DNA of 64,000 bases from Capsaspora owczarzaki ATCC 30864 (Eukaryota > Opisthokonta > Filasterea): contig NW_011887292.1 of assembly GCF_000151315.2 (NCBI RefSeq), forward strand, positions 124,001 through 188,000, in the 5' to 3' direction. The translations under genes were made by a program, and so were the position numbers. The notes under the pieces were generated by a model, which saw nothing but the letters and a program-made list of their open reading frames with translations, had not been told where the DNA came from and did not search any database. Positions 1 to 64,000 of the stretch are shown in pieces. The number at the start of each line of letters is the position of its first letter. The first letter of the stretch is position 1.

Positions 1-2308
1 GACATCTACGATATACATGGCCGACGGTTCGGAAAGCAGAGACCAATCCACGTCAGCGGCAACGGCGTTGCTTCCCATCTTGCGTTTCAGACTATCCAAA
101 AAAAAATTAAAAAAAAAAAATAGTCGATCAGCACAACAAGCAAGTCAGAACCCACCAGGATTTCAACAAACCCCAACCATCATCTCGCCGTGTACCTGCA
201 CAACCGGGCGTGCGTGTACAGTAAATATGGCCCTGTCGTTCCGGTCGTTTGCAGAACTTGATTCCAGTCGAACTTGTATCCCCGCAAGCGCCGTGATTTC
301 AGGTCTTGCACCACAATCGCAGCAAGAGCGGTTGATCTTGACACGCGCGCACGATCCACGAGTTGATCTGCTGCTGAAGCGTCGTCGGTCGACTCGGCGG
401 AGGAGGTTGCTGTGCGTTCGCTGCGAGCAAGGCCACGCTCCTCGCCAATTTCGCGCATGTGCTGCTCGCCTTCTTCCAAAACATCCGATAGCAGGACCAT
501 GTTACCCGTGCGCGAGCTCATGCCTTCCACCTTCCCAAAAGCAACATGGCGACACGCAGCCGCGTATTCGCTGTAGCCCAACACGCGCAGCAGCTCAAAC
601 AGCTGCTCAAAGTGCAATGCTTGCTCCGGGCCCACCACATACAAGGCCAGGTCAGGCTTGTACTTTTGCCAGCGAGAAACGGCTGCTGCAATGTCTCGGG
701 TGAGGTAGGTGGACGACTCGTTCGCTTTGGCCAGCACTGTCGGTTTGAGCTGCGGATTGGCAAACAGAGCCACCAATGCGCCATTGTCCTCGCGTTTGAG
801 CGTCACGGGCGGTGATTCCAAGGCTTGGTTGGTGGTGGTATCGGACTGCGACGCGGCAATTTCCGACGCCGTTTTCACGCCAAGCTTGTCGACCAAAGAA
901 GCCACGTGCTGTTGCACGAGCTCGTGTTGCAGCGACTCCCCATCGTAAACATCAAACTGCACGTTGAGTCGCGCGTACATGCTTCGGTACTCGACTTCGC
1001 TAAGTGACTTGAACTGGCGCCAGGTGGCGAGCGTCTCCGGGTCGCCTGCAATCGACAGAAATGAGGCTTTCCCAAGGCTCACATTCAACCAAAGCAACAA
1101 GAGGCCCTACCCGTCTCCATTTTCCGGAAGTGCTGCCGTGCCTGATCGTGAATGGCTGGGTCGGTCTCGGCTTCGCGGTTGATCTTGACGTAGACCTCAG
1201 CGAGATGTTGCAAAGGAGAGGATGCCAACTTTTCCTGCGACCCATACTTGGCGAATCCTACTCCGAGCAAGCCTGCAATGAACGCAACCACGTTCCAAGT
1301 AAGAATACAAAAAAAACCCAAATCGTCCGACGCGCAGTGCGAAAACGCACCATACTGCTTGCCCCAGTCACCCAAGTAATTGATAGCGACGGTTTTATAG
1401 CCAACTGCTTGCAGAAGGTTGCGCAAAACGTTTCCAATGATGGCAGAACGCAAGTGGCCGGCGTGGAAGGGTTTGGCAATGTTTGGCGAGCTAAAGTCAA
1501 GGACGGCCGTCTTGCCAGCCCCAATAGAGCGAGCCTCTCCATACTTGCTGCCTTGCGTCAACGCACTGTGAAGAACGTCTTTGGTGAATGTAGGGCGATG
1601 AAACCCAAACTGTATCAACTGGCCCAGTGTTGCAACGCTCGTGATGGCTTGCGAGCTGGTCTGCAGCTGTTTTTTTCAATCAGAACCACACAACAAACAA
1701 TCCAACATCAAAATCAACGAGTTCCAAGATTGAGCAGGATTAGATGATTGAATCAACCACTCTCGCTCAGATCCAGTCTGAACCATTCTCAGAAACCGCG
1801 CCAAATGGCCAAACCTCGTTCTGGATGCGAGCGGCAAGCTGGCCACCCGTTAGCTTGTCCACGGCAGGGCTTTGACTCTGTGAGCTCAATGTCCTTGATT
1901 CGAGATCCCTGCTCGCTTGGGTCGCACTCGGGTCGTCGTCTTCTCTCGTGGCTGGCTGGCTCGCTGGCTTCAGCGCGGCGAGTGCGGCTGCGCTCAGTCG
2001 GAAGTGGCTTCCCGCCATCGTCTGGCCACCACTGCTTGGACTGGCTTGCTTCTTGGCATTGGTGCTACTCGACGGACCAGCGGCGGTCGGACTCGGCCGG
2101 CTCGCGTGGAAGGCGATCAGTGGCAGCACGCTGCTCTCAGCAACGCCCGCAATCCGAGCGACCTGCTCTCAGAGCCATCGTAAAATAAACAAATAAACAA
2201 AATTAGTGTGATGATGAATAAGCAAACAGGAATTAACATGACAACGAGAAGTGTTGTTGGTTGGGACGATCAGACCTCGGCTGCGATGCGATGCCGGAGC
2301 AACTTCAT
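1..2308 (-). CDS. RARS: Arginyl-tRNA synthetase, 3' end outside window
   Basis: Class I aminoacyl-tRNA synthetase that charges tRNA-Arg. Proposed exons (minus strand): 2308-2276, 2162 to about 1790, about 1669-1351, 1272-1111, 1045-196 and 91 to the left edge. Introns at 92-195, 1046-1110 and 1273-1350 keep frame exactly; the donor near 1790 is unresolved. The first exon codes for 11 residues (MKLLRHRIAAE) and joins VARIAGVAESSV, which I recall as matching the N-terminal tRNA-binding region of yeast RRS1. The HIGH-type signature is in SSPNIAKPFHAGHLRS, followed by YLGDWGKQYG. The KMSKS loop reads EGMSSRTGN, a relaxed form also found in eukaryotic ArgRS of the yeast type. The end of the catalytic core (DTGPYLQYAHARL in relatives) is TGPYLLYTHARLC, and SLLSEPSAMYIVD follows across the last intron. 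The anticodon-binding C-terminus is not in the window. Cytosolic or mitochondrial form is not decided. The family call is very secure; the first exon is moderately so. Confidence 0.9.
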
Positions 2309-2504
2309 CCAGATACACAAAAATGCCAAAAGGGACGACTGAGGTGGTGACTGGATGGATGTGGAGATGATGGCAAACGTACAGTACACGTAGAAAACAG
2401 AGGACGAATTGGAATGGACCATTGTTGGAGAAACTGAGAATTATTAAATACAAAAATACAAAATGCTCATGAATTGGAAAAACCCCTGCTGCAGAACGAC
2501 AAGA

Positions 2505-4422
2505 CTACAGTGCAGAACCAAGAGCCGCTTTGAAATCATCGTCACTCACAGTGACAGCTTCAATGTCACGGCGGAGCGCACAGAGAGCCGCCTCCCGAAC
2601 GAGCGCTGTCAATCGCGCGCCAGTGTAGCCTTCGGTGCGGCCAGCAACCCATTCAAGATTGGCCGAGGTCGAGGTTCGCTGCGCAAGCACCTTGAGAATG
2701 GCGAGTCGCGACTCTGCACCGGGCTTGCCAACGGCGACATGGTGCTCCAGGCGGCCGGCGCGAATCAACGCAGGATCCAGCGCACTCAGCTGCTTGTTTG
2801 TGCATGCGACAACGAGCACGCCCGTGCGCTCCACGATGCCGTCCATTTCGGTGAGTAGCTGACCGAGCAGCCGGTCTTCGACGCCGGATGAGCCGCCATC
2901 GAGCGACATTTCTCGCTTGAGCGCGATAATGTCAATGTCGTCGAAAAACACAATGCAAGGCGCCAGCTGGCGAGCGCGCACGAAAAGCTTGCGAATGTTG
3001 CGCTCTGACTCGCCGAGGTACTTTGAGAGCAGCTCGGAGACGCGCACAGGGATGAACGCCACCTCTGGACACTCGGATGCAACGAGCTCGTTGATGAGCA
3101 GCGTTTTCCCGCAGCCGGATGGGCCGTACAAGAGAACGCCCGATGGTGGCTCGATGCCCATTCGAGCGTACGCCTGTGGGTTTCTCTGGGGACGCGCAAT
3201 GAGCTGGATGAGGCGCTTCCGGACTTCCAGGTACCCGCCGACGTTCTTCCACGGTTCGGGCGCGTGATAGGTCGCGCTCGAGGAGGCTGGCGAAGGCGTG
3301 GGCTCATTGTGGGCTGAACCAGCAGCCGTGCGTTGAGACAGAATTGTAGAAAGTAGCCGGTCGAGCGTCACTGAAGGTGGAGAAGCGTCGGGTGATGCAG
3401 TGGTAGAAAAGTCGTCGGCGATGCAAGTGCGCAGGGCGTGGTGAACGCGCTGGGCAAGCTGCCGGTGTGTGCAACCGGGGGTGACCCGCATTATCGACAA
3501 TGCCGCGCCGTCGATGGTTGATTTGCTCTCTGGGTTTGGTTGCAGCACAAGGCGTTGGAGAATTCGGCCGATAACTATTGTGCGCTCTTCGGCGGTTGGT
3601 ACTGCCAACGAGATGGATGCAGAGACCGACTCTCTTTTGGCTAGTATTGGTGGCATGTCAATGCCGTCTCTTAAGAGTCCGATGCAGATAATCTACAAGC
3701 AAAAACAGGATGGTGGGTGAGACCAAAAACAAGCCAGAAAAAAAAAACGTTACTCCCGTCGCAGTTGTCGCGACAACGCGGCCGAATATCAACAAACATG
3801 TCGCACGCAATGCACTTGCATGTGGTGGTAGACGCGGGAGGTGGTTTTGGAGCAGATCCGCGAGTGCGTCGCTTGCTGACGCTCGACACAGCGCCTCGAG
3901 TTGGGCCAGCACGAGCACGCCAAGGGCCAGCCTGGTCTGCAGTGGTCCGGATGATTGGCCATTGCTGCCTGCATCTTGTTCAGCATCGTGATCGGGAATC
4001 ACACTTGGATCGGTCAGTGACGCGACGTTCAGTGCGCTTGCATTGGCGATGGCAGCAGCGAGCGTCCTCCCGCGCTGGCTCGGCTCCAGCGCGTCGTGCT
4101 CGGCTGCGACAGACGCACATGAGAGCACCACGCTGGGCACACGCATTGTTCGGAGCGCCTCGGTTGTGAAGGTCGTCTTGCCGCAGCCAGGCGGACTGCG
4201 CACGAGGATCAGTCCAGCGCGTGGAGTGGCAGCCACCATCGAGCTCCAGCCAGCACCAGTCGCACCAGTCGCACCAGTCGCACCAGGCGCAGCAGCACTG
4301 CTGGTCTCGGTGTGGTGCTGGAGCTGGTCGGAGCACCGCCAGAGCAGGATGCGCAGCTCGGTAAAGCGCGCGCTCCACGACGAGTACGACTGGAACGGCT
4401 CAGAGTCTGAGCTTGTTGGCAT
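2505..4422 (-). CDS. Double AAA+ ATPase of the Cdc48/AFG2-like group
   Basis: Two exons, 4422-3754 and 3692-2505, joined by a 61-nt GT-AG intron (3693-3753) that restores frame; about 618 residues. Start chosen at the ATG giving MPTSSDSEPFQ. The first module has a Walker A (SPPGCGKTT) near residue 90 but I see no convincing Walker B or sensor after it, so it looks short or degenerate. The second module is clear: NVGGYLEVRKRL entry, Walker A YGPSGCGKTL, SKYLGESERNIRKLF, Walker B CIVFFDDID, LLTEMDGI, sensor-like ACTN and an Arg-finger-like IRAGRLE. The Walker B acidic pair is Asp-Asp instead of the usual Asp-Glu. Family members unfold proteins or remodel complexes, for example in ribosome maturation (AFG2A/AFG2B). 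AFG2B (SPATA5L1) is my best guess by layout; a PEX1/PEX6 or NVL relative is possible. No symbol assigned. Confidence 0.8.
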
Positions 4423-4515
4423 CGAATAATGTTTATGTATTAACAAAATAATAAAATGGAGGACTGAGAACACATCAAAGGAAACCCCCTTTGTTGTCGT
4501 CCGGTCAAAAATCCA

Positions 4516-6460
4516 TCAAGTTGCATCCAGACCAAGCAACTTTAAGGCAAAGCGGTCTGGAGCGAGCTCGGCTCGAATGACACGCCGTGGCTGTTGTGCA
4601 GCACTGTGAGAAGGAGCCAGATGGATTGTAACATCTGTGGGTGCGTTCGTTCGTCATGCGTTGTTGGTGAGAGTTGCTTTCCCGAAACAACGCAACTTTT
4701 CGCTCATTGTCAAAAACGAACTTACCATCGGTAAACCGGAATTCGAGGCATGGCGCATCCATCAAGATGCTCTTCCAGGATCGCTTATCGCGAGAATACA
4801 CGTGCACCATCGGGCTGGCATACATGGCGAACAGACGTGGAGAAATGGTGCAAGGAATGGTCGAGCCTGGAGAAAATAGTACAAAGTTGGCCGGCACAAC
4901 TTCGGGCACAGTTGCATTCTTCCAAGTAATGAGCAAGTCGCCTTTCGTGTTGTGCAACACGGTGCCATTGTCGTCGGAGAGCAGACAAGTCGGCACTTCC
5001 GGAATTGCGAAGCCACGACTCTTGGGCTCATCGCTTGGATGGAGATGTAGTGTCTGTGCGGGCTTGAATACCACTGCCGTGGGTTGTGTTCTGAGAATGA
5101 GATCCAGAGACATGTGGTGCAACGTCGAATCACGTGTGTACACCACAACATCTCCGAAACGACTCTGACGACTGCTTGCCGTGCAAAGCCCTCGAACTCC
5201 GTGCTGCGTATCCAGGAGTGCTTGATGCACCACAAGTCGCGACTGGGACACTTGAACAACAGCTATTCGTGGGGAATGCCCGCCAACGACCAAAAGTTCA
5301 GCGTTGTTGCCATTCGTGCTCAGTGGCGCCCAAGCTAGCACCATTGCTGGATGTGTTTCAATGGCTTTGGTCGACTCGCCAAGGAAAAAACTCCCCTCCG
5401 GTAGAAGAGACCACGTCAGTGCCACTGCAGGGACTTCCGCGCCGGCCGCCGAGTCTGCCGGAAATTGCCGCGCAGCCGCAACATGAACATGGCCTTCCCA
5501 AGTCGAAAAGGCGCAAAAGGTTCCAGAAGACGAGAACGCAATAGAGGTGATTCGGGCCCCGCCAGAGGGTAGCAGCCAAATGCAGTCTGACGGCAGCCGT
5601 GGTCGATGATGGGGGTTTGCGTCGAATGCTGCTGGCGCATGAAACAGTGCTGGAGTGATGGGAAACACGGCAACGCGACCGTCGTAGCACCCAAACGCAA
5701 TCCATCCAGAACACGGCGACACGTCCACCGAACATACAGACGTTCCGTAGAATGGAAAGGTGTGATGAACAACAACGGGCTGCGACGATGGCTCGCTGAT
5801 TGAGAACGGCGGGAGCACAGCGATGCCGCACACGCCCGTAATGATGACAGCAACCTTGTCCGTGTTCTGAACAAGCGTCAGCGCAATATCGGCCGGAATG
5901 AACGCGACGCGAGCAGTGTAGACCAACTTTGGCGGAACAGTCGCGGAACCAACGCGCAATCCGAAATCAAACACCAGCACGCGGCAATCCTGGGTTCCAA
6001 CAGCAAGCAGGCAATGCTGCCGCCCTGATTCCGGTTCCAGATGGCGGGTTGGGTCTTGCTGGTTGTGTGCGAGCCAAGCAAAGCACGTCGGCTGCGAATC
6101 CACATCCGAATCCGCGTTGGAGCACAAGTCTCGAGCCACGCCGCTCGCAGCGGTTGTACTAGTGACAGTGAGACTATCTGTATGCAATGGCGACTGGTGT
6201 CGGCATGCGATCGAGTGGAGCGGCGGCGTTGGGCCATCGTCGGCCTTGGCTGGACTTGCATCGTTCAGCGTGTGCAGCTCGATCAGTCCTGCTGGAGTGT
6301 CTGTGAGCAGTGCGACGGCGTCGTCGATCGCAGTCAGGCAGTTGACGAGTCGTGCACAGGGCGGGTGCGCGACTCGAAGCCAGCGACTGGATGATGGAGG
6401 GGACTGGGATTGAATCTGAGCCATTGAGGCAGTCTGAGCCATTGAGGCAGTCTGAGCCAT
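4516..6460 (-). CDS. Probable beta-propeller (WD40-like) protein, unknown function
   Basis: Two exons, 6460-4726 and 4634-4516. The 91-nt intron begins GTAAGT, ends CACAG and fuses FRFTD to DVTIHLAPSHS with a clean stop; total about 617 residues. The start has three in-frame ATGs (6460, 6442, 6424) inside an 18-bp tandem repeat coding MAQTAS. The body shows blade-like segments: LLAVGTQDCRVLVFDF, SVDVSPCSGWIAFGCYDGRV, SIAFSSSGTFCAFSTWEGHV, LVVGGHSPRIAVVQVS and VVVYTRDSTLHHMSLD. These fit a seven-bladed propeller or related fold. There is a faint resemblance in layout to the N-terminal propeller of Rab3GAP regulatory subunits, but I see no diagnostic motif and make no functional claim. It diverges from the mannose-6-phosphate isomerase gene across about 285 bp, which probably holds both promoters. 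Confidence 0.7.
6422..6460 (-). repeat. 18-bp tandem repeat containing alternative start codons
   Basis: The unit TCTGAGCCATTGAGGCAG occurs twice, followed by a partial third copy, on the plus strand. Read on the minus strand each copy supplies an ATG in frame with the beta-propeller protein, coding MAQTAS, MAQTAS and then MAQIQS. Which ATG is used cannot be told from sequence. Confidence 0.9.
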
Positions 6461-6744
6461 AAACAAAGGCACGACTGAGCAGCTCTCCGAAACAGACAAA
6501 ACAAAAAGTTCACTCCACTCCACTCACAAAGCCGAGCATCTCCAAAGCGTCGCAACTGCTCAGTGATCAGGGAAACGAAAGACCTGAACTTTTACTGAGC
6601 ACCGCGACGATGAGACGCTGCTGCTCTGCTACTCGTGCTTTGTAACGAGGGCTGCGAGGGAGGGTGTTTCTGTGTGTAGTTGGAGTTCAGTCTGAGAATA
6701 TCATCGGCTCAGTCTTCCTATTTTTGGTTTGACATTTTCGCTTC

Positions 6745-8319
6745 ATGTCAAACCCGGTCTCAGGTCAGTCAAACCCCCGACCGCATCAGCCATTAACACC
6801 TATCGCTGCTGATGTTTGTGAGTTGCTCACCCCCCAATGGTACTCCTTGGTGCTTGGTGGTGTGAATTTCGTCCCAAATCAAAAGCAGTCGTTCCAGTGC
6901 TGGGCGCCGTGCAGAACTACGCCTGGGGTCGCCTGGGCAGCGCATCGAACGTCGCGCAGCTCGCCTTTGCCAACGCCCAGAGCAGCCCAGCAGATCGCTT
7001 TGCCATCGACGAGAACGCGCCCTATGCAGAGGTAACGAGACACAGGACGATGACGTGTCAAAGGATATGATAGCGGGGGGTCTTTTGTGCTCCGACAGCA
7101 ACCCGCTCGTCTTTGTTGGAGAACACATCACCTTACGTTGATCCTACCGTTTTGGCAAAAATTCAGCTCTGGATGGGAACGCATCCAAAGGCCCCGCTGC
7201 GATTCAAGTCCGAAGCCGGCAATGTTGTTGGCCCAGCAAGGCCAATTACGGACGATGCCCGATTTGCAACGCTGCCGTTCCTGTTCAAGGTGCTCTCCAT
7301 CAAGAAGGCGCTCTCGATTCAAGCGCATCCAACCAAGGACCTTGCCAGAGTCCTGCATGCGCGCGATCCGCAAAACTACCCGGATGACAACCACAAGCCG
7401 GAACTGGCGATCGCGCTCACCGACTTTGTTGCGCTTTGCGGCTTCAGGCCGTTGGAGAGGATTCGTGATGCCATTTGCAGCGTGCCTGAACTGGCCTCCC
7501 TTGTCGGAGGCAAAGACAGCGCCCAAGCCCTCCTGGACGGTCCCGTCGATGCTCGTCGTTTGGCGCTCAAGCGTGTGTTCTCGTGTCTGATGAAAGCGGA
7601 TCGCGACTCTGTCTCCAAGCAGCTGCAGTTACTGGTAGATCGGCTCCAGTCACAGCCGAATCTGAACGAAGACGAAGACTCAAAGCTCATCCTGCACGTT
7701 GTGCAAGATTTCCCTGGCGATGTCGGTTGCTTTGTCATTTACTTTTTGAATGTCGTTCATCTCAAGCCCGGGGAAGGCATGTTTCTTGCCGCGAATGAAC
7801 CGCATGCCTACATCAAAGGCGGTAAGAAGGCGAAAATGGTTGCTTCTGCGTTTTGAGGCTTTTCAATACTGCCTCTCCTAACTCTCCCACTCATTGAACC
7901 TAGATTGCATCGAGTGCATGTCAAGCAGCGACAATGTCGTTCGTGCCGGTCTCACCCCAAAGTTCATGGATGTTGACGTTCTGCTGGAAATGCTCACGTA
8001 CGAGTCTCGGCTTCCAGCTGAACAACTCTTGCATCCCAAAAAGCAGCCGTCCCTCGGCTTTGTGGCCACGTTTCAACCGCCAGTGCAAGAATTTGCAGTC
8101 ACCCGCGCAGTGGCCGAAACAACAGGCGCGCAGCTGGAACTCGCTGCTCAGCCTGGCCCGAGCCTGTTGATTGTCACCTCGGGCGCCGCGGTTGTTAAGA
8201 GCAGCGGCGATCAGTCCGTTGCGTACGGTAGCGTGCTGTACATTCAACCCGGCACGCCTCTGGCAATGACCTCAACCTCGGGTCGGTTTGAAGCGTATCA
8301 AGCCTTTTCCCAGGCATGA
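6745..8319 (+). CDS. MPI: Mannose-6-phosphate isomerase
   Basis: Zinc-dependent type I phosphomannose isomerase, interconverting fructose-6-phosphate and mannose-6-phosphate to feed GDP-mannose synthesis and glycosylation. Exons 6745-6763, 6889-7031, 7167-7821 and 7904-8319 give exactly 411 codons including stop (410 aa; human MPI about 423). The first coding exon is only 19 nt (MSNPVS plus one base); joining it to GTTCCAGTG gives MSNPVSVVPVLGAVQNYAWG. Family hallmarks: NYAWG, YAELWMGTHP formed across intron 2, ALSIQAHPTK (Gln and His metal ligands), NHKPELAIAL (Glu ligand), and EPHAYIKG (His ligand), which continues across intron 3 into DCIECMSSSDNVVRAGLTPK. The C-terminal cupin-like part is present. 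Introns are 125, 135 and 82 nt. It looks intact and functional. Confidence 0.97.
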
Positions 8320-8641
8320 GGTTGGGACTTTTTGTTTGTCTGCTTGTTTGTATTGTTTTTGCGGCGATGCTCGTCTGAGGAACGCAAAGCGTCCGCAAAT
8401 TGCGAAAAGGCATGATGTGTAAATAAAGTCAATTTCAAGAGCTGGTTCTAAATTTGGGCATCGCAGCTCAGTCTTGTTTTTGCTCTGCTCTTTTGTTGCA
8501 GAATTATTCCAATGGATAGATTTCTCTCGCGAAGACCGCACGACAACGTTGACGACGATGCAATATCAAGTACCATGTTGCACGAATAGAGTTTAATGCT
8601 GACTGATTGCTAAAACTCGTTGCAATAGCTCACACGTGTCG
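8320..8641. other. Intergenic stretch between MPI and the AlkB-like gene
   Basis: About 320 bp with the MPI poly(A) signal and the presumed promoter of the following plus-strand gene. I see no RNA gene, repeat or credible exon here. Confidence 0.6.
8422..8427 (+). terminator. Candidate polyadenylation signal of MPI
   Basis: AATAAA about 100 nt downstream of the MPI stop and before the next gene. Canonical hexamer and plausible spacing; use not demonstrated. Confidence 0.5.
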
Positions 8642-9817
8642 ATGGTTTTGTGTTTGTTTGCAACTTCAGGCAAACGCGTGCGAATCGAATCGCCAAATAT
8701 GTCACGAGATGGAGATACCCCCGCCACTCCCGATAATTCTGGAGTCATTGACTTGACGGATGACGTTGATTACAATGAAGCCGACAAAGATGCGTCGCGA
8801 GATGATGCCTCGCAAGGCAGAACCGGTCTCGAACTTCCACTTTTGGCACCAATCTCCGCCGCGTTCGATCGCGACACGTCGTCCAAGCAACGACCGTTTG
8901 AAATCCGTCTGTGTGCTCGTCTACCACCTCCAAGAGTTATTCCGTTAGCACGAGGAGGACCCGGCAGCAAACCTGACGGGATGATACTTCTCTGGCCACA
9001 GTGGCTGTCCAACTCGTGTGCCAGCACGCTGTCTGCCCTTCTGGTCCAGGGCCATGAGCATCAAGTGCAACAAAGGCGCATCCGGGAGACCGCTGCAGCA
9101 GCCGGAACATCCGCTGTGAACGAGCGGTCTGCCTCGAATCTCACTGAACCCGCCTTCCAGTTTGAGTTCGAGCAACGACCGGTTGTCATGTGGGGCAAAG
9201 AGGTGATGCAGCCACGACTGGTCGCGTTTACCAACAAGCGAAACCAGCCCATCATTTACACGGGCCGCTCTGTGCCCTCACAGCCGTGGCCGGCGCTGTT
9301 CGACGATATTGCCTCTGCCATTCGCCACACGGCCGCGGCTACCCTGGGGCTGTCTGCAGATCGCTTGAAGCCAGCGTTGAGCACGCTATCGGGAGAAATG
9401 CTGCAGACATTGCAGGGCGCCTCACCGGTTGCACTCGACCCGCAGTGCACCTCGATGGTGTTGCCGATCGAGGAGCGCTTTGCCTTCGACTCTGCCCACA
9501 TCAATTGGTACCGCAACGGAGATGATTACATTGGCAAGCACACGGATGAAGATCTGCAGCTCTGGGGCCCGCAGCCCGTGATTGCTTCGCTAACGCTGGG
9601 TGCAACGCGCGACTTTATCGTCACATCCCGAAAAGGGGCTCTTCCCCCGAACACGCCACCCCAGCGCATCGAAGTAGCTCTGCCGCCTGGATCGCTACTG
9701 TTGATGACTGGTGGAATGCAAGAATTCTGGAACCATGAGGTGCCCAAACGCAAGGGCGTCCCGAATTCTCGCTTCAACATCACCTTTCGGCGCATGGTGT
9801 CTGCGAAACAGGCCTGA
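8642..9817 (+). CDS. AlkB-type Fe(II)/2-oxoglutarate dioxygenase (ALKBH2/3-like)
   Basis: Single exon of about 392 residues from the ATG at 8642; a second in-frame ATG at 8699 (MSRDGDTPATPD) could be the true start. The N-terminal third is low in recognisable features and acidic. The C-terminal half is an AlkB fold: QPRLVAFTNK, then INWYRNGDDYIGKHTDEDLQ, where His and Asp of HTD are iron ligands; SLTLGATRDFIVT; PGSLLLMTGGMQEFWNHEVP, whose His is the third iron ligand; and RFNITFRRM, whose first Arg should bind 2-oxoglutarate. The YRNG-D-IG-H-D pattern and the closing R-N-TFR are typical of ALKBH2/ALKBH3, which directly reverse alkylation of DNA and RNA bases. Which paralogue cannot be told without a tree. 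The 3' end faces the next gene across 155 bp. Confidence 0.93.
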   Translation: MVLCLFATSGKRVRIESPNMSRDGDTPATPDNSGVIDLTDDVDYNEADKDASRDDASQGRTGLELPLLAPISAAFDRDTSSKQRPFEIRLCARLPPPRVIPLARGGPGSKPDGMILLWPQWLSNSCASTLSALLVQGHEHQVQQRRIRETAAAAGTSAVNERSASNLTEPAFQFEFEQRPVVMWGKEVMQPRLVAFTNKRNQPIIYTGRSVPSQPWPALFDDIASAIRHTAAATLGLSADRLKPALSTLSGEMLQTLQGASPVALDPQCTSMVLPIEERFAFDSAHINWYRNGDDYIGKHTDEDLQLWGPQPVIASLTLGATRDFIVTSRKGALPPNTPPQRIEVALPPGSLLLMTGGMQEFWNHEVPKRKGVPNSRFNITFRRMVSAKQA

Positions 9818-9943
9818 GTGCGACAAGCAGGTCATTATCCAAGGAGACGAATTCGTCTGCCTCTGGTGCTGAATGATGACTCGGATTGAAAACAACCGTT
9901 TCTGAAACAATCTTGATTTGAACAAAACCTCCCTTTTCTGTAC

Positions 9944-9949
9944 AATAAA
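9944..9949 (+). terminator. Candidate polyadenylation signal of the AlkB-like gene
   Basis: AATAAA 127 nt after the stop, in the short gap to the convergent ZGPAT-like gene, so the two 3' UTRs probably abut or overlap. Confidence 0.5.
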
Positions 9950-9972
9950 TATTGAATGAGAAATACAACAAT

Positions 9973-11490
9973 TTAGAAATATTTGCGCTTTGCCGATGAT
10001 GAATTTGCAAGCGATGCTGCGGTTGGGAGAGGAGTCGAGGCAATGCCAAGGGCAGAAGAGACGGAGGAGCCGAGAACGCCAAACATGCCCATTTCAGAAC
10101 GAATGAGCTGCTCCCGCCGCCGCTTTTCGGCATTGTCTTGCTTGGCCTTGCGGACGGCCGCCTTGGCTTGAACGCGGTGCCGCTCTTGCTGCACCATGAT
10201 CCTCTGATCGCGAGAGAGGGCCATGTATCTGGCAGACACGTTGGCTCCAAGCAACGGCAATCCGGTAGAAGTCGACGCGTCGCTTGGCCCGTCGATTGGC
10301 TCGGCAGGCAAAGAGTCGACAGTCGGCAGCTTGCGCTGCTCGCGGAGGGCCATGCAGACATCGAGGCTCTTCCCAGGCGGCAGAACATTGACAACGATCG
10401 GTGCGGCTCTTCCTTGACGCTGAGCGCCAATGCCCTCGCCGGGTTTCCATCCCATTTTCATCAGCAATCGAGATCCGATAGCGTTGGTGAAGCGCTCCCA
10501 ATCTCCAACGGTGCTCGCCGCGAGAGTGGTGGTGACGTTCTCTGGATTTCCACGCGCGGGTTCAAGTTGACCTGAGACCTGCGATTCGGTCTCGCCTGAC
10601 GATGGCTGGGCGGGAAGGACTTGGTTTGCTCTGACAGAGACAACCGAGTTTGCCGCAACGAGACGCACCAAGACGGTTGTTGTCGGAGCGCTTTGGTCGT
10701 CGTTTGGTCGTCGTGCGGCGCTCCGGTTTAAACCTGCGTCAACCTGAAGAATCACGCCCTTGTGCCACAGGCCTCCCTCAACAGGACACACGAGGCACTC
10801 AGAGTCACGCTCCAGGGTGGTGATGGCTTTGGGGTCGGCAGGACGGTACGGACGAAGCAAGCTCGTTTCGACTTCGAAACCGTGTCCATGCAGACAGCTC
10901 GCGAGATCAGGACACTTGCCGGTCTCGAGCCACGCGGCACATGTCAGCATTGCCTCTGTTGTTGGCGTTGCGAACAGCACCCACGCGCGACTTGGGACGT
11001 GTGGTGGTGAAGCTGGACTCGCGCCCAATTCCAGTCTTGACGACGTTGCTGTCGACAGCAGCGGCGAGTCCTGGCGCTCGTCGTCTCCGCCACTGAAGAT
11101 GACGGCGTCGTGATACGAGACTGAGCCATCGCGGTTGGCGAACGGTGCCCGGCACCGCTGCCCAGGTCCAACCAGCTCGGCAGCATGAGCACCGCCAATT
11201 CCGCCAACGTCCGGACCGGCCTCATCGTCACTCGCGCCTCGATGCAGATCAGAGTCGACGCGGCAGCCAAGCGCAACAAGCTCATCAGTCTCGGCGTCTC
11301 GGATCCGGGCTTGGAGCAGGTCGCGGAGCTGCGTCAGTTCGACCACGACCGGCGCCATGTAGTCGTTGTCGCCTTGGCTGGAGTAGTATTGGAGTTGGCG
11401 CGTCGTGTCGTCGAGTTCGTTGCGCAACAAGCTCAGTTGGGATGAGAGCTGTGGTGCGGCGTGCGCATCATGATGGCTGGACTGCTCCAT
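9973..11490 (-). CDS. ZGPAT: CCCH zinc finger / Tudor-like / G-patch protein (ZGPAT-like)
   Basis: Uninterrupted frame of 505 residues starting MEQSSHHDAH. The N-terminus is a coiled coil (LSLLRNELDDTTRQLQYYSS and on) with a later DLLQARIRDAETDELVAL. A single CCCH-type finger lies in CAAWLETGKCPDLASCLHGH. A segment with LVCPVEGGLWHKGVILQVD followed by VLVRLVAANSVVSV fits the Tudor-like domain of this family. A G-patch follows: RLLMKMGWKPGEGIGAQRQG, then PIVVNVLPPGKSLD. The C-terminal tail is basic and Gln/Arg rich. This order is that of animal ZGPAT (ZIP), described as a transcriptional repressor and also linked to spliceosomal helicase control through the G-patch. Orthology is inferred from architecture; the function in this organism is not shown. 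Confidence 0.88.
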   Translation of the reverse strand: MEQSSHHDAHAAPQLSSQLSLLRNELDDTTRQLQYYSSQGDNDYMAPVVVELTQLRDLLQARIRDAETDELVALGCRVDSDLHRGASDDEAGPDVGGIGGAHAAELVGPGQRCRAPFANRDGSVSYHDAVIFSGGDDERQDSPLLSTATSSRLELGASPASPPHVPSRAWVLFATPTTEAMLTCAAWLETGKCPDLASCLHGHGFEVETSLLRPYRPADPKAITTLERDSECLVCPVEGGLWHKGVILQVDAGLNRSAARRPNDDQSAPTTTVLVRLVAANSVVSVRANQVLPAQPSSGETESQVSGQLEPARGNPENVTTTLAASTVGDWERFTNAIGSRLLMKMGWKPGEGIGAQRQGRAAPIVVNVLPPGKSLDVCMALREQRKLPTVDSLPAEPIDGPSDASTSTGLPLLGANVSARYMALSRDQRIMVQQERHRVQAKAAVRKAKQDNAEKRRREQLIRSEMGMFGVLGSSVSSALGIASTPLPTAASLANSSSAKRKYF

Positions 11491-11671
11491 CCATTACCCA
11501 AGCCCAACGTCGCAACAAACTCTACAATCAACAGGACTGAGAAACCAAACTCTGACACAGAGAGACAAAAAAGAGGTAGTATTAAAAGTACAACAACCAA
11601 ACACCAAACACCCTGGAAAATTCATGAAAAGGGGGGGGGAGAGAAACAAAAGCGAGCAAGCCACAACGCGC

Positions 11672-14600
11672 TTATGCAAGATAATTGTACTTGTCCAGCG
11701 TGTTTTCCACGCGCTCGAGGTATGCCTTGTCGATCAGTCCCTCGATGGACTTTTTAATCATGGGAATGGCAGGCTGGAATCGGCTGGACAGCTGAACGAT
11801 AACTTCCTGAACCAACTGGTTGTGGGACAGCGTTTTGCGTGACTGACGTGTTTGAGGGATGATGGATGAGCCAGAGCTTGAACAGCAAAACTACAATGCA
11901 AACAAAATCCCTGGAACGCTCCATACCTTCATGATGCGCACAATGGCGGCTTGCAGGTACAGACTGCGATCGTCGTTCACAGACTTGTGCGTCTGAACAC
12001 TCTCCTCCTTTGTCTCGGCCTGCACAGCGGTGGTGATTTTGATCTTGGTCCGCTTGTTGCTGAACGCCCTGTTGTACTTGAGCAAGGACGACTCGGTGAC
12101 ATCCTGAATGAAACACAACCCCGTTTAGAACTCGGCTCCAAAAAAAAAAAAAATGAAAAATATCAAAAACCAGCGACCAAAACTACCTCTGCACCACTGT
12201 CCAAGTTGAGCAGCTTGACATCAACCAGCGACTTGACGGTCTTTTTCAGATCGGCGTCGTTCAAATTCGTCAGCTGACGAAGCTGCGAGTAAGAGTAGAC
12301 GTCCTCGTTGTTGTACTGGAGAAGGATGGCCATTTGGTAGTTGGTGCTCTGCAGCTCGTACCGCTTCGAGCCGTAGGTCGCACGGAGGTCGCCCTTGGAC
12401 AGGTGGTGCAGCCAATTGAGCTTGCGGCCGCTGTACTTTTTGCCGTAGAACGCCTCAAAGATTGTCACCGACTTTTCCAGCTCTGCAGGAATGTTGAACG
12501 GTGACTGGACGGCTGATCCCAATGGCCACGCGCCAGTCTGAGCCGCAAGGACAAGGTAGAGAAGCCACATCGTCAGTACTCGACCGCTGCAGGAAAAAAA
12601 CGACAAACCCAAACCACCCGACCGTTACCTGAAGTACAAGCATGGAAAACTCAATGTTAAGCGGAATGTCGTTGTTGGAACGGAATTCGTTGAAGGTCTT
12701 GTTAATGTCCTCGCTCACAGTCATGTCTGTGAACATGCGTTGCAGCTTGGTGGTGTAGTCATAGCCGCACACAGCCTTGAGCTCTGCAATCATCATGCTC
12801 TCGGCCTCATCCGACACGGATACGCCGTGAATGAGTCGCTTGGCGAGGAATTTCGAGTAAAACTTTTGGAAAATGTCCTTGCCCTCGATATACTTGAAGA
12901 TTTTGATCTAGCAATGCGAGAACAAATCTCGTTAGCACATTCCCACAGCGAAAAGTACCAAGCAAAGTAACCAAAAAAAAAACCTGCCGCAACCAACTTA
13001 CTACTTGCTGCAGCTTCTCTTCAATCTCGGCTTCAGATTGGTTCTTGTTGGACTTTTTGAGAAGCTGGTCGCAGAAGGCCGCCAAGAGCTCGGGAGCTTT
13101 GCCAGCAGACTTGGACTTGGCTGTGTCGTTGATGATGGAACGGAATGCCTTGTCGAGCGCAGCAATGAGCTGATTGTCGTTATCAAACGACGTGCGAATA
13201 ATGTCGTTGTGCTTGCTGTGAAGCACAAGCAGAGCGTCGACGTACGGCTCGGGCTTTTGGGCAGCGTCGCTGAGGCGCTCAATCTCCTTGAGGCCGGCTG
13301 CGGTGACGTTCTGCTCGAACGCAACAAGCATCGGATCGATGCCGCCAGGAATCCGTCGCAGAAGGTGGTACATGCGCGTCAAATCCTCGCGCGCGTCTTG
13401 GTCGATAAACCGGGTGCACTCTGCTTGGATTTTTTCGCGGTGGGCAGTCACAATCTCCGCCTCGCAGAGCTTGATGACACTGCTGTACGAACTGCTATCG
13501 AGATGCTTGCGGGCGCGCAACTGCTCGCTGTCCAGCCACGCCTCTGCCTTGCGCATGTACGCCGAAATGTCGTGGTCGGCAATGTACGCTGCCGCTTCGC
13601 GACGGTAATAGCTGGATGTGCCTTGCAGAAACGGTGCTTCAAACTGCGTCTTGTAGAGCTAACATGTTGGAGAATGTGGCAAAACACGAGCCGATTTCGG
13701 TCAGTCAAACGAACACAGCACCAGCGACGAAAACACTAGAACTTACATCAAGAGGGGCCTTTGGGTCGTTGCTTAGTGTGACCAACGAATTCACAACCGT
13801 CAGAATCACCGAGCTGTTAATATCTTCTCCGTTGCGATCCTTCTCAATTTCACTGGAAGAGGGCAAGCGAATCAAAAGTGTCAACGTTAAGCATCGTGCA
13901 TCACCGACCAAAGGGGGGGGGGAAACGCGACAGTTAGCAGAACAAGAGCCCATGTTGTACCTCAAGATGTTGTGCAGCAGACGGGTTTTCAATGGCTCAA
14001 AGCAGTGTTCGCGCCACCTTTTGTAGGCAAGCTGTAGGATGCAAAACAGCCGAGTGAGGACAAAAAAAAACGGCAAGTCCACCACGCATTCACAAAGCAA
14101 CACACCGTCATAATGGGCATCGGGGTGTTCGACCCGTCGTCGGGTTGGAAGGACGCCCCGCTCGTCGTGTGCTTGGTCGCCAGCTTGTTGTAAAATTCAA
14201 ACACCATGTGCAGGTAGCCCGTTCCTGCATCGAATGTCGACCACCGCGATGCGTATCCTGGCAAGAGATTGGACTCTTGCTCGAGAATGCCCTGTTGCAT
14301 AAGCGCACGGTGGTTGAGCGCCATAGACAGCCAGACAAAGGCAAACCAAAAGTACCACCCCCAAACAAAGGCACTGCGGCTCTCTGTTATGTGTGCTGCT
14401 GTTCGCTGCGAACATACCTCGCGCAGCGCAGTGACGTGCCGCGAGAAGAAGGCGCTGACTTCACGAAAGAGCTTGTCAGCAAAGGGCGTTGGGCGGGCAG
14501 TGCAGACCCTGTACACAATCCTAATCGTCCCCAGCGAACGCAGCCACAAAGCCAAACAAAAAAAAGCCCAAAGATGGAGTCAGTTGAAAAGCATTTCAAA

Positions 14601-15527
14601 CACAGCAGGCAATCCAAAAGTCCAACACGGAGCCCAACCCTTTGATGCTTTGGTAAGGGTGAATGGGTGAAAGCAGTGGATGAACTCAGCCTTTTTTTTT
14701 TTCTTTTTTCTTTTTTTTTTTGGCTTTTCCTCCTTCTCGTGCGTTTGTGCTGACCTGAGCGTTCTGCTGCGTTGGTGGTTTGCTCTGGCAATCTATTTTG
14801 TCAATCCACACGCACGTCCCTGCTGCTGTGGCGCCACACTCGGTTACGTTGGCTGCAAAGTCGTCATCGAAAAAATAAAAATAATAAAATAATAAAATAA
14901 AAAATAAATAAAAAAAAAAGGTTGACTTCCTCTTTGCTGGCCCATCAGAAACGAGCGCACAGGACAGCCGAATCAGCCGTCATCAGGACAGTGCGAGCAG
15001 GCATGACGGCTCAGCAGTCCCCCCCCCCATTCGCCGTGAGATGGCTGCACCTTCCACCAAACGCAAACGGCAAAGGGGACGCCTATTTTTTTTCTATTTC
15101 TCTTTCTTTTCATCTCTCTCTCGCTTCTCCTTCAAAGCCAGCTGCACTCCAGAGCATGAGACTCGACAAAGCAAGCAACCCACGCTCTCGTCCATCCATG
15201 AGCAGGAAACGAACGATAGAAGGCCGGTCGAAGCACGAGAAGCAAATGCTTCTTACAAAAAAAAAAAAAAAAAAAAAAAAGGTCGTCCTACAAAGAACGT
15301 CTTCTCTCTCTTTCTCAGTAGCTTTGGAGAGCGGTCGCAGTGCAGTGCAAGGCAAACAACGAAAAACGGCGGGGGGTTCGGTGTCCGTGATTCACTGGGT
15401 TTGGGACGTACTCGTGGAAGATCATGCCAGAGACTTCTGAGCTCTGCTCGCCGACAATCAGCTCCATCTGCTGTCGGAGCTCGCGCCACTTGTCGTCAAA
15501 GTTGATCGACACTGGCTTGAGCGTCAT
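11672..15527 (-). CDS. CUL1: Cullin-1, SCF ubiquitin ligase scaffold
   Basis: Ten exons: 15527-15412, 14520-14418, 14291-14106, 14031-13961, 13852-13747, 13658-13002, 12907-12629, 12537-12187, 12103-11927, 11842-11672. Every junction is GT-AG and in phase, giving 738 residues. Cullins link an adaptor/substrate receptor at the N-terminus to the RING protein Rbx1 at the C-terminus. The N-terminal repeats run from [14 protein letters not shown] through [10 protein letters not shown] and [29 protein letters not shown] and [17 protein letters not shown] lead to the cullin homology region, with [15 protein letters not shown] and [16 protein letters not shown]. The C-terminal neddylation domain has [15 protein letters not shown], where the last Lys is the expected NEDD8 site, and the protein ends KYNYLA. 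The SKNQSEAE segment and terminal YLA favour CUL1 over CUL2/3/4. Intron 1 (14521-15411, 891 nt) is far longer than the other eight (72-126 nt). Confidence 0.95.
14521..15411 (-). other. Long first intron of cullin-1
   Basis: An 891-nt intron between GA|GTACGT and TTAG|GATTGTG. It contains pyrimidine- and A-rich low-complexity DNA, a run of about 24 A (15257-15280) and an A/T-rich stretch near 14865-14920. No conserved coding segment is visible in either strand. The short phenylalanine- or lysine-rich open frames here are homopolymer artefacts. Confidence 0.7.
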
Positions 15528-16886
15528 TGTTTGAAAATCAAAAAATAAAAAATACGGAGACTGGCATTGCTTGCTTTCTTTTGTGGAGGAGTTCTAAGAA
15601 ATACCAGAATACATGCACACAGGCCGGCGAGACAGTGCGATGGAGGATGGAAGAGGAAAAGGACAAGGGGAAAGTGCTCGCAGCGATCCATCTGCGCGCG
15701 AACGCAAGACAAAAGTTATTGTGCGCGTTCTGCGTTGCAACTTTGGATGCCATCAGCCCATGAAAGCGACATCCAAATATGGCAAGTGCTGCATTGAACT
15801 TTGAGACAGCTCAATCACACTAGAGCGACAATGGGAAGATGGGACAGAACAAAACGTAGTGAAAACCGAAAACTTTCGCAGTTTCACTTAGATTTCGATC
15901 CGACGCGTCCTGGCGTGACCCTTGCTTCATGGGACGAAGATGCTTGCCATCCTTGTTCGAGCTTTCAAGTAGCGTCTGGTTTGTGAAGTTGTAGGCGCCC
16001 TGCGTTTGGGTCGAAAAGCAAATTTGCTTTAAAGAAAAAAAAAAAAAAAAAAGCGGAAAAAATGCTTTGCCAGACCCATACCTCTCATCATACTCAGCTC
16101 TGTCGTTTTGCACATTTTCGTTCTAATGCCGCCAAACAGATAAAAGTGACTATATACCGGTACGAATGTAAAATTGGTGATGGAATGGCGTTCCTGAACG
16201 GCCGCCATTCCGTATCTTAGCACTTTTTCGTGTCGCGCCATTCTCAACCCTTGACTTGGTTGAAAATAACTCTCGTCGATACCACTGCTCACTTTGAATC
16301 AATTCATAAACATATTTTGCCAAGGTTGACGTCGAATGGGAGGCTACTACGGTGCTCAAACCAAGCGATATTGGACTTGCATTTCGACCATTTGAAATTC
16401 TGCAATTTGGTTTCACAAAGTGCCATCGTACTCGAGCCTGACTTGGTCACGCAACTCGCGCTGCCTCCCAGTCATATTCTGATAAGACACCATTCGACGA
16501 TCTTGAGAATTTTTTATACCAAAAATCAAAACCAAGAAACGAAACTCTTCGCGCAAAGCCAGATCACAACATGTTGTAATGACATTGAATAACAACAAGG
16601 ACTCAATCGCACATTTGGCAGCGGAACAACAACAACAACAACAATAACAGCACGAAAACAAGCGATAAAAAGAAAATAAAAAACCAAAAAAAGAAACTTC
16701 CGACAGAGCAAAACAACACTAGTAAAGGGAAAACATCAAAAACAAAAAACAGAATCACCTGCCATCAAACAAGTACAACAAACGTTTGGCTCCTGAAACT
16801 AGCAGAGGCTCAGCTTGAAAGCGCAGCAAACATAATACAAGGCCCATAAAGGCCACCCACGACACGACTGGAAGGGAGGGGGTTTC
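15528..16886. other. 1.36-kb noncoding stretch between cullin-1 and the RhoGAP gene
   Basis: Holds the upstream region of cullin-1 and the 3' flank of the RhoGAP gene. Frames here are short and unlike known proteins. A run of about 18 A lies near 16034-16051 and a CAA-type repeat (minus-strand TTG) near 16628-16644. No tRNA-like cloverleaf or other RNA gene was recognised. Confidence 0.55.
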
Positions 16887-19800
16887 TTATGGGAAAATTT
16901 CCTTGTGGTGCCCGACCATGACTTCAATCACGTTCGTTTGTAGACCCATGTTGACGACAATTTCCATTGTCTCTTCGCGGGCCTTCATGAGGGTGGGGCC
17001 AAACACAATACCGACATTTTGAGGCATCATCTTGTTGGTCTCGCCACGCTCACAGACCCTGTGAGGTTAGGTTGCACGGGAAACAGACAGAACAAGACGC
17101 AGCGCGTTAGAAGTCACAGTCCCAATTCGTTCTCGACATCGAAATAAACAGGCTTGGCCAGACACGTCGAAATGAGGGCTTACTTTGCAAGGTGCTTGAC
17201 CATGAAGCGGAGAGTATTAAAGTTTACGGCTGGGAACTCGTTGACGGCATTTTTCAAGCCCTCAACCTTGGCCTTAATATCACCTTGCTCTACAAACGGA
17301 ATGAGGAGCGCGGGGGAGTCAGCACGGACATCAGCCCTGAGCAGCGCCATAATCGGCAACAGTGTACTCACTGATGGCGGCAATGCAGGCATCGAACGAG
17401 TCAAAGGGAATGACAGGTTCTGACAGCTCGCGGAAGAACAGCTTGAGCGCGCCAGTGACCGTATTCACATCCTCGCAAATTGGATCGGCAAAATCGAGAG
17501 GTTCGTCTGCGAAAGACAGACCCAAGACATTGTGTTAGCCACAAAGAAAAAGAGCGAGGCAGGGTACCTTTCCTTCCCCCCTCTCTCTTCAAACAACACG
17601 AAATGAAAAGCCATACCCGAGTTGATCTTGTAGCGAATCTTCTGAATGAGTGTAGACGAGCCGGAGAGACGATAGATGCCAACAATATCCAATCCTATCA
17701 AAAAACATAGTAGCGGTGAGACAAAAGAGAAAACAAACATTCTACACCCAACGTTGACCTGCAAACGATTGTGGCAGGCACTCACCTCGCTGTTCAATGT
17801 TCTCAACACATTGCTGCACAAAGCTGGGTACTTCCAAGTTTTCCTTCTCGCAGATCTTGGAGAGCGTTCCACCAAAGTAAGGATCTGTTGACAAAACAAT
17901 CGTACGCAAACAACAGTCAATATTACGGAAACCCGTTCGTCCAGCCAACTGTTCTTTGTGTTGTTGCGTTTGGCTGCTGTTCAAAGCGACCGTCACATCA
18001 CCGCTTACCTTGAATCAAACCCTCATCACGCAGGTTTTCCATGGTCGGACGATGCGAGAAGAAGAACAAGAGGCGCTTCTTGATCTTGGTCTTCTTTTCC
18101 TCGCCTTCAGTCGAGTCAATGGTTTCGAGCTCAGCCGTGGACATGCGCGATCGAAGCGTGCCTCCTGGAGCGGCCGGCTTTTTCTTTTGGTCTTTGGCGG
18201 CCTTTTCTTGGGCCTTCTTGGCCTTGTCATCCTCGAGCTTCTTCTTCTTTTCGTCCTCGAGCTTCTTCTTCTTGTCGTCCTCAACCTTCTTCTTGGGGGG
18301 AGTCTGGGAAATGCTCGACCGGCTCATTTGCTGCGACACCGTCTCGACAGTCTCGCCAGAGAACGACTTGAGCACCGTCTGGATCCGGGTAATCCAGTTC
18401 ATCATGGCAGTTGCGGCATCGGTTTGCATGTAGAACTGAGTGCCGTTGCGCGTGCTGACTGAAAAGACATTCTTCTTTTTAGTGTACCCGTACGCAATGT
18501 CGGCAGTCGCGCCAATCAAGTCGACCGTGCCGAGCGGACGCAACGCCGTGCCGTTCTTCTTGGCTTTGAGAATAACCTTGTGGTCTTTGAAGAAAATCAA
18601 CCGAGTGCCTAGCAACATGACATAGTAGGTAATCCAGCCACGCATCTTGGACGGGCGGCCAAACTCGAGCACATTCTTCTTGCTGACATAGCCCTCGACG
18701 GCGACCGTGTTCGGGTCGATGGACTTGACTTCCTCGGCCTTCTCCATGCCCAAGTCCTCAAAGGCAAATGCCGATGAAGAAGCGGAAACTGCAGGCGAGT
18801 CGAGTCCGGTCATGGACATTGAGCGCTGGGAGGCAGACAGGGCGGGCGAGCCAGGCAGATCGGCAGGGATGGGCGGCGGCGGCATGAAATCCTCGTCGTC
18901 CACAGGCGGAGGCGGCAAGGCTCCGTTGGCAGTCAAGTCGGAGGACGGGGTGCGTGCATGAGTGGGCTTGCCGCCTGGCGGCGGAGGAGGAACCATTTTT
19001 GGCTTGGCAGAGGGCTTTGGCGGACCGGCCACGCCCGCGTCGGGTGCGTGTGGTGCTGGTGCTGGTGCCGGTGCCGGAGCGGATGCTGGCGGATGTGGTG
19101 GTTGCTGGCTGTCCCAATTCACTGGGGGAAGTGGCGTGACTGGGACGTTGGGGTTGACAATCATCGTCACAGGCCGCTCTGGCTTGCGAGGTGGGGTGGG
19201 TGAAGTGGAGGTAGGAGCTGCCGGAATGGCCGGTGGAGGGGCCACGAGGGATTGGGGGACTGCGGAGGAGGAGGTGGGTGCTGGGGCACCACCTGCTGGG
19301 GCAGCGCCGGGCAAGCCGACGGGCTTCTTCTTTGTTGCAGGCGGGGGCCCATGGCTGCCGCCGACGGGCGCAGAGACCATTGCGGGAGGCGGGGGACCGC
19401 GTGAGACGGGCTGGGAGGAGGCGGCAGCCGCAGCCGCCGTCACTGGTGCAGCAGCAGCAGAAGCAGCAGCAGTAGTAGTAGTAGAAGCAGCGCCGGGCGC
19501 AGTGGATGGTGCCGGCGCACCGGCAGGGAAGGACCAGGATGTTTCGCGGGTGACAGAGTTGTAATAGTATGTCTTGCCCGACGCGTCTGCAACAGCCTTC
19601 CAGTTTTCGGGGAGCGGCCGATCCAGTGGACGTGACCAGCTTGTTTGCTTTGTGACGCGGTTGTAGTAGTAGGTCTTGCCGTTGGCATCGGTCGCCTCCA
19701 CCCAATTTTCCGGCAAAGCGGTGGTGGCTTGGAAATTTTCAGTGGACACACTCCGCCTGCCTTGGAAGCCTTTGTTTGCCAAGGACGCGGATGCAGCGGC

Positions 19801-20283
19801 AGCAGTGGCAGGCACAGCCGCCGGCAAGGGCGAGTTAGTGGAGGAGAGGGGCGTGGAAATCTCGTCATCGTCGTCGTCGGCAATCGCTGCGTCAAACTGC
19901 TCGCGTTGTGCATCCAAAGCCTTGTCAAGAGCATCCAGTGCATCCAAATCATCTGTGTCTCCCGACGCAGACGCTGCAGCAATCGACGTGGCCGCCAACA
20001 AGGCAGTGTCTGGCAGCGGCAGTTCGGCAATGTTCACGGCGCCTGCTGCTGCCGCCGCCGCCGCTTGCGTTGGTGGTGCGGGAGCCGGCATCGAGGGTAC
20101 AGGAGCGTGGTCCTCTGCCACCTTGACATATGTAGAGGGCACAAAGCCTGGCGTGCCCTTGTAGTCCACCTGCCACCAATCTGCATTGTCCTTGTTGACC
20201 AGTGTGAATCGCTCGCCTTGCTTGAAGGTGAGTGTGCTCGTTGCGTCTCCGCTGTAGTCGAACAGCGCCACGAGCGAGGTCAT
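16887..20283 (-). CDS. SH3-WW-WW-PH-RhoGAP protein (ARHGAP9/12/15/27 family)
   Basis: Six exons: 20283-18009, 17884-17786, 17694-17617, 17506-17372, 17289-17184 and 17058-16887, totalling 954 residues with all phases consistent. Domains: SH3 at about 1-56 (ALFDYSGD, DWWQVDYKG, GFVPSTYV); WW1 at about 189-221 and WW2 at about 224-255 (PENW, GKTYYYN, TSWS); a long Pro/Ala-rich linker; PH at about 525-640 (GYVSKKNVLEFGRPSKMRGW to MMNWITRIQ); a Lys/Glu-rich charged stretch; RhoGAP at about 755-950. The catalytic Arg finger lies in GIYRLSGSS; TGALKLFFRELSEP, TLRFMVKHLAK and NVGIVFGPTLMK complete the domain. The RPTMENLRDEGLIQ linker and domain order match the ARHGAP12/27 family, which switches off Rac/Cdc42/Rho at membranes. 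WW domains of this group usually bind PPxY or proline-rich partners; one candidate of that type is coded at 23443-25651. Confidence 0.95.
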
Positions 20284-21914
20284 GGTAGACGAAGAGGCTT
20301 AGGGGATTGGGGGGGGGGGCGAGGAGTCAGAAGAAACGATCGAATAGGGGGGTGTTGTGGCGATAGAGCGCTTCCAATTGCCCACAAACAAAATAACAAA
20401 CAAAAAACCTGTCCTTTAAGCTTGAATGAAACCACCTGTCGTGAAAACCAGAGGGGTCGAGTCGAGATGCAAGCAGTGAGCGAATGGCAAAGTGAGTGAA
20501 GTGCAAAGGCATTCATCTGCGGCTCCTCTCTCTCTCTCTCTAGCTTCGACGAAAGGGTGGCTGCAGCACAAAGCGCAACTTCTTCTTCTTCTTCTTCTTC
20601 TTCTTCCGGTTGTGTTGTGTATCGTTTCATCGCGGAAGCGTTGAAGCAAAAACTATAAAAAGGCCCAACACAAACACACACAAAAAAGCCAATGTTTTTT
20701 TTTTTTTTTTTTTTTTTTGTCAAGTAAGTTAGTTCGCACACACTGACGGTGCTGCTGTGACTCGAGTCGTGCGTGGCCGCCAGCGATCAACCACAGAGAT
20801 CAGACAGAAGCTTCTCAGCACCGCACAGGCGGACGGCGAACCGTTGCGTCAAAAGAGGATGGGGAGAGGGTTTGAAAAAAACAAATCTTAAACAGTGGAG
20901 CGAGACGCGGCTTCAGTGACCAAGTGCAGACCACTTCGACACATGCATGACGTGGCGAGTCGAGCGAGGATGACAGCAGAGGGGAGGAGGTCTGCTGGTT
21001 GGAGTGCAACGACCCGAAGCAAGCAAAGCCATAAAAAAAAAAAAAAAGAAAAAAAAAAAAAGACACGACAACAAATGGCTGATCTTGCTCGTTGCAACGG
21101 GAGGCGCCGCCGACACCAGCCGCCGATACAGCGTCGGTGGAGCGAGCCTGGGGGACTGTGCCCTCTGACAGGCCAAGCCCAGCGAGTGTGTGCAGTGTCC
21201 AGGAGTGCCGCCCAGAAAACAGCGGCGCGACCAAAGCCAACGCCAGACAAAATTATTGCTTAAATAACAGCTTTTTTTTTTTTTTTTTTTTTTAGGTTTT
21301 TTTGAAGCAACGTTTTGGCGCTCCTTCAACGGCTGGGTTTGCTACGTTTTTGATGCATGAGGCACGTTTGGATGGTTCGTCCTCGTATCGTCGTCATCAT
21401 GCGTCCACCAATCGCACGCGAAAAAGCCAGTTTGACAACAATAAAAAATAAAAATAAAAAAACCAAAAAACAAACAACTTACAAAAAAAAAAAAAAAAAA
21501 AAGTGGGAAAGGCTAAAAAAGGAGCACTTTGGTTTCGACGAATTGGATGGATCAGCCAAGCATACGAGCGTTGTGGGGAAGAGCAACCAGAGACAAGGAA
21601 GCTGGCAGGAAACAATAGCGACGCGGGAATGGATGGATGAAGGTGGGGGAACAGGGGGAGAAGAGGAAGAAGCTGATAAAGCAATGACAAAGAGCAAAAC
21701 TAGAACAATCATCAGAAACAAAAATCAAGTGTATTGTGAAGACACAGCGCCGGCGCCTTTTTTTTTTGACAATGAGCAGCTGGTTGGTCTGACTGGTGCA
21801 TTCCCCCATGTTTCACTCCTCGCGTTTGGCTCAGCGAAAGAACGAAAACAATAAAGCAAGAAAATCCAATCAAACCATCAGCAACCACTCAAAGCTACAC
21901 AATTGGCTGGCGCT
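20284..21914. other. 1.6-kb noncoding stretch upstream of the RhoGAP gene
   Basis: Low-complexity DNA with no supported gene: a G11 run (20309-20319), a CT run near 20527-20542, a TTC repeat at about 20579-20607, a T24 run (20695-20718), A-rich runs near 21030-21062, a T run near 21271-21293 and an A run near 21483-21502. It likely contains the RhoGAP promoter/5' UTR and the 3' flank of the saposin gene. GC-rich stretches around 21090-21240 have open frames in several phases but no family resemblance. Confidence 0.55.
20579..20607. repeat. TTC trinucleotide microsatellite
   Basis: About nine uninterrupted TTC units, next to a short CT repeat; in the presumed 5' region of the RhoGAP gene. Confidence 0.9.
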
Positions 21915-23281
21915 TTAGGCCTTGACGACCTTCTCAAGGATGGCCTTGATGTTGGTGAGGCGGTCGACGAACGAGGGGACACGGGAAGTGCACTCGTGGA
22001 GGCGGGTGCAAACCTCGACGGGGGTGACCTTGTTGACGAGCTGGTTGATGATCATGGCGCCCTTCTCGTCAATGTAGTCGTCGCAGGCAGACTCAAGAGA
22101 CTTGGGGAGCTCGGTGCAGATGCCAGTGACGGCGTGGATGATCTCCTGCTCGGTGGAGTTGGAGGTGATCTTCTTCTCGACCTCGGCAACAATGAACTCG
22201 CAGATGGGGCAGAGGGGGCCCTTGCCGACCATGTTGAAGGTGGCCTTGACCTGGGCGGCCTCGGTGGAGGTGCAGAGGCCAAGAAGGGTGCAAACCTGAG
22301 CGGGCTGGATGTCGGCGGCGAGGAGGGCAATGATGGAGGCGCCGTACTCGTCAACAAGGGCAACGCACTCGGAGCGGAGGGTGGAGGGGAGGTCGTCGCA
22401 GAGGCCGGCAACCTTGGCAATGATCTGGGAGACGGTGGCGTTCTGGCCGAGGTCCTGTAGCAGAGAGAGAGAGAGAGAGTGAGAAAAAAAAAAATGAGCA
22501 AAGGAAGGAAAAAAAAAAATTGTTTGAAGGGCAACGAGCGAGCGGATACGCAGCATTAACGCAGCAGAGTGCGAAAATGGTACCAAAGTCAAACCAATTA
22601 CTCAATAAACAAACAAAAGACAAAAAAATGATAAAAATTTGGGGGCCACATGACATTTTTTGTTTTTTATTAAAATGATTGTTGCGAGTTTTTTGATTTT
22701 GATCTGAAGTTTTTTTTTTTTTTTTTTGGGGGGGGGGAGTAGAAGAGTGGAGTGCACGTCATATCGATTGTGTATAAGAGAGAGAGAGGAAGACAAGTTG
22801 GGAGTGCGAGTTGGGAGTGCGCGACAACGAAAGCCAAGCGAGAAAACAAAAAAAAAGAACCAAGAAAATTAAAAAATAGAAATAAATCGAAAAAGAAAGA
22901 ATCACATTGAACAGACGTTCCCACTGCGCCAGCCACAACAAAAGGGCTGCGATGATGCGCAAGTGGCAAGAGGAAGGCATGTGCAGCACGATTATGGAGG
23001 AAGCACACCAGCGCGCGACGACAGCAGCCCAGCAGAAAAGCGAAGAAAAGCGAAGGAAAAAAAAAGAATAAAAAGAAAAAAAAAAAGAGAAAAAACTTGT
23101 GACTTTCAATCAATGGCGCGTCGACCTGCCAAGCGAGACCAAAGGGAAGAGAGAGAGTGTGTGGAAAACGTACGTTGACAATCTCTCGGACGGAGAGCTC
23201 GCAGAGGGCGCAGTTGGCGGAGGCAGCCTGGGCAGAGGCGAAGAGGGCGACGAAGGCAACGAGGGCAAGAGCAAACTTCAT
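21915..23281 (-). CDS. Secreted protein with two saposin-B domains
   Basis: Exons 23281-23174 and 22454-21915, 215 residues. The first exon codes for a signal peptide (MKFALALVAFVALFASAQA, then ASANC) and the start of domain 1. A 719-nt phase-0 intron splits that domain between REIVN and DLGQNATV. Each saposin-B domain has the canonical six cysteines. Domain 1: CALC, GLCDDLP, RSEC, AQVC, LLGLC. Domain 2: CPIC, GICTELP, ESAC, VEVC, LHEC. Saposin-B folds bind or disturb lipids, acting as sphingolipid activators in lysosomes or as pore-forming amoebapore-like effectors in protists. Nothing decides between these, and there is no TM segment. Codons are strikingly biased to C-ending forms and GAG/AAG, unlike most neighbours, which suggests high expression. 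The domain call is secure; the role is open. Confidence 0.93.
22455..23173 (-). other. Long intron inside the two-domain saposin gene
   Basis: 719 nt, bounded by AAC|GTACG and CTACAG|GAC. It contains AG repeats, a T18 run joined to a G10 run (about 22710-22737) and several A-rich tracts. No nested gene was recognised. Confidence 0.75.
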
Positions 23282-23442
23282 TGTGGAAGAGTGAAAAAAA
23301 GACTGAAAAGCGAAAAATGACGAAAAAAGACGAACAATTTTGGATGAAATGGACGATATTGAGGTCGTTGATCGCGCAGTCCAAGTTGGAGAAAATATAC
23401 TGTACAAGTACTACAAATGACGCACCTCTCCCCCGCCACAAA

Positions 23443-25651
23443 CTACATCAGGGGCGCGATCGAAGAACCAACAATCGTCCGTTCCATCGAGCGCACGCTG
23501 TTCCGCGCCACGCACAGCGCCACGGTCTGCGCCAAAAGTTGAACGCAGTCTTCGTTCCAAGCAAAGGTCGCCGAGAACTTGCTTTCCACGGGATAGGTCA
23601 CCGTTCCTGCATTCGTTGGTGGCGGATAGAAGACCTGAGGCGCCTGCCAAACAAAAGAACAGCCCATCAGTTTTTGTTTGTTTTCCTGTTTGCATTTCGC
23701 GAATAGCCGCAAGACTCAAACACCAAACTCATAATGCTTACTGCTTGACCCTCAGCCGGCTGGGGCGGAGGAGGAGGGGGCGGCAGGTACCGAAGGAGCC
23801 TGCGGTACACAATCGCGTTTGGCCACGACAGGAGCGCCTCGTAAATGTTGGCGACGGGCCCATCCGTCGTCACTTCTTGCACGGCACCGCCACCCATATA
23901 GTCGATGCGCGAGTAGAGCAGCGACACGCGAGCGATTGGGACGGAACTCATGTCTTGAATCGTCCAACTGGCATCCCGCGTCACGGGCGTCGTTCGTACC
24001 AGGCGCAACAAGGGAGAGCTCGGAATGCCATCTCGAGCAGCGGTGGACATGACAATGTTTGAGCAATCTGCGCTATTGTCTCCATGGAAGACAAACACCG
24101 GCAAGTTGTTCTACAGAACAAAAACAAAAACAATCACAAACAAAAAAAAACAAAACAGTCTTTTTGAGCCACTTCCTCCTGAAATTTCTCACTCGTCACT
24201 TTGCCAGCCACCCAACGGCGCACTATCAATGCCCCCCGACTTACCACGCGGATGATGAAATTTCCGTTCGAGGGCTGCATCCCAGAAAGCATCTTGTTGC
24301 CGGCCGCATAAAAGCCGACAAACTCGCCTTCAAACCGAATGTCCTGGGCTGCCGGGGTCGCCACCATCCACTTGAGCGTGATGGCTGATTGCTCTGCTTG
24401 GGGCCGTGACTCGGCTGCGCTCATCGCCGGAGGCTTGGGCAGGGGGAACTGCAGCGGCCCGTACGCGAGATCAACGCGCGCGGCAGGGTTTTGAACCAAT
24501 TCGGCGTAGCTCAGCTTGAGAATGGAAAGGGTTGAATCCATCAGGATGTCACGGTGGCCTCGAACATGGATTTCCAGGCACGTCGCCTGCCCTGTTGGGT
24601 CTGAGGCGGCGGGTGCAGCGTCCAACGAACTGTCGTTGGAGTGTGGTGTGGTGAGTTTAGTTGCAGAAGCGCTTGTTGTCTTGTCGTTACACATCTGCAG
24701 CATCCTCCGCAATCACCTACAAGTTGACGGTGATGTTGACGGCCAGAGATCGAGCCTTGACAAGCACACCAGACTTGAACAGCGATCGCGTGCCTCCAGG
24801 CTCGACGCGGAAAATCTCAACGACTGGGAAGAACTGCTTGCCTGTTTGTGCGACAAGATTTGGTCGTTGCGTGAGCGCTGGTCATAACAAAAATGACAAG
24901 TAGCAAAACAGCTGACAACTCGTACCATTTCGCTTGAGCGGCAGATTGTTCAGAGCGAGCACTGGAAGTACCAAACGAGCACGTCCAAAAAGCAAATGAG
25001 CGCGATGCCATCATTCATCGATGAGCAAACAACATCAAACAACATATTAACGGCACGGGGGGGGGGGGGGAAACACGGAACAAGAAGACAAAACAAGAAG
25101 GCGCGGCAGTGACGTTTCATACCAGATCCCAACTTGACCCGCTTCACACCACATGAAAAAAACTCTCACAAGATGCAACAAAAACCCCTCCATACCTGTC
25201 AAGTGCACCGTTCGCTTGTACAGAATGGGAATCCGGAAGCGCTCGGCGAGGCGGAAGAGCAGCGGATGGTTGGTCGGCGCGACAAACGCCGACGAGGTGG
25301 GAGTGTGAGGCGTTTGAGTTGCCGCCTCAAACAGCGGAGGGGCACCTGCTGCAGCAGCGGCCTGGCTGCTGCGAGTGTCAGATGGCGCAGGATAGGCTGA
25401 GAACGGCGCCTCGTATGCTGGTGGAGCGCCCTGCACAGGAAAAACAAAACAGATAGTGGGCGAGCGAAGCGAGTGTGAGCCAGCAATTTGAAACAACATG
25501 TCAAACGTGTCGTCATCAGATGTGCGTGTTGCTTCAGTACCACTCCTGCCTGGGTGCTGGGTCCCGCTGCTCCGGTGCCTTCAGTCCACCCCGGCATGGC
25601 CGGCGGCGAGGTCTCAGTGTAAGTCGGCGGCGGGTCGTTCACGCTTGTCAT
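23443..25651 (-). CDS. Unrecognised 511-residue protein with N-terminal PPxY motifs
   Basis: Seven exons that stay in phase: 25651-25541, 25430-25196, 24961-24926, 24877-24721, 24671-24245, 24110-23742, 23643-23443. The third is a 36-nt exon (VLALNNLPLKR). The fourth intron is only 49 nt and ends ACAAG, so that junction is the weakest. I do not recognise the family. Visible features are PPTY at residues 8-11 and PPAY at 40-43, both classical PPxY ligands for group I WW domains; a disordered Ala/Pro stretch; a middle part (about 80-320) with beta-strand-like alternation and a second-half segment TCLEIHVRGHRDILMDS; then a proline run after residue 430. The segment IYEALLSWPNAIVYR (411-425) resembles the tail of the RBR ligase coded just upstream on the same strand. 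No signal peptide or TM segment. A PPxY adaptor-like role is inference only. Confidence 0.7.
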
Positions 25652-25959
25652 TGAAATTTCGGCAAGAGTGAGATGGGAAAAATAACAAGGACTGCGCGTT
25701 GTGATGCTCTGAGTTTTCGAGATTTGTGCGTTTACAGTAAATTGATCGAATTGGGAACGTACGGACTTGCTGTAGGATGGATACAAAATTGCAGCCAGCA
25801 AGGATTGGCACAGTCGCTGCGGCGCACTTCTCAACTCTGACCTGCGAACAAACCAATCTGCTCAAGGACACTCGAAGGTCGATGACATGAACACACACAA
25901 AACAAAATCGAAAGTTTCTATTGGGGTAACACAATCAATCACCTGTATTCATATTCACA
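25652..25959. other. 308-bp gap between the PPxY and RBR genes
   Basis: Presumed promoter of the PPxY gene and 3' flank of the RBR gene. No exon, RNA gene or repeat is evident. Confidence 0.5.
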
Positions 25960-28900
25960 TCAGTTCAGATGCGGAAGCGTGGCAGAAAAAGTAATGTGGT
26001 GCTCCTTGCAGCAATCTCCAGTTCGATAGTAGAACATGCACTGTCGGAGATAGGTGAGCTGGCTGCGCGACAGGGGAATCCGGATTGCTTCGGCGTTGGG
26101 CCAAGCCAGGGCCATCTCGTAGTAGGGATCGTCGAAGTCTGAAACGACGGTGTATTGGGCATCATTGTCGTCCTCCTCAAAGTGGTATGCGGGGACCTTG
26201 TCACGCGCGGCAGGAGCGCCTGCTGCATCGTTCGACGTGCCAGCACTCGACTCTCCCAGCAACTCGAGTCCATGCGCCAAAGTGTAGTCTGCCGAGCTCT
26301 TGTTCTGGTCGCAAGTTTTGGCACGCTTGAACAGCTTCTGCATGACCAGCTGCAAGCCCTCGGACACTGGCGAGGTGGCAAACTCGGTTGGCCAAACGCC
26401 CTGCTTGAGCCATGAATCGACCGAAGCGCAATCCCAGCACCAGTCTGCGGTGCAAAACGAGCAAGTCTAGGCAGGCGAACAGCAAGACACAACACAGCAG
26501 TTTCAAGGTCAGCCAAAAAACAAAAACAAAAACCAACCAACCAACCAACAAATCAACAACCACAATCATTCAAACGCCAGATGGGACGTACCATGTGAGG
26601 ACAGCCGCCATCACGCGTGATGGGACGCCGACACATCATGCAAGGAAGGGTCGTGTTGCGAACAACGAGGTGAGCAGCGAGATTGGTTTCCAGCTGTGCG
26701 ACTTGGAAATCGGAGCGATCCCACAGCTTGTCCGCGCCTCGGTTTCGAGTGTCGCGAGTGCGACCAGCAGGGAGAGCATTCTGAGTCTCCTGCAGAGTTG
26801 GTGGCACCAACGGTCGTTGCGCTGCTGCCCCCAGACGAGGGATGAGACGAGAGAGCGCCTGTCGCAGCCAAGTGCCATCCAGCCAGCTGTAGACGGCACC
26901 AAGCGGGCCTGCCGAGAGTTGCCACAGCTGCGACAGGACGCGAGCCATCGGAGACAACAACGTGGTCGTGGGAGTCACAATGGTGACGGTCGCAGCTGCT
27001 GCCTTTGGCGCAGTCTCAGCCTTTTCCACCAGCAGCGGCTTGGAAGCCTCATCATCATCATCATCATCGTCCAGAACAAGAAGGGCTCGGTGCGCATCCG
27101 AGCCAGGGGCAAAGTAAAAGTCGGCATTCTTGTAGGCAAACGTGTTCCATTCGCCAACAGCGTGATTGGCAATGTCGCGCTTCATCCGCTGCTCGCAGGT
27201 CTCGTCCGGGTGCGCTTCACGGAAACACGTTCGGCACGTGTCGAGGTAGCAGGATGGACACTGGATCCACGTGTCTTCCGCGAACGTCCTGCTGTACTGC
27301 TGCTGCGACAGGCGGAAGAACTCGATTGCATCGGCATCGCCGTCATATCCAAAGTCGCGGCCAAGATGCTTAAAGTCATGGTAGTACACAGACTGACCGA
27401 ACGGGTGGGATTCGTCGCGCAGCAGATCGTGCTTGTGCAGCAGCGACACAAATTCCAGGTTGGAGATCACCGCGCCTTCCGCAGCGCAAGCGTTGTGGCT
27501 CTCCTTGAGGGCGAGAGCAAACCTGGCCTTCTCGACCTCAAGGGCATTGGTGGCCGCTTTCAAATCCAGTCGAGCCTGCTCGATTCGCTCTGCGTGCTTT
27601 CGTTGATGATCGACAGCAAAGTCGTTTCGCCGCACACCGAAAAACTTGCCGCCTCGTCGACGCGTGCTGGTCGCCTCCGTCGCAGCCACTCGCGCAACAA
27701 ACGCTGGATCGGCTTCTTGCGCAGCCTTGAGCGCGTCCTGGAACACGGCAATGTCCGTTTCGAGCTTGCGGCATTCGAGACGATGGGCGGCGAGGGCGCT
27801 CACACACGCGTCCAAGTCCGGGTCGACATTCATTGCGACTGCGGCGATGACGTCGCGGACCTCGGGCGTCTCGATATCAGAGTCCTTCGGATGAGCCTGC
27901 GCGGTCGTGCTCTCGGCTTGCGTCTGCTGCATCGAGGTCGTCGAAAAGAGGGGAATCGGGTCGCAGCAATGCGCACACGTGACAAAACCATCGTCCACAA
28001 GGGATTTCATCGAGTCTTCCGAGTGCAGATCGCGTGTCATTTTGGCAATGCAATCGAGGATGGATTGCGGCGGTTGCCACCGTTTTGCTCGAGGCTTTAG
28101 CGGACGGGCCTGGCTCGACGACGCTTCAGCCTCCTCGTTCTCCTCGTCTTCATCGTTCTCATGAGAATCGCGGCGCAAGGCGCGCGTGAGCAGTGGCTGC
28201 ACAGCGCGCAAAATGTATTTCGAGAGAATCATGGGAAACTTGGTGGAAATTTGCTTTGCCGACTGATTGGTGGTGCGCATCATGTACACAATGCCACGCA
28301 CGGTGGCAGCAAGGAGCTGCTCTGCACGGCCTTGAGCAGACGCCAAGTGGCGCTGAAAAGTTGCTACCTTGTCGGCGTTTTCCGGTGTCGTTGCCTCCAG
28401 GCATTCTGCTTGCGCCAGCTGGAGGCGCACTTGAAAGTTTCGAATCATGGCGTCCTGCCACTCAAAGAGGATTCGGAGCGGAATAGCGCCCTCGCAGCAT
28501 GGGCAGGTCAATCTGGGCAGGCCCCATTGATCCGTGTTGGTCGAGTTGTAAATCACGCAGCGCACACACATGTCGCGGCAGCAAACGGACGACCACCGCC
28601 ACGCGCCAATTTGGATGCTGTTTGCAGCCAGTCTGTCCAGAATGGCCTTGGCAGTGGTTTGGCGCTGTTCGAGCACGGCGGCTGCGGAATGATTCGTCTC
28701 GTTTTGGGATGGCGACGTCATCGCGGATTGTTGCACGTCAGGCTCCTGTCGGACTTGTTGGTCGTCCTCCTCCTGTTGCTGCTGTGTCTTGCTGGGCGCT
28801 CCAGATCCAGCACACAAGATGGTCATCTCGTCCTCAGTCACTTGGATGCTCGACAGGTCTTTGGTTGGCGCAAAGAGGGACGAACGCGACGAGTCGTTCT

Positions 28901-29021
28901 GCTGATTCAGCATTTTCGCATTCAGCTCAATCAGCTCTTTGCGCGTGTTCATGGCGAGCATGGCGGCCACGTCCAGCGCCGGCTCGGTGAAGCAGCAAAT
29001 GCAGCATGTCTGAAGGGTCAT
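25960..29021 (-). CDS. RBR-type (RING-between-RING) E3 ubiquitin ligase
   Basis: Two exons, 29021-26592 and 26466-25960, 978 residues; the 125-nt intron falls inside RING2. RBR ligases take ubiquitin from E2 on RING1 and form a thioester on a RING2 Cys. RING1 starts at TCCICC (residues 5-10) but its second half (CCRDMCVRC, LTCPCCEGAIP) comes only after about 130 residues of Gln/Glu/Ser-rich insertion. A coiled-coil-rich centre includes FVTCAHCCDPIP and long Ala/Glu/Arg helices. The IBR-like part is WIQCPSCYLDTCRTCFREAH. A poly-Asp run and a hydrophobic stretch follow. RING2 is CMMCRRPITRDGGCPHM, then TCSFCTADWCWDC across the intron; the Cys of GGCPHM is the expected catalytic residue, in the same place as in parkin and HHARI. 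The C-terminal tail carries PYYEMALAWPNAEAIR. No known subfamily is evident. Confidence 0.88.
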
Positions 29022-29413
29022 TTCTTTGGGTTTTAGGGGAAAGTAGTGAGACAAGTAGAAAGGGATGAAGATGAAGCTTGCTTTGCTGTTGAATCGGGAC
29101 TGGCGGTGGAAAATGGCCAAAAATGGGAAATCAACCCGTGTAACAAACAGGATGAGGTAATCATCCCACTTGGCATCGGAAATAGTTCACTTCGCGCTGG
29201 CAAACATACGTGACATGAAGCAAATGGTGTGACGAATGGGAATTGGGCTCGATTGTAGTGATTCAGGAAAAGGAAAAAAAAAAACAAATGCGTAGGAAAC
29301 TTGCACACACGAAACCAAACCAAACGAGTGCAGTTCAACGTAGATCTACAAGAGCAAGCAAAATAGCCTGTCAACAAATACGAAACAATACTCGAAACAA
29401 AACGAAACAACAG
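29022..29413. other. 392-bp gap between RBR and DAHP synthase genes
   Basis: Presumed promoter/5' UTR of the RBR gene plus 3' flank of DAHP synthase. Nothing else recognised. Confidence 0.5.
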
Positions 29414-31036
<1,623 letters not shown>

Positions 31037-31300
31037 GGATTATTACTGTAAACGTCGGATGTAGAGCGATGGAGAGCGATGGAGTGTTAAAAAAAGAAAA
31101 TGCCTGAAATCTGAGACAAACTTTGGCTTGCTCGTTCAAAGCTCACCGATGCTTGCTCACTCACTCTCGACCCATGATCACGAAAATGACAGCACAACAG
31201 ACATCTCCCGTGTTTCACTCTTTCTCCATTTGAAAAACGCGACATTGTTCGAGGAGAGCGTGATTTGGATTTGGGATTGGATTCAGCGATCGGGAACTGA
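31037..31300. promoter_or_regulatory. Divergent promoter region, DAHP synthase / saposin-B gene
   Basis: About 260 bp separating two genes read in opposite directions. It should carry both core promoters. I see no TATA box I would defend. Confidence 0.4.
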
Positions 31301-32610
31301 ATGACGAAATCCACAGTGCGGATGACGTGGATGCTGGTCGCTGGACTCGTGCTCCTGGCAACACTGCCGTATCACGCTGCATCGTCCGAGCCAGCGCACG
31401 AGGGAGAAGCAGGAGCGACGCGACGACGTGACGACGCAGCAGCAGAGCAATTGGGACGAAACCCGACCCAGCAGCCGCCACTCGATCGCGCCGCCCAGCA
31501 ACCAGACGCTTCCATCCAGGATGACCGGGCTTCAGAACAAGCAACAGCAGGGGATTACACACCCGACGCTGAAATCTCGCGATCGTCGGGCTCGGCGAGA
31601 GACCGTCATCCAAACCCAATACCGAACCAAGACGACCAAGCTCGAGTCCATCCTGCGCCACCCGCGCGACCAGATCCGAGTCGCAAAAAGCTCAAGGAAA
31701 AGGCCAAGAAGAGCGGCGCCAACGCTGCCGACGCATTGAATTTCGGAAAGTCGGGCGGCATGCCCAAAATGAACCCTGCACAGCTCGAGGAGCTGATCGA
31801 AGTGGCAAACATGTTTCCGGAGGATTTCGGCCCGTCCATGAAAGAGCTCAATGCTCCCAATGCCGACAAGGAGGGCGAGCTGCAACACTTTGCCAATCAG
31901 GTGGGTGAGATGTTGTGCCTGCTCTGGGTGGTTGTTGTTTATTTGACGCTCACCATCTCGTTCGTATGTTGGCGCAGGAGTTTAGCTGCTCACACTGCCA
32001 GAAGCTGGCAAAAATGGTCGAAGCGAGCTTTCGGCGGCGTACCAAGGAGTCCAGCATCTCGACCTTGTTGACGGAGTCGGTATGACGTTTGCGCTCTGCG
32101 CATAATGTGAATCACCCAAACATGCATGTTGTGGCAATTGACATCTGCGGTAACAGTGCGTGGCAGAGGAACTGGACAATCAACAACGGCTGCTTTGCTC
32201 GCGGCTCGTTGAAAAGGTTGGCGACGAGCTGATTTCTGCCGTTGCTGTCGGTGAACCTGCGGCGGTAAGGTGTCCGAACGGGATGTCAACCTAATCGCTG
32301 GCTGTGCCTGACTGATGACTGCTCGTTTGACGATTGTCACGCCCTCCCCGTTCCGTTCCAGGAGGTCTGTGATGAGCTCGACGTTTGCATCAGCAAGGCT
32401 CGTCTTCAAGCCCAGGCCAAAATCCAGGTCGAAGAGCGCAAGCGGGCTGCTGGCCTCAAGTCCAAATACCAGTCGTTCGTGCAGCCGTCTGGACGGACTG
32501 GCAGTAGTGATGCGAAGGGCGATCTGCTATCCAGCCTCAAAGCGAATCTGAAAAACCCTTCCCGATCGAACAAGCGTCCAAGAGCGTTTGCTGGCAATGA
32601 CGAACTCTGA
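31301..32610 (+). CDS. Secreted or ER protein with one saposin-B domain
   Basis: Four exons, 31301-31900, 31978-32079, 32157-32264 and 32362-32610, give 352 residues with consistent phase. The N-terminus MTKSTVRMTWMLVAGLVLLA is a signal peptide or anchor. Residues about 30-150 are charged, Arg/Asp/Gln-rich and probably disordered. Around 150-200 lies a Met/Pro-rich helical segment (MNPAQLEELIEVANMFPEDF). The C-terminal part is a six-cysteine saposin-B pattern spread over three exons: FSCSHCQKL, TESCVAEEL, LLCSRL, AEVCDELDVC. A basic tail (RSNKRPRAFAG) ends the protein. The domain resembles the two in the minus-strand gene at 21915-23281 in cysteine spacing but the rest of the protein is different. 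A role in lipid handling or as an ER co-chaperone like other divergent saposin proteins is possible; none is demonstrated. Confidence 0.85.
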
Positions 32611-34457
32611 CCAAGCAGGAGTGTTCTTGTCCATTGATTCAAAAAAATGCGTGCACAGCCCCACCCGCTCTTACCCCCTCTGACCAAACACAAATTCATG
32701 GCGACAACAAAGCACGACGATGCATCCAACTTGAGCTGCCGTAATTTTTGCAGCTTGCCGTAATTTAAGAGGGAGATTGATCGTGGTTGTCGTTTTGCTG
32801 TCCAAACTCTGTGATTCAACTCCATCCTCCTGCGCTTTTTTGTTTGGCAACGCCTGCTTCTTCCATTTGGTGGGTTCACAGCCGCTGTCCATTTGCTCGC
32901 TCGCTCGCTCGCTTCCGTTACAATGGGGCAGAGCACTCTTTTTTTCGGTTCCATTCGTTTTTTTATTATTTTATTTTTGCGTTTTCCCGTTATTACTATT
33001 AGGTGCTTCTTTATTTCCCAAACGCGATTTCTCTCACACATCGACCGTTTGTTCCACGACGTGTGGCGAACGATGTAGCGGCGATTCTTGCAATGCAGAC
33101 TGATCCGCTTTGAAGGGCGTCGTGGCTGGAGGAGGAATGGGGGCAACAAGGAGAAGGGGAAACCGACAGGTGGTCGCGCGCACCTTTTTTTCGTGATGAG
33201 GTGCTGTCCCGCGCCAGTCAGCCTTTGCGTGCCCCGTTGGCGCACGAGTTTATGCGACTCTTGAGTGACTCGGTGGGATCCGGATGCAGGGCAGTCTGTT
33301 GAAAGGGAGCGGGCATCGGGGGGGGGCGGCTTGTTGCCAAGAACAACCCTTTGAGCTCGATGATAATGAACCGCAATTGGACCTTGACTCGCTGCTGCTG
33401 CGAGGGGCTTTCGACGCGGGGGTGGGGGGATGCTGTCGTCATGCGGCTGGTGTTTAATGCAAGGTCACCTCAGTGGGTCACTGATTCTGGTTGAGAAAGT
33501 GGCTGCAGCGGACGTTGACGAAGCATGCAGACGAGCACCAAAAAAACCAAAAAAAAAAAAAAAAAACCCCAAAAAACATTAATTTCAAAAAAAGAAAAAT
33601 TAAAAACCGCTTCGCTTTTGCCTGTCACGGATGCAAAGTTCGATTCGAGAGTGCTTTTTCTTGTCATCATCGCTGCAGCGCGAGGGCGGCAGTACAAAAA
33701 AATAGCAGACAGAATTATAACGCGAGCTGCTCATCGCGACAAGGCACCGAACAAAAATATACAAAGCGACGAAAACCAAGTGTGAACGTTGTTGTGACTC
33801 GCAGCTGTGTTTTTTTCGATAGCGTTGATTGCTGCGTTCGGTTTCACGTTTGAATTTGGCATTTGTGGCTGAGCATCTGCACAGTGATGCACTGCGCGTC
33901 GTTGCCATTGAATGGAAGGAGCACAGAGAGAGAGAGAGAGAGAGGGAGAGTCAGAGGGCGGGAAGGGGATGCCGCAAACCAGCCAAAAATGACTCATTAA
34001 GGCGATAACAACAACAAAAAAACAAAAACAAACGAAAAAAAAAAATAAAACAAAATCAACGCTCTCATCACCCGACCACTCTCGCTCATCCAGTGTGGCG
34101 GCATTACTCTAGGGAAGTGGGGGTGGGGGAGCATGTAATTTTAGATGTGCTAACTTGGTCTCGTTCTGCCTCTCTTGATGCACAGATCGCAAAACTCAAA
34201 ACTAAAACAAAAAGTCCACGTTTTTTGTTTTTGGTTTTTTTCCGTTGCCTGGTCTTTTTATCGCTTGCCACCTGCCTTCCCTTCTTCGGTTGCCTCGATC
34301 GACGGTTGGCTAGACGACCTGCGTGTTTTGTTTTGTCTGCAAAAACCAACCAAATCCCCACGACAAGGCAAAGCGGCAAACGAGCGTCAAAAAAAAAAAT
34401 CCAACAACCTCGTCCTCTGTGTTGTTGACAAATCGGGATTTGGCGCCCCTTGCTCGA
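32611..34457. other. 1.85-kb noncoding stretch upstream of the giant gene
   Basis: No supported gene. It contains an A18 run (about 33550-33567), a GA repeat (about 33923-33944), T- and A-rich stretches and several short open frames without family features. As the only upstream DNA of the giant gene it should hold its promoter and 5' UTR. No tRNA or snRNA-like structure was recognised. Confidence 0.55.
33923..33944. repeat. GA dinucleotide microsatellite
   Basis: About ten consecutive AG units within noncoding DNA upstream of the giant cysteine-repeat gene. Confidence 0.85.
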
Positions 34458-37400
34458 ATGATGTCCCAACGCCCGAGACGGTCGTCCGCCTCGTCATGGT
34501 TGTGCCTCGTCTTGGCGACGCTCATGGCAAGCGCTCTCATCCCCAGGATGGGAATTCAACCCGCAGAGGCCGCCTTCTCATGCACTTCTCCCGATCAAGT
34601 CATATCAACCGGCTTGACGAATGGGCACAATGTCGCGTACACTGTCGCCTTTGCTTCATCCCGCGTTACCGGCATTGCTGCGAACTGCAACCTTGCTTCT
34701 CAAAGCTGGTACTGGCTCCAATTCACCGTCCCCGGCCCTCTCTTGACAGTCACCCTTTCCCTGGTACCAAGCGACGGCGCAACACCCGGTGTCAGCGACA
34801 CGTACCTCATCTTGTATCGGGACAGTTGTGACACACAGCTCGCATGCAACGATGACGCTGCCAGCACTTACTACTCGCGAATTGAAATCCCCTTGGGCGC
34901 GGGCACCTATCGTCTTGCCATTGGCCAGTATTCGACTTCCTCGGCAGGCACTACCTCCAGCGCCAGGATTGTGGTCAAGGCCACCAACAGCTTGTGCAAC
35001 TCGTGCTCCACCTGCCTGTCGCAAACCTGGGCCTGGTTTCCCCCGTACCCAAAGCCGCAGATCTCGTACAACACTGGCTTGACCACGACGGCGAATTCTT
35101 ACACGCTCTACCAAACCACATTCTTGCCGATTGTCGCCCCGGACGATGGCGAGATTTTCATCTCGACCTGTGCTACAGATGGCGTGGTTTGGAGCTCGTC
35201 CGCCCTCGATACGATTGTGGCTGCCTACACGAGTTGCAGCTCAGTCTTGACCGTCATCGATGACAACTGCAACTCTCGTCAAACCCAACTGAGATTCGAT
35301 GTCACCCGCGACCAGCGCTTGAATGTCGCGGTCGGACTCTACCCCTCGGCTTCGTCCGCAGTAACCTCCCAGATTGTCATGACATTTACGTGTAAGGCCG
35401 GCAAGTACGACGATGACAACAATCAAAACACAATGTGCGCTACCTGCCCTGGCATCACGGGCTGCACCTCCTCCATCACGTGCACCACCAACAACAACAT
35501 GCAGTGCACCAGCTGCGACACTGGGCGCTACTTGCTGGAGGGTACGCTTGATAGTTGTCCATTCTGCACAAACAACATTGCTGGTTGCCTGTCCGTGACG
35601 TGCACAACGTCCACGGATCAAGTGTGCACATCGTGCAGTTCCGGCTACTGGCTGAACGGCGGAACCTGCACCCCATGCACAAGCGTCACCTACTGCACGT
35701 CGGCACTGACATGCACCTCGGCGACCACGTCGCAGTGCACGTCGTGCGATGCCAACCACTACGTTTCTCCGGGCACGGCGGTGACTTGCGCAGCGTGCAC
35801 GAGCATTTCGAACTGCGGCTCGCTGCCGACGTGCACCAGTGCGTCGAATTCGCGCTGTCCAGGATGCTCGGGTGGCTTTTACCGCTCTGCCGGCACCTCG
35901 AGCGACACGTGTCCCGCATGCACTCCCATCAGCAACTGCGGCAATGGCCTGACCTGCTCCACCGCCTCCAACAGTCGCTGCGCGTTGTGCTCGACCGGCT
36001 ACTATAACACGGCCGGGTCGGCCACTTCTGCCGACACTTGCAATCTGTGCACGAGCGTTTCCAACTGTGCCGTGACGCCAACATGCTCTGCCGCGAGCGC
36101 GAGCACGTGCGGCAGTTGCACCAACGGATACTATCGCACCGCCGGGCCACCCGATTCGTGCACCATCTGCCCCTCCGTGTCGCAGTGCACATCTGCTGTT
36201 TCGTGCGCCTCTGCAGTCACTTCCCAATGCTCTGCGTGCCAGAGTGGCTACTATTTACTCAAGGGTGCGGCCGACACATGCCCATTGTGCACCCAAATTT
36301 CCAACTGCCTTTCGGTCGAAACATGCTCTTCATCCGCCGATTCGCGCTGCCTCTCTTGCGCGGCCGGCTACTGGCGCAATGCAGGCACAACCAAAGACAC
36401 ATGTGACACTTGCAACCCCGTCAGCAACTGCCAACCCTCGTCCGTCACCTGCTCCACCAGCACGAATTCTGTCTGCGGAACCTGTCTCAGCGGATATTGG
36501 CTCACCTCTGCGTTAGCATGCCAGCAATGCTCAGACGTGTTGCACTGCACCTCCTCCATCACTTGCTCTTCCGCGACCAACTCTCAGTGCACAGGCTGCG
36601 CGGCAGGCTACTTCCTGGTCGACGGCACGGCCGACACTTGCCAGCAATGCTCTGCTGTGCCCAACTGTGCCGGGAGCCTGAGTTGCACCTCCTCGTCCAA
36701 TTCCCGTTGCTCTGGCTGCGCGGCTGGCTTCTATCTGGTGGTTGGAACGACCACCAGCATGGATCAGTGCTTGCCCTGCCAGAGTGTTTCTGGCTGTGCT
36801 ACATCGCCGATTACCTGCACCAGCTCTTCGACTTCTCAATGCGGCTCGTGCGTCGCCGGCCGTTACCTGCTGGACGGAACGGCCGATACTTGTCCGACCT
36901 GCGGGACAGTCGCCAACTGCGTTGGCTCGTCTGTGACCTGTACCACGAGCTCGAACTCTGTCTGCGGTGCCTGTGACAGCGGGTTTTGGCTTGCGTCGCC
37001 AACGGAATGTCGCGCGTGCACGAGCATTGGACAGTGCACCTCAGCACTGACCTGCTCGACCGCACTCAATTCGCAATGCATCAGCTGCACTTCGGGATAC
37101 TACCTTTCCGATGGCTCGGCCGACACCTGCCCTCTCTGCGCCACGGTCGCCAATTGCGCCGCTTCCACCACCTGCACGACTGCAAACGATGCACGCTGCC
37201 CCAGCTGTGCATCAGGGTATTATCTCAGTGCTGGCGCAACGACGACGGCAGACACTTGCTTGCAGTGCCCCGCCATTGCCAACTGCCTGTCTCCCGTCAT
37301 CACTTGCACAAATGCTGGCACGTCTCAGTGCGCGCAGTGCGCAGCAGGCACGTATCTTGTTGACGGCAGCGCTGATTCGTGCGCCACATGCTCCCCTGTG

Positions 37401-40400
37401 GCCAATTGCGTGGCGGGAACCATCACTTGCACCTCGTCGAGCAATTCGGTCTGCGGCACGTGCAACAGCGGCTATTATCTCTCGGCTGGAGCGTGCGTTA
37501 TTTGCCCAGGCATCTCATCCTGCTCATCGGCCGTCACTTGCACCAGTGCCTCAACTTCCCAGTGCACCGAGTGTCTCCCGGGCTACCGCCTGGTCGAGGG
37601 CACTCAAGACTCGTGTCCAGCGTGTGGTTCCATCCAGTATTGCAACTTTGGATCTGTTACATGCACGACTGCATCCGATTCTCGGTGTGCTTCGTGCTAC
37701 TCTGGAACCTACCTCTCGGTCGGCACCTCGTCCACGCCCGACAGGTGTCTGAACTGCCCTCCCATCTCCGGTTGCTCGGGATCCGTCACGTGCGCCAGTG
37801 CCTCTTCTGCACGCTGCTCAGCGTGCGCAAGCGGTCGTTACTTCCAGCCTGGCGCCGTCACAACCCCAACGTCCTCGGATACCTGTCCGCCGTGTACTCC
37901 AGTTTCGGACTGCTTCTCGAGCCTGACCTGCACCGCCATTGATAATTCGCAGTGCACCAGTTGCACTGCTGGCCACTATCTGATTGACAACTCCCCATCC
38001 GTTGCAGACTTGTGTCAAGTGTGTGCTCCCGTCTCGTCGTGCTCGTCCAGCTTGACATGCACATCTGGCGGCAACTCGCAGTGCACTTTGTGTGATGCTG
38101 GCTATTACTTGCTCGATGGCTCCCCTGACACTTGTCCTTCGTGCTCACCGATTACCTCGTGTGTTCCGGGCACCACCACCTGCACCACCTCATCGACTTC
38201 GAGGTGCGGCACATGCAGCTCGGGAACCTTCTTGAATGTTGGAACGCCCACCACTGCAGACTCGTGCAGCACGTGTACTCCCGTCACCAACTGTGCCGTC
38301 GCCGCCACTTGCTCGAGCAGCACCACCTCGCGTTGCGCGACCTGCCGAGCTGGCTTTTACAAGCTGGTGGGAGCATCGTCCGACACTTGCGTTCCGTGCG
38401 CCAGCGTGGCCAGCTGCACGTCCGACCTTACCTGCACCTCTCCAACCGATTCTCAATGCACCTCTTGCAGTGCTGGGTACTATCTGGTTGAAGGCGTCGC
38501 CGATACATGTGCGTCCTGCGCGCCAATCACATCGTGCACCGCTGGGACGGTCACTTGTGCGTCCTCAACCACATCTCGTTGCGGATTGTGTGCTAGCGGC
38601 TTTTATTTTGTTGCGGGCACCAGCTCGAGTCCCGACCAGTGCGTTGTTTGCCCTGCCGTCTCTGGCTGCTCAGCTCCAGTCACTTGCGCCAGCTCGTCCA
38701 CGTCCCGATGCTCTGCTTGCAGCGCAGGCACATACTTTTCGGCTGGCGGTGCTTCGTCGCCGGATCAATGTCTAGCATGCGCTGCAGTTTCTGGCTGCAC
38801 CTCTTCACTCACGTGCAGCTCGGCCACCAGCTCACAGTGCACCAGCTGCAGCGTAGGCAAGTTCTTGGTCGACAATGCATCACCTGTCGCAGACACTTGC
38901 CACGACTGCTCGACCGTTGATTCCTGTGTCGCCGGCCAACTGTCCTGCACTTCATCCAGCGATTCTCAGTGCGCAAGCTGCCAGAGCGGATCCTGGCTCC
39001 AGGATGGTGTGCAGGATGCATGCGTCGCATGTACCGCTGTGTCAAACTGCTTGTCAGCGTTGACTTGCACCTCCGCTTTAACATCGCAGTGCACTGGTTG
39101 CAATTCTGGGTACTTTTTGCTCGACAACCCGAGTACTGTCGCAGACGTTTGCCAAGCTTGCGATTCCGTCGTGGGTTGCACGTCTTCTCTGACGTGCACC
39201 AGTGCGACAACGTCCCAGTGCTCCTCATGCGCTTCTGGTCGGTTTTTAATCGACAAGCCCACCAACCAAGCAGATGTGTGTCAAACGTGCGCTTCCGTTG
39301 ACCAGTGCACCTCTTCGTTGCAATGCACAAGCCCAACCTCGTCGCAATGCACGTCGTGTCAGTCGGGCTACTTTTTAGCGGACAATGCCGCCCCGACTGC
39401 CGACACTTGCCAAGGATGCACTCCTGTCCTGCAGTGCAGCAGCGCGCTCACCTGCACCAGCTCGTCTACTTCCCAGTGCACGACTTGCAACGCCGGATTT
39501 TACCTGTCCGAAGTCGGGATTGCCGATACCTGCGAGCCGTGCTCTGCCGTTTCCAATTGTGCATCGTCGCCGACTTGCTCGTCCAGCACCAGCTCCCAGT
39601 GCACGAGCTGCCAGAGCGGCACTTTCCTGGTCGACAACGCGCCTCCCACGGCTGACGTGTGCCAGACATGCCCCACCATCAACCAGTGCACTTCAGCCAT
39701 TACTTGCACCTCGTCTTCCACCTCGCAGTGTACTCTCTGTGCCGCTGGTACATACTTGATGAATGATGTGCAGGATTCGTGCCCGACCTGTCCTTCGGTC
39801 GCTTCGTGCGTTGGTTCAGTCACGTGCGACTCGGCATCCACCTCTCGATGCAGTGCCTGCGCGGCTGGAACCTACCTGGTTGCTGGTACCGGTTCGACGC
39901 CCGATCAATGCGTTGCCTGCCCTGTTATTGCTGGCTGCTCTGGCTCTGTTACTTGCTCGAGCTCAACCACCTCTCGTTGCTCGTTGTGCCAGTCTGGGCT
40001 GTATCTCACACCTGGCGGCGGCGCATCGCCAGACGTTTGCTCATCCTGCACTCCCATTGCCGACTGCACATCTGGTGTAACATGCATCTCGGCCAGCAGC
40101 TCGCAGTGCACCGCCTGCGCGATTGGCAAATTCCTTGTGGACAATGCCTCGCCATCTGCAGACTTGTGCCAAAGCTGCACGGCCATCGCACAGTGTCACG
40201 GTGTTTTGTCGTGCTCTACGGCGAGCAACTCGCAGTGCACGGCATGCAGCGCTGGTTTCTGGCTGCACGAAGGAGCGCAAGATGCTTGCCAACCCTGCTC
40301 TGACATCACTGGATGCACGTCCGCGCTGACTTGCACGACAGCTGGCGATTCCCAGTGCTCTACATGCGCGAGCGGACGCTATCTCGTCGACGGGATTGCC

Positions 40401-43400
40401 GACATTTGCCAGAGTTGCAGCATCGTGCCTGGTTGCACCTCTTCCCTCACGTGCGTGTCGAGCACATCTTCTCAGTGCTCCTCTTGCCTGTCTGGCCTGT
40501 ATCTTGTCGATAACGCAAGCCCGCTCGCAGACAGTTGCAACACTTGCCCGGGAGTACAAAATTGCACCGTTCCTGTCACTTGCACTTCGGCCTCCACACC
40601 GCAGTGCACGGCTTGCGCGCCGAGCACTTACCTTGAGGACCAGCCCTCCACTGGATCTGATTCATGCATTGGCTGCAACACCGTGGACTACTGCACTGGC
40701 AGCCTGTCGTGCACCTCTGCCAGCACTTCTCAATGCACAGAGTGTGCGGCCGGCCACTATCTGGTCGATGGGACGTCGGACACGTGTCAAACTTGTCCCG
40801 CCATTCTGAATTGCGCGGCCCCCACCACTTGCAGCAGTGCCGTCGCAGTGCGCTGCTCGGCATGTACTGCTGGCTACTTTAAGACTGCAGGCGATGCAAC
40901 TTCGCCGGATCAATGCACACCATGCACGGCCGTGTCTGGCTGCTTGTCCGCCTTGACGTGCACGTCTGCGTCGTCATCGCAATGCACGTCTTGCAGCAGC
41001 GGCTTGTTCCTCGTCAATAATGCTAGTCCCGTGGCAGATGTGTGCTCAACGTGCGCAAGCGTCGCGCAATGCAGCTCTGGGCTGACGTGCGTTTCGAGCA
41101 CGAGTTCTCAATGCACCAGCTGCAATACTGGCTACTTTCTTGTTGATCGCACGTCTCCGACTGCCGACCTCTGTCAGCAGTGTACTGCTGTGGCGCATTG
41201 CTCGGGCCAAGTCACTTGCACTACCGCTTCCAACTCTGTGTGCTCCACTTGCGGTGCCGGCTTTTATCTGAGCGGAGGAAATTGCGTGCCTTGTGCTGGA
41301 ATTGCCGGCTGCAGTGATAGCGTTGTGCAGTGCACCTCGGCGACCAACTCGCGATGTGTCGCCTGCGACGCCGGCTTGTATCGCGCCGGAGGCACTGTTT
41401 CCACTCCCGATGTTTGCCAAGCTTGCAATGCAGTGTCTGGGTGCACGTCCTCTCTCACGTGCACGTCATCGTCTGACTCGCAATGCACTTCCTGCACTGC
41501 AGGGCGCTATCTTCAAGACGTGACGTCGCCAAACGCCGACTCTTGCCCAGCATGTCCGTCCATCTCAAACTGCACCTCCACGCCCGTCACGTGCTCCTCA
41601 GACTCCACTTCGCGATGCACAACGTGCGCATCTGGCACCTATCGGTCCATTGGCGGAGGTTCGTCGCCGGATCTCTGCTCGGCTTGCTCCAGCATTGTCG
41701 GCTGCCAGTCGGCCTTGACTTGCGCCGACGCGTCCAGTTCGCAGTGCACGTCTTGCCGCTCCGGGCGTTACTTGGTCGAAGGAGCGCAAGACACGTGTCC
41801 GAGATGTACAACCATTCCTTCCTGCACGGGCTCTGTTACCTGCTCTTCAGCTGCCGACTCGCGTTGCGATGCGTGTGCTGCCGGCACCTACCTCCTTCAG
41901 GGCGACAGCACTCACGCAGATCAATGCGTGTCTTGCCCGAGCGTCGTCGGATGCTCTGGGTCTGTCACCTGCTCGAGCGCAGTCACCTCTCGATGCACGG
42001 CTTGCACATCTGGCTTGTACTTGGTCTCGGGAACAACCACCCAGCCCGATACTTGCAACTCGTGCACCCCTGTCACCAACTGTGCGTCAGCCTTGACGTG
42101 CATTTCTGCTGGTTCTTCTCAATGCACCTCCTGCAATGCAGGCTCTTTTCTGGTCGACCTGGCTTCGCCAAGCGCAGACTTGTGCACCACATGCGACACT
42201 GTTCCATTCTGCAGTGGTTCTGTCACGTGCACCAGCACGGCGAATGAGCAGTGCACTGCGTGCGTTTCAGGGCATTATCTGCTTGAAGGAACTCAGGACT
42301 CGTGCCCCCCTTGCAGCGCCGTCGCCGGTTGCGCCTCCGCCCCAACCTGCACGTCTGATGTAGATTCTCGTTGCACCACCTGCCAGCCCGGTCGCTACCA
42401 CGCTACTGGAGGTACTGGCGTTGCTGATTCCTGCCCAACATGCTCGAGCATTGTGAACTGCACATCCTCCTTGACCTGCACGACGAGCGGCGACTCTGTC
42501 TGCACGGCTTGCGCCGTGGGTACCTACCGCTCCGCCGGTGTGGTCGGATCGCTGGCTGATTCGTGCACCAACTGCCCTGGCATTGGTGGCTGCACGGGTG
42601 TGCTGTCTTGCACGGCTGTCGGCAATTCTCAGTGCAGTCAGTGCGTTTCTGGCACCTACCTGGTCGATGGCGCGCAAGATTCGTGCGCGACGTGTCTTTC
42701 AATTTCGTCGTGCACTGGAACTGTCACGTGCGATTCGGCATCCACCTCTCGATGCAGTGCCTGCGCGGCTGGAACATACCGGGTTGCTGGTACCGGCTCG
42801 ACGCCCGATCAATGCGTTGCCTGCCCTGCGATCGCTGGCTGCTCTGGCTCTGTTACTTGCGCGAGCTCAACCACATCTCGTTGCTCATCGTGCCAGTCTG
42901 GCTTGTACCTGACACCTGGCGGCTCGTCGGCAGACTTGTGCTCAACCTGTACTCCGATTTCCGGTTGCACATCTGGCGTGACCTGCATCTCGTCCAGCAG
43001 CTCGCAATGCACCGCATGCGCGACTGGCAAGTTCCTCGTGGACAACGCCTCGCCATCTGCAGACTTGTGCTCCGACTGCACGGCCATCGCCCAGTGCAAT
43101 GGCGCCTTGTCGTGCTCCTCTTCGAGCAATTCGCAGTGCACGGCCTGCAGCGCTGGTTATTGGCTGCAAGACGGAACTCAAGACTCTTGCGTGGCCTGCA
43201 CTGCGGTTTCAGGCTGCACCTCTTCGCTGACTTGCACTTCTGCCACCAGCTCCCAATGCACGACTTGCGTCAGCGGCACATACCTCAATGACAATGCGTT
43301 GCCTGCGGCTGATACGTGCAACACTTGCACGCCCGTTCAAAACTGCAGTTCCGCCCTGAGCTGTTCAAGCGGAATCGACTCTGTTTGTTCAACTTGCGAT

Positions 43401-46400
43401 AGCGGCACCTACCGATCGGTTGGCATCGTTGGCAGTGTTGCAGACCGGTGCTTGCGCTGCACGTCCATCTCTGGCTGCACCAGCCCCGTCACCTGCAGCA
43501 GTTCTGCCGATTCGCAATGCGTCTCCTGCGCGAGTGGCCTCTTCTTGAGCGACGGAACTCAGGATCAATGCTCACCCTGCACCAGCATTGTGGGCTGCGC
43601 GGTTCCTCTAACCTGCACGACATCACTCAACTCGCAGTGCTCCAGCTGCTCTCCCGGCCGTCGCCGCCAGCTTGGAGGCTCTGCTGCCGACACTTGCCCC
43701 GTGTGCACCCCGATCTTGAACTGCGACGGGTCTCTTTTGTGCACAACAGCCTCCGACTCCCGTTGCTCAGCATGCGCCTCTGCGTACTGGCTCAGTGTGG
43801 GTTCGGCTGGTGTGTCGGATTCCTGCGTAGCGTGCACTAGCGTGTCACAGTGCACCTCCTCCCTGACATGCGTCTCGAGCAGCTCGTCCCAATGCGCATC
43901 CTGTGCCACTGGATTCTTCCTCCAAGATGCAACTTCTCCCGCCCAGGACTCCTGCGGAACGTGCGCAGCCGTGTCCAACTGTATTGGTACCATTTCCTGC
44001 ACCAGCGCGGCCAACTCTAGGTGCTCTGGATGCGAGACCGGCTATTGGCTGCAGAATGGCGTCAAAGACACTTGCGTTGCTTGTACCGCCGTTTCCGGTT
44101 GCGCCTCGTCCCTCTCATGCAGCTCTGCCACAACATCCCGGTGTGCCGCGTGTAACCCCGGTCAGTACCTTCAAGTGGGCGGCGCGGGAACCCCAGATGC
44201 TTGTCCGACGTGCAGCTCCGTTCCCGATTGTATCGGATCGACCACTTGCACAACTTCCAGCGATTCCGTTTGCTCGAGCTGCGCAAGTGGCACATACCGC
44301 GTTCCAGGCGCTGTCGGCGTTGCTGCCGACTCGTGCACGGCCTGCTTGCCCGTGTCTGGTTGCAACAGCGCGTTGACCTGCGTTTCCGCGACCACCTCGC
44401 AATGCAGCTCGTGCTCGGCGGGTCGTTATTTGGTCGATGCCGAGCAAGACGTGTGTCAACTTTGTCCCTCAGTGCCCTCATGCACGGGCTCAATCACATG
44501 TTCCTCGAGCAGCAACTCTCGCTGCTCGGAATGCGCGCCTGGCACGTATCGTGTCGCTGGCTCCGGTTCCACCGCCGACCAGTGTGTTTCCTGCCCTGGC
44601 ATTGTCGGCTGCCCTGGTAGTATTACCTGCTCAAACTCCACCACGTCCCGATGCTCAGCATGCGCCCCTGGCCGGTTCCTTTCTGTCGGAATCTCTGGTC
44701 AGCCAGACACCTGCCCAACTTGCACATCGGTGCCAGGTTGTCTCTCTGCAATCACTTGCGCTTCGAGCTCCAGCTCGCAGTGCACTTCTTGCCAAACCGG
44801 CACGTTTTTGCTCGACAATGCAGCACCAGTGGCGGATGTCTGCCAGTCGTGCACACTCGTTGGAAACTGTACTTCAACGTTGACCTGCTCATCGAGTTCC
44901 ACGTCACAGTGCACGTCGTGCGCGCCTGGGTTCTGGCTGCAAGATGGCGCCAAGGATACCTGCGTGGCGTGCACTGCTCTGCCTGGATGCACCTCTGCGC
45001 TCACTTGCTCTTCCGCAACCAGCTCGCAATGCTCTTCGTGCGCAGCGGGAACCTTCCTCGTGGACAATGCTTCTCCGACCGCTGACTCGTGCGCGACCTG
45101 CACATCTGTGACTGGATGCACATCGTCATTGACGTGCACCAGCAGCGGTGATTCGGCTTGCACCACCTGCGCTGTCGGAACCTTCCGCGCGGCTGGTGTC
45201 GTTGGCAGCACCGCAGACACGTGCGCGGCCTGCACGCCCGTTGCTGGATGCAATGGTGTGCTGTCTTGCACCACCGCAAGTGATTCGAAATGCACGTCGT
45301 GCGTGGCTGGACTGTTTTTGAATGCTGGTGTGCAAGACCGGTGCACCAGCTGCACGGTGGTTGATGGCTGCACATCGTCGTTGACATGCTCGACTGCCGA
45401 CAATTCGCAGTGCACGTCCTGCACGCCTGGTCGGTTCCTTGTTGAAGGCACCGTGGACATGTGCCAAGCTTGCACGTCGGTTGTCGGTTGCAATGGCGCG
45501 CTGACCTGCACCTCTTCGCAAAACACGCGTTGCTCGTCCTGCCAGAGCGGAACATGGCTGAACACTGGCGGTGCAACGTCCCTTGATGTTTGCGTTGGAT
45601 GCAGCCCCGTTGGAAACTGCACCTCCTCGCTGACATGCGGCTCTGCGACTTCGTCGCAGTGCACCACGTGCGCAGCAGGAACCTACTTGAACGATCAAAT
45701 CGCACCACTTGCGGATGACTGCGTTGGTTGCACGCCCGTTTCACACTGCGCCGGTGCCATCACTTGCACTGGCGCGGGCAACGCGCAGTGCGCGTCCTGC
45801 GCATCTGGCTACTACCGCGCCGCTGGTTCTCCTGATCAGTGCTTGCCTTGCGTCTCCGTGACTGGCTGCGCTGTTGATTTGACTTGCGCGACAAGCAGCG
45901 AATCTCGATGCACCACTTGTCAGCCCGGCCGCTACCGCGCTGCTGGCGGTGCTGGTGTTGCTGATTCCTGCCCAACATGCTCGAGCATTGTGAACTGCAC
46001 ATCCTCCTTGACCTGCACGACGAGCGGCGACTCTGTCTGCACGGCTTGCGCCGTGGGTACCTACCGCTCCGCCGGTGTGGTCGGATCGCTGGCTGATTCG
46101 TGCACCAACTGCCCTGGCATTGGTGGCTGCACGGGTGTGCTGTCTTGCACGGCTGTCGGCAATTCTCAGTGCAGCCAGTGCGTTTCTGGCACCTACCTGG
46201 TCGATGGCGCACAAGATTCGTGCGCGACGTGTCTTTCAATTTCGTCGTGCACTGGAACTGTCACGTGCGATTCGGCATCCACCTCTCGATGCAGTGCCTG
46301 CGCGGCTGGAACATACCGGGTTGCTGGTACCGGCTCGACGCCCGATCAATGCGTTGCCTGCCCTGCGATCGCTGGCTGCTCTGGCTCTGTTACTTGCGCG

Positions 46401-49400
46401 AGCTCAACCACATCTCGTTGCTCATCGTGCCAGTCTGGCTTGTACCTGACACCTGGCGGCTCGTCGGCAGACTTGTGCTCAACCTGTACTCCGATTTCTG
46501 GCTGCACATCTGGCGTGACCTGCATCTCGTCCAGCAGCTCGCAATGCACCGCATGCGCGACTGGCAAGTTCCTCGTGGACAACGCCTCGCCATCTGCAGA
46601 CTTGTGCTCCGACTGCACGGCCATCACGAATTGCACTGGTTCTACCACGTGCACGAATCCAGGATCATCGCAATGCGATGAATGCAGCAGCGGATTTTGG
46701 CTTCAGAATGGCCCAGTGGATGCATGCATCGCTTGTACCCCTGTGGCCTCATGCGTGTCGCAGTTGTCCTGCACCAGTACATCGAGCTCTCAGTGCGACA
46801 CTTGCACTCCAGGGTTTTACCTGGTGGATAACGCTGCACCTGCTGCAGATCTGTGTGCTGCTTGCACCGACATTGCAAACTGCTCTGCGACTGAAACATG
46901 CGTCTCAGCCTCCTCTTCCCAATGCACCGCGTGCAACGCCGGGTCATTTTTGATGGATAACACTTCGCCCGTCGCGGATTCATGCGTCACTTGTTCGCCT
47001 GTTTCTGGCTGTTCCTCCAGCATCACTTGCGTCTCATCATCGAGCTCGCAGTGTACCGTGTGCGCGAGTGGAACATTCCTGGTGGACCATGCGTCGCCAG
47101 TCGCAGATACCTGTCAAGCCTGCTCGACCATCTCGCAGTGCTCCTCACCTGTCACGTGCGCATCTGCCAGTTCGTCACAATGCAGCGCGTGCGCTCCAGG
47201 CTTCTACTTGCACCACGATGTCGCCGACCAATGCTTGCCTTGCACGGGCATTGTGGGCTGCACTGGCTCGCTGACGTGCACGTCGGCGTCTGACTCGCGT
47301 TGCACGTCGTGCACGGATGGATTGTACCTTGCACCCGCCGTCAGTCCCGCGTTCCCCGATACTTGTGCTCCCTGCCCGGCTGTCACTGGCTGCTCGTCAT
47401 CCTTGACTTGCACCTCGAGCAACAGCTCGCAATGCACATCATGCGGTTCCGGTAGCTATCTGCTTGATCAAGCCGCCCCGCAGGCCGACACGTGCCCGCA
47501 GTGCACCCCAATCGCCAACTGTTCTTCGGCGTTATCGTGCACATCCGCAAGCAACTCGCAATGTACAACATGCCTCTCTGGCTCGTACCTTATTGACAAC
47601 CCCGTTGGTGTCGCCGACATTTGCAAGACATGCACCCCAGTTGCGCATTGCACTGGCAGCGTTAGTTGCACAAGCGCGTCCGATTCGGCTTGCTCGAGCT
47701 GCGGCGCTGGCTTTTACCAAGGCCCGAGCAGCACCTGCTTGCCCTGCACAGCCGTCTCCAGCTGCACCTCTGCGCTCACTTGCACTACATCAACGGATTC
47801 ACGCTGCACTTCTTGCACAGCTGGATTGTACCGAGTGACTGGTGCGGCGGGCGTCGCAGATACGTGCGCACCCTGCCCTCCTGTGACTGGTTGCACTTCG
47901 TCCCTGGTCTGCTCGACTCAGTTCGATTCGCAGTGTTCGTCTTGCGCAGCTGGCCGGTATTTGGTTGACCACACTTCTCCACAGGCTGACAGCTGCCCTC
48001 TTTGCGCCAGTGTCGGTCAGTGTGTCTCCGACCTCACATGCGACTCTGCGTCCTCCAGCAGATGCAGCGAATGCACGACTGGCTTTTATCTCTCACCTGG
48101 CTCGGCAGCAACACCGGACATGTGCAACCCGTGCACACCGATTGTGAACTGCACGTCGGCGGTCGCTTGCACCACAGGCGCGAGCTCACGGTGCACATCG
48201 TGTACCGCAGGGACATGGCTTGTCCCGAGCGGATCTGAAGCTCAACCGGATACTTGCCAGCTGTGTCCCGACATTGTCGGCTGCGTCTCTGCCGAGACTT
48301 GTTTGTCTGCAAGCACATCTCGGTGCACCAATTGCGTCGAAGGGACTTACCGCATCGGTGGTTCCGGGTCCACGCCCGACTCGTGCCAGAGCTGCACACC
48401 GGTGGCTGGTTGCACGTCGGCGCTGACCTGCTCTACAAGCGGCAATTCGCAGTGCACAGCTTGTGCCAGCGGAACCTTCCTTGAACATGGGGTCGCTGGG
48501 GCTCCCGATGTGTGCTCGCCCTGCACGGCAGTGCCAAGCTGTACCTCATCACTCACCTGCACGTCAAGCACTACGTCACAGTGCACGTCGTGCGCGCCTG
48601 GGTTCTGGCTGCAAGATGGCGCCAAGGATACCTGCGTGGCGTGCACTGCTCTGTCCGGATGCACCTCTGCGCTCGCTTGCTCTTCCGCAACCAGCTCGCA
48701 ATGCTCTTCGTGCGCAGCGGGAACCTTCCTCGTGGACAATGCTTCTCCGACCGCTGACTCGTGCGCGACCTGCACATCTGTGACTGGATGCACATCGTCA
48801 TTGACGTGCACCAGCAGCGGTGATTCGGCTTGCACCACCTGCGCTGTCGGAACCTTCCGCGCGGCTGGTGTCGTTGGCAGCACCGCAGACACGTGCGCGG
48901 CCTGCACGCCCGTTGCTGGATGCAATGGTGTGCTGTCTTGCACCACCGCAAGTGATTCGAAATGCACGTCGTGCGTGGCTGGACTGTTTTTGAATGCTGG
49001 TGTGCAAGACCGGTGCACCAGCTGCACGGTGGTTGATGGCTGCACATCGTCGTTGACATGCTCGACTGCCGACAATTCGCAGTGCACGTCCTGCACGCCT
49101 GGTCGGTTCCTTGTTGAAGGCACCGTGGACATGTGCCAAGCTTGCACGTCGGTTGTCGGTTGCAATGGCGCGCTGACCTGCACCTCTTCGCAAAACACGC
49201 GTTGCTCGTCCTGCCAGAGCGGAACATGGCTGAACACTGGCGGTGCAACGTCCCTTGATGTTTGCGTTGGATGCAGCCCCGTTGGAAACTGCACCTCCTC
49301 GCTGACATGCGGCTCTGCGACTTCGTCGCAGTGCACCACGTGCGCAGCAGGAACCTACTTGAACGATCAAATCGCACCACTTGCGGATGACTGCGTTGGT

Positions 49401-52400
49401 TGCACGCCCGTTTCACACTGCGCCGGTGCCATCACTTGCACTGGCGCGGGCAACGCGCAGTGCGCGTCCTGCGCATCTGGCTACTACCGCGCCGCTGGTT
49501 CTCCTGATCAGTGCTTGCCTTGCGTCTCCGTGACTGGCTGCGCTGTTGATTTGACTTGCGCGACCAGCAGCGAATCTCGATGCACCACTTGCCAGCCCGG
49601 CCGCTACCGCGCTGCTGGCGGTGCTGGTGTTGCTGATTCCTGCCCAACATGCTCGAGCATTGTGAACTGCACATCCTCCTTGACCTGCACGACGAGCGGC
49701 GACTCTGTCTGCACGGCTTGTGCCGTGGGTACCTACCGCTCCGCCGGTGTGGTCGGATCGCTGGCTGATTCGTGCACCAACTGCCCTGGCATTGGTGGCT
49801 GCACGGGTGTGCTGTCTTGCACGGCTGTCGGCAATTCTCAGTGCAGCCAGTGCGTTTCTGGCACCTACCTGGTCGATGGCGCACAAGATTCGTGCGCGAC
49901 GTGTCTTTCGATTTCGTCGTGCACTGGAACTGTCACGTGCGACTCGGCATCCACCTCTCGATGCAGTGCCTGCGCGGCTGGAACATACCGGGTTGCTGGT
50001 ACCGGCTCGACGCCCGATCAATGCGTTGCCTGCCCTGCGATCGCTGGCTGCTCTGGCTCTGTTACTTGCGCGAGCTCAACCACATCTCGTTGCTCATCGT
50101 GCCAGTCTGGCTTGTACCTGACACCTGGCGGCTCGTCGGCAGACTTGTGCTCAACTTGTACTCCGATTTCCGGTTGCACATCTGGCGTGACCTGCATCTC
50201 GTCCAGCAGCTCGCAATGCACCGCATGCGCGATTGGCAAGTTCCTCGTGGACAACGCCTCGCCATCTGCTGACTTGTGCTCCGACTGCACGGCCATCGCC
50301 CAGTGCAACGGCGCCTTGTCGTGCTCCTCTTCGAGCAATTCGCAGTGCACGGCCTGCAGCGCTGGTTACTGGCTGCAAGACGGAACTCAAGACTCTTGCG
50401 TGGCCTGCACTGCGGTTTCAGGCTGCACCTCTTCGCTGACTTGCACCTCTGCCACCAGCTCCCAATGCACGACTTGCGTCAGTGGCACATACCTCAATGA
50501 CAATGCGTCACCTGCGGCTGACACGTGCAACTCTTGTTCACCGGTGCTGGGCTGTGCAAGCTCGCTTTCTTGCTCGACCAGCTTTGACTCTGTTTGTACT
50601 GCATGCTCGGCCGGCACCTACCGCGTCGTTGGCGCTCCCGGCGCGACGGCCGATACGTGTCAAACCTGTCCGGTTGTTTCCCACTGCGCCGGGCAAACCA
50701 CTTGTACGGACTCGACTACGTCTCAGTGTGCAGCTTGCAGCGCGGGCTTTTACCTTGTCAATGGAGTTCAAGACCAATGCCAGTCCTGTTCCGCCGTTGC
50801 CGGCTGCTCTGTTACCGTCACTTGCACCGGCACCTCGGATTCGCAATGCGCGACTTGTGACACTGGCCGGTTTTTGGTGGACGGCGTCCAAGACGTCTGC
50901 TCGCCCTGCACGACAGTCCCTCAATGCAGTGGCAGCTTGACATGCACCTCGCCCACGACATCTCGTTGCTCGGCATGCACGGCGGGCTACTGGCTGAGTG
51001 CTGGTTCTGCCGGCGCGGCGGACTCTTGTGTGGTGTGCCCTGGTATTGTCGACTGCATTTCGCCGATTACCTGCGTCTCCAGCACTTCCTCGCAATGCAC
51101 AACCTGCCGCTCGTCCACCTTCTTGCAGGACAATGCCTCACCGACACCCGACGTGTGCCAAGGCTGCCCGTCCATCGATGGCTGCACAGGCACTCTGTCG
51201 TGTGGCCAGACTGCCGGTACAACGCAGTGCTCGAACTGTGCCGTCGGACGGTACCTTCAGGAAGGCGTCGAGGACGCGTGCCCTGCTTGCACTCCGATTG
51301 CCGGGTGTGAGGCGGTTCCGAGCTGTACGTCGTCGTCCAACTCGCGCTGCTCCCGTTGTTACGACGGTCAGTATCATGTCAGTGGCACTGTCGGCTCTGC
51401 AGATCAATGCCCCACGTGTGCGCCGGTTGCCAATTGCAGCGTCCCAGTCACCTGCACCACTGGCGGAGACTCTACTTGTATCACGTGCAATCTCGGCTCC
51501 CGCCGCGTTCCAGGCGTTGTGGGAGCGTCGCCCGATTCATGCACCACTTGCGCACCTGTGGACAAGTGCGCTTCGGCCGTGTCGTGCACAACGGCATTTG
51601 ACTCGCAGTGCACAGCTTGCCAGGCTGGATATTACCTGGCGGAGGGCACGGCAGACCACTGTCAGACGTGCATGGCCATCCCAGGCTGTGCGTCCAGCGT
51701 GGTGTGCGACTCGCCCTCGACATCGCGATGTGCCGCTTGCGCTGTGGGCTACTATTTGCAAACTGGAACTTCCTCGACCCCAGATCAGTGCGTGCCCTGC
51801 TCTTCAGTCGCCTCCTGCTCATCCCAGGTGACCTGCTCATCGGCGACATCTTCTCAGTGTACATCGTGCTCTTCGGGCTACTACCTGGTCGACAACGCAG
51901 CGCCGAATGCTGACACTTGTGTTGCCTGCCCCAGCGTCGCCAGTTGCACGTCTGCTGTCACCTGTACGAGCGCCACAAGCTCACAGTGCACGACTTGCGC
52001 GGCGGGTTTGTATCTTCAGGACAATAGCCCGCCGCTTGCGGACGTCTGCAACTCGTGCACGGCAGTGGCCGACTGCGCCTCTTCTCTGACCTGCAGCAGC
52101 TCCAGCACCTCGCAGTGCTCTTTCTGCGCAGACGGCTTTTGGTTGCAAGACGGAGCTGTAGACAGTTGTGTTGCATGTTCTCCTGTTGCAGGCTGCACGT
52201 CCAGCCTGTCGTGCTCGTCCTCGAGTTCCTCGCAATGCTCTCTGTGCGCACCTGGTCGCTACCTGCGCGACAACATCTCCCCAACGGCAGATACCTGTCC
52301 CTTCTGCACGCCTGTCGGCAATTGCACTACGTCCATTACTTGTACCTCTGCGGCGGACTCTGTCTGCACAACTTGTGCACCCGGCACGTTCAGAGCGGTC

Positions 52401-55400
52401 GGCGCGGTTGGAGTGACGCCAGACACTTGCCAAGCCTGCTCCCCGATCGCCTCTTGCAGCGGGGCCATCACGTGTACCTCAAGTGGCGATTCGCAGTGTT
52501 CGTCGTGCGCTGCTGGCTTCTGGCTGAACGAGGCGGGCACCCATGATGTTTGTGTCGCTTGCACTCCCGTCTCTGGCTGCACAACGGGTAGCACCTGCAC
52601 GACAAGCCTCGACTCGCGATGCAACAGTTGCGCTCCAGGCTTTTACCTGATGACTGGATCGGCCGGCGCACCAGACTCGTGTTCTCCTTGCACGGGAGTG
52701 CCGGGATGTGCGGGCAACCTGACCTGCACCTCGGCTTCCAACTCGCGCTGCTCGTTGTGCGCTCCTACCACCTTCTTGTCCGTCGGAACGAGTTCCACCC
52801 TTGACACTTGCACCTCGTGCAGCTCAATCGTCAATTGCACCTCGAGCATTGCCTGCGTCTCGCTCGGAAGCTCGCAATGCACCTCTTGCAACGACGGATT
52901 CTACCTGATGGACAACGCCTCCCCTGCTCAAGACGTGTGCGCCAGCTGTCCCGCCATTCCCAACTGCGCCACCAGTGTCCAGTGCACTTCGGCAGTTGCC
53001 GCTCGTTGCTCTGTCTGCCGTGCAGGATACTATTTAAGCAACGGTGGTCCTGGAGTGTCCGACTCGTGCGTCGCGTGCACAGGGGTTGCCAACTGCTCTT
53101 CTGCAATCACGTGCACATCGGCCGTGGACTCGCGCTGCTCTGCCTGCGCCTCGTCCCGCTATCTGAGCCAAGGCGGTCCCGGCGTGGCCGACTCTTGCCC
53201 CGCGTGTGCGTCCATCGCATCGTGCGCAGGCCAAACGAGCTGCACTGCTTCCAGCAACTCCCGCTGTTCGATTTGCGCGGCTGGAACTTGGCTTTCGACC
53301 GGTTCAGCCAGCACATCCGATACCTGCGTGGCCTGCGCGAGCATTGTCAATTGCACCGCCACCCCGTCGTGCTCGAATTCGACCAACTCTCACTGCTCCA
53401 GCTGTGTTGTCGGAACCTTCTTGCAACCCGGCACGGGCTCGAGCCCAGACACCTGCCAGCCTTGCCGAAGCGTTGCGTCGTGCAGTGGAGTCCTGTCATG
53501 CACATCCACGTTGGACTCGCAATGCTCTGCGTGTCAGCAGGGCCTCTTTTTGCTCGATGGAGTGCAAGATCAGTGCGTGAGCTGCAGTCCAATCACGGAC
53601 TGCATTTCCAACATTACATGCACGTCTGCGACAACCTCGCAGTGCACCAGCTGTCTGGCAGCGCACTATCTCAGGAACGACGTGCAGGACGCATGCCCGA
53701 CCTGCTCGCCGATCGATGGATGCACCTCGTCGCTCGTCTGCACAACCAGCTCCGACTCTCGATGCACCTCGTGCAGCGCAGGACGCTATCTCGCTCCAGG
53801 CAGTACCGGCGTGAGTGATCTTTGTCCAACTTGCGAGCCGGTTGCAAACTGCACGTCCCCTCTTGTTTGCGACAGCGCAAGCACCTCTCGATGCGCCGCT
53901 TGTGCGATTGGCACGTTCTTGGTTCCTGGCGGTGTTGGCGTGCCCGACACGTGCGCAACTTGTTCGCCCATTGCCGGATGCGCAGTTCCCATCACATGCT
54001 CCTCCGCTTCCGACTCGCGATGCACAAATTGCTTTGCTGGAAGCTACCGCGCGCCAGGGACGGTCGGGGTCATGGATTCATGCCCGTCGTGCACGCCCGT
54101 GGTGGGTTGCAACTCGTCCATTCAGTGCAGTGGTCCGTCCAACTCGCAGTGCTCCTCCTGTGTGGCTGGTCGGTACCTTCTCGATGTCGGCTCTATGGGA
54201 GCTGACACGTGTCCCACTTGTTTGGGCGTGACCGGCTGCACAAGTCCTCTGACTTGCACGTCCAGTGCTGACTCGCAATGCCAAACATGTGCTTCGGGCA
54301 TGTATCTCCAGGATGGTGTGGTGGATGCCTGCTTCAACTGCACGAGCATCACAGGCTGCTCTGTTCCGTTGACGTGCACCAACAGTGGCAATTCCCAGTG
54401 CGCGCAATGTGCGGCACAACGTTTCTTGGTGGATGGCGTGGCAGACACTTGCCAGTCATGCGCCTCCAACTGCTCGCGAGGCTCATACGAGTCTGTTCCG
54501 TGCTCGTCGACCACCAACCGCCAGTGCTCGCCGTGCGCTGCAGTCCCGGGCTGCTCTACCTTTGTGACATGCTCGTCTCCTTCGGATGCAATCTGCGCGA
54601 CCTGCTCGTCCACCCAGTACTTCAATGGCGCTGCTTGCACCGCATGCACAACATGCAACCCTGCAACAGAGTACGTCGTTCGTGCTTGTAGCGACAGCCT
54701 GAATGCTGTTTGTGGAACGTGCGACGCCGAGTGCTCGGGCGGCTGCACTGGTGCCGGCCCGTCTGCTTGTGTTGCCTGCCGCCACTATCAGCTGGACGGC
54801 GCATGTGTTGCGTCATGCCCGGCAGACTACTATGCGCCGACCGCCAGCGGCGTCTGCACTCGTTGCACCACCTGCCCCGCTGGCCAGTACGCTTCCACCT
54901 CCTGCTCTGCCACATCCGACACGATTTGTTCGGCATGTCCCGGCCTGCCCAACTGCAATAGCACCGAGTGCACCAGTCCAGCTTCGGTCAAGTGTTCTCG
55001 ATGCAACGCGCAATTCCGCCTCCTCTCGCCGACCTCTTGCGGTGCCTGCTCGTCGGGATGCCCAAGCGGCTCGTTCGCCTCCACCGCATGTTCGCAGACC
55101 ACTAGCCAAGATCGTGTTTGCTCTGCGTGCACTCCGATCAGCTCGTGTGTGTCGGGTGCACTCACCTGCTCCTCAGCGCAAAACTCGCAGTGCAGCAGCT
55201 GCACGCCTGGCTCATACCGTGTTCCGGGCATCCCTGACTCTTGTGCGCTTTGCTCCGACTCTTGTCCTGCCGGATCCTTCCAGTCCACGGCTTGCAGCTC
55301 CAGTGGCACGTCCGATCGTGTTTGCACGGCATGCACGCCCATCAGCAACTGCACCTCTGGCGGCGTGACCTGCTCGACCTCGGTCAACAGCCGCTGCTCG

Positions 55401-56600
55401 CAGTGCGTGGCTGGAACCTTCAAGCAAAGTCTCACCAGCGACACCTGTTCTTCTTGTCTGGCATCCTGCCCCGATGGCACGTACGAGGCAGCCGGTTGCT
55501 CGATCACCAACAACCGTCTCTGTCTGTCCTGCCCGTCTATTACCAACTGCGCCTTCACGTCGTGCACCAACTCGTTCAGTCGGCAGTGTCGCACGTGTCG
55601 CTCGGGATTTTACCGCATTCCTGCCGCCGGTTCCACTATGGACAGCTGCGCCGCGTGTCTTTCTTGTGACGTCGGCCAGTACGTCGCGACCCCTTGCGGT
55701 GGCGTCAACGGCACGACCGATACAGTGTGCCGCGACTGCCTGACCATTCCGAACTGTCAGTCCTCGTCGTGTGTCAGTGGCTCTGCGGGAGGCACGATCT
55801 GCTCCGAGTGCAGCTCCGGGTATTACCTCGCAGCAGACGGCCGCTCTTGTGTCCGGTGCTCGCCCGTCAGCCCATGCGCCAGCAATCTTTTCACCTGCTC
55901 GACCGCGAACGATACCATTTGTGTGCGAAGCGATGACTCTGGCTCGGACTTTTTGAGCAACACGTCGCAGGCCGTGCCTGTCATTGTGTTCTCGGTCCTG
56001 ATTCTGCTGGCGATTGTCGTGATGGTGGTGCATGCCTACCGACGCCGCCAGCGAAGCCAAATGGCTCCCATCGTGTCAGATCGGCCAGACAGCGTCATTG
56101 GCTCCATGTCGAATGACAGCGTCCAAGTTGCCGCCAAGCCGCCTCATCGCTCCAAGTCCCCGGCGAAGGCTGAATCGGACTATGTTTCCTATCCCTCAAC
56201 CTCCGGCGCCTCCTCATCGTCAGCTGCCACCGCGGGTACCTTTGCTCGCAACAGCACGCTCGCACGCAACAGCAGCATGAAGCAGCTGAAGCGCATTTCG
56301 ATGCAAGAGTCCAAGCGCTCCAGCTGGAATGACATTATCGCTCCTGCGCCGACCATTTCCAACTACAGCAATCCTCTTGCTGCCGTCCACATGTCCGAGA
56401 CGCGCGGTAATGAGATGCTCACAAACGCCGAAACGCTGCATACACTGGCAGCGCTGGCGGATGACACTGCAGATGCGATTGCCGCCGAGGAAGCCCAGGA
56501 AGGCCAAGACGTCCAGACCGACGTTGCCGAGGGTGATTCTGAAGCCCCGCGCGGCCGCACTGCGCATAAATGGGCTCGTACGCGCAGCATTTACGTTTGA
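34458..56600 (+). CDS. Giant single-pass membrane protein with about 150 six-cysteine repeats
   Basis: One 22,143-nt exon, about 7,380 residues, no intron. Start set at MMSQRPRRSS (34458; 34461 possible) because the following WLCLVLATLMASALIP is a signal peptide. Residues to about 330 look like two PPC-like beta-sandwich domains: WYWLQFTVPGPLLTVTLSL with YLILYRDSCDTQLACNDD, then FISTCATDG with DTIVAAYTSCSS and DDNC. From about residue 340 come roughly 150 units of about 42-48 residues, pattern C-x2-C-T-x2-(S)-x-C-(TSSL)-T-C-(TSSS)-S-Q-C-T-S-C-x2-G-(Y/F)-(Y/W)-L, then a variable loop to the next Cys. The last units (after about 54450) are TNFR/furin-like. A TM helix VPVIVFSVLILLAIVVMVVH (about 55973-56035) is followed by YRRRQR and a tail of about 185 residues rich in Ser. 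The repeats recall protist CxxC surface proteins and EGF/TNFR-like modules, but no named family fits. Likely a cell-surface adhesion or receptor stalk (inference). Confidence 0.9.
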   Translation: MMSQRPRRSSASSWLCLVLATLMASALIPRMGIQPAEAAFSCTSPDQVISTGLTNGHNVAYTVAFASSRVTGIAANCNLASQSWYWLQFTVPGPLLTVTLSLVPSDGATPGVSDTYLILYRDSCDTQLACNDDAASTYYSRIEIPLGAGTYRLAIGQYSTSSAGTTSSARIVVKATNSLCNSCSTCLSQTWAWFPPYPKPQISYNTGLTTTANSYTLYQTTFLPIVAPDDGEIFISTCATDGVVWSSSALDTIVAAYTSCSSVLTVIDDNCNSRQTQLRFDVTRDQRLNVAVGLYPSASSAVTSQIVMTFTCKAGKYDDDNNQNTMCATCPGITGCTSSITCTTNNNMQCTSCDTGRYLLEGTLDSCPFCTNNIAGCLSVTCTTSTDQVCTSCSSGYWLNGGTCTPCTSVTYCTSALTCTSATTSQCTSCDANHYVSPGTAVTCAACTSISNCGSLPTCTSASNSRCPGCSGGFYRSAGTSSDTCPACTPISNCGNGLTCSTASNSRCALCSTGYYNTAGSATSADTCNLCTSVSNCAVTPTCSAASASTCGSCTNGYYRTAGPPDSCTICPSVSQCTSAVSCASAVTSQCSACQSGYYLLKGAADTCPLCTQISNCLSVETCSSSADSRCLSCAAGYWRNAGTTKDTCDTCNPVSNCQPSSVTCSTSTNSVCGTCLSGYWLTSALACQQCSDVLHCTSSITCSSATNSQCTGCAAGYFLVDGTADTCQQCSAVPNCAGSLSCTSSSNSRCSGCAAGFYLVVGTTTSMDQCLPCQSVSGCATSPITCTSSSTSQCGSCVAGRYLLDGTADTCPTCGTVANCVGSSVTCTTSSNSVCGACDSGFWLASPTECRACTSIGQCTSALTCSTALNSQCISCTSGYYLSDGSADTCPLCATVANCAASTTCTTANDARCPSCASGYYLSAGATTTADTCLQCPAIANCLSPVITCTNAGTSQCAQCAAGTYLVDGSADSCATCSPVANCVAGTITCTSSSNSVCGTCNSGYYLSAGACVICPGISSCSSAVTCTSASTSQCTECLPGYRLVEGTQDSCPACGSIQYCNFGSVTCTTASDSRCASCYSGTYLSVGTSSTPDRCLNCPPISGCSGSVTCASASSARCSACASGRYFQPGAVTTPTSSDTCPPCTPVSDCFSSLTCTAIDNSQCTSCTAGHYLIDNSPSVADLCQVCAPVSSCSSSLTCTSGGNSQCTLCDAGYYLLDGSPDTCPSCSPITSCVPGTTTCTTSSTSRCGTCSSGTFLNVGTPTTADSCSTCTPVTNCAVAATCSSSTTSRCATCRAGFYKLVGASSDTCVPCASVASCTSDLTCTSPTDSQCTSCSAGYYLVEGVADTCASCAPITSCTAGTVTCASSTTSRCGLCASGFYFVAGTSSSPDQCVVCPAVSGCSAPVTCASSSTSRCSACSAGTYFSAGGASSPDQCLACAAVSGCTSSLTCSSATSSQCTSCSVGKFLVDNASPVADTCHDCSTVDSCVAGQLSCTSSSDSQCASCQSGSWLQDGVQDACVACTAVSNCLSALTCTSALTSQCTGCNSGYFLLDNPSTVADVCQACDSVVGCTSSLTCTSATTSQCSSCASGRFLIDKPTNQADVCQTCASVDQCTSSLQCTSPTSSQCTSCQSGYFLADNAAPTADTCQGCTPVLQCSSALTCTSSSTSQCTTCNAGFYLSEVGIADTCEPCSAVSNCASSPTCSSSTSSQCTSCQSGTFLVDNAPPTADVCQTCPTINQCTSAITCTSSSTSQCTLCAAGTYLMNDVQDSCPTCPSVASCVGSVTCDSASTSRCSACAAGTYLVAGTGSTPDQCVACPVIAGCSGSVTCSSSTTSRCSLCQSGLYLTPGGGASPDVCSSCTPIADCTSGVTCISASSSQCTACAIGKFLVDNASPSADLCQSCTAIAQCHGVLSCSTASNSQCTACSAGFWLHEGAQDACQPCSDITGCTSALTCTTAGDSQCSTCASGRYLVDGIADICQSCSIVPGCTSSLTCVSSTSSQCSSCLSGLYLVDNASPLADSCNTCPGVQNCTVPVTCTSASTPQCTACAPSTYLEDQPSTGSDSCIGCNTVDYCTGSLSCTSASTSQCTECAAGHYLVDGTSDTCQTCPAILNCAAPTTCSSAVAVRCSACTAGYFKTAGDATSPDQCTPCTAVSGCLSALTCTSASSSQCTSCSSGLFLVNNASPVADVCSTCASVAQCSSGLTCVSSTSSQCTSCNTGYFLVDRTSPTADLCQQCTAVAHCSGQVTCTTASNSVCSTCGAGFYLSGGNCVPCAGIAGCSDSVVQCTSATNSRCVACDAGLYRAGGTVSTPDVCQACNAVSGCTSSLTCTSSSDSQCTSCTAGRYLQDVTSPNADSCPACPSISNCTSTPVTCSSDSTSRCTTCASGTYRSIGGGSSPDLCSACSSIVGCQSALTCADASSSQCTSCRSGRYLVEGAQDTCPRCTTIPSCTGSVTCSSAADSRCDACAAGTYLLQGDSTHADQCVSCPSVVGCSGSVTCSSAVTSRCTACTSGLYLVSGTTTQPDTCNSCTPVTNCASALTCISAGSSQCTSCNAGSFLVDLASPSADLCTTCDTVPFCSGSVTCTSTANEQCTACVSGHYLLEGTQDSCPPCSAVAGCASAPTCTSDVDSRCTTCQPGRYHATGGTGVADSCPTCSSIVNCTSSLTCTTSGDSVCTACAVGTYRSAGVVGSLADSCTNCPGIGGCTGVLSCTAVGNSQCSQCVSGTYLVDGAQDSCATCLSISSCTGTVTCDSASTSRCSACAAGTYRVAGTGSTPDQCVACPAIAGCSGSVTCASSTTSRCSSCQSGLYLTPGGSSADLCSTCTPISGCTSGVTCISSSSSQCTACATGKFLVDNASPSADLCSDCTAIAQCNGALSCSSSSNSQCTACSAGYWLQDGTQDSCVACTAVSGCTSSLTCTSATSSQCTTCVSGTYLNDNALPAADTCNTCTPVQNCSSALSCSSGIDSVCSTCDSGTYRSVGIVGSVADRCLRCTSISGCTSPVTCSSSADSQCVSCASGLFLSDGTQDQCSPCTSIVGCAVPLTCTTSLNSQCSSCSPGRRRQLGGSAADTCPVCTPILNCDGSLLCTTASDSRCSACASAYWLSVGSAGVSDSCVACTSVSQCTSSLTCVSSSSSQCASCATGFFLQDATSPAQDSCGTCAAVSNCIGTISCTSAANSRCSGCETGYWLQNGVKDTCVACTAVSGCASSLSCSSATTSRCAACNPGQYLQVGGAGTPDACPTCSSVPDCIGSTTCTTSSDSVCSSCASGTYRVPGAVGVAADSCTACLPVSGCNSALTCVSATTSQCSSCSAGRYLVDAEQDVCQLCPSVPSCTGSITCSSSSNSRCSECAPGTYRVAGSGSTADQCVSCPGIVGCPGSITCSNSTTSRCSACAPGRFLSVGISGQPDTCPTCTSVPGCLSAITCASSSSSQCTSCQTGTFLLDNAAPVADVCQSCTLVGNCTSTLTCSSSSTSQCTSCAPGFWLQDGAKDTCVACTALPGCTSALTCSSATSSQCSSCAAGTFLVDNASPTADSCATCTSVTGCTSSLTCTSSGDSACTTCAVGTFRAAGVVGSTADTCAACTPVAGCNGVLSCTTASDSKCTSCVAGLFLNAGVQDRCTSCTVVDGCTSSLTCSTADNSQCTSCTPGRFLVEGTVDMCQACTSVVGCNGALTCTSSQNTRCSSCQSGTWLNTGGATSLDVCVGCSPVGNCTSSLTCGSATSSQCTTCAAGTYLNDQIAPLADDCVGCTPVSHCAGAITCTGAGNAQCASCASGYYRAAGSPDQCLPCVSVTGCAVDLTCATSSESRCTTCQPGRYRAAGGAGVADSCPTCSSIVNCTSSLTCTTSGDSVCTACAVGTYRSAGVVGSLADSCTNCPGIGGCTGVLSCTAVGNSQCSQCVSGTYLVDGAQDSCATCLSISSCTGTVTCDSASTSRCSACAAGTYRVAGTGSTPDQCVACPAIAGCSGSVTCASSTTSRCSSCQSGLYLTPGGSSADLCSTCTPISGCTSGVTCISSSSSQCTACATGKFLVDNASPSADLCSDCTAITNCTGSTTCTNPGSSQCDECSSGFWLQNGPVDACIACTPVASCVSQLSCTSTSSSQCDTCTPGFYLVDNAAPAADLCAACTDIANCSATETCVSASSSQCTACNAGSFLMDNTSPVADSCVTCSPVSGCSSSITCVSSSSSQCTVCASGTFLVDHASPVADTCQACSTISQCSSPVTCASASSSQCSACAPGFYLHHDVADQCLPCTGIVGCTGSLTCTSASDSRCTSCTDGLYLAPAVSPAFPDTCAPCPAVTGCSSSLTCTSSNSSQCTSCGSGSYLLDQAAPQADTCPQCTPIANCSSALSCTSASNSQCTTCLSGSYLIDNPVGVADICKTCTPVAHCTGSVSCTSASDSACSSCGAGFYQGPSSTCLPCTAVSSCTSALTCTTSTDSRCTSCTAGLYRVTGAAGVADTCAPCPPVTGCTSSLVCSTQFDSQCSSCAAGRYLVDHTSPQADSCPLCASVGQCVSDLTCDSASSSRCSECTTGFYLSPGSAATPDMCNPCTPIVNCTSAVACTTGASSRCTSCTAGTWLVPSGSEAQPDTCQLCPDIVGCVSAETCLSASTSRCTNCVEGTYRIGGSGSTPDSCQSCTPVAGCTSALTCSTSGNSQCTACASGTFLEHGVAGAPDVCSPCTAVPSCTSSLTCTSSTTSQCTSCAPGFWLQDGAKDTCVACTALSGCTSALACSSATSSQCSSCAAGTFLVDNASPTADSCATCTSVTGCTSSLTCTSSGDSACTTCAVGTFRAAGVVGSTADTCAACTPVAGCNGVLSCTTASDSKCTSCVAGLFLNAGVQDRCTSCTVVDGCTSSLTCSTADNSQCTSCTPGRFLVEGTVDMCQACTSVVGCNGALTCTSSQNTRCSSCQSGTWLNTGGATSLDVCVGCSPVGNCTSSLTCGSATSSQCTTCAAGTYLNDQIAPLADDCVGCTPVSHCAGAITCTGAGNAQCASCASGYYRAAGSPDQCLPCVSVTGCAVDLTCATSSESRCTTCQPGRYRAAGGAGVADSCPTCSSIVNCTSSLTCTTSGDSVCTACAVGTYRSAGVVGSLADSCTNCPGIGGCTGVLSCTAVGNSQCSQCVSGTYLVDGAQDSCATCLSISSCTGTVTCDSASTSRCSACAAGTYRVAGTGSTPDQCVACPAIAGCSGSVTCASSTTSRCSSCQSGLYLTPGGSSADLCSTCTPISGCTSGVTCISSSSSQCTACAIGKFLVDNASPSADLCSDCTAIAQCNGALSCSSSSNSQCTACSAGYWLQDGTQDSCVACTAVSGCTSSLTCTSATSSQCTTCVSGTYLNDNASPAADTCNSCSPVLGCASSLSCSTSFDSVCTACSAGTYRVVGAPGATADTCQTCPVVSHCAGQTTCTDSTTSQCAACSAGFYLVNGVQDQCQSCSAVAGCSVTVTCTGTSDSQCATCDTGRFLVDGVQDVCSPCTTVPQCSGSLTCTSPTTSRCSACTAGYWLSAGSAGAADSCVVCPGIVDCISPITCVSSTSSQCTTCRSSTFLQDNASPTPDVCQGCPSIDGCTGTLSCGQTAGTTQCSNCAVGRYLQEGVEDACPACTPIAGCEAVPSCTSSSNSRCSRCYDGQYHVSGTVGSADQCPTCAPVANCSVPVTCTTGGDSTCITCNLGSRRVPGVVGASPDSCTTCAPVDKCASAVSCTTAFDSQCTACQAGYYLAEGTADHCQTCMAIPGCASSVVCDSPSTSRCAACAVGYYLQTGTSSTPDQCVPCSSVASCSSQVTCSSATSSQCTSCSSGYYLVDNAAPNADTCVACPSVASCTSAVTCTSATSSQCTTCAAGLYLQDNSPPLADVCNSCTAVADCASSLTCSSSSTSQCSFCADGFWLQDGAVDSCVACSPVAGCTSSLSCSSSSSSQCSLCAPGRYLRDNISPTADTCPFCTPVGNCTTSITCTSAADSVCTTCAPGTFRAVGAVGVTPDTCQACSPIASCSGAITCTSSGDSQCSSCAAGFWLNEAGTHDVCVACTPVSGCTTGSTCTTSLDSRCNSCAPGFYLMTGSAGAPDSCSPCTGVPGCAGNLTCTSASNSRCSLCAPTTFLSVGTSSTLDTCTSCSSIVNCTSSIACVSLGSSQCTSCNDGFYLMDNASPAQDVCASCPAIPNCATSVQCTSAVAARCSVCRAGYYLSNGGPGVSDSCVACTGVANCSSAITCTSAVDSRCSACASSRYLSQGGPGVADSCPACASIASCAGQTSCTASSNSRCSICAAGTWLSTGSASTSDTCVACASIVNCTATPSCSNSTNSHCSSCVVGTFLQPGTGSSPDTCQPCRSVASCSGVLSCTSTLDSQCSACQQGLFLLDGVQDQCVSCSPITDCISNITCTSATTSQCTSCLAAHYLRNDVQDACPTCSPIDGCTSSLVCTTSSDSRCTSCSAGRYLAPGSTGVSDLCPTCEPVANCTSPLVCDSASTSRCAACAIGTFLVPGGVGVPDTCATCSPIAGCAVPITCSSASDSRCTNCFAGSYRAPGTVGVMDSCPSCTPVVGCNSSIQCSGPSNSQCSSCVAGRYLLDVGSMGADTCPTCLGVTGCTSPLTCTSSADSQCQTCASGMYLQDGVVDACFNCTSITGCSVPLTCTNSGNSQCAQCAAQRFLVDGVADTCQSCASNCSRGSYESVPCSSTTNRQCSPCAAVPGCSTFVTCSSPSDAICATCSSTQYFNGAACTACTTCNPATEYVVRACSDSLNAVCGTCDAECSGGCTGAGPSACVACRHYQLDGACVASCPADYYAPTASGVCTRCTTCPAGQYASTSCSATSDTICSACPGLPNCNSTECTSPASVKCSRCNAQFRLLSPTSCGACSSGCPSGSFASTACSQTTSQDRVCSACTPISSCVSGALTCSSAQNSQCSSCTPGSYRVPGIPDSCALCSDSCPAGSFQSTACSSSGTSDRVCTACTPISNCTSGGVTCSTSVNSRCSQCVAGTFKQSLTSDTCSSCLASCPDGTYEAAGCSITNNRLCLSCPSITNCAFTSCTNSFSRQCRTCRSGFYRIPAAGSTMDSCAACLSCDVGQYVATPCGGVNGTTDTVCRDCLTIPNCQSSSCVSGSAGGTICSECSSGYYLAADGRSCVRCSPVSPCASNLFTCSTANDTICVRSDDSGSDFLSNTSQAVPVIVFSVLILLAIVVMVVHAYRRRQRSQMAPIVSDRPDSVIGSMSNDSVQVAAKPPHRSKSPAKAESDYVSYPSTSGASSSSAATAGTFARNSTLARNSSMKQLKRISMQESKRSSWNDIIAPAPTISNYSNPLAAVHMSETRGNEMLTNAETLHTLAALADDTADAIAAEEAQEGQDVQTDVAEGDSEAPRGRTAHKWARTRSIYV
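42421..43324 (+). repeat. Internal near-identical block A of the giant gene
   Basis: About 900 bp. Its first 668 bp match 45958-46625 (offset 3,537) with only a few differences. The whole block matches 49630-50533 (offset 7,209). The sequence codes for about 20 cysteine half-units and keeps the reading frame in every copy. Confidence 0.88.
44901..46625 (+). repeat. Internal near-identical block B, copy 1
   Basis: 1,725 bp (575 codons) repeated at 48573-50297 with an offset of 3,672 bp. Flanks differ abruptly on both sides (44900/48572 and 46626/50298). Only scattered substitutions were noticed on reading, for example at 44999/48671 region and near 46500/50170. Confidence 0.9.
48573..50297 (+). 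repeat. Internal near-identical block B, copy 2
   Basis: Second copy of 44901-46625. Downstream of 50297 it continues to match block A (43089-43324), not copy 1, so the junction is a mosaic of the two earlier copies. Confidence 0.9.
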
Positions 56601-56899
56601 TAGTTTGTGTTTGATGTAGCTTTTGCATGTTTTTGTTGTTATTTGTCTTGTTGTTCTTTCTGTCTGTTCTCTGTTCATATCTGCTTGTATTGTTTGTTTC
56701 TTTTGCTGTCAATGTTGATGTTGATGTTCTCGTTGTTTTTGCTGTTTGCTTATGTTGTAAGCAAGCACAATGAAGCTCGAAAATTACTGTAAAACCCGTT
56801 GTTTCCTGTCAACATTATCCAGTCTACTGTTTCGCTCATATTTTTCTGACAGAGCACTTCCACATTATCCAGTCTTAGAATCTTTTTGTTCTGAATCCA
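56601..56899. other. Intergenic gap between giant gene and SMG7-like gene
   Basis: About 300 bp, T-rich after the giant gene's stop, then the presumed promoter of the next plus-strand gene. A 13-nt sequence (CATTATCCAGTCT) occurs twice, near 56812 and 56862. Confidence 0.5.
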
Positions 56900-59800
56900 A
56901 TGCAGAGCAGCGCGGCGTCACACGAGGACGCGCTCAACTTTCATATGGCACAGATTGCGGGCTTGCTCGACCATCTGCGCTCCACATCAAACCCGACGCC
57001 CTCGTCTGCGCCATCGTCAGCCAAGAGTGGGACTGGGGCTGGGACTGGGGCTGGGGCTGGGACTGGGGCTGGGGCTGGGGCTGGGGCTGGGACTGGCGCC
57101 GACGACAGCGGAGGACTCGTCCTTGCGTCACTGCGCTCGAGCTACACAGAGGCCCTCATGTGCGCCCTGGCCATCGCCCAGCAACCGAGTGGACGAGATG
57201 ATGCATTGACCTCGCACGCCGAACATGGCCGAGCGGGGCAGCAGAGCGCGCGCTCAAAGGCCAAGACCAGTATTGCTGAAGTCAGTGCCGCAGCCAGCGC
57301 AAGCCGGGCACCGCTGCAAGTGGGCTACAGGCGGAGACGACAAGGCGAACCCGAGCGAAACACCACTCATGACGAAGACGAGGATGACGAGGACGAGGAC
57401 GACGACGAGGACGACGAGGACGACGACGACTCGAATTCGGACGCGAGCGACGGTGAGCCAACCGCTCCGTCAACCACTGTCAGAAAGTCGGGCCATGGCA
57501 CAAACCCCAAGCTTGCTGCAGAGACTGCTACGAGACTGGAGCGCCACCTGTGGCAGCGCGGGTACTATGCACGCATTGAATCGCTGCGATCGTCGCGCTC
57601 AAAGCACGCGACTGCAATCTCGCGCGCCAGCATCGAGCTGCTGGCTTTGGCGCAGCAAAGGGACCCCAGCCCCCAGGCGACTGCCAGGCAGCAGGAAGTG
57701 TATTCAAGCTACGAAACCGAGCTGCGGAGACTCACGCGGGCCGTTTCAGCGCTGCAGAAAACGCTCATCGAGGCGCAGGAAGCGTACGCACAGCTGCGCG
57801 TGAGGCTGCTTGGCGAGCACCGCCTCGCGACTCCGTCAGACGGGCCCGTGCTTGACACTGACGTGACTCGGCTACGACATTCCTTGCATGCACTGTTGGT
57901 ACAGATGATTCACCAGGCACTCGTGCGGCAAGGCGATTTGGCGCGTTACCAAGTCCAAAATGACCAGTACCTGGCGATGATTTCCGAATTAACAGAGCAG
58001 CAGCGTGGGTCAGATACTGGCGGCATGTCTGCGCCCTCGGTTGGCCTCGTACTTGGTGCGCGTCCGTCTCCAGCCGCCGCTCGCGAGCGAAATTACAAGG
58101 CGCCGATCGTCCCCGCAATCCCAAAGCTCCGGGTTGCCGATCAGACTGCCGCCAAAGAGCTGTACGAGCAAGCATTGCTCTGGATCCCAGACAGCGGAAA
58201 CGCATTCAACCAGATCGCCATGTTGCTAGCGCACGAAGACAACCAATTACCAATGCTGTTTTATTACACGCAAAGTCTCGCATCGGCGTCGCCGTTTGAC
58301 AAGGCCACGGACAACATCCGACTCGTCTTTGACAAGAATCGGGAGGCTACTGCCCGCGCATTGTTCAAGAGCAGCGCTTTGCAAACAAAACCGGAAACTG
58401 CTGACAGTGGTGCTGCACCTACAACTCAGTCACCCAGTCCACTGACGTTGTTCTGGCAACGCTACTTGTTGGTTGTCGATATGATTTCTTCGGGTGCGGA
58501 GACGTTTGATCCCTCCTCGCATTACCGACCGTCATCGACGAACAACAGGCAAGCGGCTCCAATGCCGCGACTCTCGCTTTCAGATGTGATACGGGACGCG
58601 TTGAGCGCGTTTGAACAGCTTCTCGGGGCATGCGATGCAACCACGCTCTTGAGCACAGATCAAGTAGATGTCAATGCACATCCGAGCGTCTTTTTCAGTA
58701 CACCGCCTGCAAGCTCGACACCATCACCCACGGCTGGCGTCGGGAGCACGTGGCTGGCGCAGCTCGTGGCCGTCGCCCTTTTCTTTGTGACACACGCAAT
58801 CGAATGCGAACACTACGCTCAGAGTTCGCCGGATTCCGCAAATATTTCTTCCGCCATGCACGCCTTGATCGAGTCCTCTTCTCTCTCACAAGGATTGGTG
58901 CAAGCGCTGACCGCTCGTCGCAATCGCGAGGGCAAATCGTCGTCGCTTTCCGAAACTAGCATGTCGTTTGTGTTTGACCTTATTGCTGCGCTTGCCAAAA
59001 AGTCCTTCCTGACGGCAGGATTCTCCAATGCACCGGACCAGCTGTGCGATATGGCTGCACTGCCGGCACTCAAGCTGTTCATGGACTGGTTGCAAACCCG
59101 CAGTGATATTCTGGCCTTTCCAAGCTTTAAAGCCAAGTGCCAGCAGAGTTTTCTCATCATTGTACGTGTGTGTGTGTTGTTTCGGTTTGTTCATTTGTGG
59201 TGAACTTTGTTGGGCCTTTGTGATTTGAAAGCTACTGACTGTCGCGTTTCATGCACCGCTTTTTTCTTTTTTTTTTTTTTTTTTTTTTTTTTTGGCAGAC
59301 TGCAGTGGTCAACGGATTGTTGGAGCGATCCGCCAGTCTTCGTTCGTCCATGGAGCCATGTCGTGAGATTGCTGAACGAATGCTCCTTGATCAGCCTCCG
59401 TCGAAAGGTTGGCAACAAGTGGACGCCAACGTAGAGGATTGGCTTGTTCGTGGTTGTGCCTTCATGCAAGCAAAACACGACAAGCTGCGCTTTTTGCCAG
59501 AACATCGACGTGACTTGCTTCTTCATGGCAATGTGCTTTCCAAAGTGATGAGGTACGTCATTTTTGCGACATGATGGAGGTGAACTTTGGCGCCCTTTTT
59601 GCTTGACACTCACTGGTAGTGATTGTTTTCAGATTGCACTGTATCGTGGCTGGCGCGTATTGGGCAACTTCGACATATGTTGGAGATCGACCGTTGCTGT
59701 TCTGCTCTGCTCAGAGCAATGGGGTCTTGCGCTCATTTGCTACGGACTTGAAGCGCCTCAAGGCAGTGGCGAACGATCCACCGCTTGCAACAGCTGTCTC

Positions 59801-60404
59801 GGGGCCGTCGTCGGGAGCGACGACCACACCGACCGAAACCCGCGTGCAAGCACAAGCGGCAGCTTCGTCCTCTCGATCGCCAACAAGCAATTTCGATGAT
59901 GAAGCAGATGCCGAGGAAGTTATCGTGTTTCGTCCATCTTCTCGACCTTCTCCGCAACAACCGCAGCTGCAACCGCAACCGCAACCACAACCGCTGCAGG
60001 CACAGCCACAGCGACAACAACCACCACAGCCGCAGCATCACCAGCAGACCAATGCCAATCAGCCTTTTGAGGTGAGGCCGATTGGAATGCAATCCCAATC
60101 ATCAATGTACGGGGCGACGTCGCTTTCAGCGGGTCTAATCCAGTCTGTGCTACCTCCGACCACGCAACAGCACCAGCACGTGCCGAAGCACTACGGTTTT
60201 GTGCCGGGCGCGACGCCAGCTGCCGCGTTTCCAGATCTGACCGCCACCGCTTTTGCCCCGTCCATGTTCTCGTCGCCAATGTTTGGTGCGTCAACCGGGT
60301 CTTCCTCTCTGTTTGCTCGGTCTCCCCAGAGTGTTCCACAGCCTCCAGCTGCCAGCCTTTGGACTCTGCCGTTGAATGACCCTCAGGCTTTCAGACCATT
60401 GTAA
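56900..60404 (+). CDS. EST1/SMG7-like 14-3-3/TPR protein
   Basis: Three exons, 56900-59161, 59299-59552 and 59633-60404, coding 1,095 residues in consistent phase. The N-terminal 14-3-3-like region is interrupted by a Gly/Thr/Ala repeat and an acidic Asp/Glu run. The EST1 signature is LYEQALLWIPDSGNAFNQIA, then EDNQLPMLFYYTQSLA and SPFDKATDNIRLVF, matching the TPR-like part of EST1, SMG5, SMG6 and SMG7. Later segments SFLIITAVVNGLLER and PALKLFMDWLQT fit the following helical hairpin domain. No PIN nuclease domain follows; instead there is EEVIVFRPSS and a Gln/Pro-rich disordered tail. The E-x-IVF-P motif and absence of PIN favour SMG7, the phospho-UPF1 reader in nonsense-mediated decay, over SMG6. 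A telomerase-associated Est1 role cannot be excluded. The middle intron (59162-59298) carries a long T run before its acceptor. Confidence 0.85.
57028..57096 (+). repeat. In-frame GGGACT/GGGGCT hexamer repeat
   Basis: Hexamers GGGACT and GGGGCT alternate for about 65 bp and code for Gly-Thr and Gly-Ala pairs in the N-terminus of the SMG7-like protein. Length variation between strains would keep frame. Confidence 0.88.
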
Positions 60405-60858
60405 TTGGGTTTGGTTGTGTTGCTGTGGGATTTCTGCTTTTTTGGATGCGCTCTGACTTTGGTTGTGTGTTTGTTTCGTGCGATAGTAGTTCGGATCCTC
60501 AAGCACCCCCTCCAGGTTACATGTCATGTAAGCGAATGCGCTTGGGGTCCAGTTTGAAAGCGACAGATGACTCACTCGCCCTTTTTGACACGCATTCTGA
60601 ACAGATCCTGTTCGAGGCCAGCCACCGACCTGATGGGATTCTGCAATCGATACAAGAGGAATGTGCTTGATGTTTTGAAGATTATGAGAACATTGGACGA
60701 AACCTCGATATAATATCAACCGACAAAACAGAAAATCGACAGACCAAATCACAAGAACAAAGAAAAACAAAAAATAGAGAAAAAAAAAAGAGAAAAAAAG
60801 AAACGCTCATAACAATGAATGAACAGAAAAGGCAACTTAAAAACCAAACAAAAAAGCC
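60405..60858. other. Convergent 3' intergenic region
   Basis: 454 bp between two genes that converge. Contains both 3' UTRs and an A-rich stretch near 60757-60800. No gene recognised. Confidence 0.5.
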
Positions 60859-63800
60859 TTAGACGCTCGTTCCAGGAATCGAAGACGGGCTGGGCGGAGC
60901 TTGAATGAGAACGGTGGGCGGAGGGGTGTTGTAAATGGCAGACTGGGAGCTCAAGGCTGCCGGAGCGTTGCTGTAGCTTGTCGGTTGTGAGGGCGGCAAG
61001 CCAGGAATGCCGCGACGCTTGAGATTGGGGGACGTTTCAGGCGAGCGACCAGGCACGACATTGAGCGCGGTGATGGCTGCGGCCAGATCGCCGGACTCTC
61101 GCGGTGATCCCGGGATGACGCTCTTTGGCACGGAAACGAGGGATCGGGACTGCAGGAGGGACGCAAGCGGCTGGCCAGAGGAGCTAATCTCTTGGTCTTG
61201 CAACTGACACGGCTCTGGCGACCAGTCAAACTCCACAAAGGTGACTTTGATGGCCTTGCGCTTTTGAGCAACGCGCTGCTCCTGAAGGCGGTTTGCGACG
61301 CTCTCTGGGAGAAAAGAGCACAGCCAATTCGCAAATTCGCTTTCGCCAGACTGCCGCGATTTGAAGTAATCCTTGTAGGCCCGCTTGAGCCATTCGGGGG
61401 CAGTGAGTCGCAATTTGGCCTCGTCGACGACAACGAGCATGTTGACAACGTCACGAGCGGCAACATCGAGCATTTCTGAGAGGGTGGCCGCGTCGTAAAT
61501 GCGCAGCCGAGGCATTCCACGCGCATACATGGTGAGCCCGAAATGCACGCGCTCATCCGCAGCCAACGTGAGCTCCAGCCGAGGATCGGTCAACTTGAAG
61601 CTCCGCGTGAGCACGGTGCGCGAAATGTCACGCAGCGAAAAGTCCAGGCCGCTGATGCAGTACTTGTAGCTGGTCGACACCTGCTTCACATTCAACGCCG
61701 ACATGTGCACGAATGGCCTATGCATCACGCAGAGGTGCAGAGCCAGCAAATTGTGCACGTTGAGCCAAAATGCGGTCAGTTCCGGACGTGATAGAGATCT
61801 GAGCCAGACCTGTCGAGCACATGCATTGGACGCGCAAGCAAACAAACAAACGAAAATAAGAACAACAAAAAAGAACAGGACAAAGAACACAAACCACAAA
61901 TGAACTACAAATCGAACTCTCGCAATTTTGGTTGTTTTTCGCTTGTTTGAACACCCTCGATTGCAAACATTGCATACCTTTTGAAGCTCGGCGCAATCGT
62001 ACAGAAACGCCTTGAACTCCGGGCTGCCCGCAATGCACGCCCATTCGAACGCAAAAAAGTTGCACAGTTCAATCAGCTGGCGAAGCAAGCTTTCGACGAC
62101 GACTGTCGCCTTGCGCCCTTCTTTCGTCCATGTAATGTCTTGGTTGAGCACACCAATGTCGTCATTCAAGTTGGCCTGACGCATGACTGGAGCCGAGCTG
62201 GCGAGCGACGCCATGGAAGCGTTGCTGGGCTTGGGTTCCGTTGACGCGGCTGGAGGATTGAACCTGGCCAAGTGTCGCTTGATTGCTTCCGTTCCAAGGG
62301 AGGTTGATATGTATCTAAGCAAATCAAAACAGCCACAAAAACCAAACAAAACCACAACAGCCTCATCATCATCGTCAGATGCAAGTTCAAAATTTCCTTT
62401 TCCCCCGACACAAGCAAAGTTCAGGCTTACACTTGATGCAAATCGATTTGTTGAAGTGAAGGGACGTCAACGAATAGAACGCGCGTACGAGGCTCCCAGG
62501 ACAAGTGCGTGTAGACCAGATCGTACTTGCCGCCAATCAGAATGGACGAGAGTTGCGTCGCGTCAGCTCGGGGAATGTTGGACACAACCCAGCGCACAGC
62601 ATCGTTGGCATGATTGCCAAAGTCCTTGAGATACGTGTCAAACACGGACGAAACCATCACCCGTTTGCGCGGAACGGAGAGACTGAACGATTGCTGCACA
62701 AACACTTTGCTAATCACGCTCAGCTCCAACGCAAGGGACTCGGGGTGGAAGATGAGCATGGGAGACGTGGAGACGGTCAGGTACGAGATGGCAAAGTGGA
62801 CGCGAGGGTCATACTTGGTCAAGACGTGCGTAAACCGCGGGTCGTCCTTCTTGATTGTTCCCTTGGGATTGCCACGGAGGATGCCGTCGAAAATGTCTTC
62901 CAACGAGAACGGCATTCCAGCAACAATGTACTTGTATACTCGCGTCATACGCTTGCGCTGGTTGGTGTTGCTGGGCAAGCCGTTGACAACATGGGCATGC
63001 AAGACAAGGAGATGGTGAAGGTTAAGCCAGAAGCACAGCTGTTCCTGCGGCGTGACCAGCAGGCCAAGGTTGATGGCCTTGAGTTCCGCCAAGTTGAGAA
63101 GCAGCTCTTGAAAGTCAATGCTCTCGGCAACGGCCTGCAGGTTGATGGCGCCAAGCTTGGACGTCACTTCGCCAACAACCGAGGGCGACGGGTGGGAAGA
63201 AGAAGAAGAAGATGTTGATGATGACGAGGATCCTCGACGCAAAAGGCGATTAGGTGAGCCAATCAGCGGGACGGACAGGCTATGCTCTGCGGCCGCGTTA
63301 TTTGCCGTGTTGGCGTCGTCATTCAGTCCCTTGAAACCGTTTGACAAGTCAACCGAGCTCATTTCCATTGCACGGGCTAGCGCCGCCTCGCCTGCTAGAG
63401 ACGACATTGAGCCCGCTAGATTCCTCGAGCCGCCGTCGATGACGTTCAAATCATGCATCGACCCGTGGTAGTCGACCGAAACGGGTGGCTGGAGGGAATT
63501 CCTTTGCGAGACCGGTTGGAGCTGCTCGAACGCCTGCGACGCCATGGCGATGCGTTGCTGGACATGGGACAAATCCATAATAGACGACGATACGGGAGCA
63601 CGCTGTGTGCGGAAGGCATGCAGCCCCTCGCTCGCACTGACGAGCAGCGGGTGGTCTGTAAAGATGGTTTTGAGTCGTTCGAGAAACTCGGTCACTGCCA
63701 CAAGCGGGGGTCGTACGTCCTCGCCGCAAAGATACTCGTTGAGGAACACTTCTTTTTGAGTGGTGAAGCTGGTTTCTGGCGGTGCGTGCAATGCTGCCGA

Positions 63801-64000
63801 GAAGGTAGTGCTGGACGGCGCTGCCGAGCCAAGCGTCGAGCTGTCGCGTTTCAGTGCGCCAGTCAAGACGTCAGAGATTTCCATGCTCGAAAACCGTGAG
63901 GATGCCGAGCTGTTGGCGATCCCACCACTGCTGCTTGGAGCCAGCGGCGAGCCGTGGCTGGAGGTGGGTGCAATGCGCGACATTTCAACATCGAGATCGG
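60859..64000 (-). CDS. Protein with two DUF547 domains, 5' end possibly outside window
   Basis: Exons at least 63983-62431, 62314-61978 and 61809-60859 (946 residues from the ATG at 63983). The frame stays open from that ATG to the window edge (DLDVE before Met), so the gene may begin further right. Introns are 116 and 168 nt and in phase. Residues about 1-290 are Ser-rich and mostly disordered. DUF547 module 1: CFWLNLHHLLVLHAHVVNG, VYKYIVAGMPFSLEDI, DPRVHFAISY. A short linker crosses intron 1 (LHQV to YISTSLG). Module 2: AFWLNVHNLLALHLCVMH, YKYCISGLDFSLRDI, RVHFGLTMYARGMPRL. The FW-N-HN-L--H pattern and a later RVHF stretch are the family's signature. DUF547 occurs in plants, protists and bacteria; its biochemical role is unknown to me. 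The C-terminus is Pro/Ser-rich. A tandem arrangement in one protein is clear. Confidence 0.87.

Follow-up and report, generated by a model that had tools for sequence, protein, structure and literature searches.

Animal members of the TNFR superfamily carry a few cysteine-rich domains (CRDs) each, and many of them have no death domain. A Gly at C1+3 and an aromatic residue at C1+5 (counted from the first cysteine of the unit) are a hallmark of these CRDs. Giardia VSPs are Cys-rich CxxC surface proteins with one transmembrane helix. In the unicellular Monosiga brevicollis, the receptor tyrosine kinase RTKB2 is described as having a Cys-rich domain that resembles that of the TNF receptor, in company with kinase, hyalin, SCR, and EGF domains (PMC3584944). 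The mastigoneme protein Mst1 is described as forming polymers on algal cilia (PMC11015965, PMC10846610). For Capsaspora owczarzaki, one published account states that homologues of TLRs, IL-1 receptors, and TNFRs are all missing (PMC8677719).

The locus examined here lies in a 64-kb window (the whole stretch of Capsaspora DNA that was analysed) and encodes a single protein of 7,380 amino acids, referred to below as the giant. Like members of the TNFR superfamily, the giant has the layout of a type I receptor with six-Cys CRDs, Gly at C1+3, and an aromatic residue at C1+5, and near the membrane it holds canonical TNFR_c6 units over the Pfam cut-off. It differs from them in that C4 is shifted in its main units (x5/x5 rather than x2-3/x9-10), in that four slices of its main array, each scanned whole, receive no Pfam assignment, in its unit number of ~160, and in its extra N-terminal domains. 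RTKB2 shares with it the TNF receptor-like Cys-rich domain in a unicellular organism but bears a kinase and the other domains listed above, whereas Mst1, which surfaces in two PDB profile searches made with the giant's repeats, is a ciliary polymer. Identity with a Giardia-type VSP was ruled out, the VSP family PF03302 giving only stray matches in 2 of 18 two-unit rows (best E 0.06) and 1 of 58 four-unit rows (E 0.091). A group of smaller CRD receptors in Capsaspora itself (e.g. C13:199541, C11:732460, and C7:868760) has the same order of parts, an N-domain corresponding to the giant's second, CRDs of both types described below, a single transmembrane helix, and an ectodomain in one frame, whereas the giant has 162 CRDs, an extra N-terminal domain, no kinase, and a tyrosine-poor tail. 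From this architecture, the giant is read here, with about an even chance of being right, as a type I long-reach tether or adhesion receptor that would be a kinase-less member of the RTK-ectodomain family of Capsaspora. Neither the giant nor a Capsaspora family of TNFR-type receptors appeared among the matches listed in a literature search of titles and abstract openings, although the 2013 genome paper and the 2012 kinase survey may describe them.

Extent and coding potential of the open frame

The frame of the giant, read from the sequence, runs on the + strand from 34458 (ATG) to 56600 (TGA) and comprises 7,380 codons plus the stop, with zero internal stops and 995 encoded cysteines; the original prediction of one long open frame for roughly 7,400 residues was therefore accurate. 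A stop-free run of this length has a log10 P of about -88 on base composition alone, which rules out a chance ORF as the explanation of the 22-kb frame. Third-position GC content (GC3) is 0.656, compared with 0.636-0.678 in five neighbouring frames. Selection was gauged from dN/dS in 3,520 same-length pairs drawn from the 149 repeat units of the main array, pairs that are not independent of one another. The values range from 0.08 to 0.29, being 0.08 at an identity of at least 0.95 (24 pairs), 0.24 at 0.85-0.95 (4 pairs), 0.29 at 0.75-0.85 (7 pairs), 0.15 at 0.65-0.75 (26 pairs), and 0.17 in the remaining 3,459 pairs, which are saturated. The giant frame is under purifying selection, and a pseudogene is ruled out by these ratios together with the third-position bias of the differences between duplicated blocks (see below).

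Capsaspora genes are reported to contain 3.5 introns per kb of CDS (PMC5560861), a density at which ~77 introns would be expected in the giant frame. The gene of 22,143 nt had been called intronless; the frame is indeed open throughout, and from DNA alone the term is to be understood as meaning an open frame only. The ectodomain also lies within one open frame in 11 relatives (ten loci and the relative on contig C4), and because every one of these 11 shows the same arrangement, the single-frame ectodomain looks like a family trait. Rfam and tRNA scans returned nothing informative.

Composition and growth of the repeat array

The main array (35391-54449, + strand), delimited by cysteine spacing and a regex, consists of 149 contiguous units with a shifted C4 (S type) that follow the pattern C1-x10..19-C2-x2-C3-x5(6)-C4-x4..6-C5-x7(8)-C6-x2. 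All six cysteines are kept in 149 of 149 units, and several other positions are nearly as constant, with Gly at C1+3 in 95%, Tyr, Phe, or Trp at C1+5 in 98%, Asp at C2-2 in 95%, and Ser at C5+6 in 92%. The array is followed by a membrane-proximal mixed region (54450-55922, + strand) where canonical TNFR_c6 CRDs (T type, seven by regex) stand among units of the S type. This region matches PF00020 with 62.8 bits in 6 stretches (cut-off 29.4), and another membrane-proximal slice matches it with 56.2 bits in 7 stretches. Counted by regex across the whole protein, there are 162 CRDs, namely 155 S units with shifted C4 and 7 canonical T units. The figure of about 150 disulfide-rich units given in the original prediction agrees with the 149 contiguous units, the whole-protein count being somewhat higher.

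Three stretches of the array are mutual copies that are 97-99% identical over 0.7-1.7 kb. Block A (42408-43337, + strand) differs from 49617-50546 at 24 of 930 nt, and its part at 42408-43097 differs from 45945-46634 at 11 of 690 nt. Block B (44898-46637, + strand) has 21 mismatches in 1,740 nt to 48570-50309. Block C (48570-50546, + strand) is a mosaic of the other two, being B-like at 48570-50309 and, where the match to B ends, A-like to 50546. The offsets between the duplicated blocks are 28, 29, and 57 units, and third codon positions account for 14 of 21, 8 of 11, and 19 of 24 differences in the three near-identical block pairs. The bulk of the array is diverged, same-length unit pairs having a mean nucleotide identity of 51%. 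The array grew via in-frame duplication of multi-unit blocks, and the pattern of the blocks looks like the outcome of recombination between them.

Relationship of the repeat units to TNFR-type CRDs

To compare the two unit types, one profile was built from the S units of the giant (155, duplicates removed) and another from the T units of the family (42, seven of them from the giant, duplicates removed). The two profiles align over columns 1-40 of 41 with an hhalign probability of 94.9% (P 4.4e-8), compared with 0.9% for reversed S units, and both types occur together in 6 of the 10 relatives counted. Because the S profile aligns to the family's own T profile, we interpret the S unit as a CRD of TNFR type whose fourth cysteine has moved by about three residues.

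In four slices of the main array that were scanned whole (aa 1-1200, 1201-2600, 4001-5400, and 353-1166), Pfam found no match, aa 2601-4000 and 5401-6600 being left out of the whole-slice scans. In a set of four-unit rows (A2) that covers 58 of 73 windows, the 15 omitted windows coming from the near-identical blocks and their surroundings (45540-51098), TNFR_c6 was matched by 2 of 58 rows (best E 0.039) and PF07699 (Ephrin_rec_like) by 13 of 58 at E ≤0.1 (best 6.5e-6); PF07699 was not assigned in any of the slices of the giant that were scanned whole.

Profile searches against PDB were made with 18 hand-picked two-unit rows, two of which come from the membrane-proximal region (A1), with the same rows without those two (A7), and with the rows of A1 reversed as a control (A6). 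With A1, 24 of 28 matches were TNFR-superfamily chains, among them the herpesvirus entry mediator, which we take to be a member of that superfamily; the top match was a chain named ELR1 (E 2.1e-5), and the best TNFR-named match had an E of 2.8e-4. With A7, TNFR chains made up 7 of 9 matches (best E 0.004), and the reversed control had none among 8, its best and unrelated match having an E of 0.0067. A7 scores no stronger than the reversed control, and only the names of the matches differ. The 8 matches to A2 were headed by CONSTANS zinc fingers (E 0.0063) and included four TNFR10B/DR5 chains at 0.42-0.93, so this search gives TNFR kinship no support. For the main array taken alone, direct support for kinship to the TNFR is weak; the case for it rests on the comparison of S and T profiles within the family and on the membrane-proximal Pfam matches.

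N-terminal domains, transmembrane helix, and tail

The giant begins with a putative signal peptide, judged by eye from its basic n-region and hydrophobic core (aa 1-38, 34458-34571, + strand). The following domain 1 (aa 39-182, 34572-35003, + strand) is DVUA0089/FDP-like, matching NCBIfam NF038127 with 35.4 bits (cut-off 29, E 1.3e-8); its match to an N-domain profile of nine smaller relatives reaches an hhalign probability of 14.9%, with 0.8% for the reversed sequence and ≤1.9% in 20 shuffles. Domain 2 (aa 199-315, 35052-35402, + strand), the final residues of which overlap the first CRD, is kin to the N-domain of these nine relatives, the corresponding values being 94.3% (E 9.7e-8), 0.1%, and ≤2.3%. 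Aligned to each other, the two domains reach an hhalign probability of only 0.9%, which leaves a pair of N-terminal domains of one kind unsupported, and Pfam, PPC included, gave no match to either of them up to E 10 with HMMER filters on. Of the two PPC-like domains that had been proposed, what stands is that domain 1 exceeds the DVUA0089/FDP cut-off and that domain 2 matches the N-domain of the relatives by profile; the absence of a Pfam match in both and their mutual dissimilarity do not fit the proposal.

Plain sequence searches were less sensitive to this relationship. The first 333 residues of the giant matched only themselves in their own genome at E 0.001, and the N-domain of the contig C13 relative, used as a query, did not find the giant up to E 10; in a search among ten proteins, aa 1-330 of the giant matched the contig C12 relative at E 1.2e-6. 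Because domain 2 fits the profile of the relatives and domain 1 barely does, the N-terminus of the giant seems to have one domain more than the N-domain of the family. The first 1,200 residues, searched against PDB, returned nothing informative.

Hydropathy predicts one transmembrane helix at aa 7168-7195 (55959-56042, + strand), where the peak of 3.29 is the sole candidate beyond residue 30 and a basic stretch follows, and a cytoplasmic tail of 185 aa (7196-7380, 56043-56597, + strand), both in accordance with the original prediction. A receptor or adhesin layout had also been predicted, and the succession of signal peptide, N-terminal domains, CRDs, one transmembrane helix, and tail conforms to it. 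The tail has 4 tyrosines and ends in RSIYV, which we take to resemble a class II PDZ ligand. Pfam found neither the kinase PF07714 nor, at E up to 0.1, a death domain in the tail, the latter result ruling out death-receptor signalling. At 2.2 tyrosines per 100 aa, this tail is the poorest of the 11 compared, the ten relatives having 2.9-7.0. Matches between the giant and three relatives cross the transmembrane helix and end ~46-66 residues into the tail, which by this comparison is poorly conserved.

Related receptors in the Capsaspora genome

Homology searches covered the genome of Capsaspora, PDB, and family models, and relatives were found through own-genome searches with a stretch of the repeat and with PF00020. 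In this genome, one of two GAPDH qPCR primers published for C. owczarzaki (PMC9170242) matches once and the other lies 512 bp from it in convergent orientation, and the 25-residue CoSrc2 N-terminus (PMC6001378) is found at 100% identity. The published 90-nt coYki homology arm gave no match, nor did a 33-nt piece of it at up to 2 mismatches; on balance, the source is very probably C. owczarzaki. At least 12 smaller related loci exist in the genome, making at least 13 with the giant, each with an N-domain and CRDs, and 12 of 13 have a transmembrane helix and tail in frame. Ten relatives were read directly, and a search with the N-domain of the contig C13 relative confirmed two more, on contigs C4 and C10, that had already come up in the earlier searches. 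That query found ten loci besides its own; the contig C7 relative was absent, and only the profile comparison links its N-domain to the others (hhalign 83.4%; reversed 0.5%; 20 shuffles ≤4.0%). Transmembrane helices were assigned by hydropathy in ten relatives and by eye in the contig C4 relative. In a regex census of ten of the twelve relatives, CRD number ranged from 1 to 13, compared with 162 in the giant. TNFR_c6 CRDs over the Pfam cut-off are also present in several of the smaller receptors, including kinase-bearing ones.

In two relatives the frame itself encodes a tyrosine kinase (157.1 bits each to PF07714, over profile positions 2-169 of 258), and two others have kinase exons beside the frame, on contigs C7 (frame 868149-868796) and C10 (1177786-1178566), which would be joined by splicing. 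The family loci with a tyrosine-kinase exon, whether inside the frame or next to it, thus number four; for the remaining eight relatives, no kinase is close by among the matches listed of 154. When the giant was divided into 22 consecutive segments, the kinase-bearing C7 gene was the best match, among ten relatives, for 19 of them.

The giant has the traits of this group, with the N-domain recognised in domain 2 by profile and six-Cys CRDs followed by one transmembrane helix and a tail. The original prediction knew of no named protein with such a layout and suggested an undescribed family. The number of units, the missing kinase, and the tyrosine-poor tail are indeed unusual, but the giant is one of at least 13 grouped loci, four of them with a kinase exon, and profile comparison relates its units to the TNFR_c6-type units of the family.

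Three further observations concern the relatives. The ectodomains of C13:199541-202486 and C5:57173-59665 are 95-100% identical in DNA over ~1.8 kb and unrelated beyond, near the transmembrane helix, one gene having a tyrosine kinase and the other a tyrosine-rich tail. This pair reads as a case of recent ectodomain shuffling or gene conversion, and because of it the family appears to place one ectodomain on both kinase and non-kinase tails. At C10:1175532-1178566, the frame stops after a few CRDs and before any transmembrane helix, with kinase exons ~1.3 kb downstream, and this member reads as either split by an intron or broken. A kinase fragment from the contig C13 relative has at least 39 full-length or nearly full-length matches (itself included) at 80-100% identity and at least 1 partial match at 89%; so many similar copies suggest that the receptor kinases radiated recently.

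Proposed function of the giant

The architecture of the giant is computed, and from it we infer all of the steps that lead from anatomy to function. Each CRD would retain TNFR-style disulfides, and the units would stack end to end. TNFR structures extend 2.5-3 nm per CRD, and at this length per unit the array would form a stalk of roughly 0.4-0.5 micrometre. Such a stalk would hold the N-terminal domains, which are presumed to bind ligand, far past ordinary receptors, and the giant would tether or adhere to another cell, to matrix, or to prey while anchored through its tail. It could also share ligands with its kinase-bearing relatives or be phosphorylated by them. A tether is favoured over a docking receptor because of the tyrosine-poor tail, in which the low tyrosine density would suit anchoring rather than docking, the RSIYV end, and the length of the array. 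An RGD-type adhesin was ruled out, RGD, KGD, and NGR motifs being missing from the giant protein; LDV occurs three times. Capsaspora is described as having long filopodia, and its aggregates as consisting of cells separated by extracellular matrix (PMC3870316).

Two other roles would make different use of the same parts. The giant may be a signalling co-receptor that is clustered by ligand and phosphorylated on its tail by the related RTKs to recruit SH2 proteins, its length being incidental. Seven kinase-less relatives with tyrosine-dense tails (3.7-7.0 per 100 aa) speak for this, one of them having an ectodomain in common with a kinase-bearing twin, but the giant's own 4 tyrosines in 185 aa place it at the bottom of the 11 tails, and we regard the co-receptor as unlikely. 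Equally improbable in our estimation is a structural role in a coat or in matrix, the giant being an acidic, Ser/Thr-rich, and probably glycosylated brush that would cover the cell or be shed into the matrix of the aggregates and would have no specific ligand. The composition of the ectodomain (Ser+Thr 31%, pI 4.1, and 45 N-glycosylation sequons) is what such a brush might have, and matrix is present in the aggregates (PMC3870316). A transmembrane helix with a basic stretch behind it and an N-terminal domain common to receptors argue against a coat, and six cysteines in all 149 main units would go beyond what a brush appears to need.

Other explanations question the gene model itself. It is barely credible that the giant is an RTK with a kinase spliced on from a downstream exon, as might be proposed from the contig C7 relative, the frame of which stops just ahead of a kinase exon that is presumably joined by splicing. 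The tail of the giant closes with its own stop and contains no kinase, none was found at C1:180600-188000 among the matches listed of 154, and the next frame on the + strand, of EST1 type, begins 300 bp after the giant; this candidate was dropped. It is also very unlikely that the array is an assembly product, its repeats inflated by misassembly, or that the gene is a decaying relic. Blocks of 0.7-1.7 kb at 97-99% identity, with block C a mosaic, do mark a spot where assemblers can fail. Against this stand 22 kb without a stop, an N count of zero in the 64-kb window, and an array that is mostly diverged, and plain misassembly is made less likely by the block differences being mostly synonymous. 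Misassembly could shift the unit count by a few dozen but would probably not change the nature of the gene.

The tether reading can be joined to the history of the family in a broader proposal, which we consider possible but doubtful: that a TNFR-type CRD module existed before animals and served kinase receptors, co-receptors, and the giant, that the giant is a sub-micrometre adhesin that sets distance, and that the length of its array is changing. If this were true, one TNFR-type module would be shared by kinase receptors, tyrosine-tailed co-receptors, and a single giant tether, which would fix how far Capsaspora cells stand from one another or from prey, and, with array length still shifting through block recombination, reach may vary from strain to strain. 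Independently of this proposal, TNFR_c6-type CRDs over the Pfam cut-off in Capsaspora receptors bear on the origin of the TNFR ectodomain. The giant is surprising in degree and also for having TNFR-type modules in an organism where TNFR homologues were said to be missing. It would be a testable instance of a receptor that has become a very long tether, and the species concerned, a relative of animals, is described as forming aggregates and as amenable to transfection and editing (PMC6001378, PMC9170242).

Neighbouring frames in the window

The EST1-type frame next to the giant contains two short arrays, one of the hexamer TGGGGC at 57028-57096 and one of GAC/GAG type, coding for Asp and Glu, at 57371-57430. 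Two adjoining frames on the - strand (60859-62355 and 62427-63983) both encode DUF547. A single frame at 17998-20283, also on the - strand, encodes an SH3, two WW, and a PH domain, a layout that we take to be that of ARHGAP12/27-type proteins.
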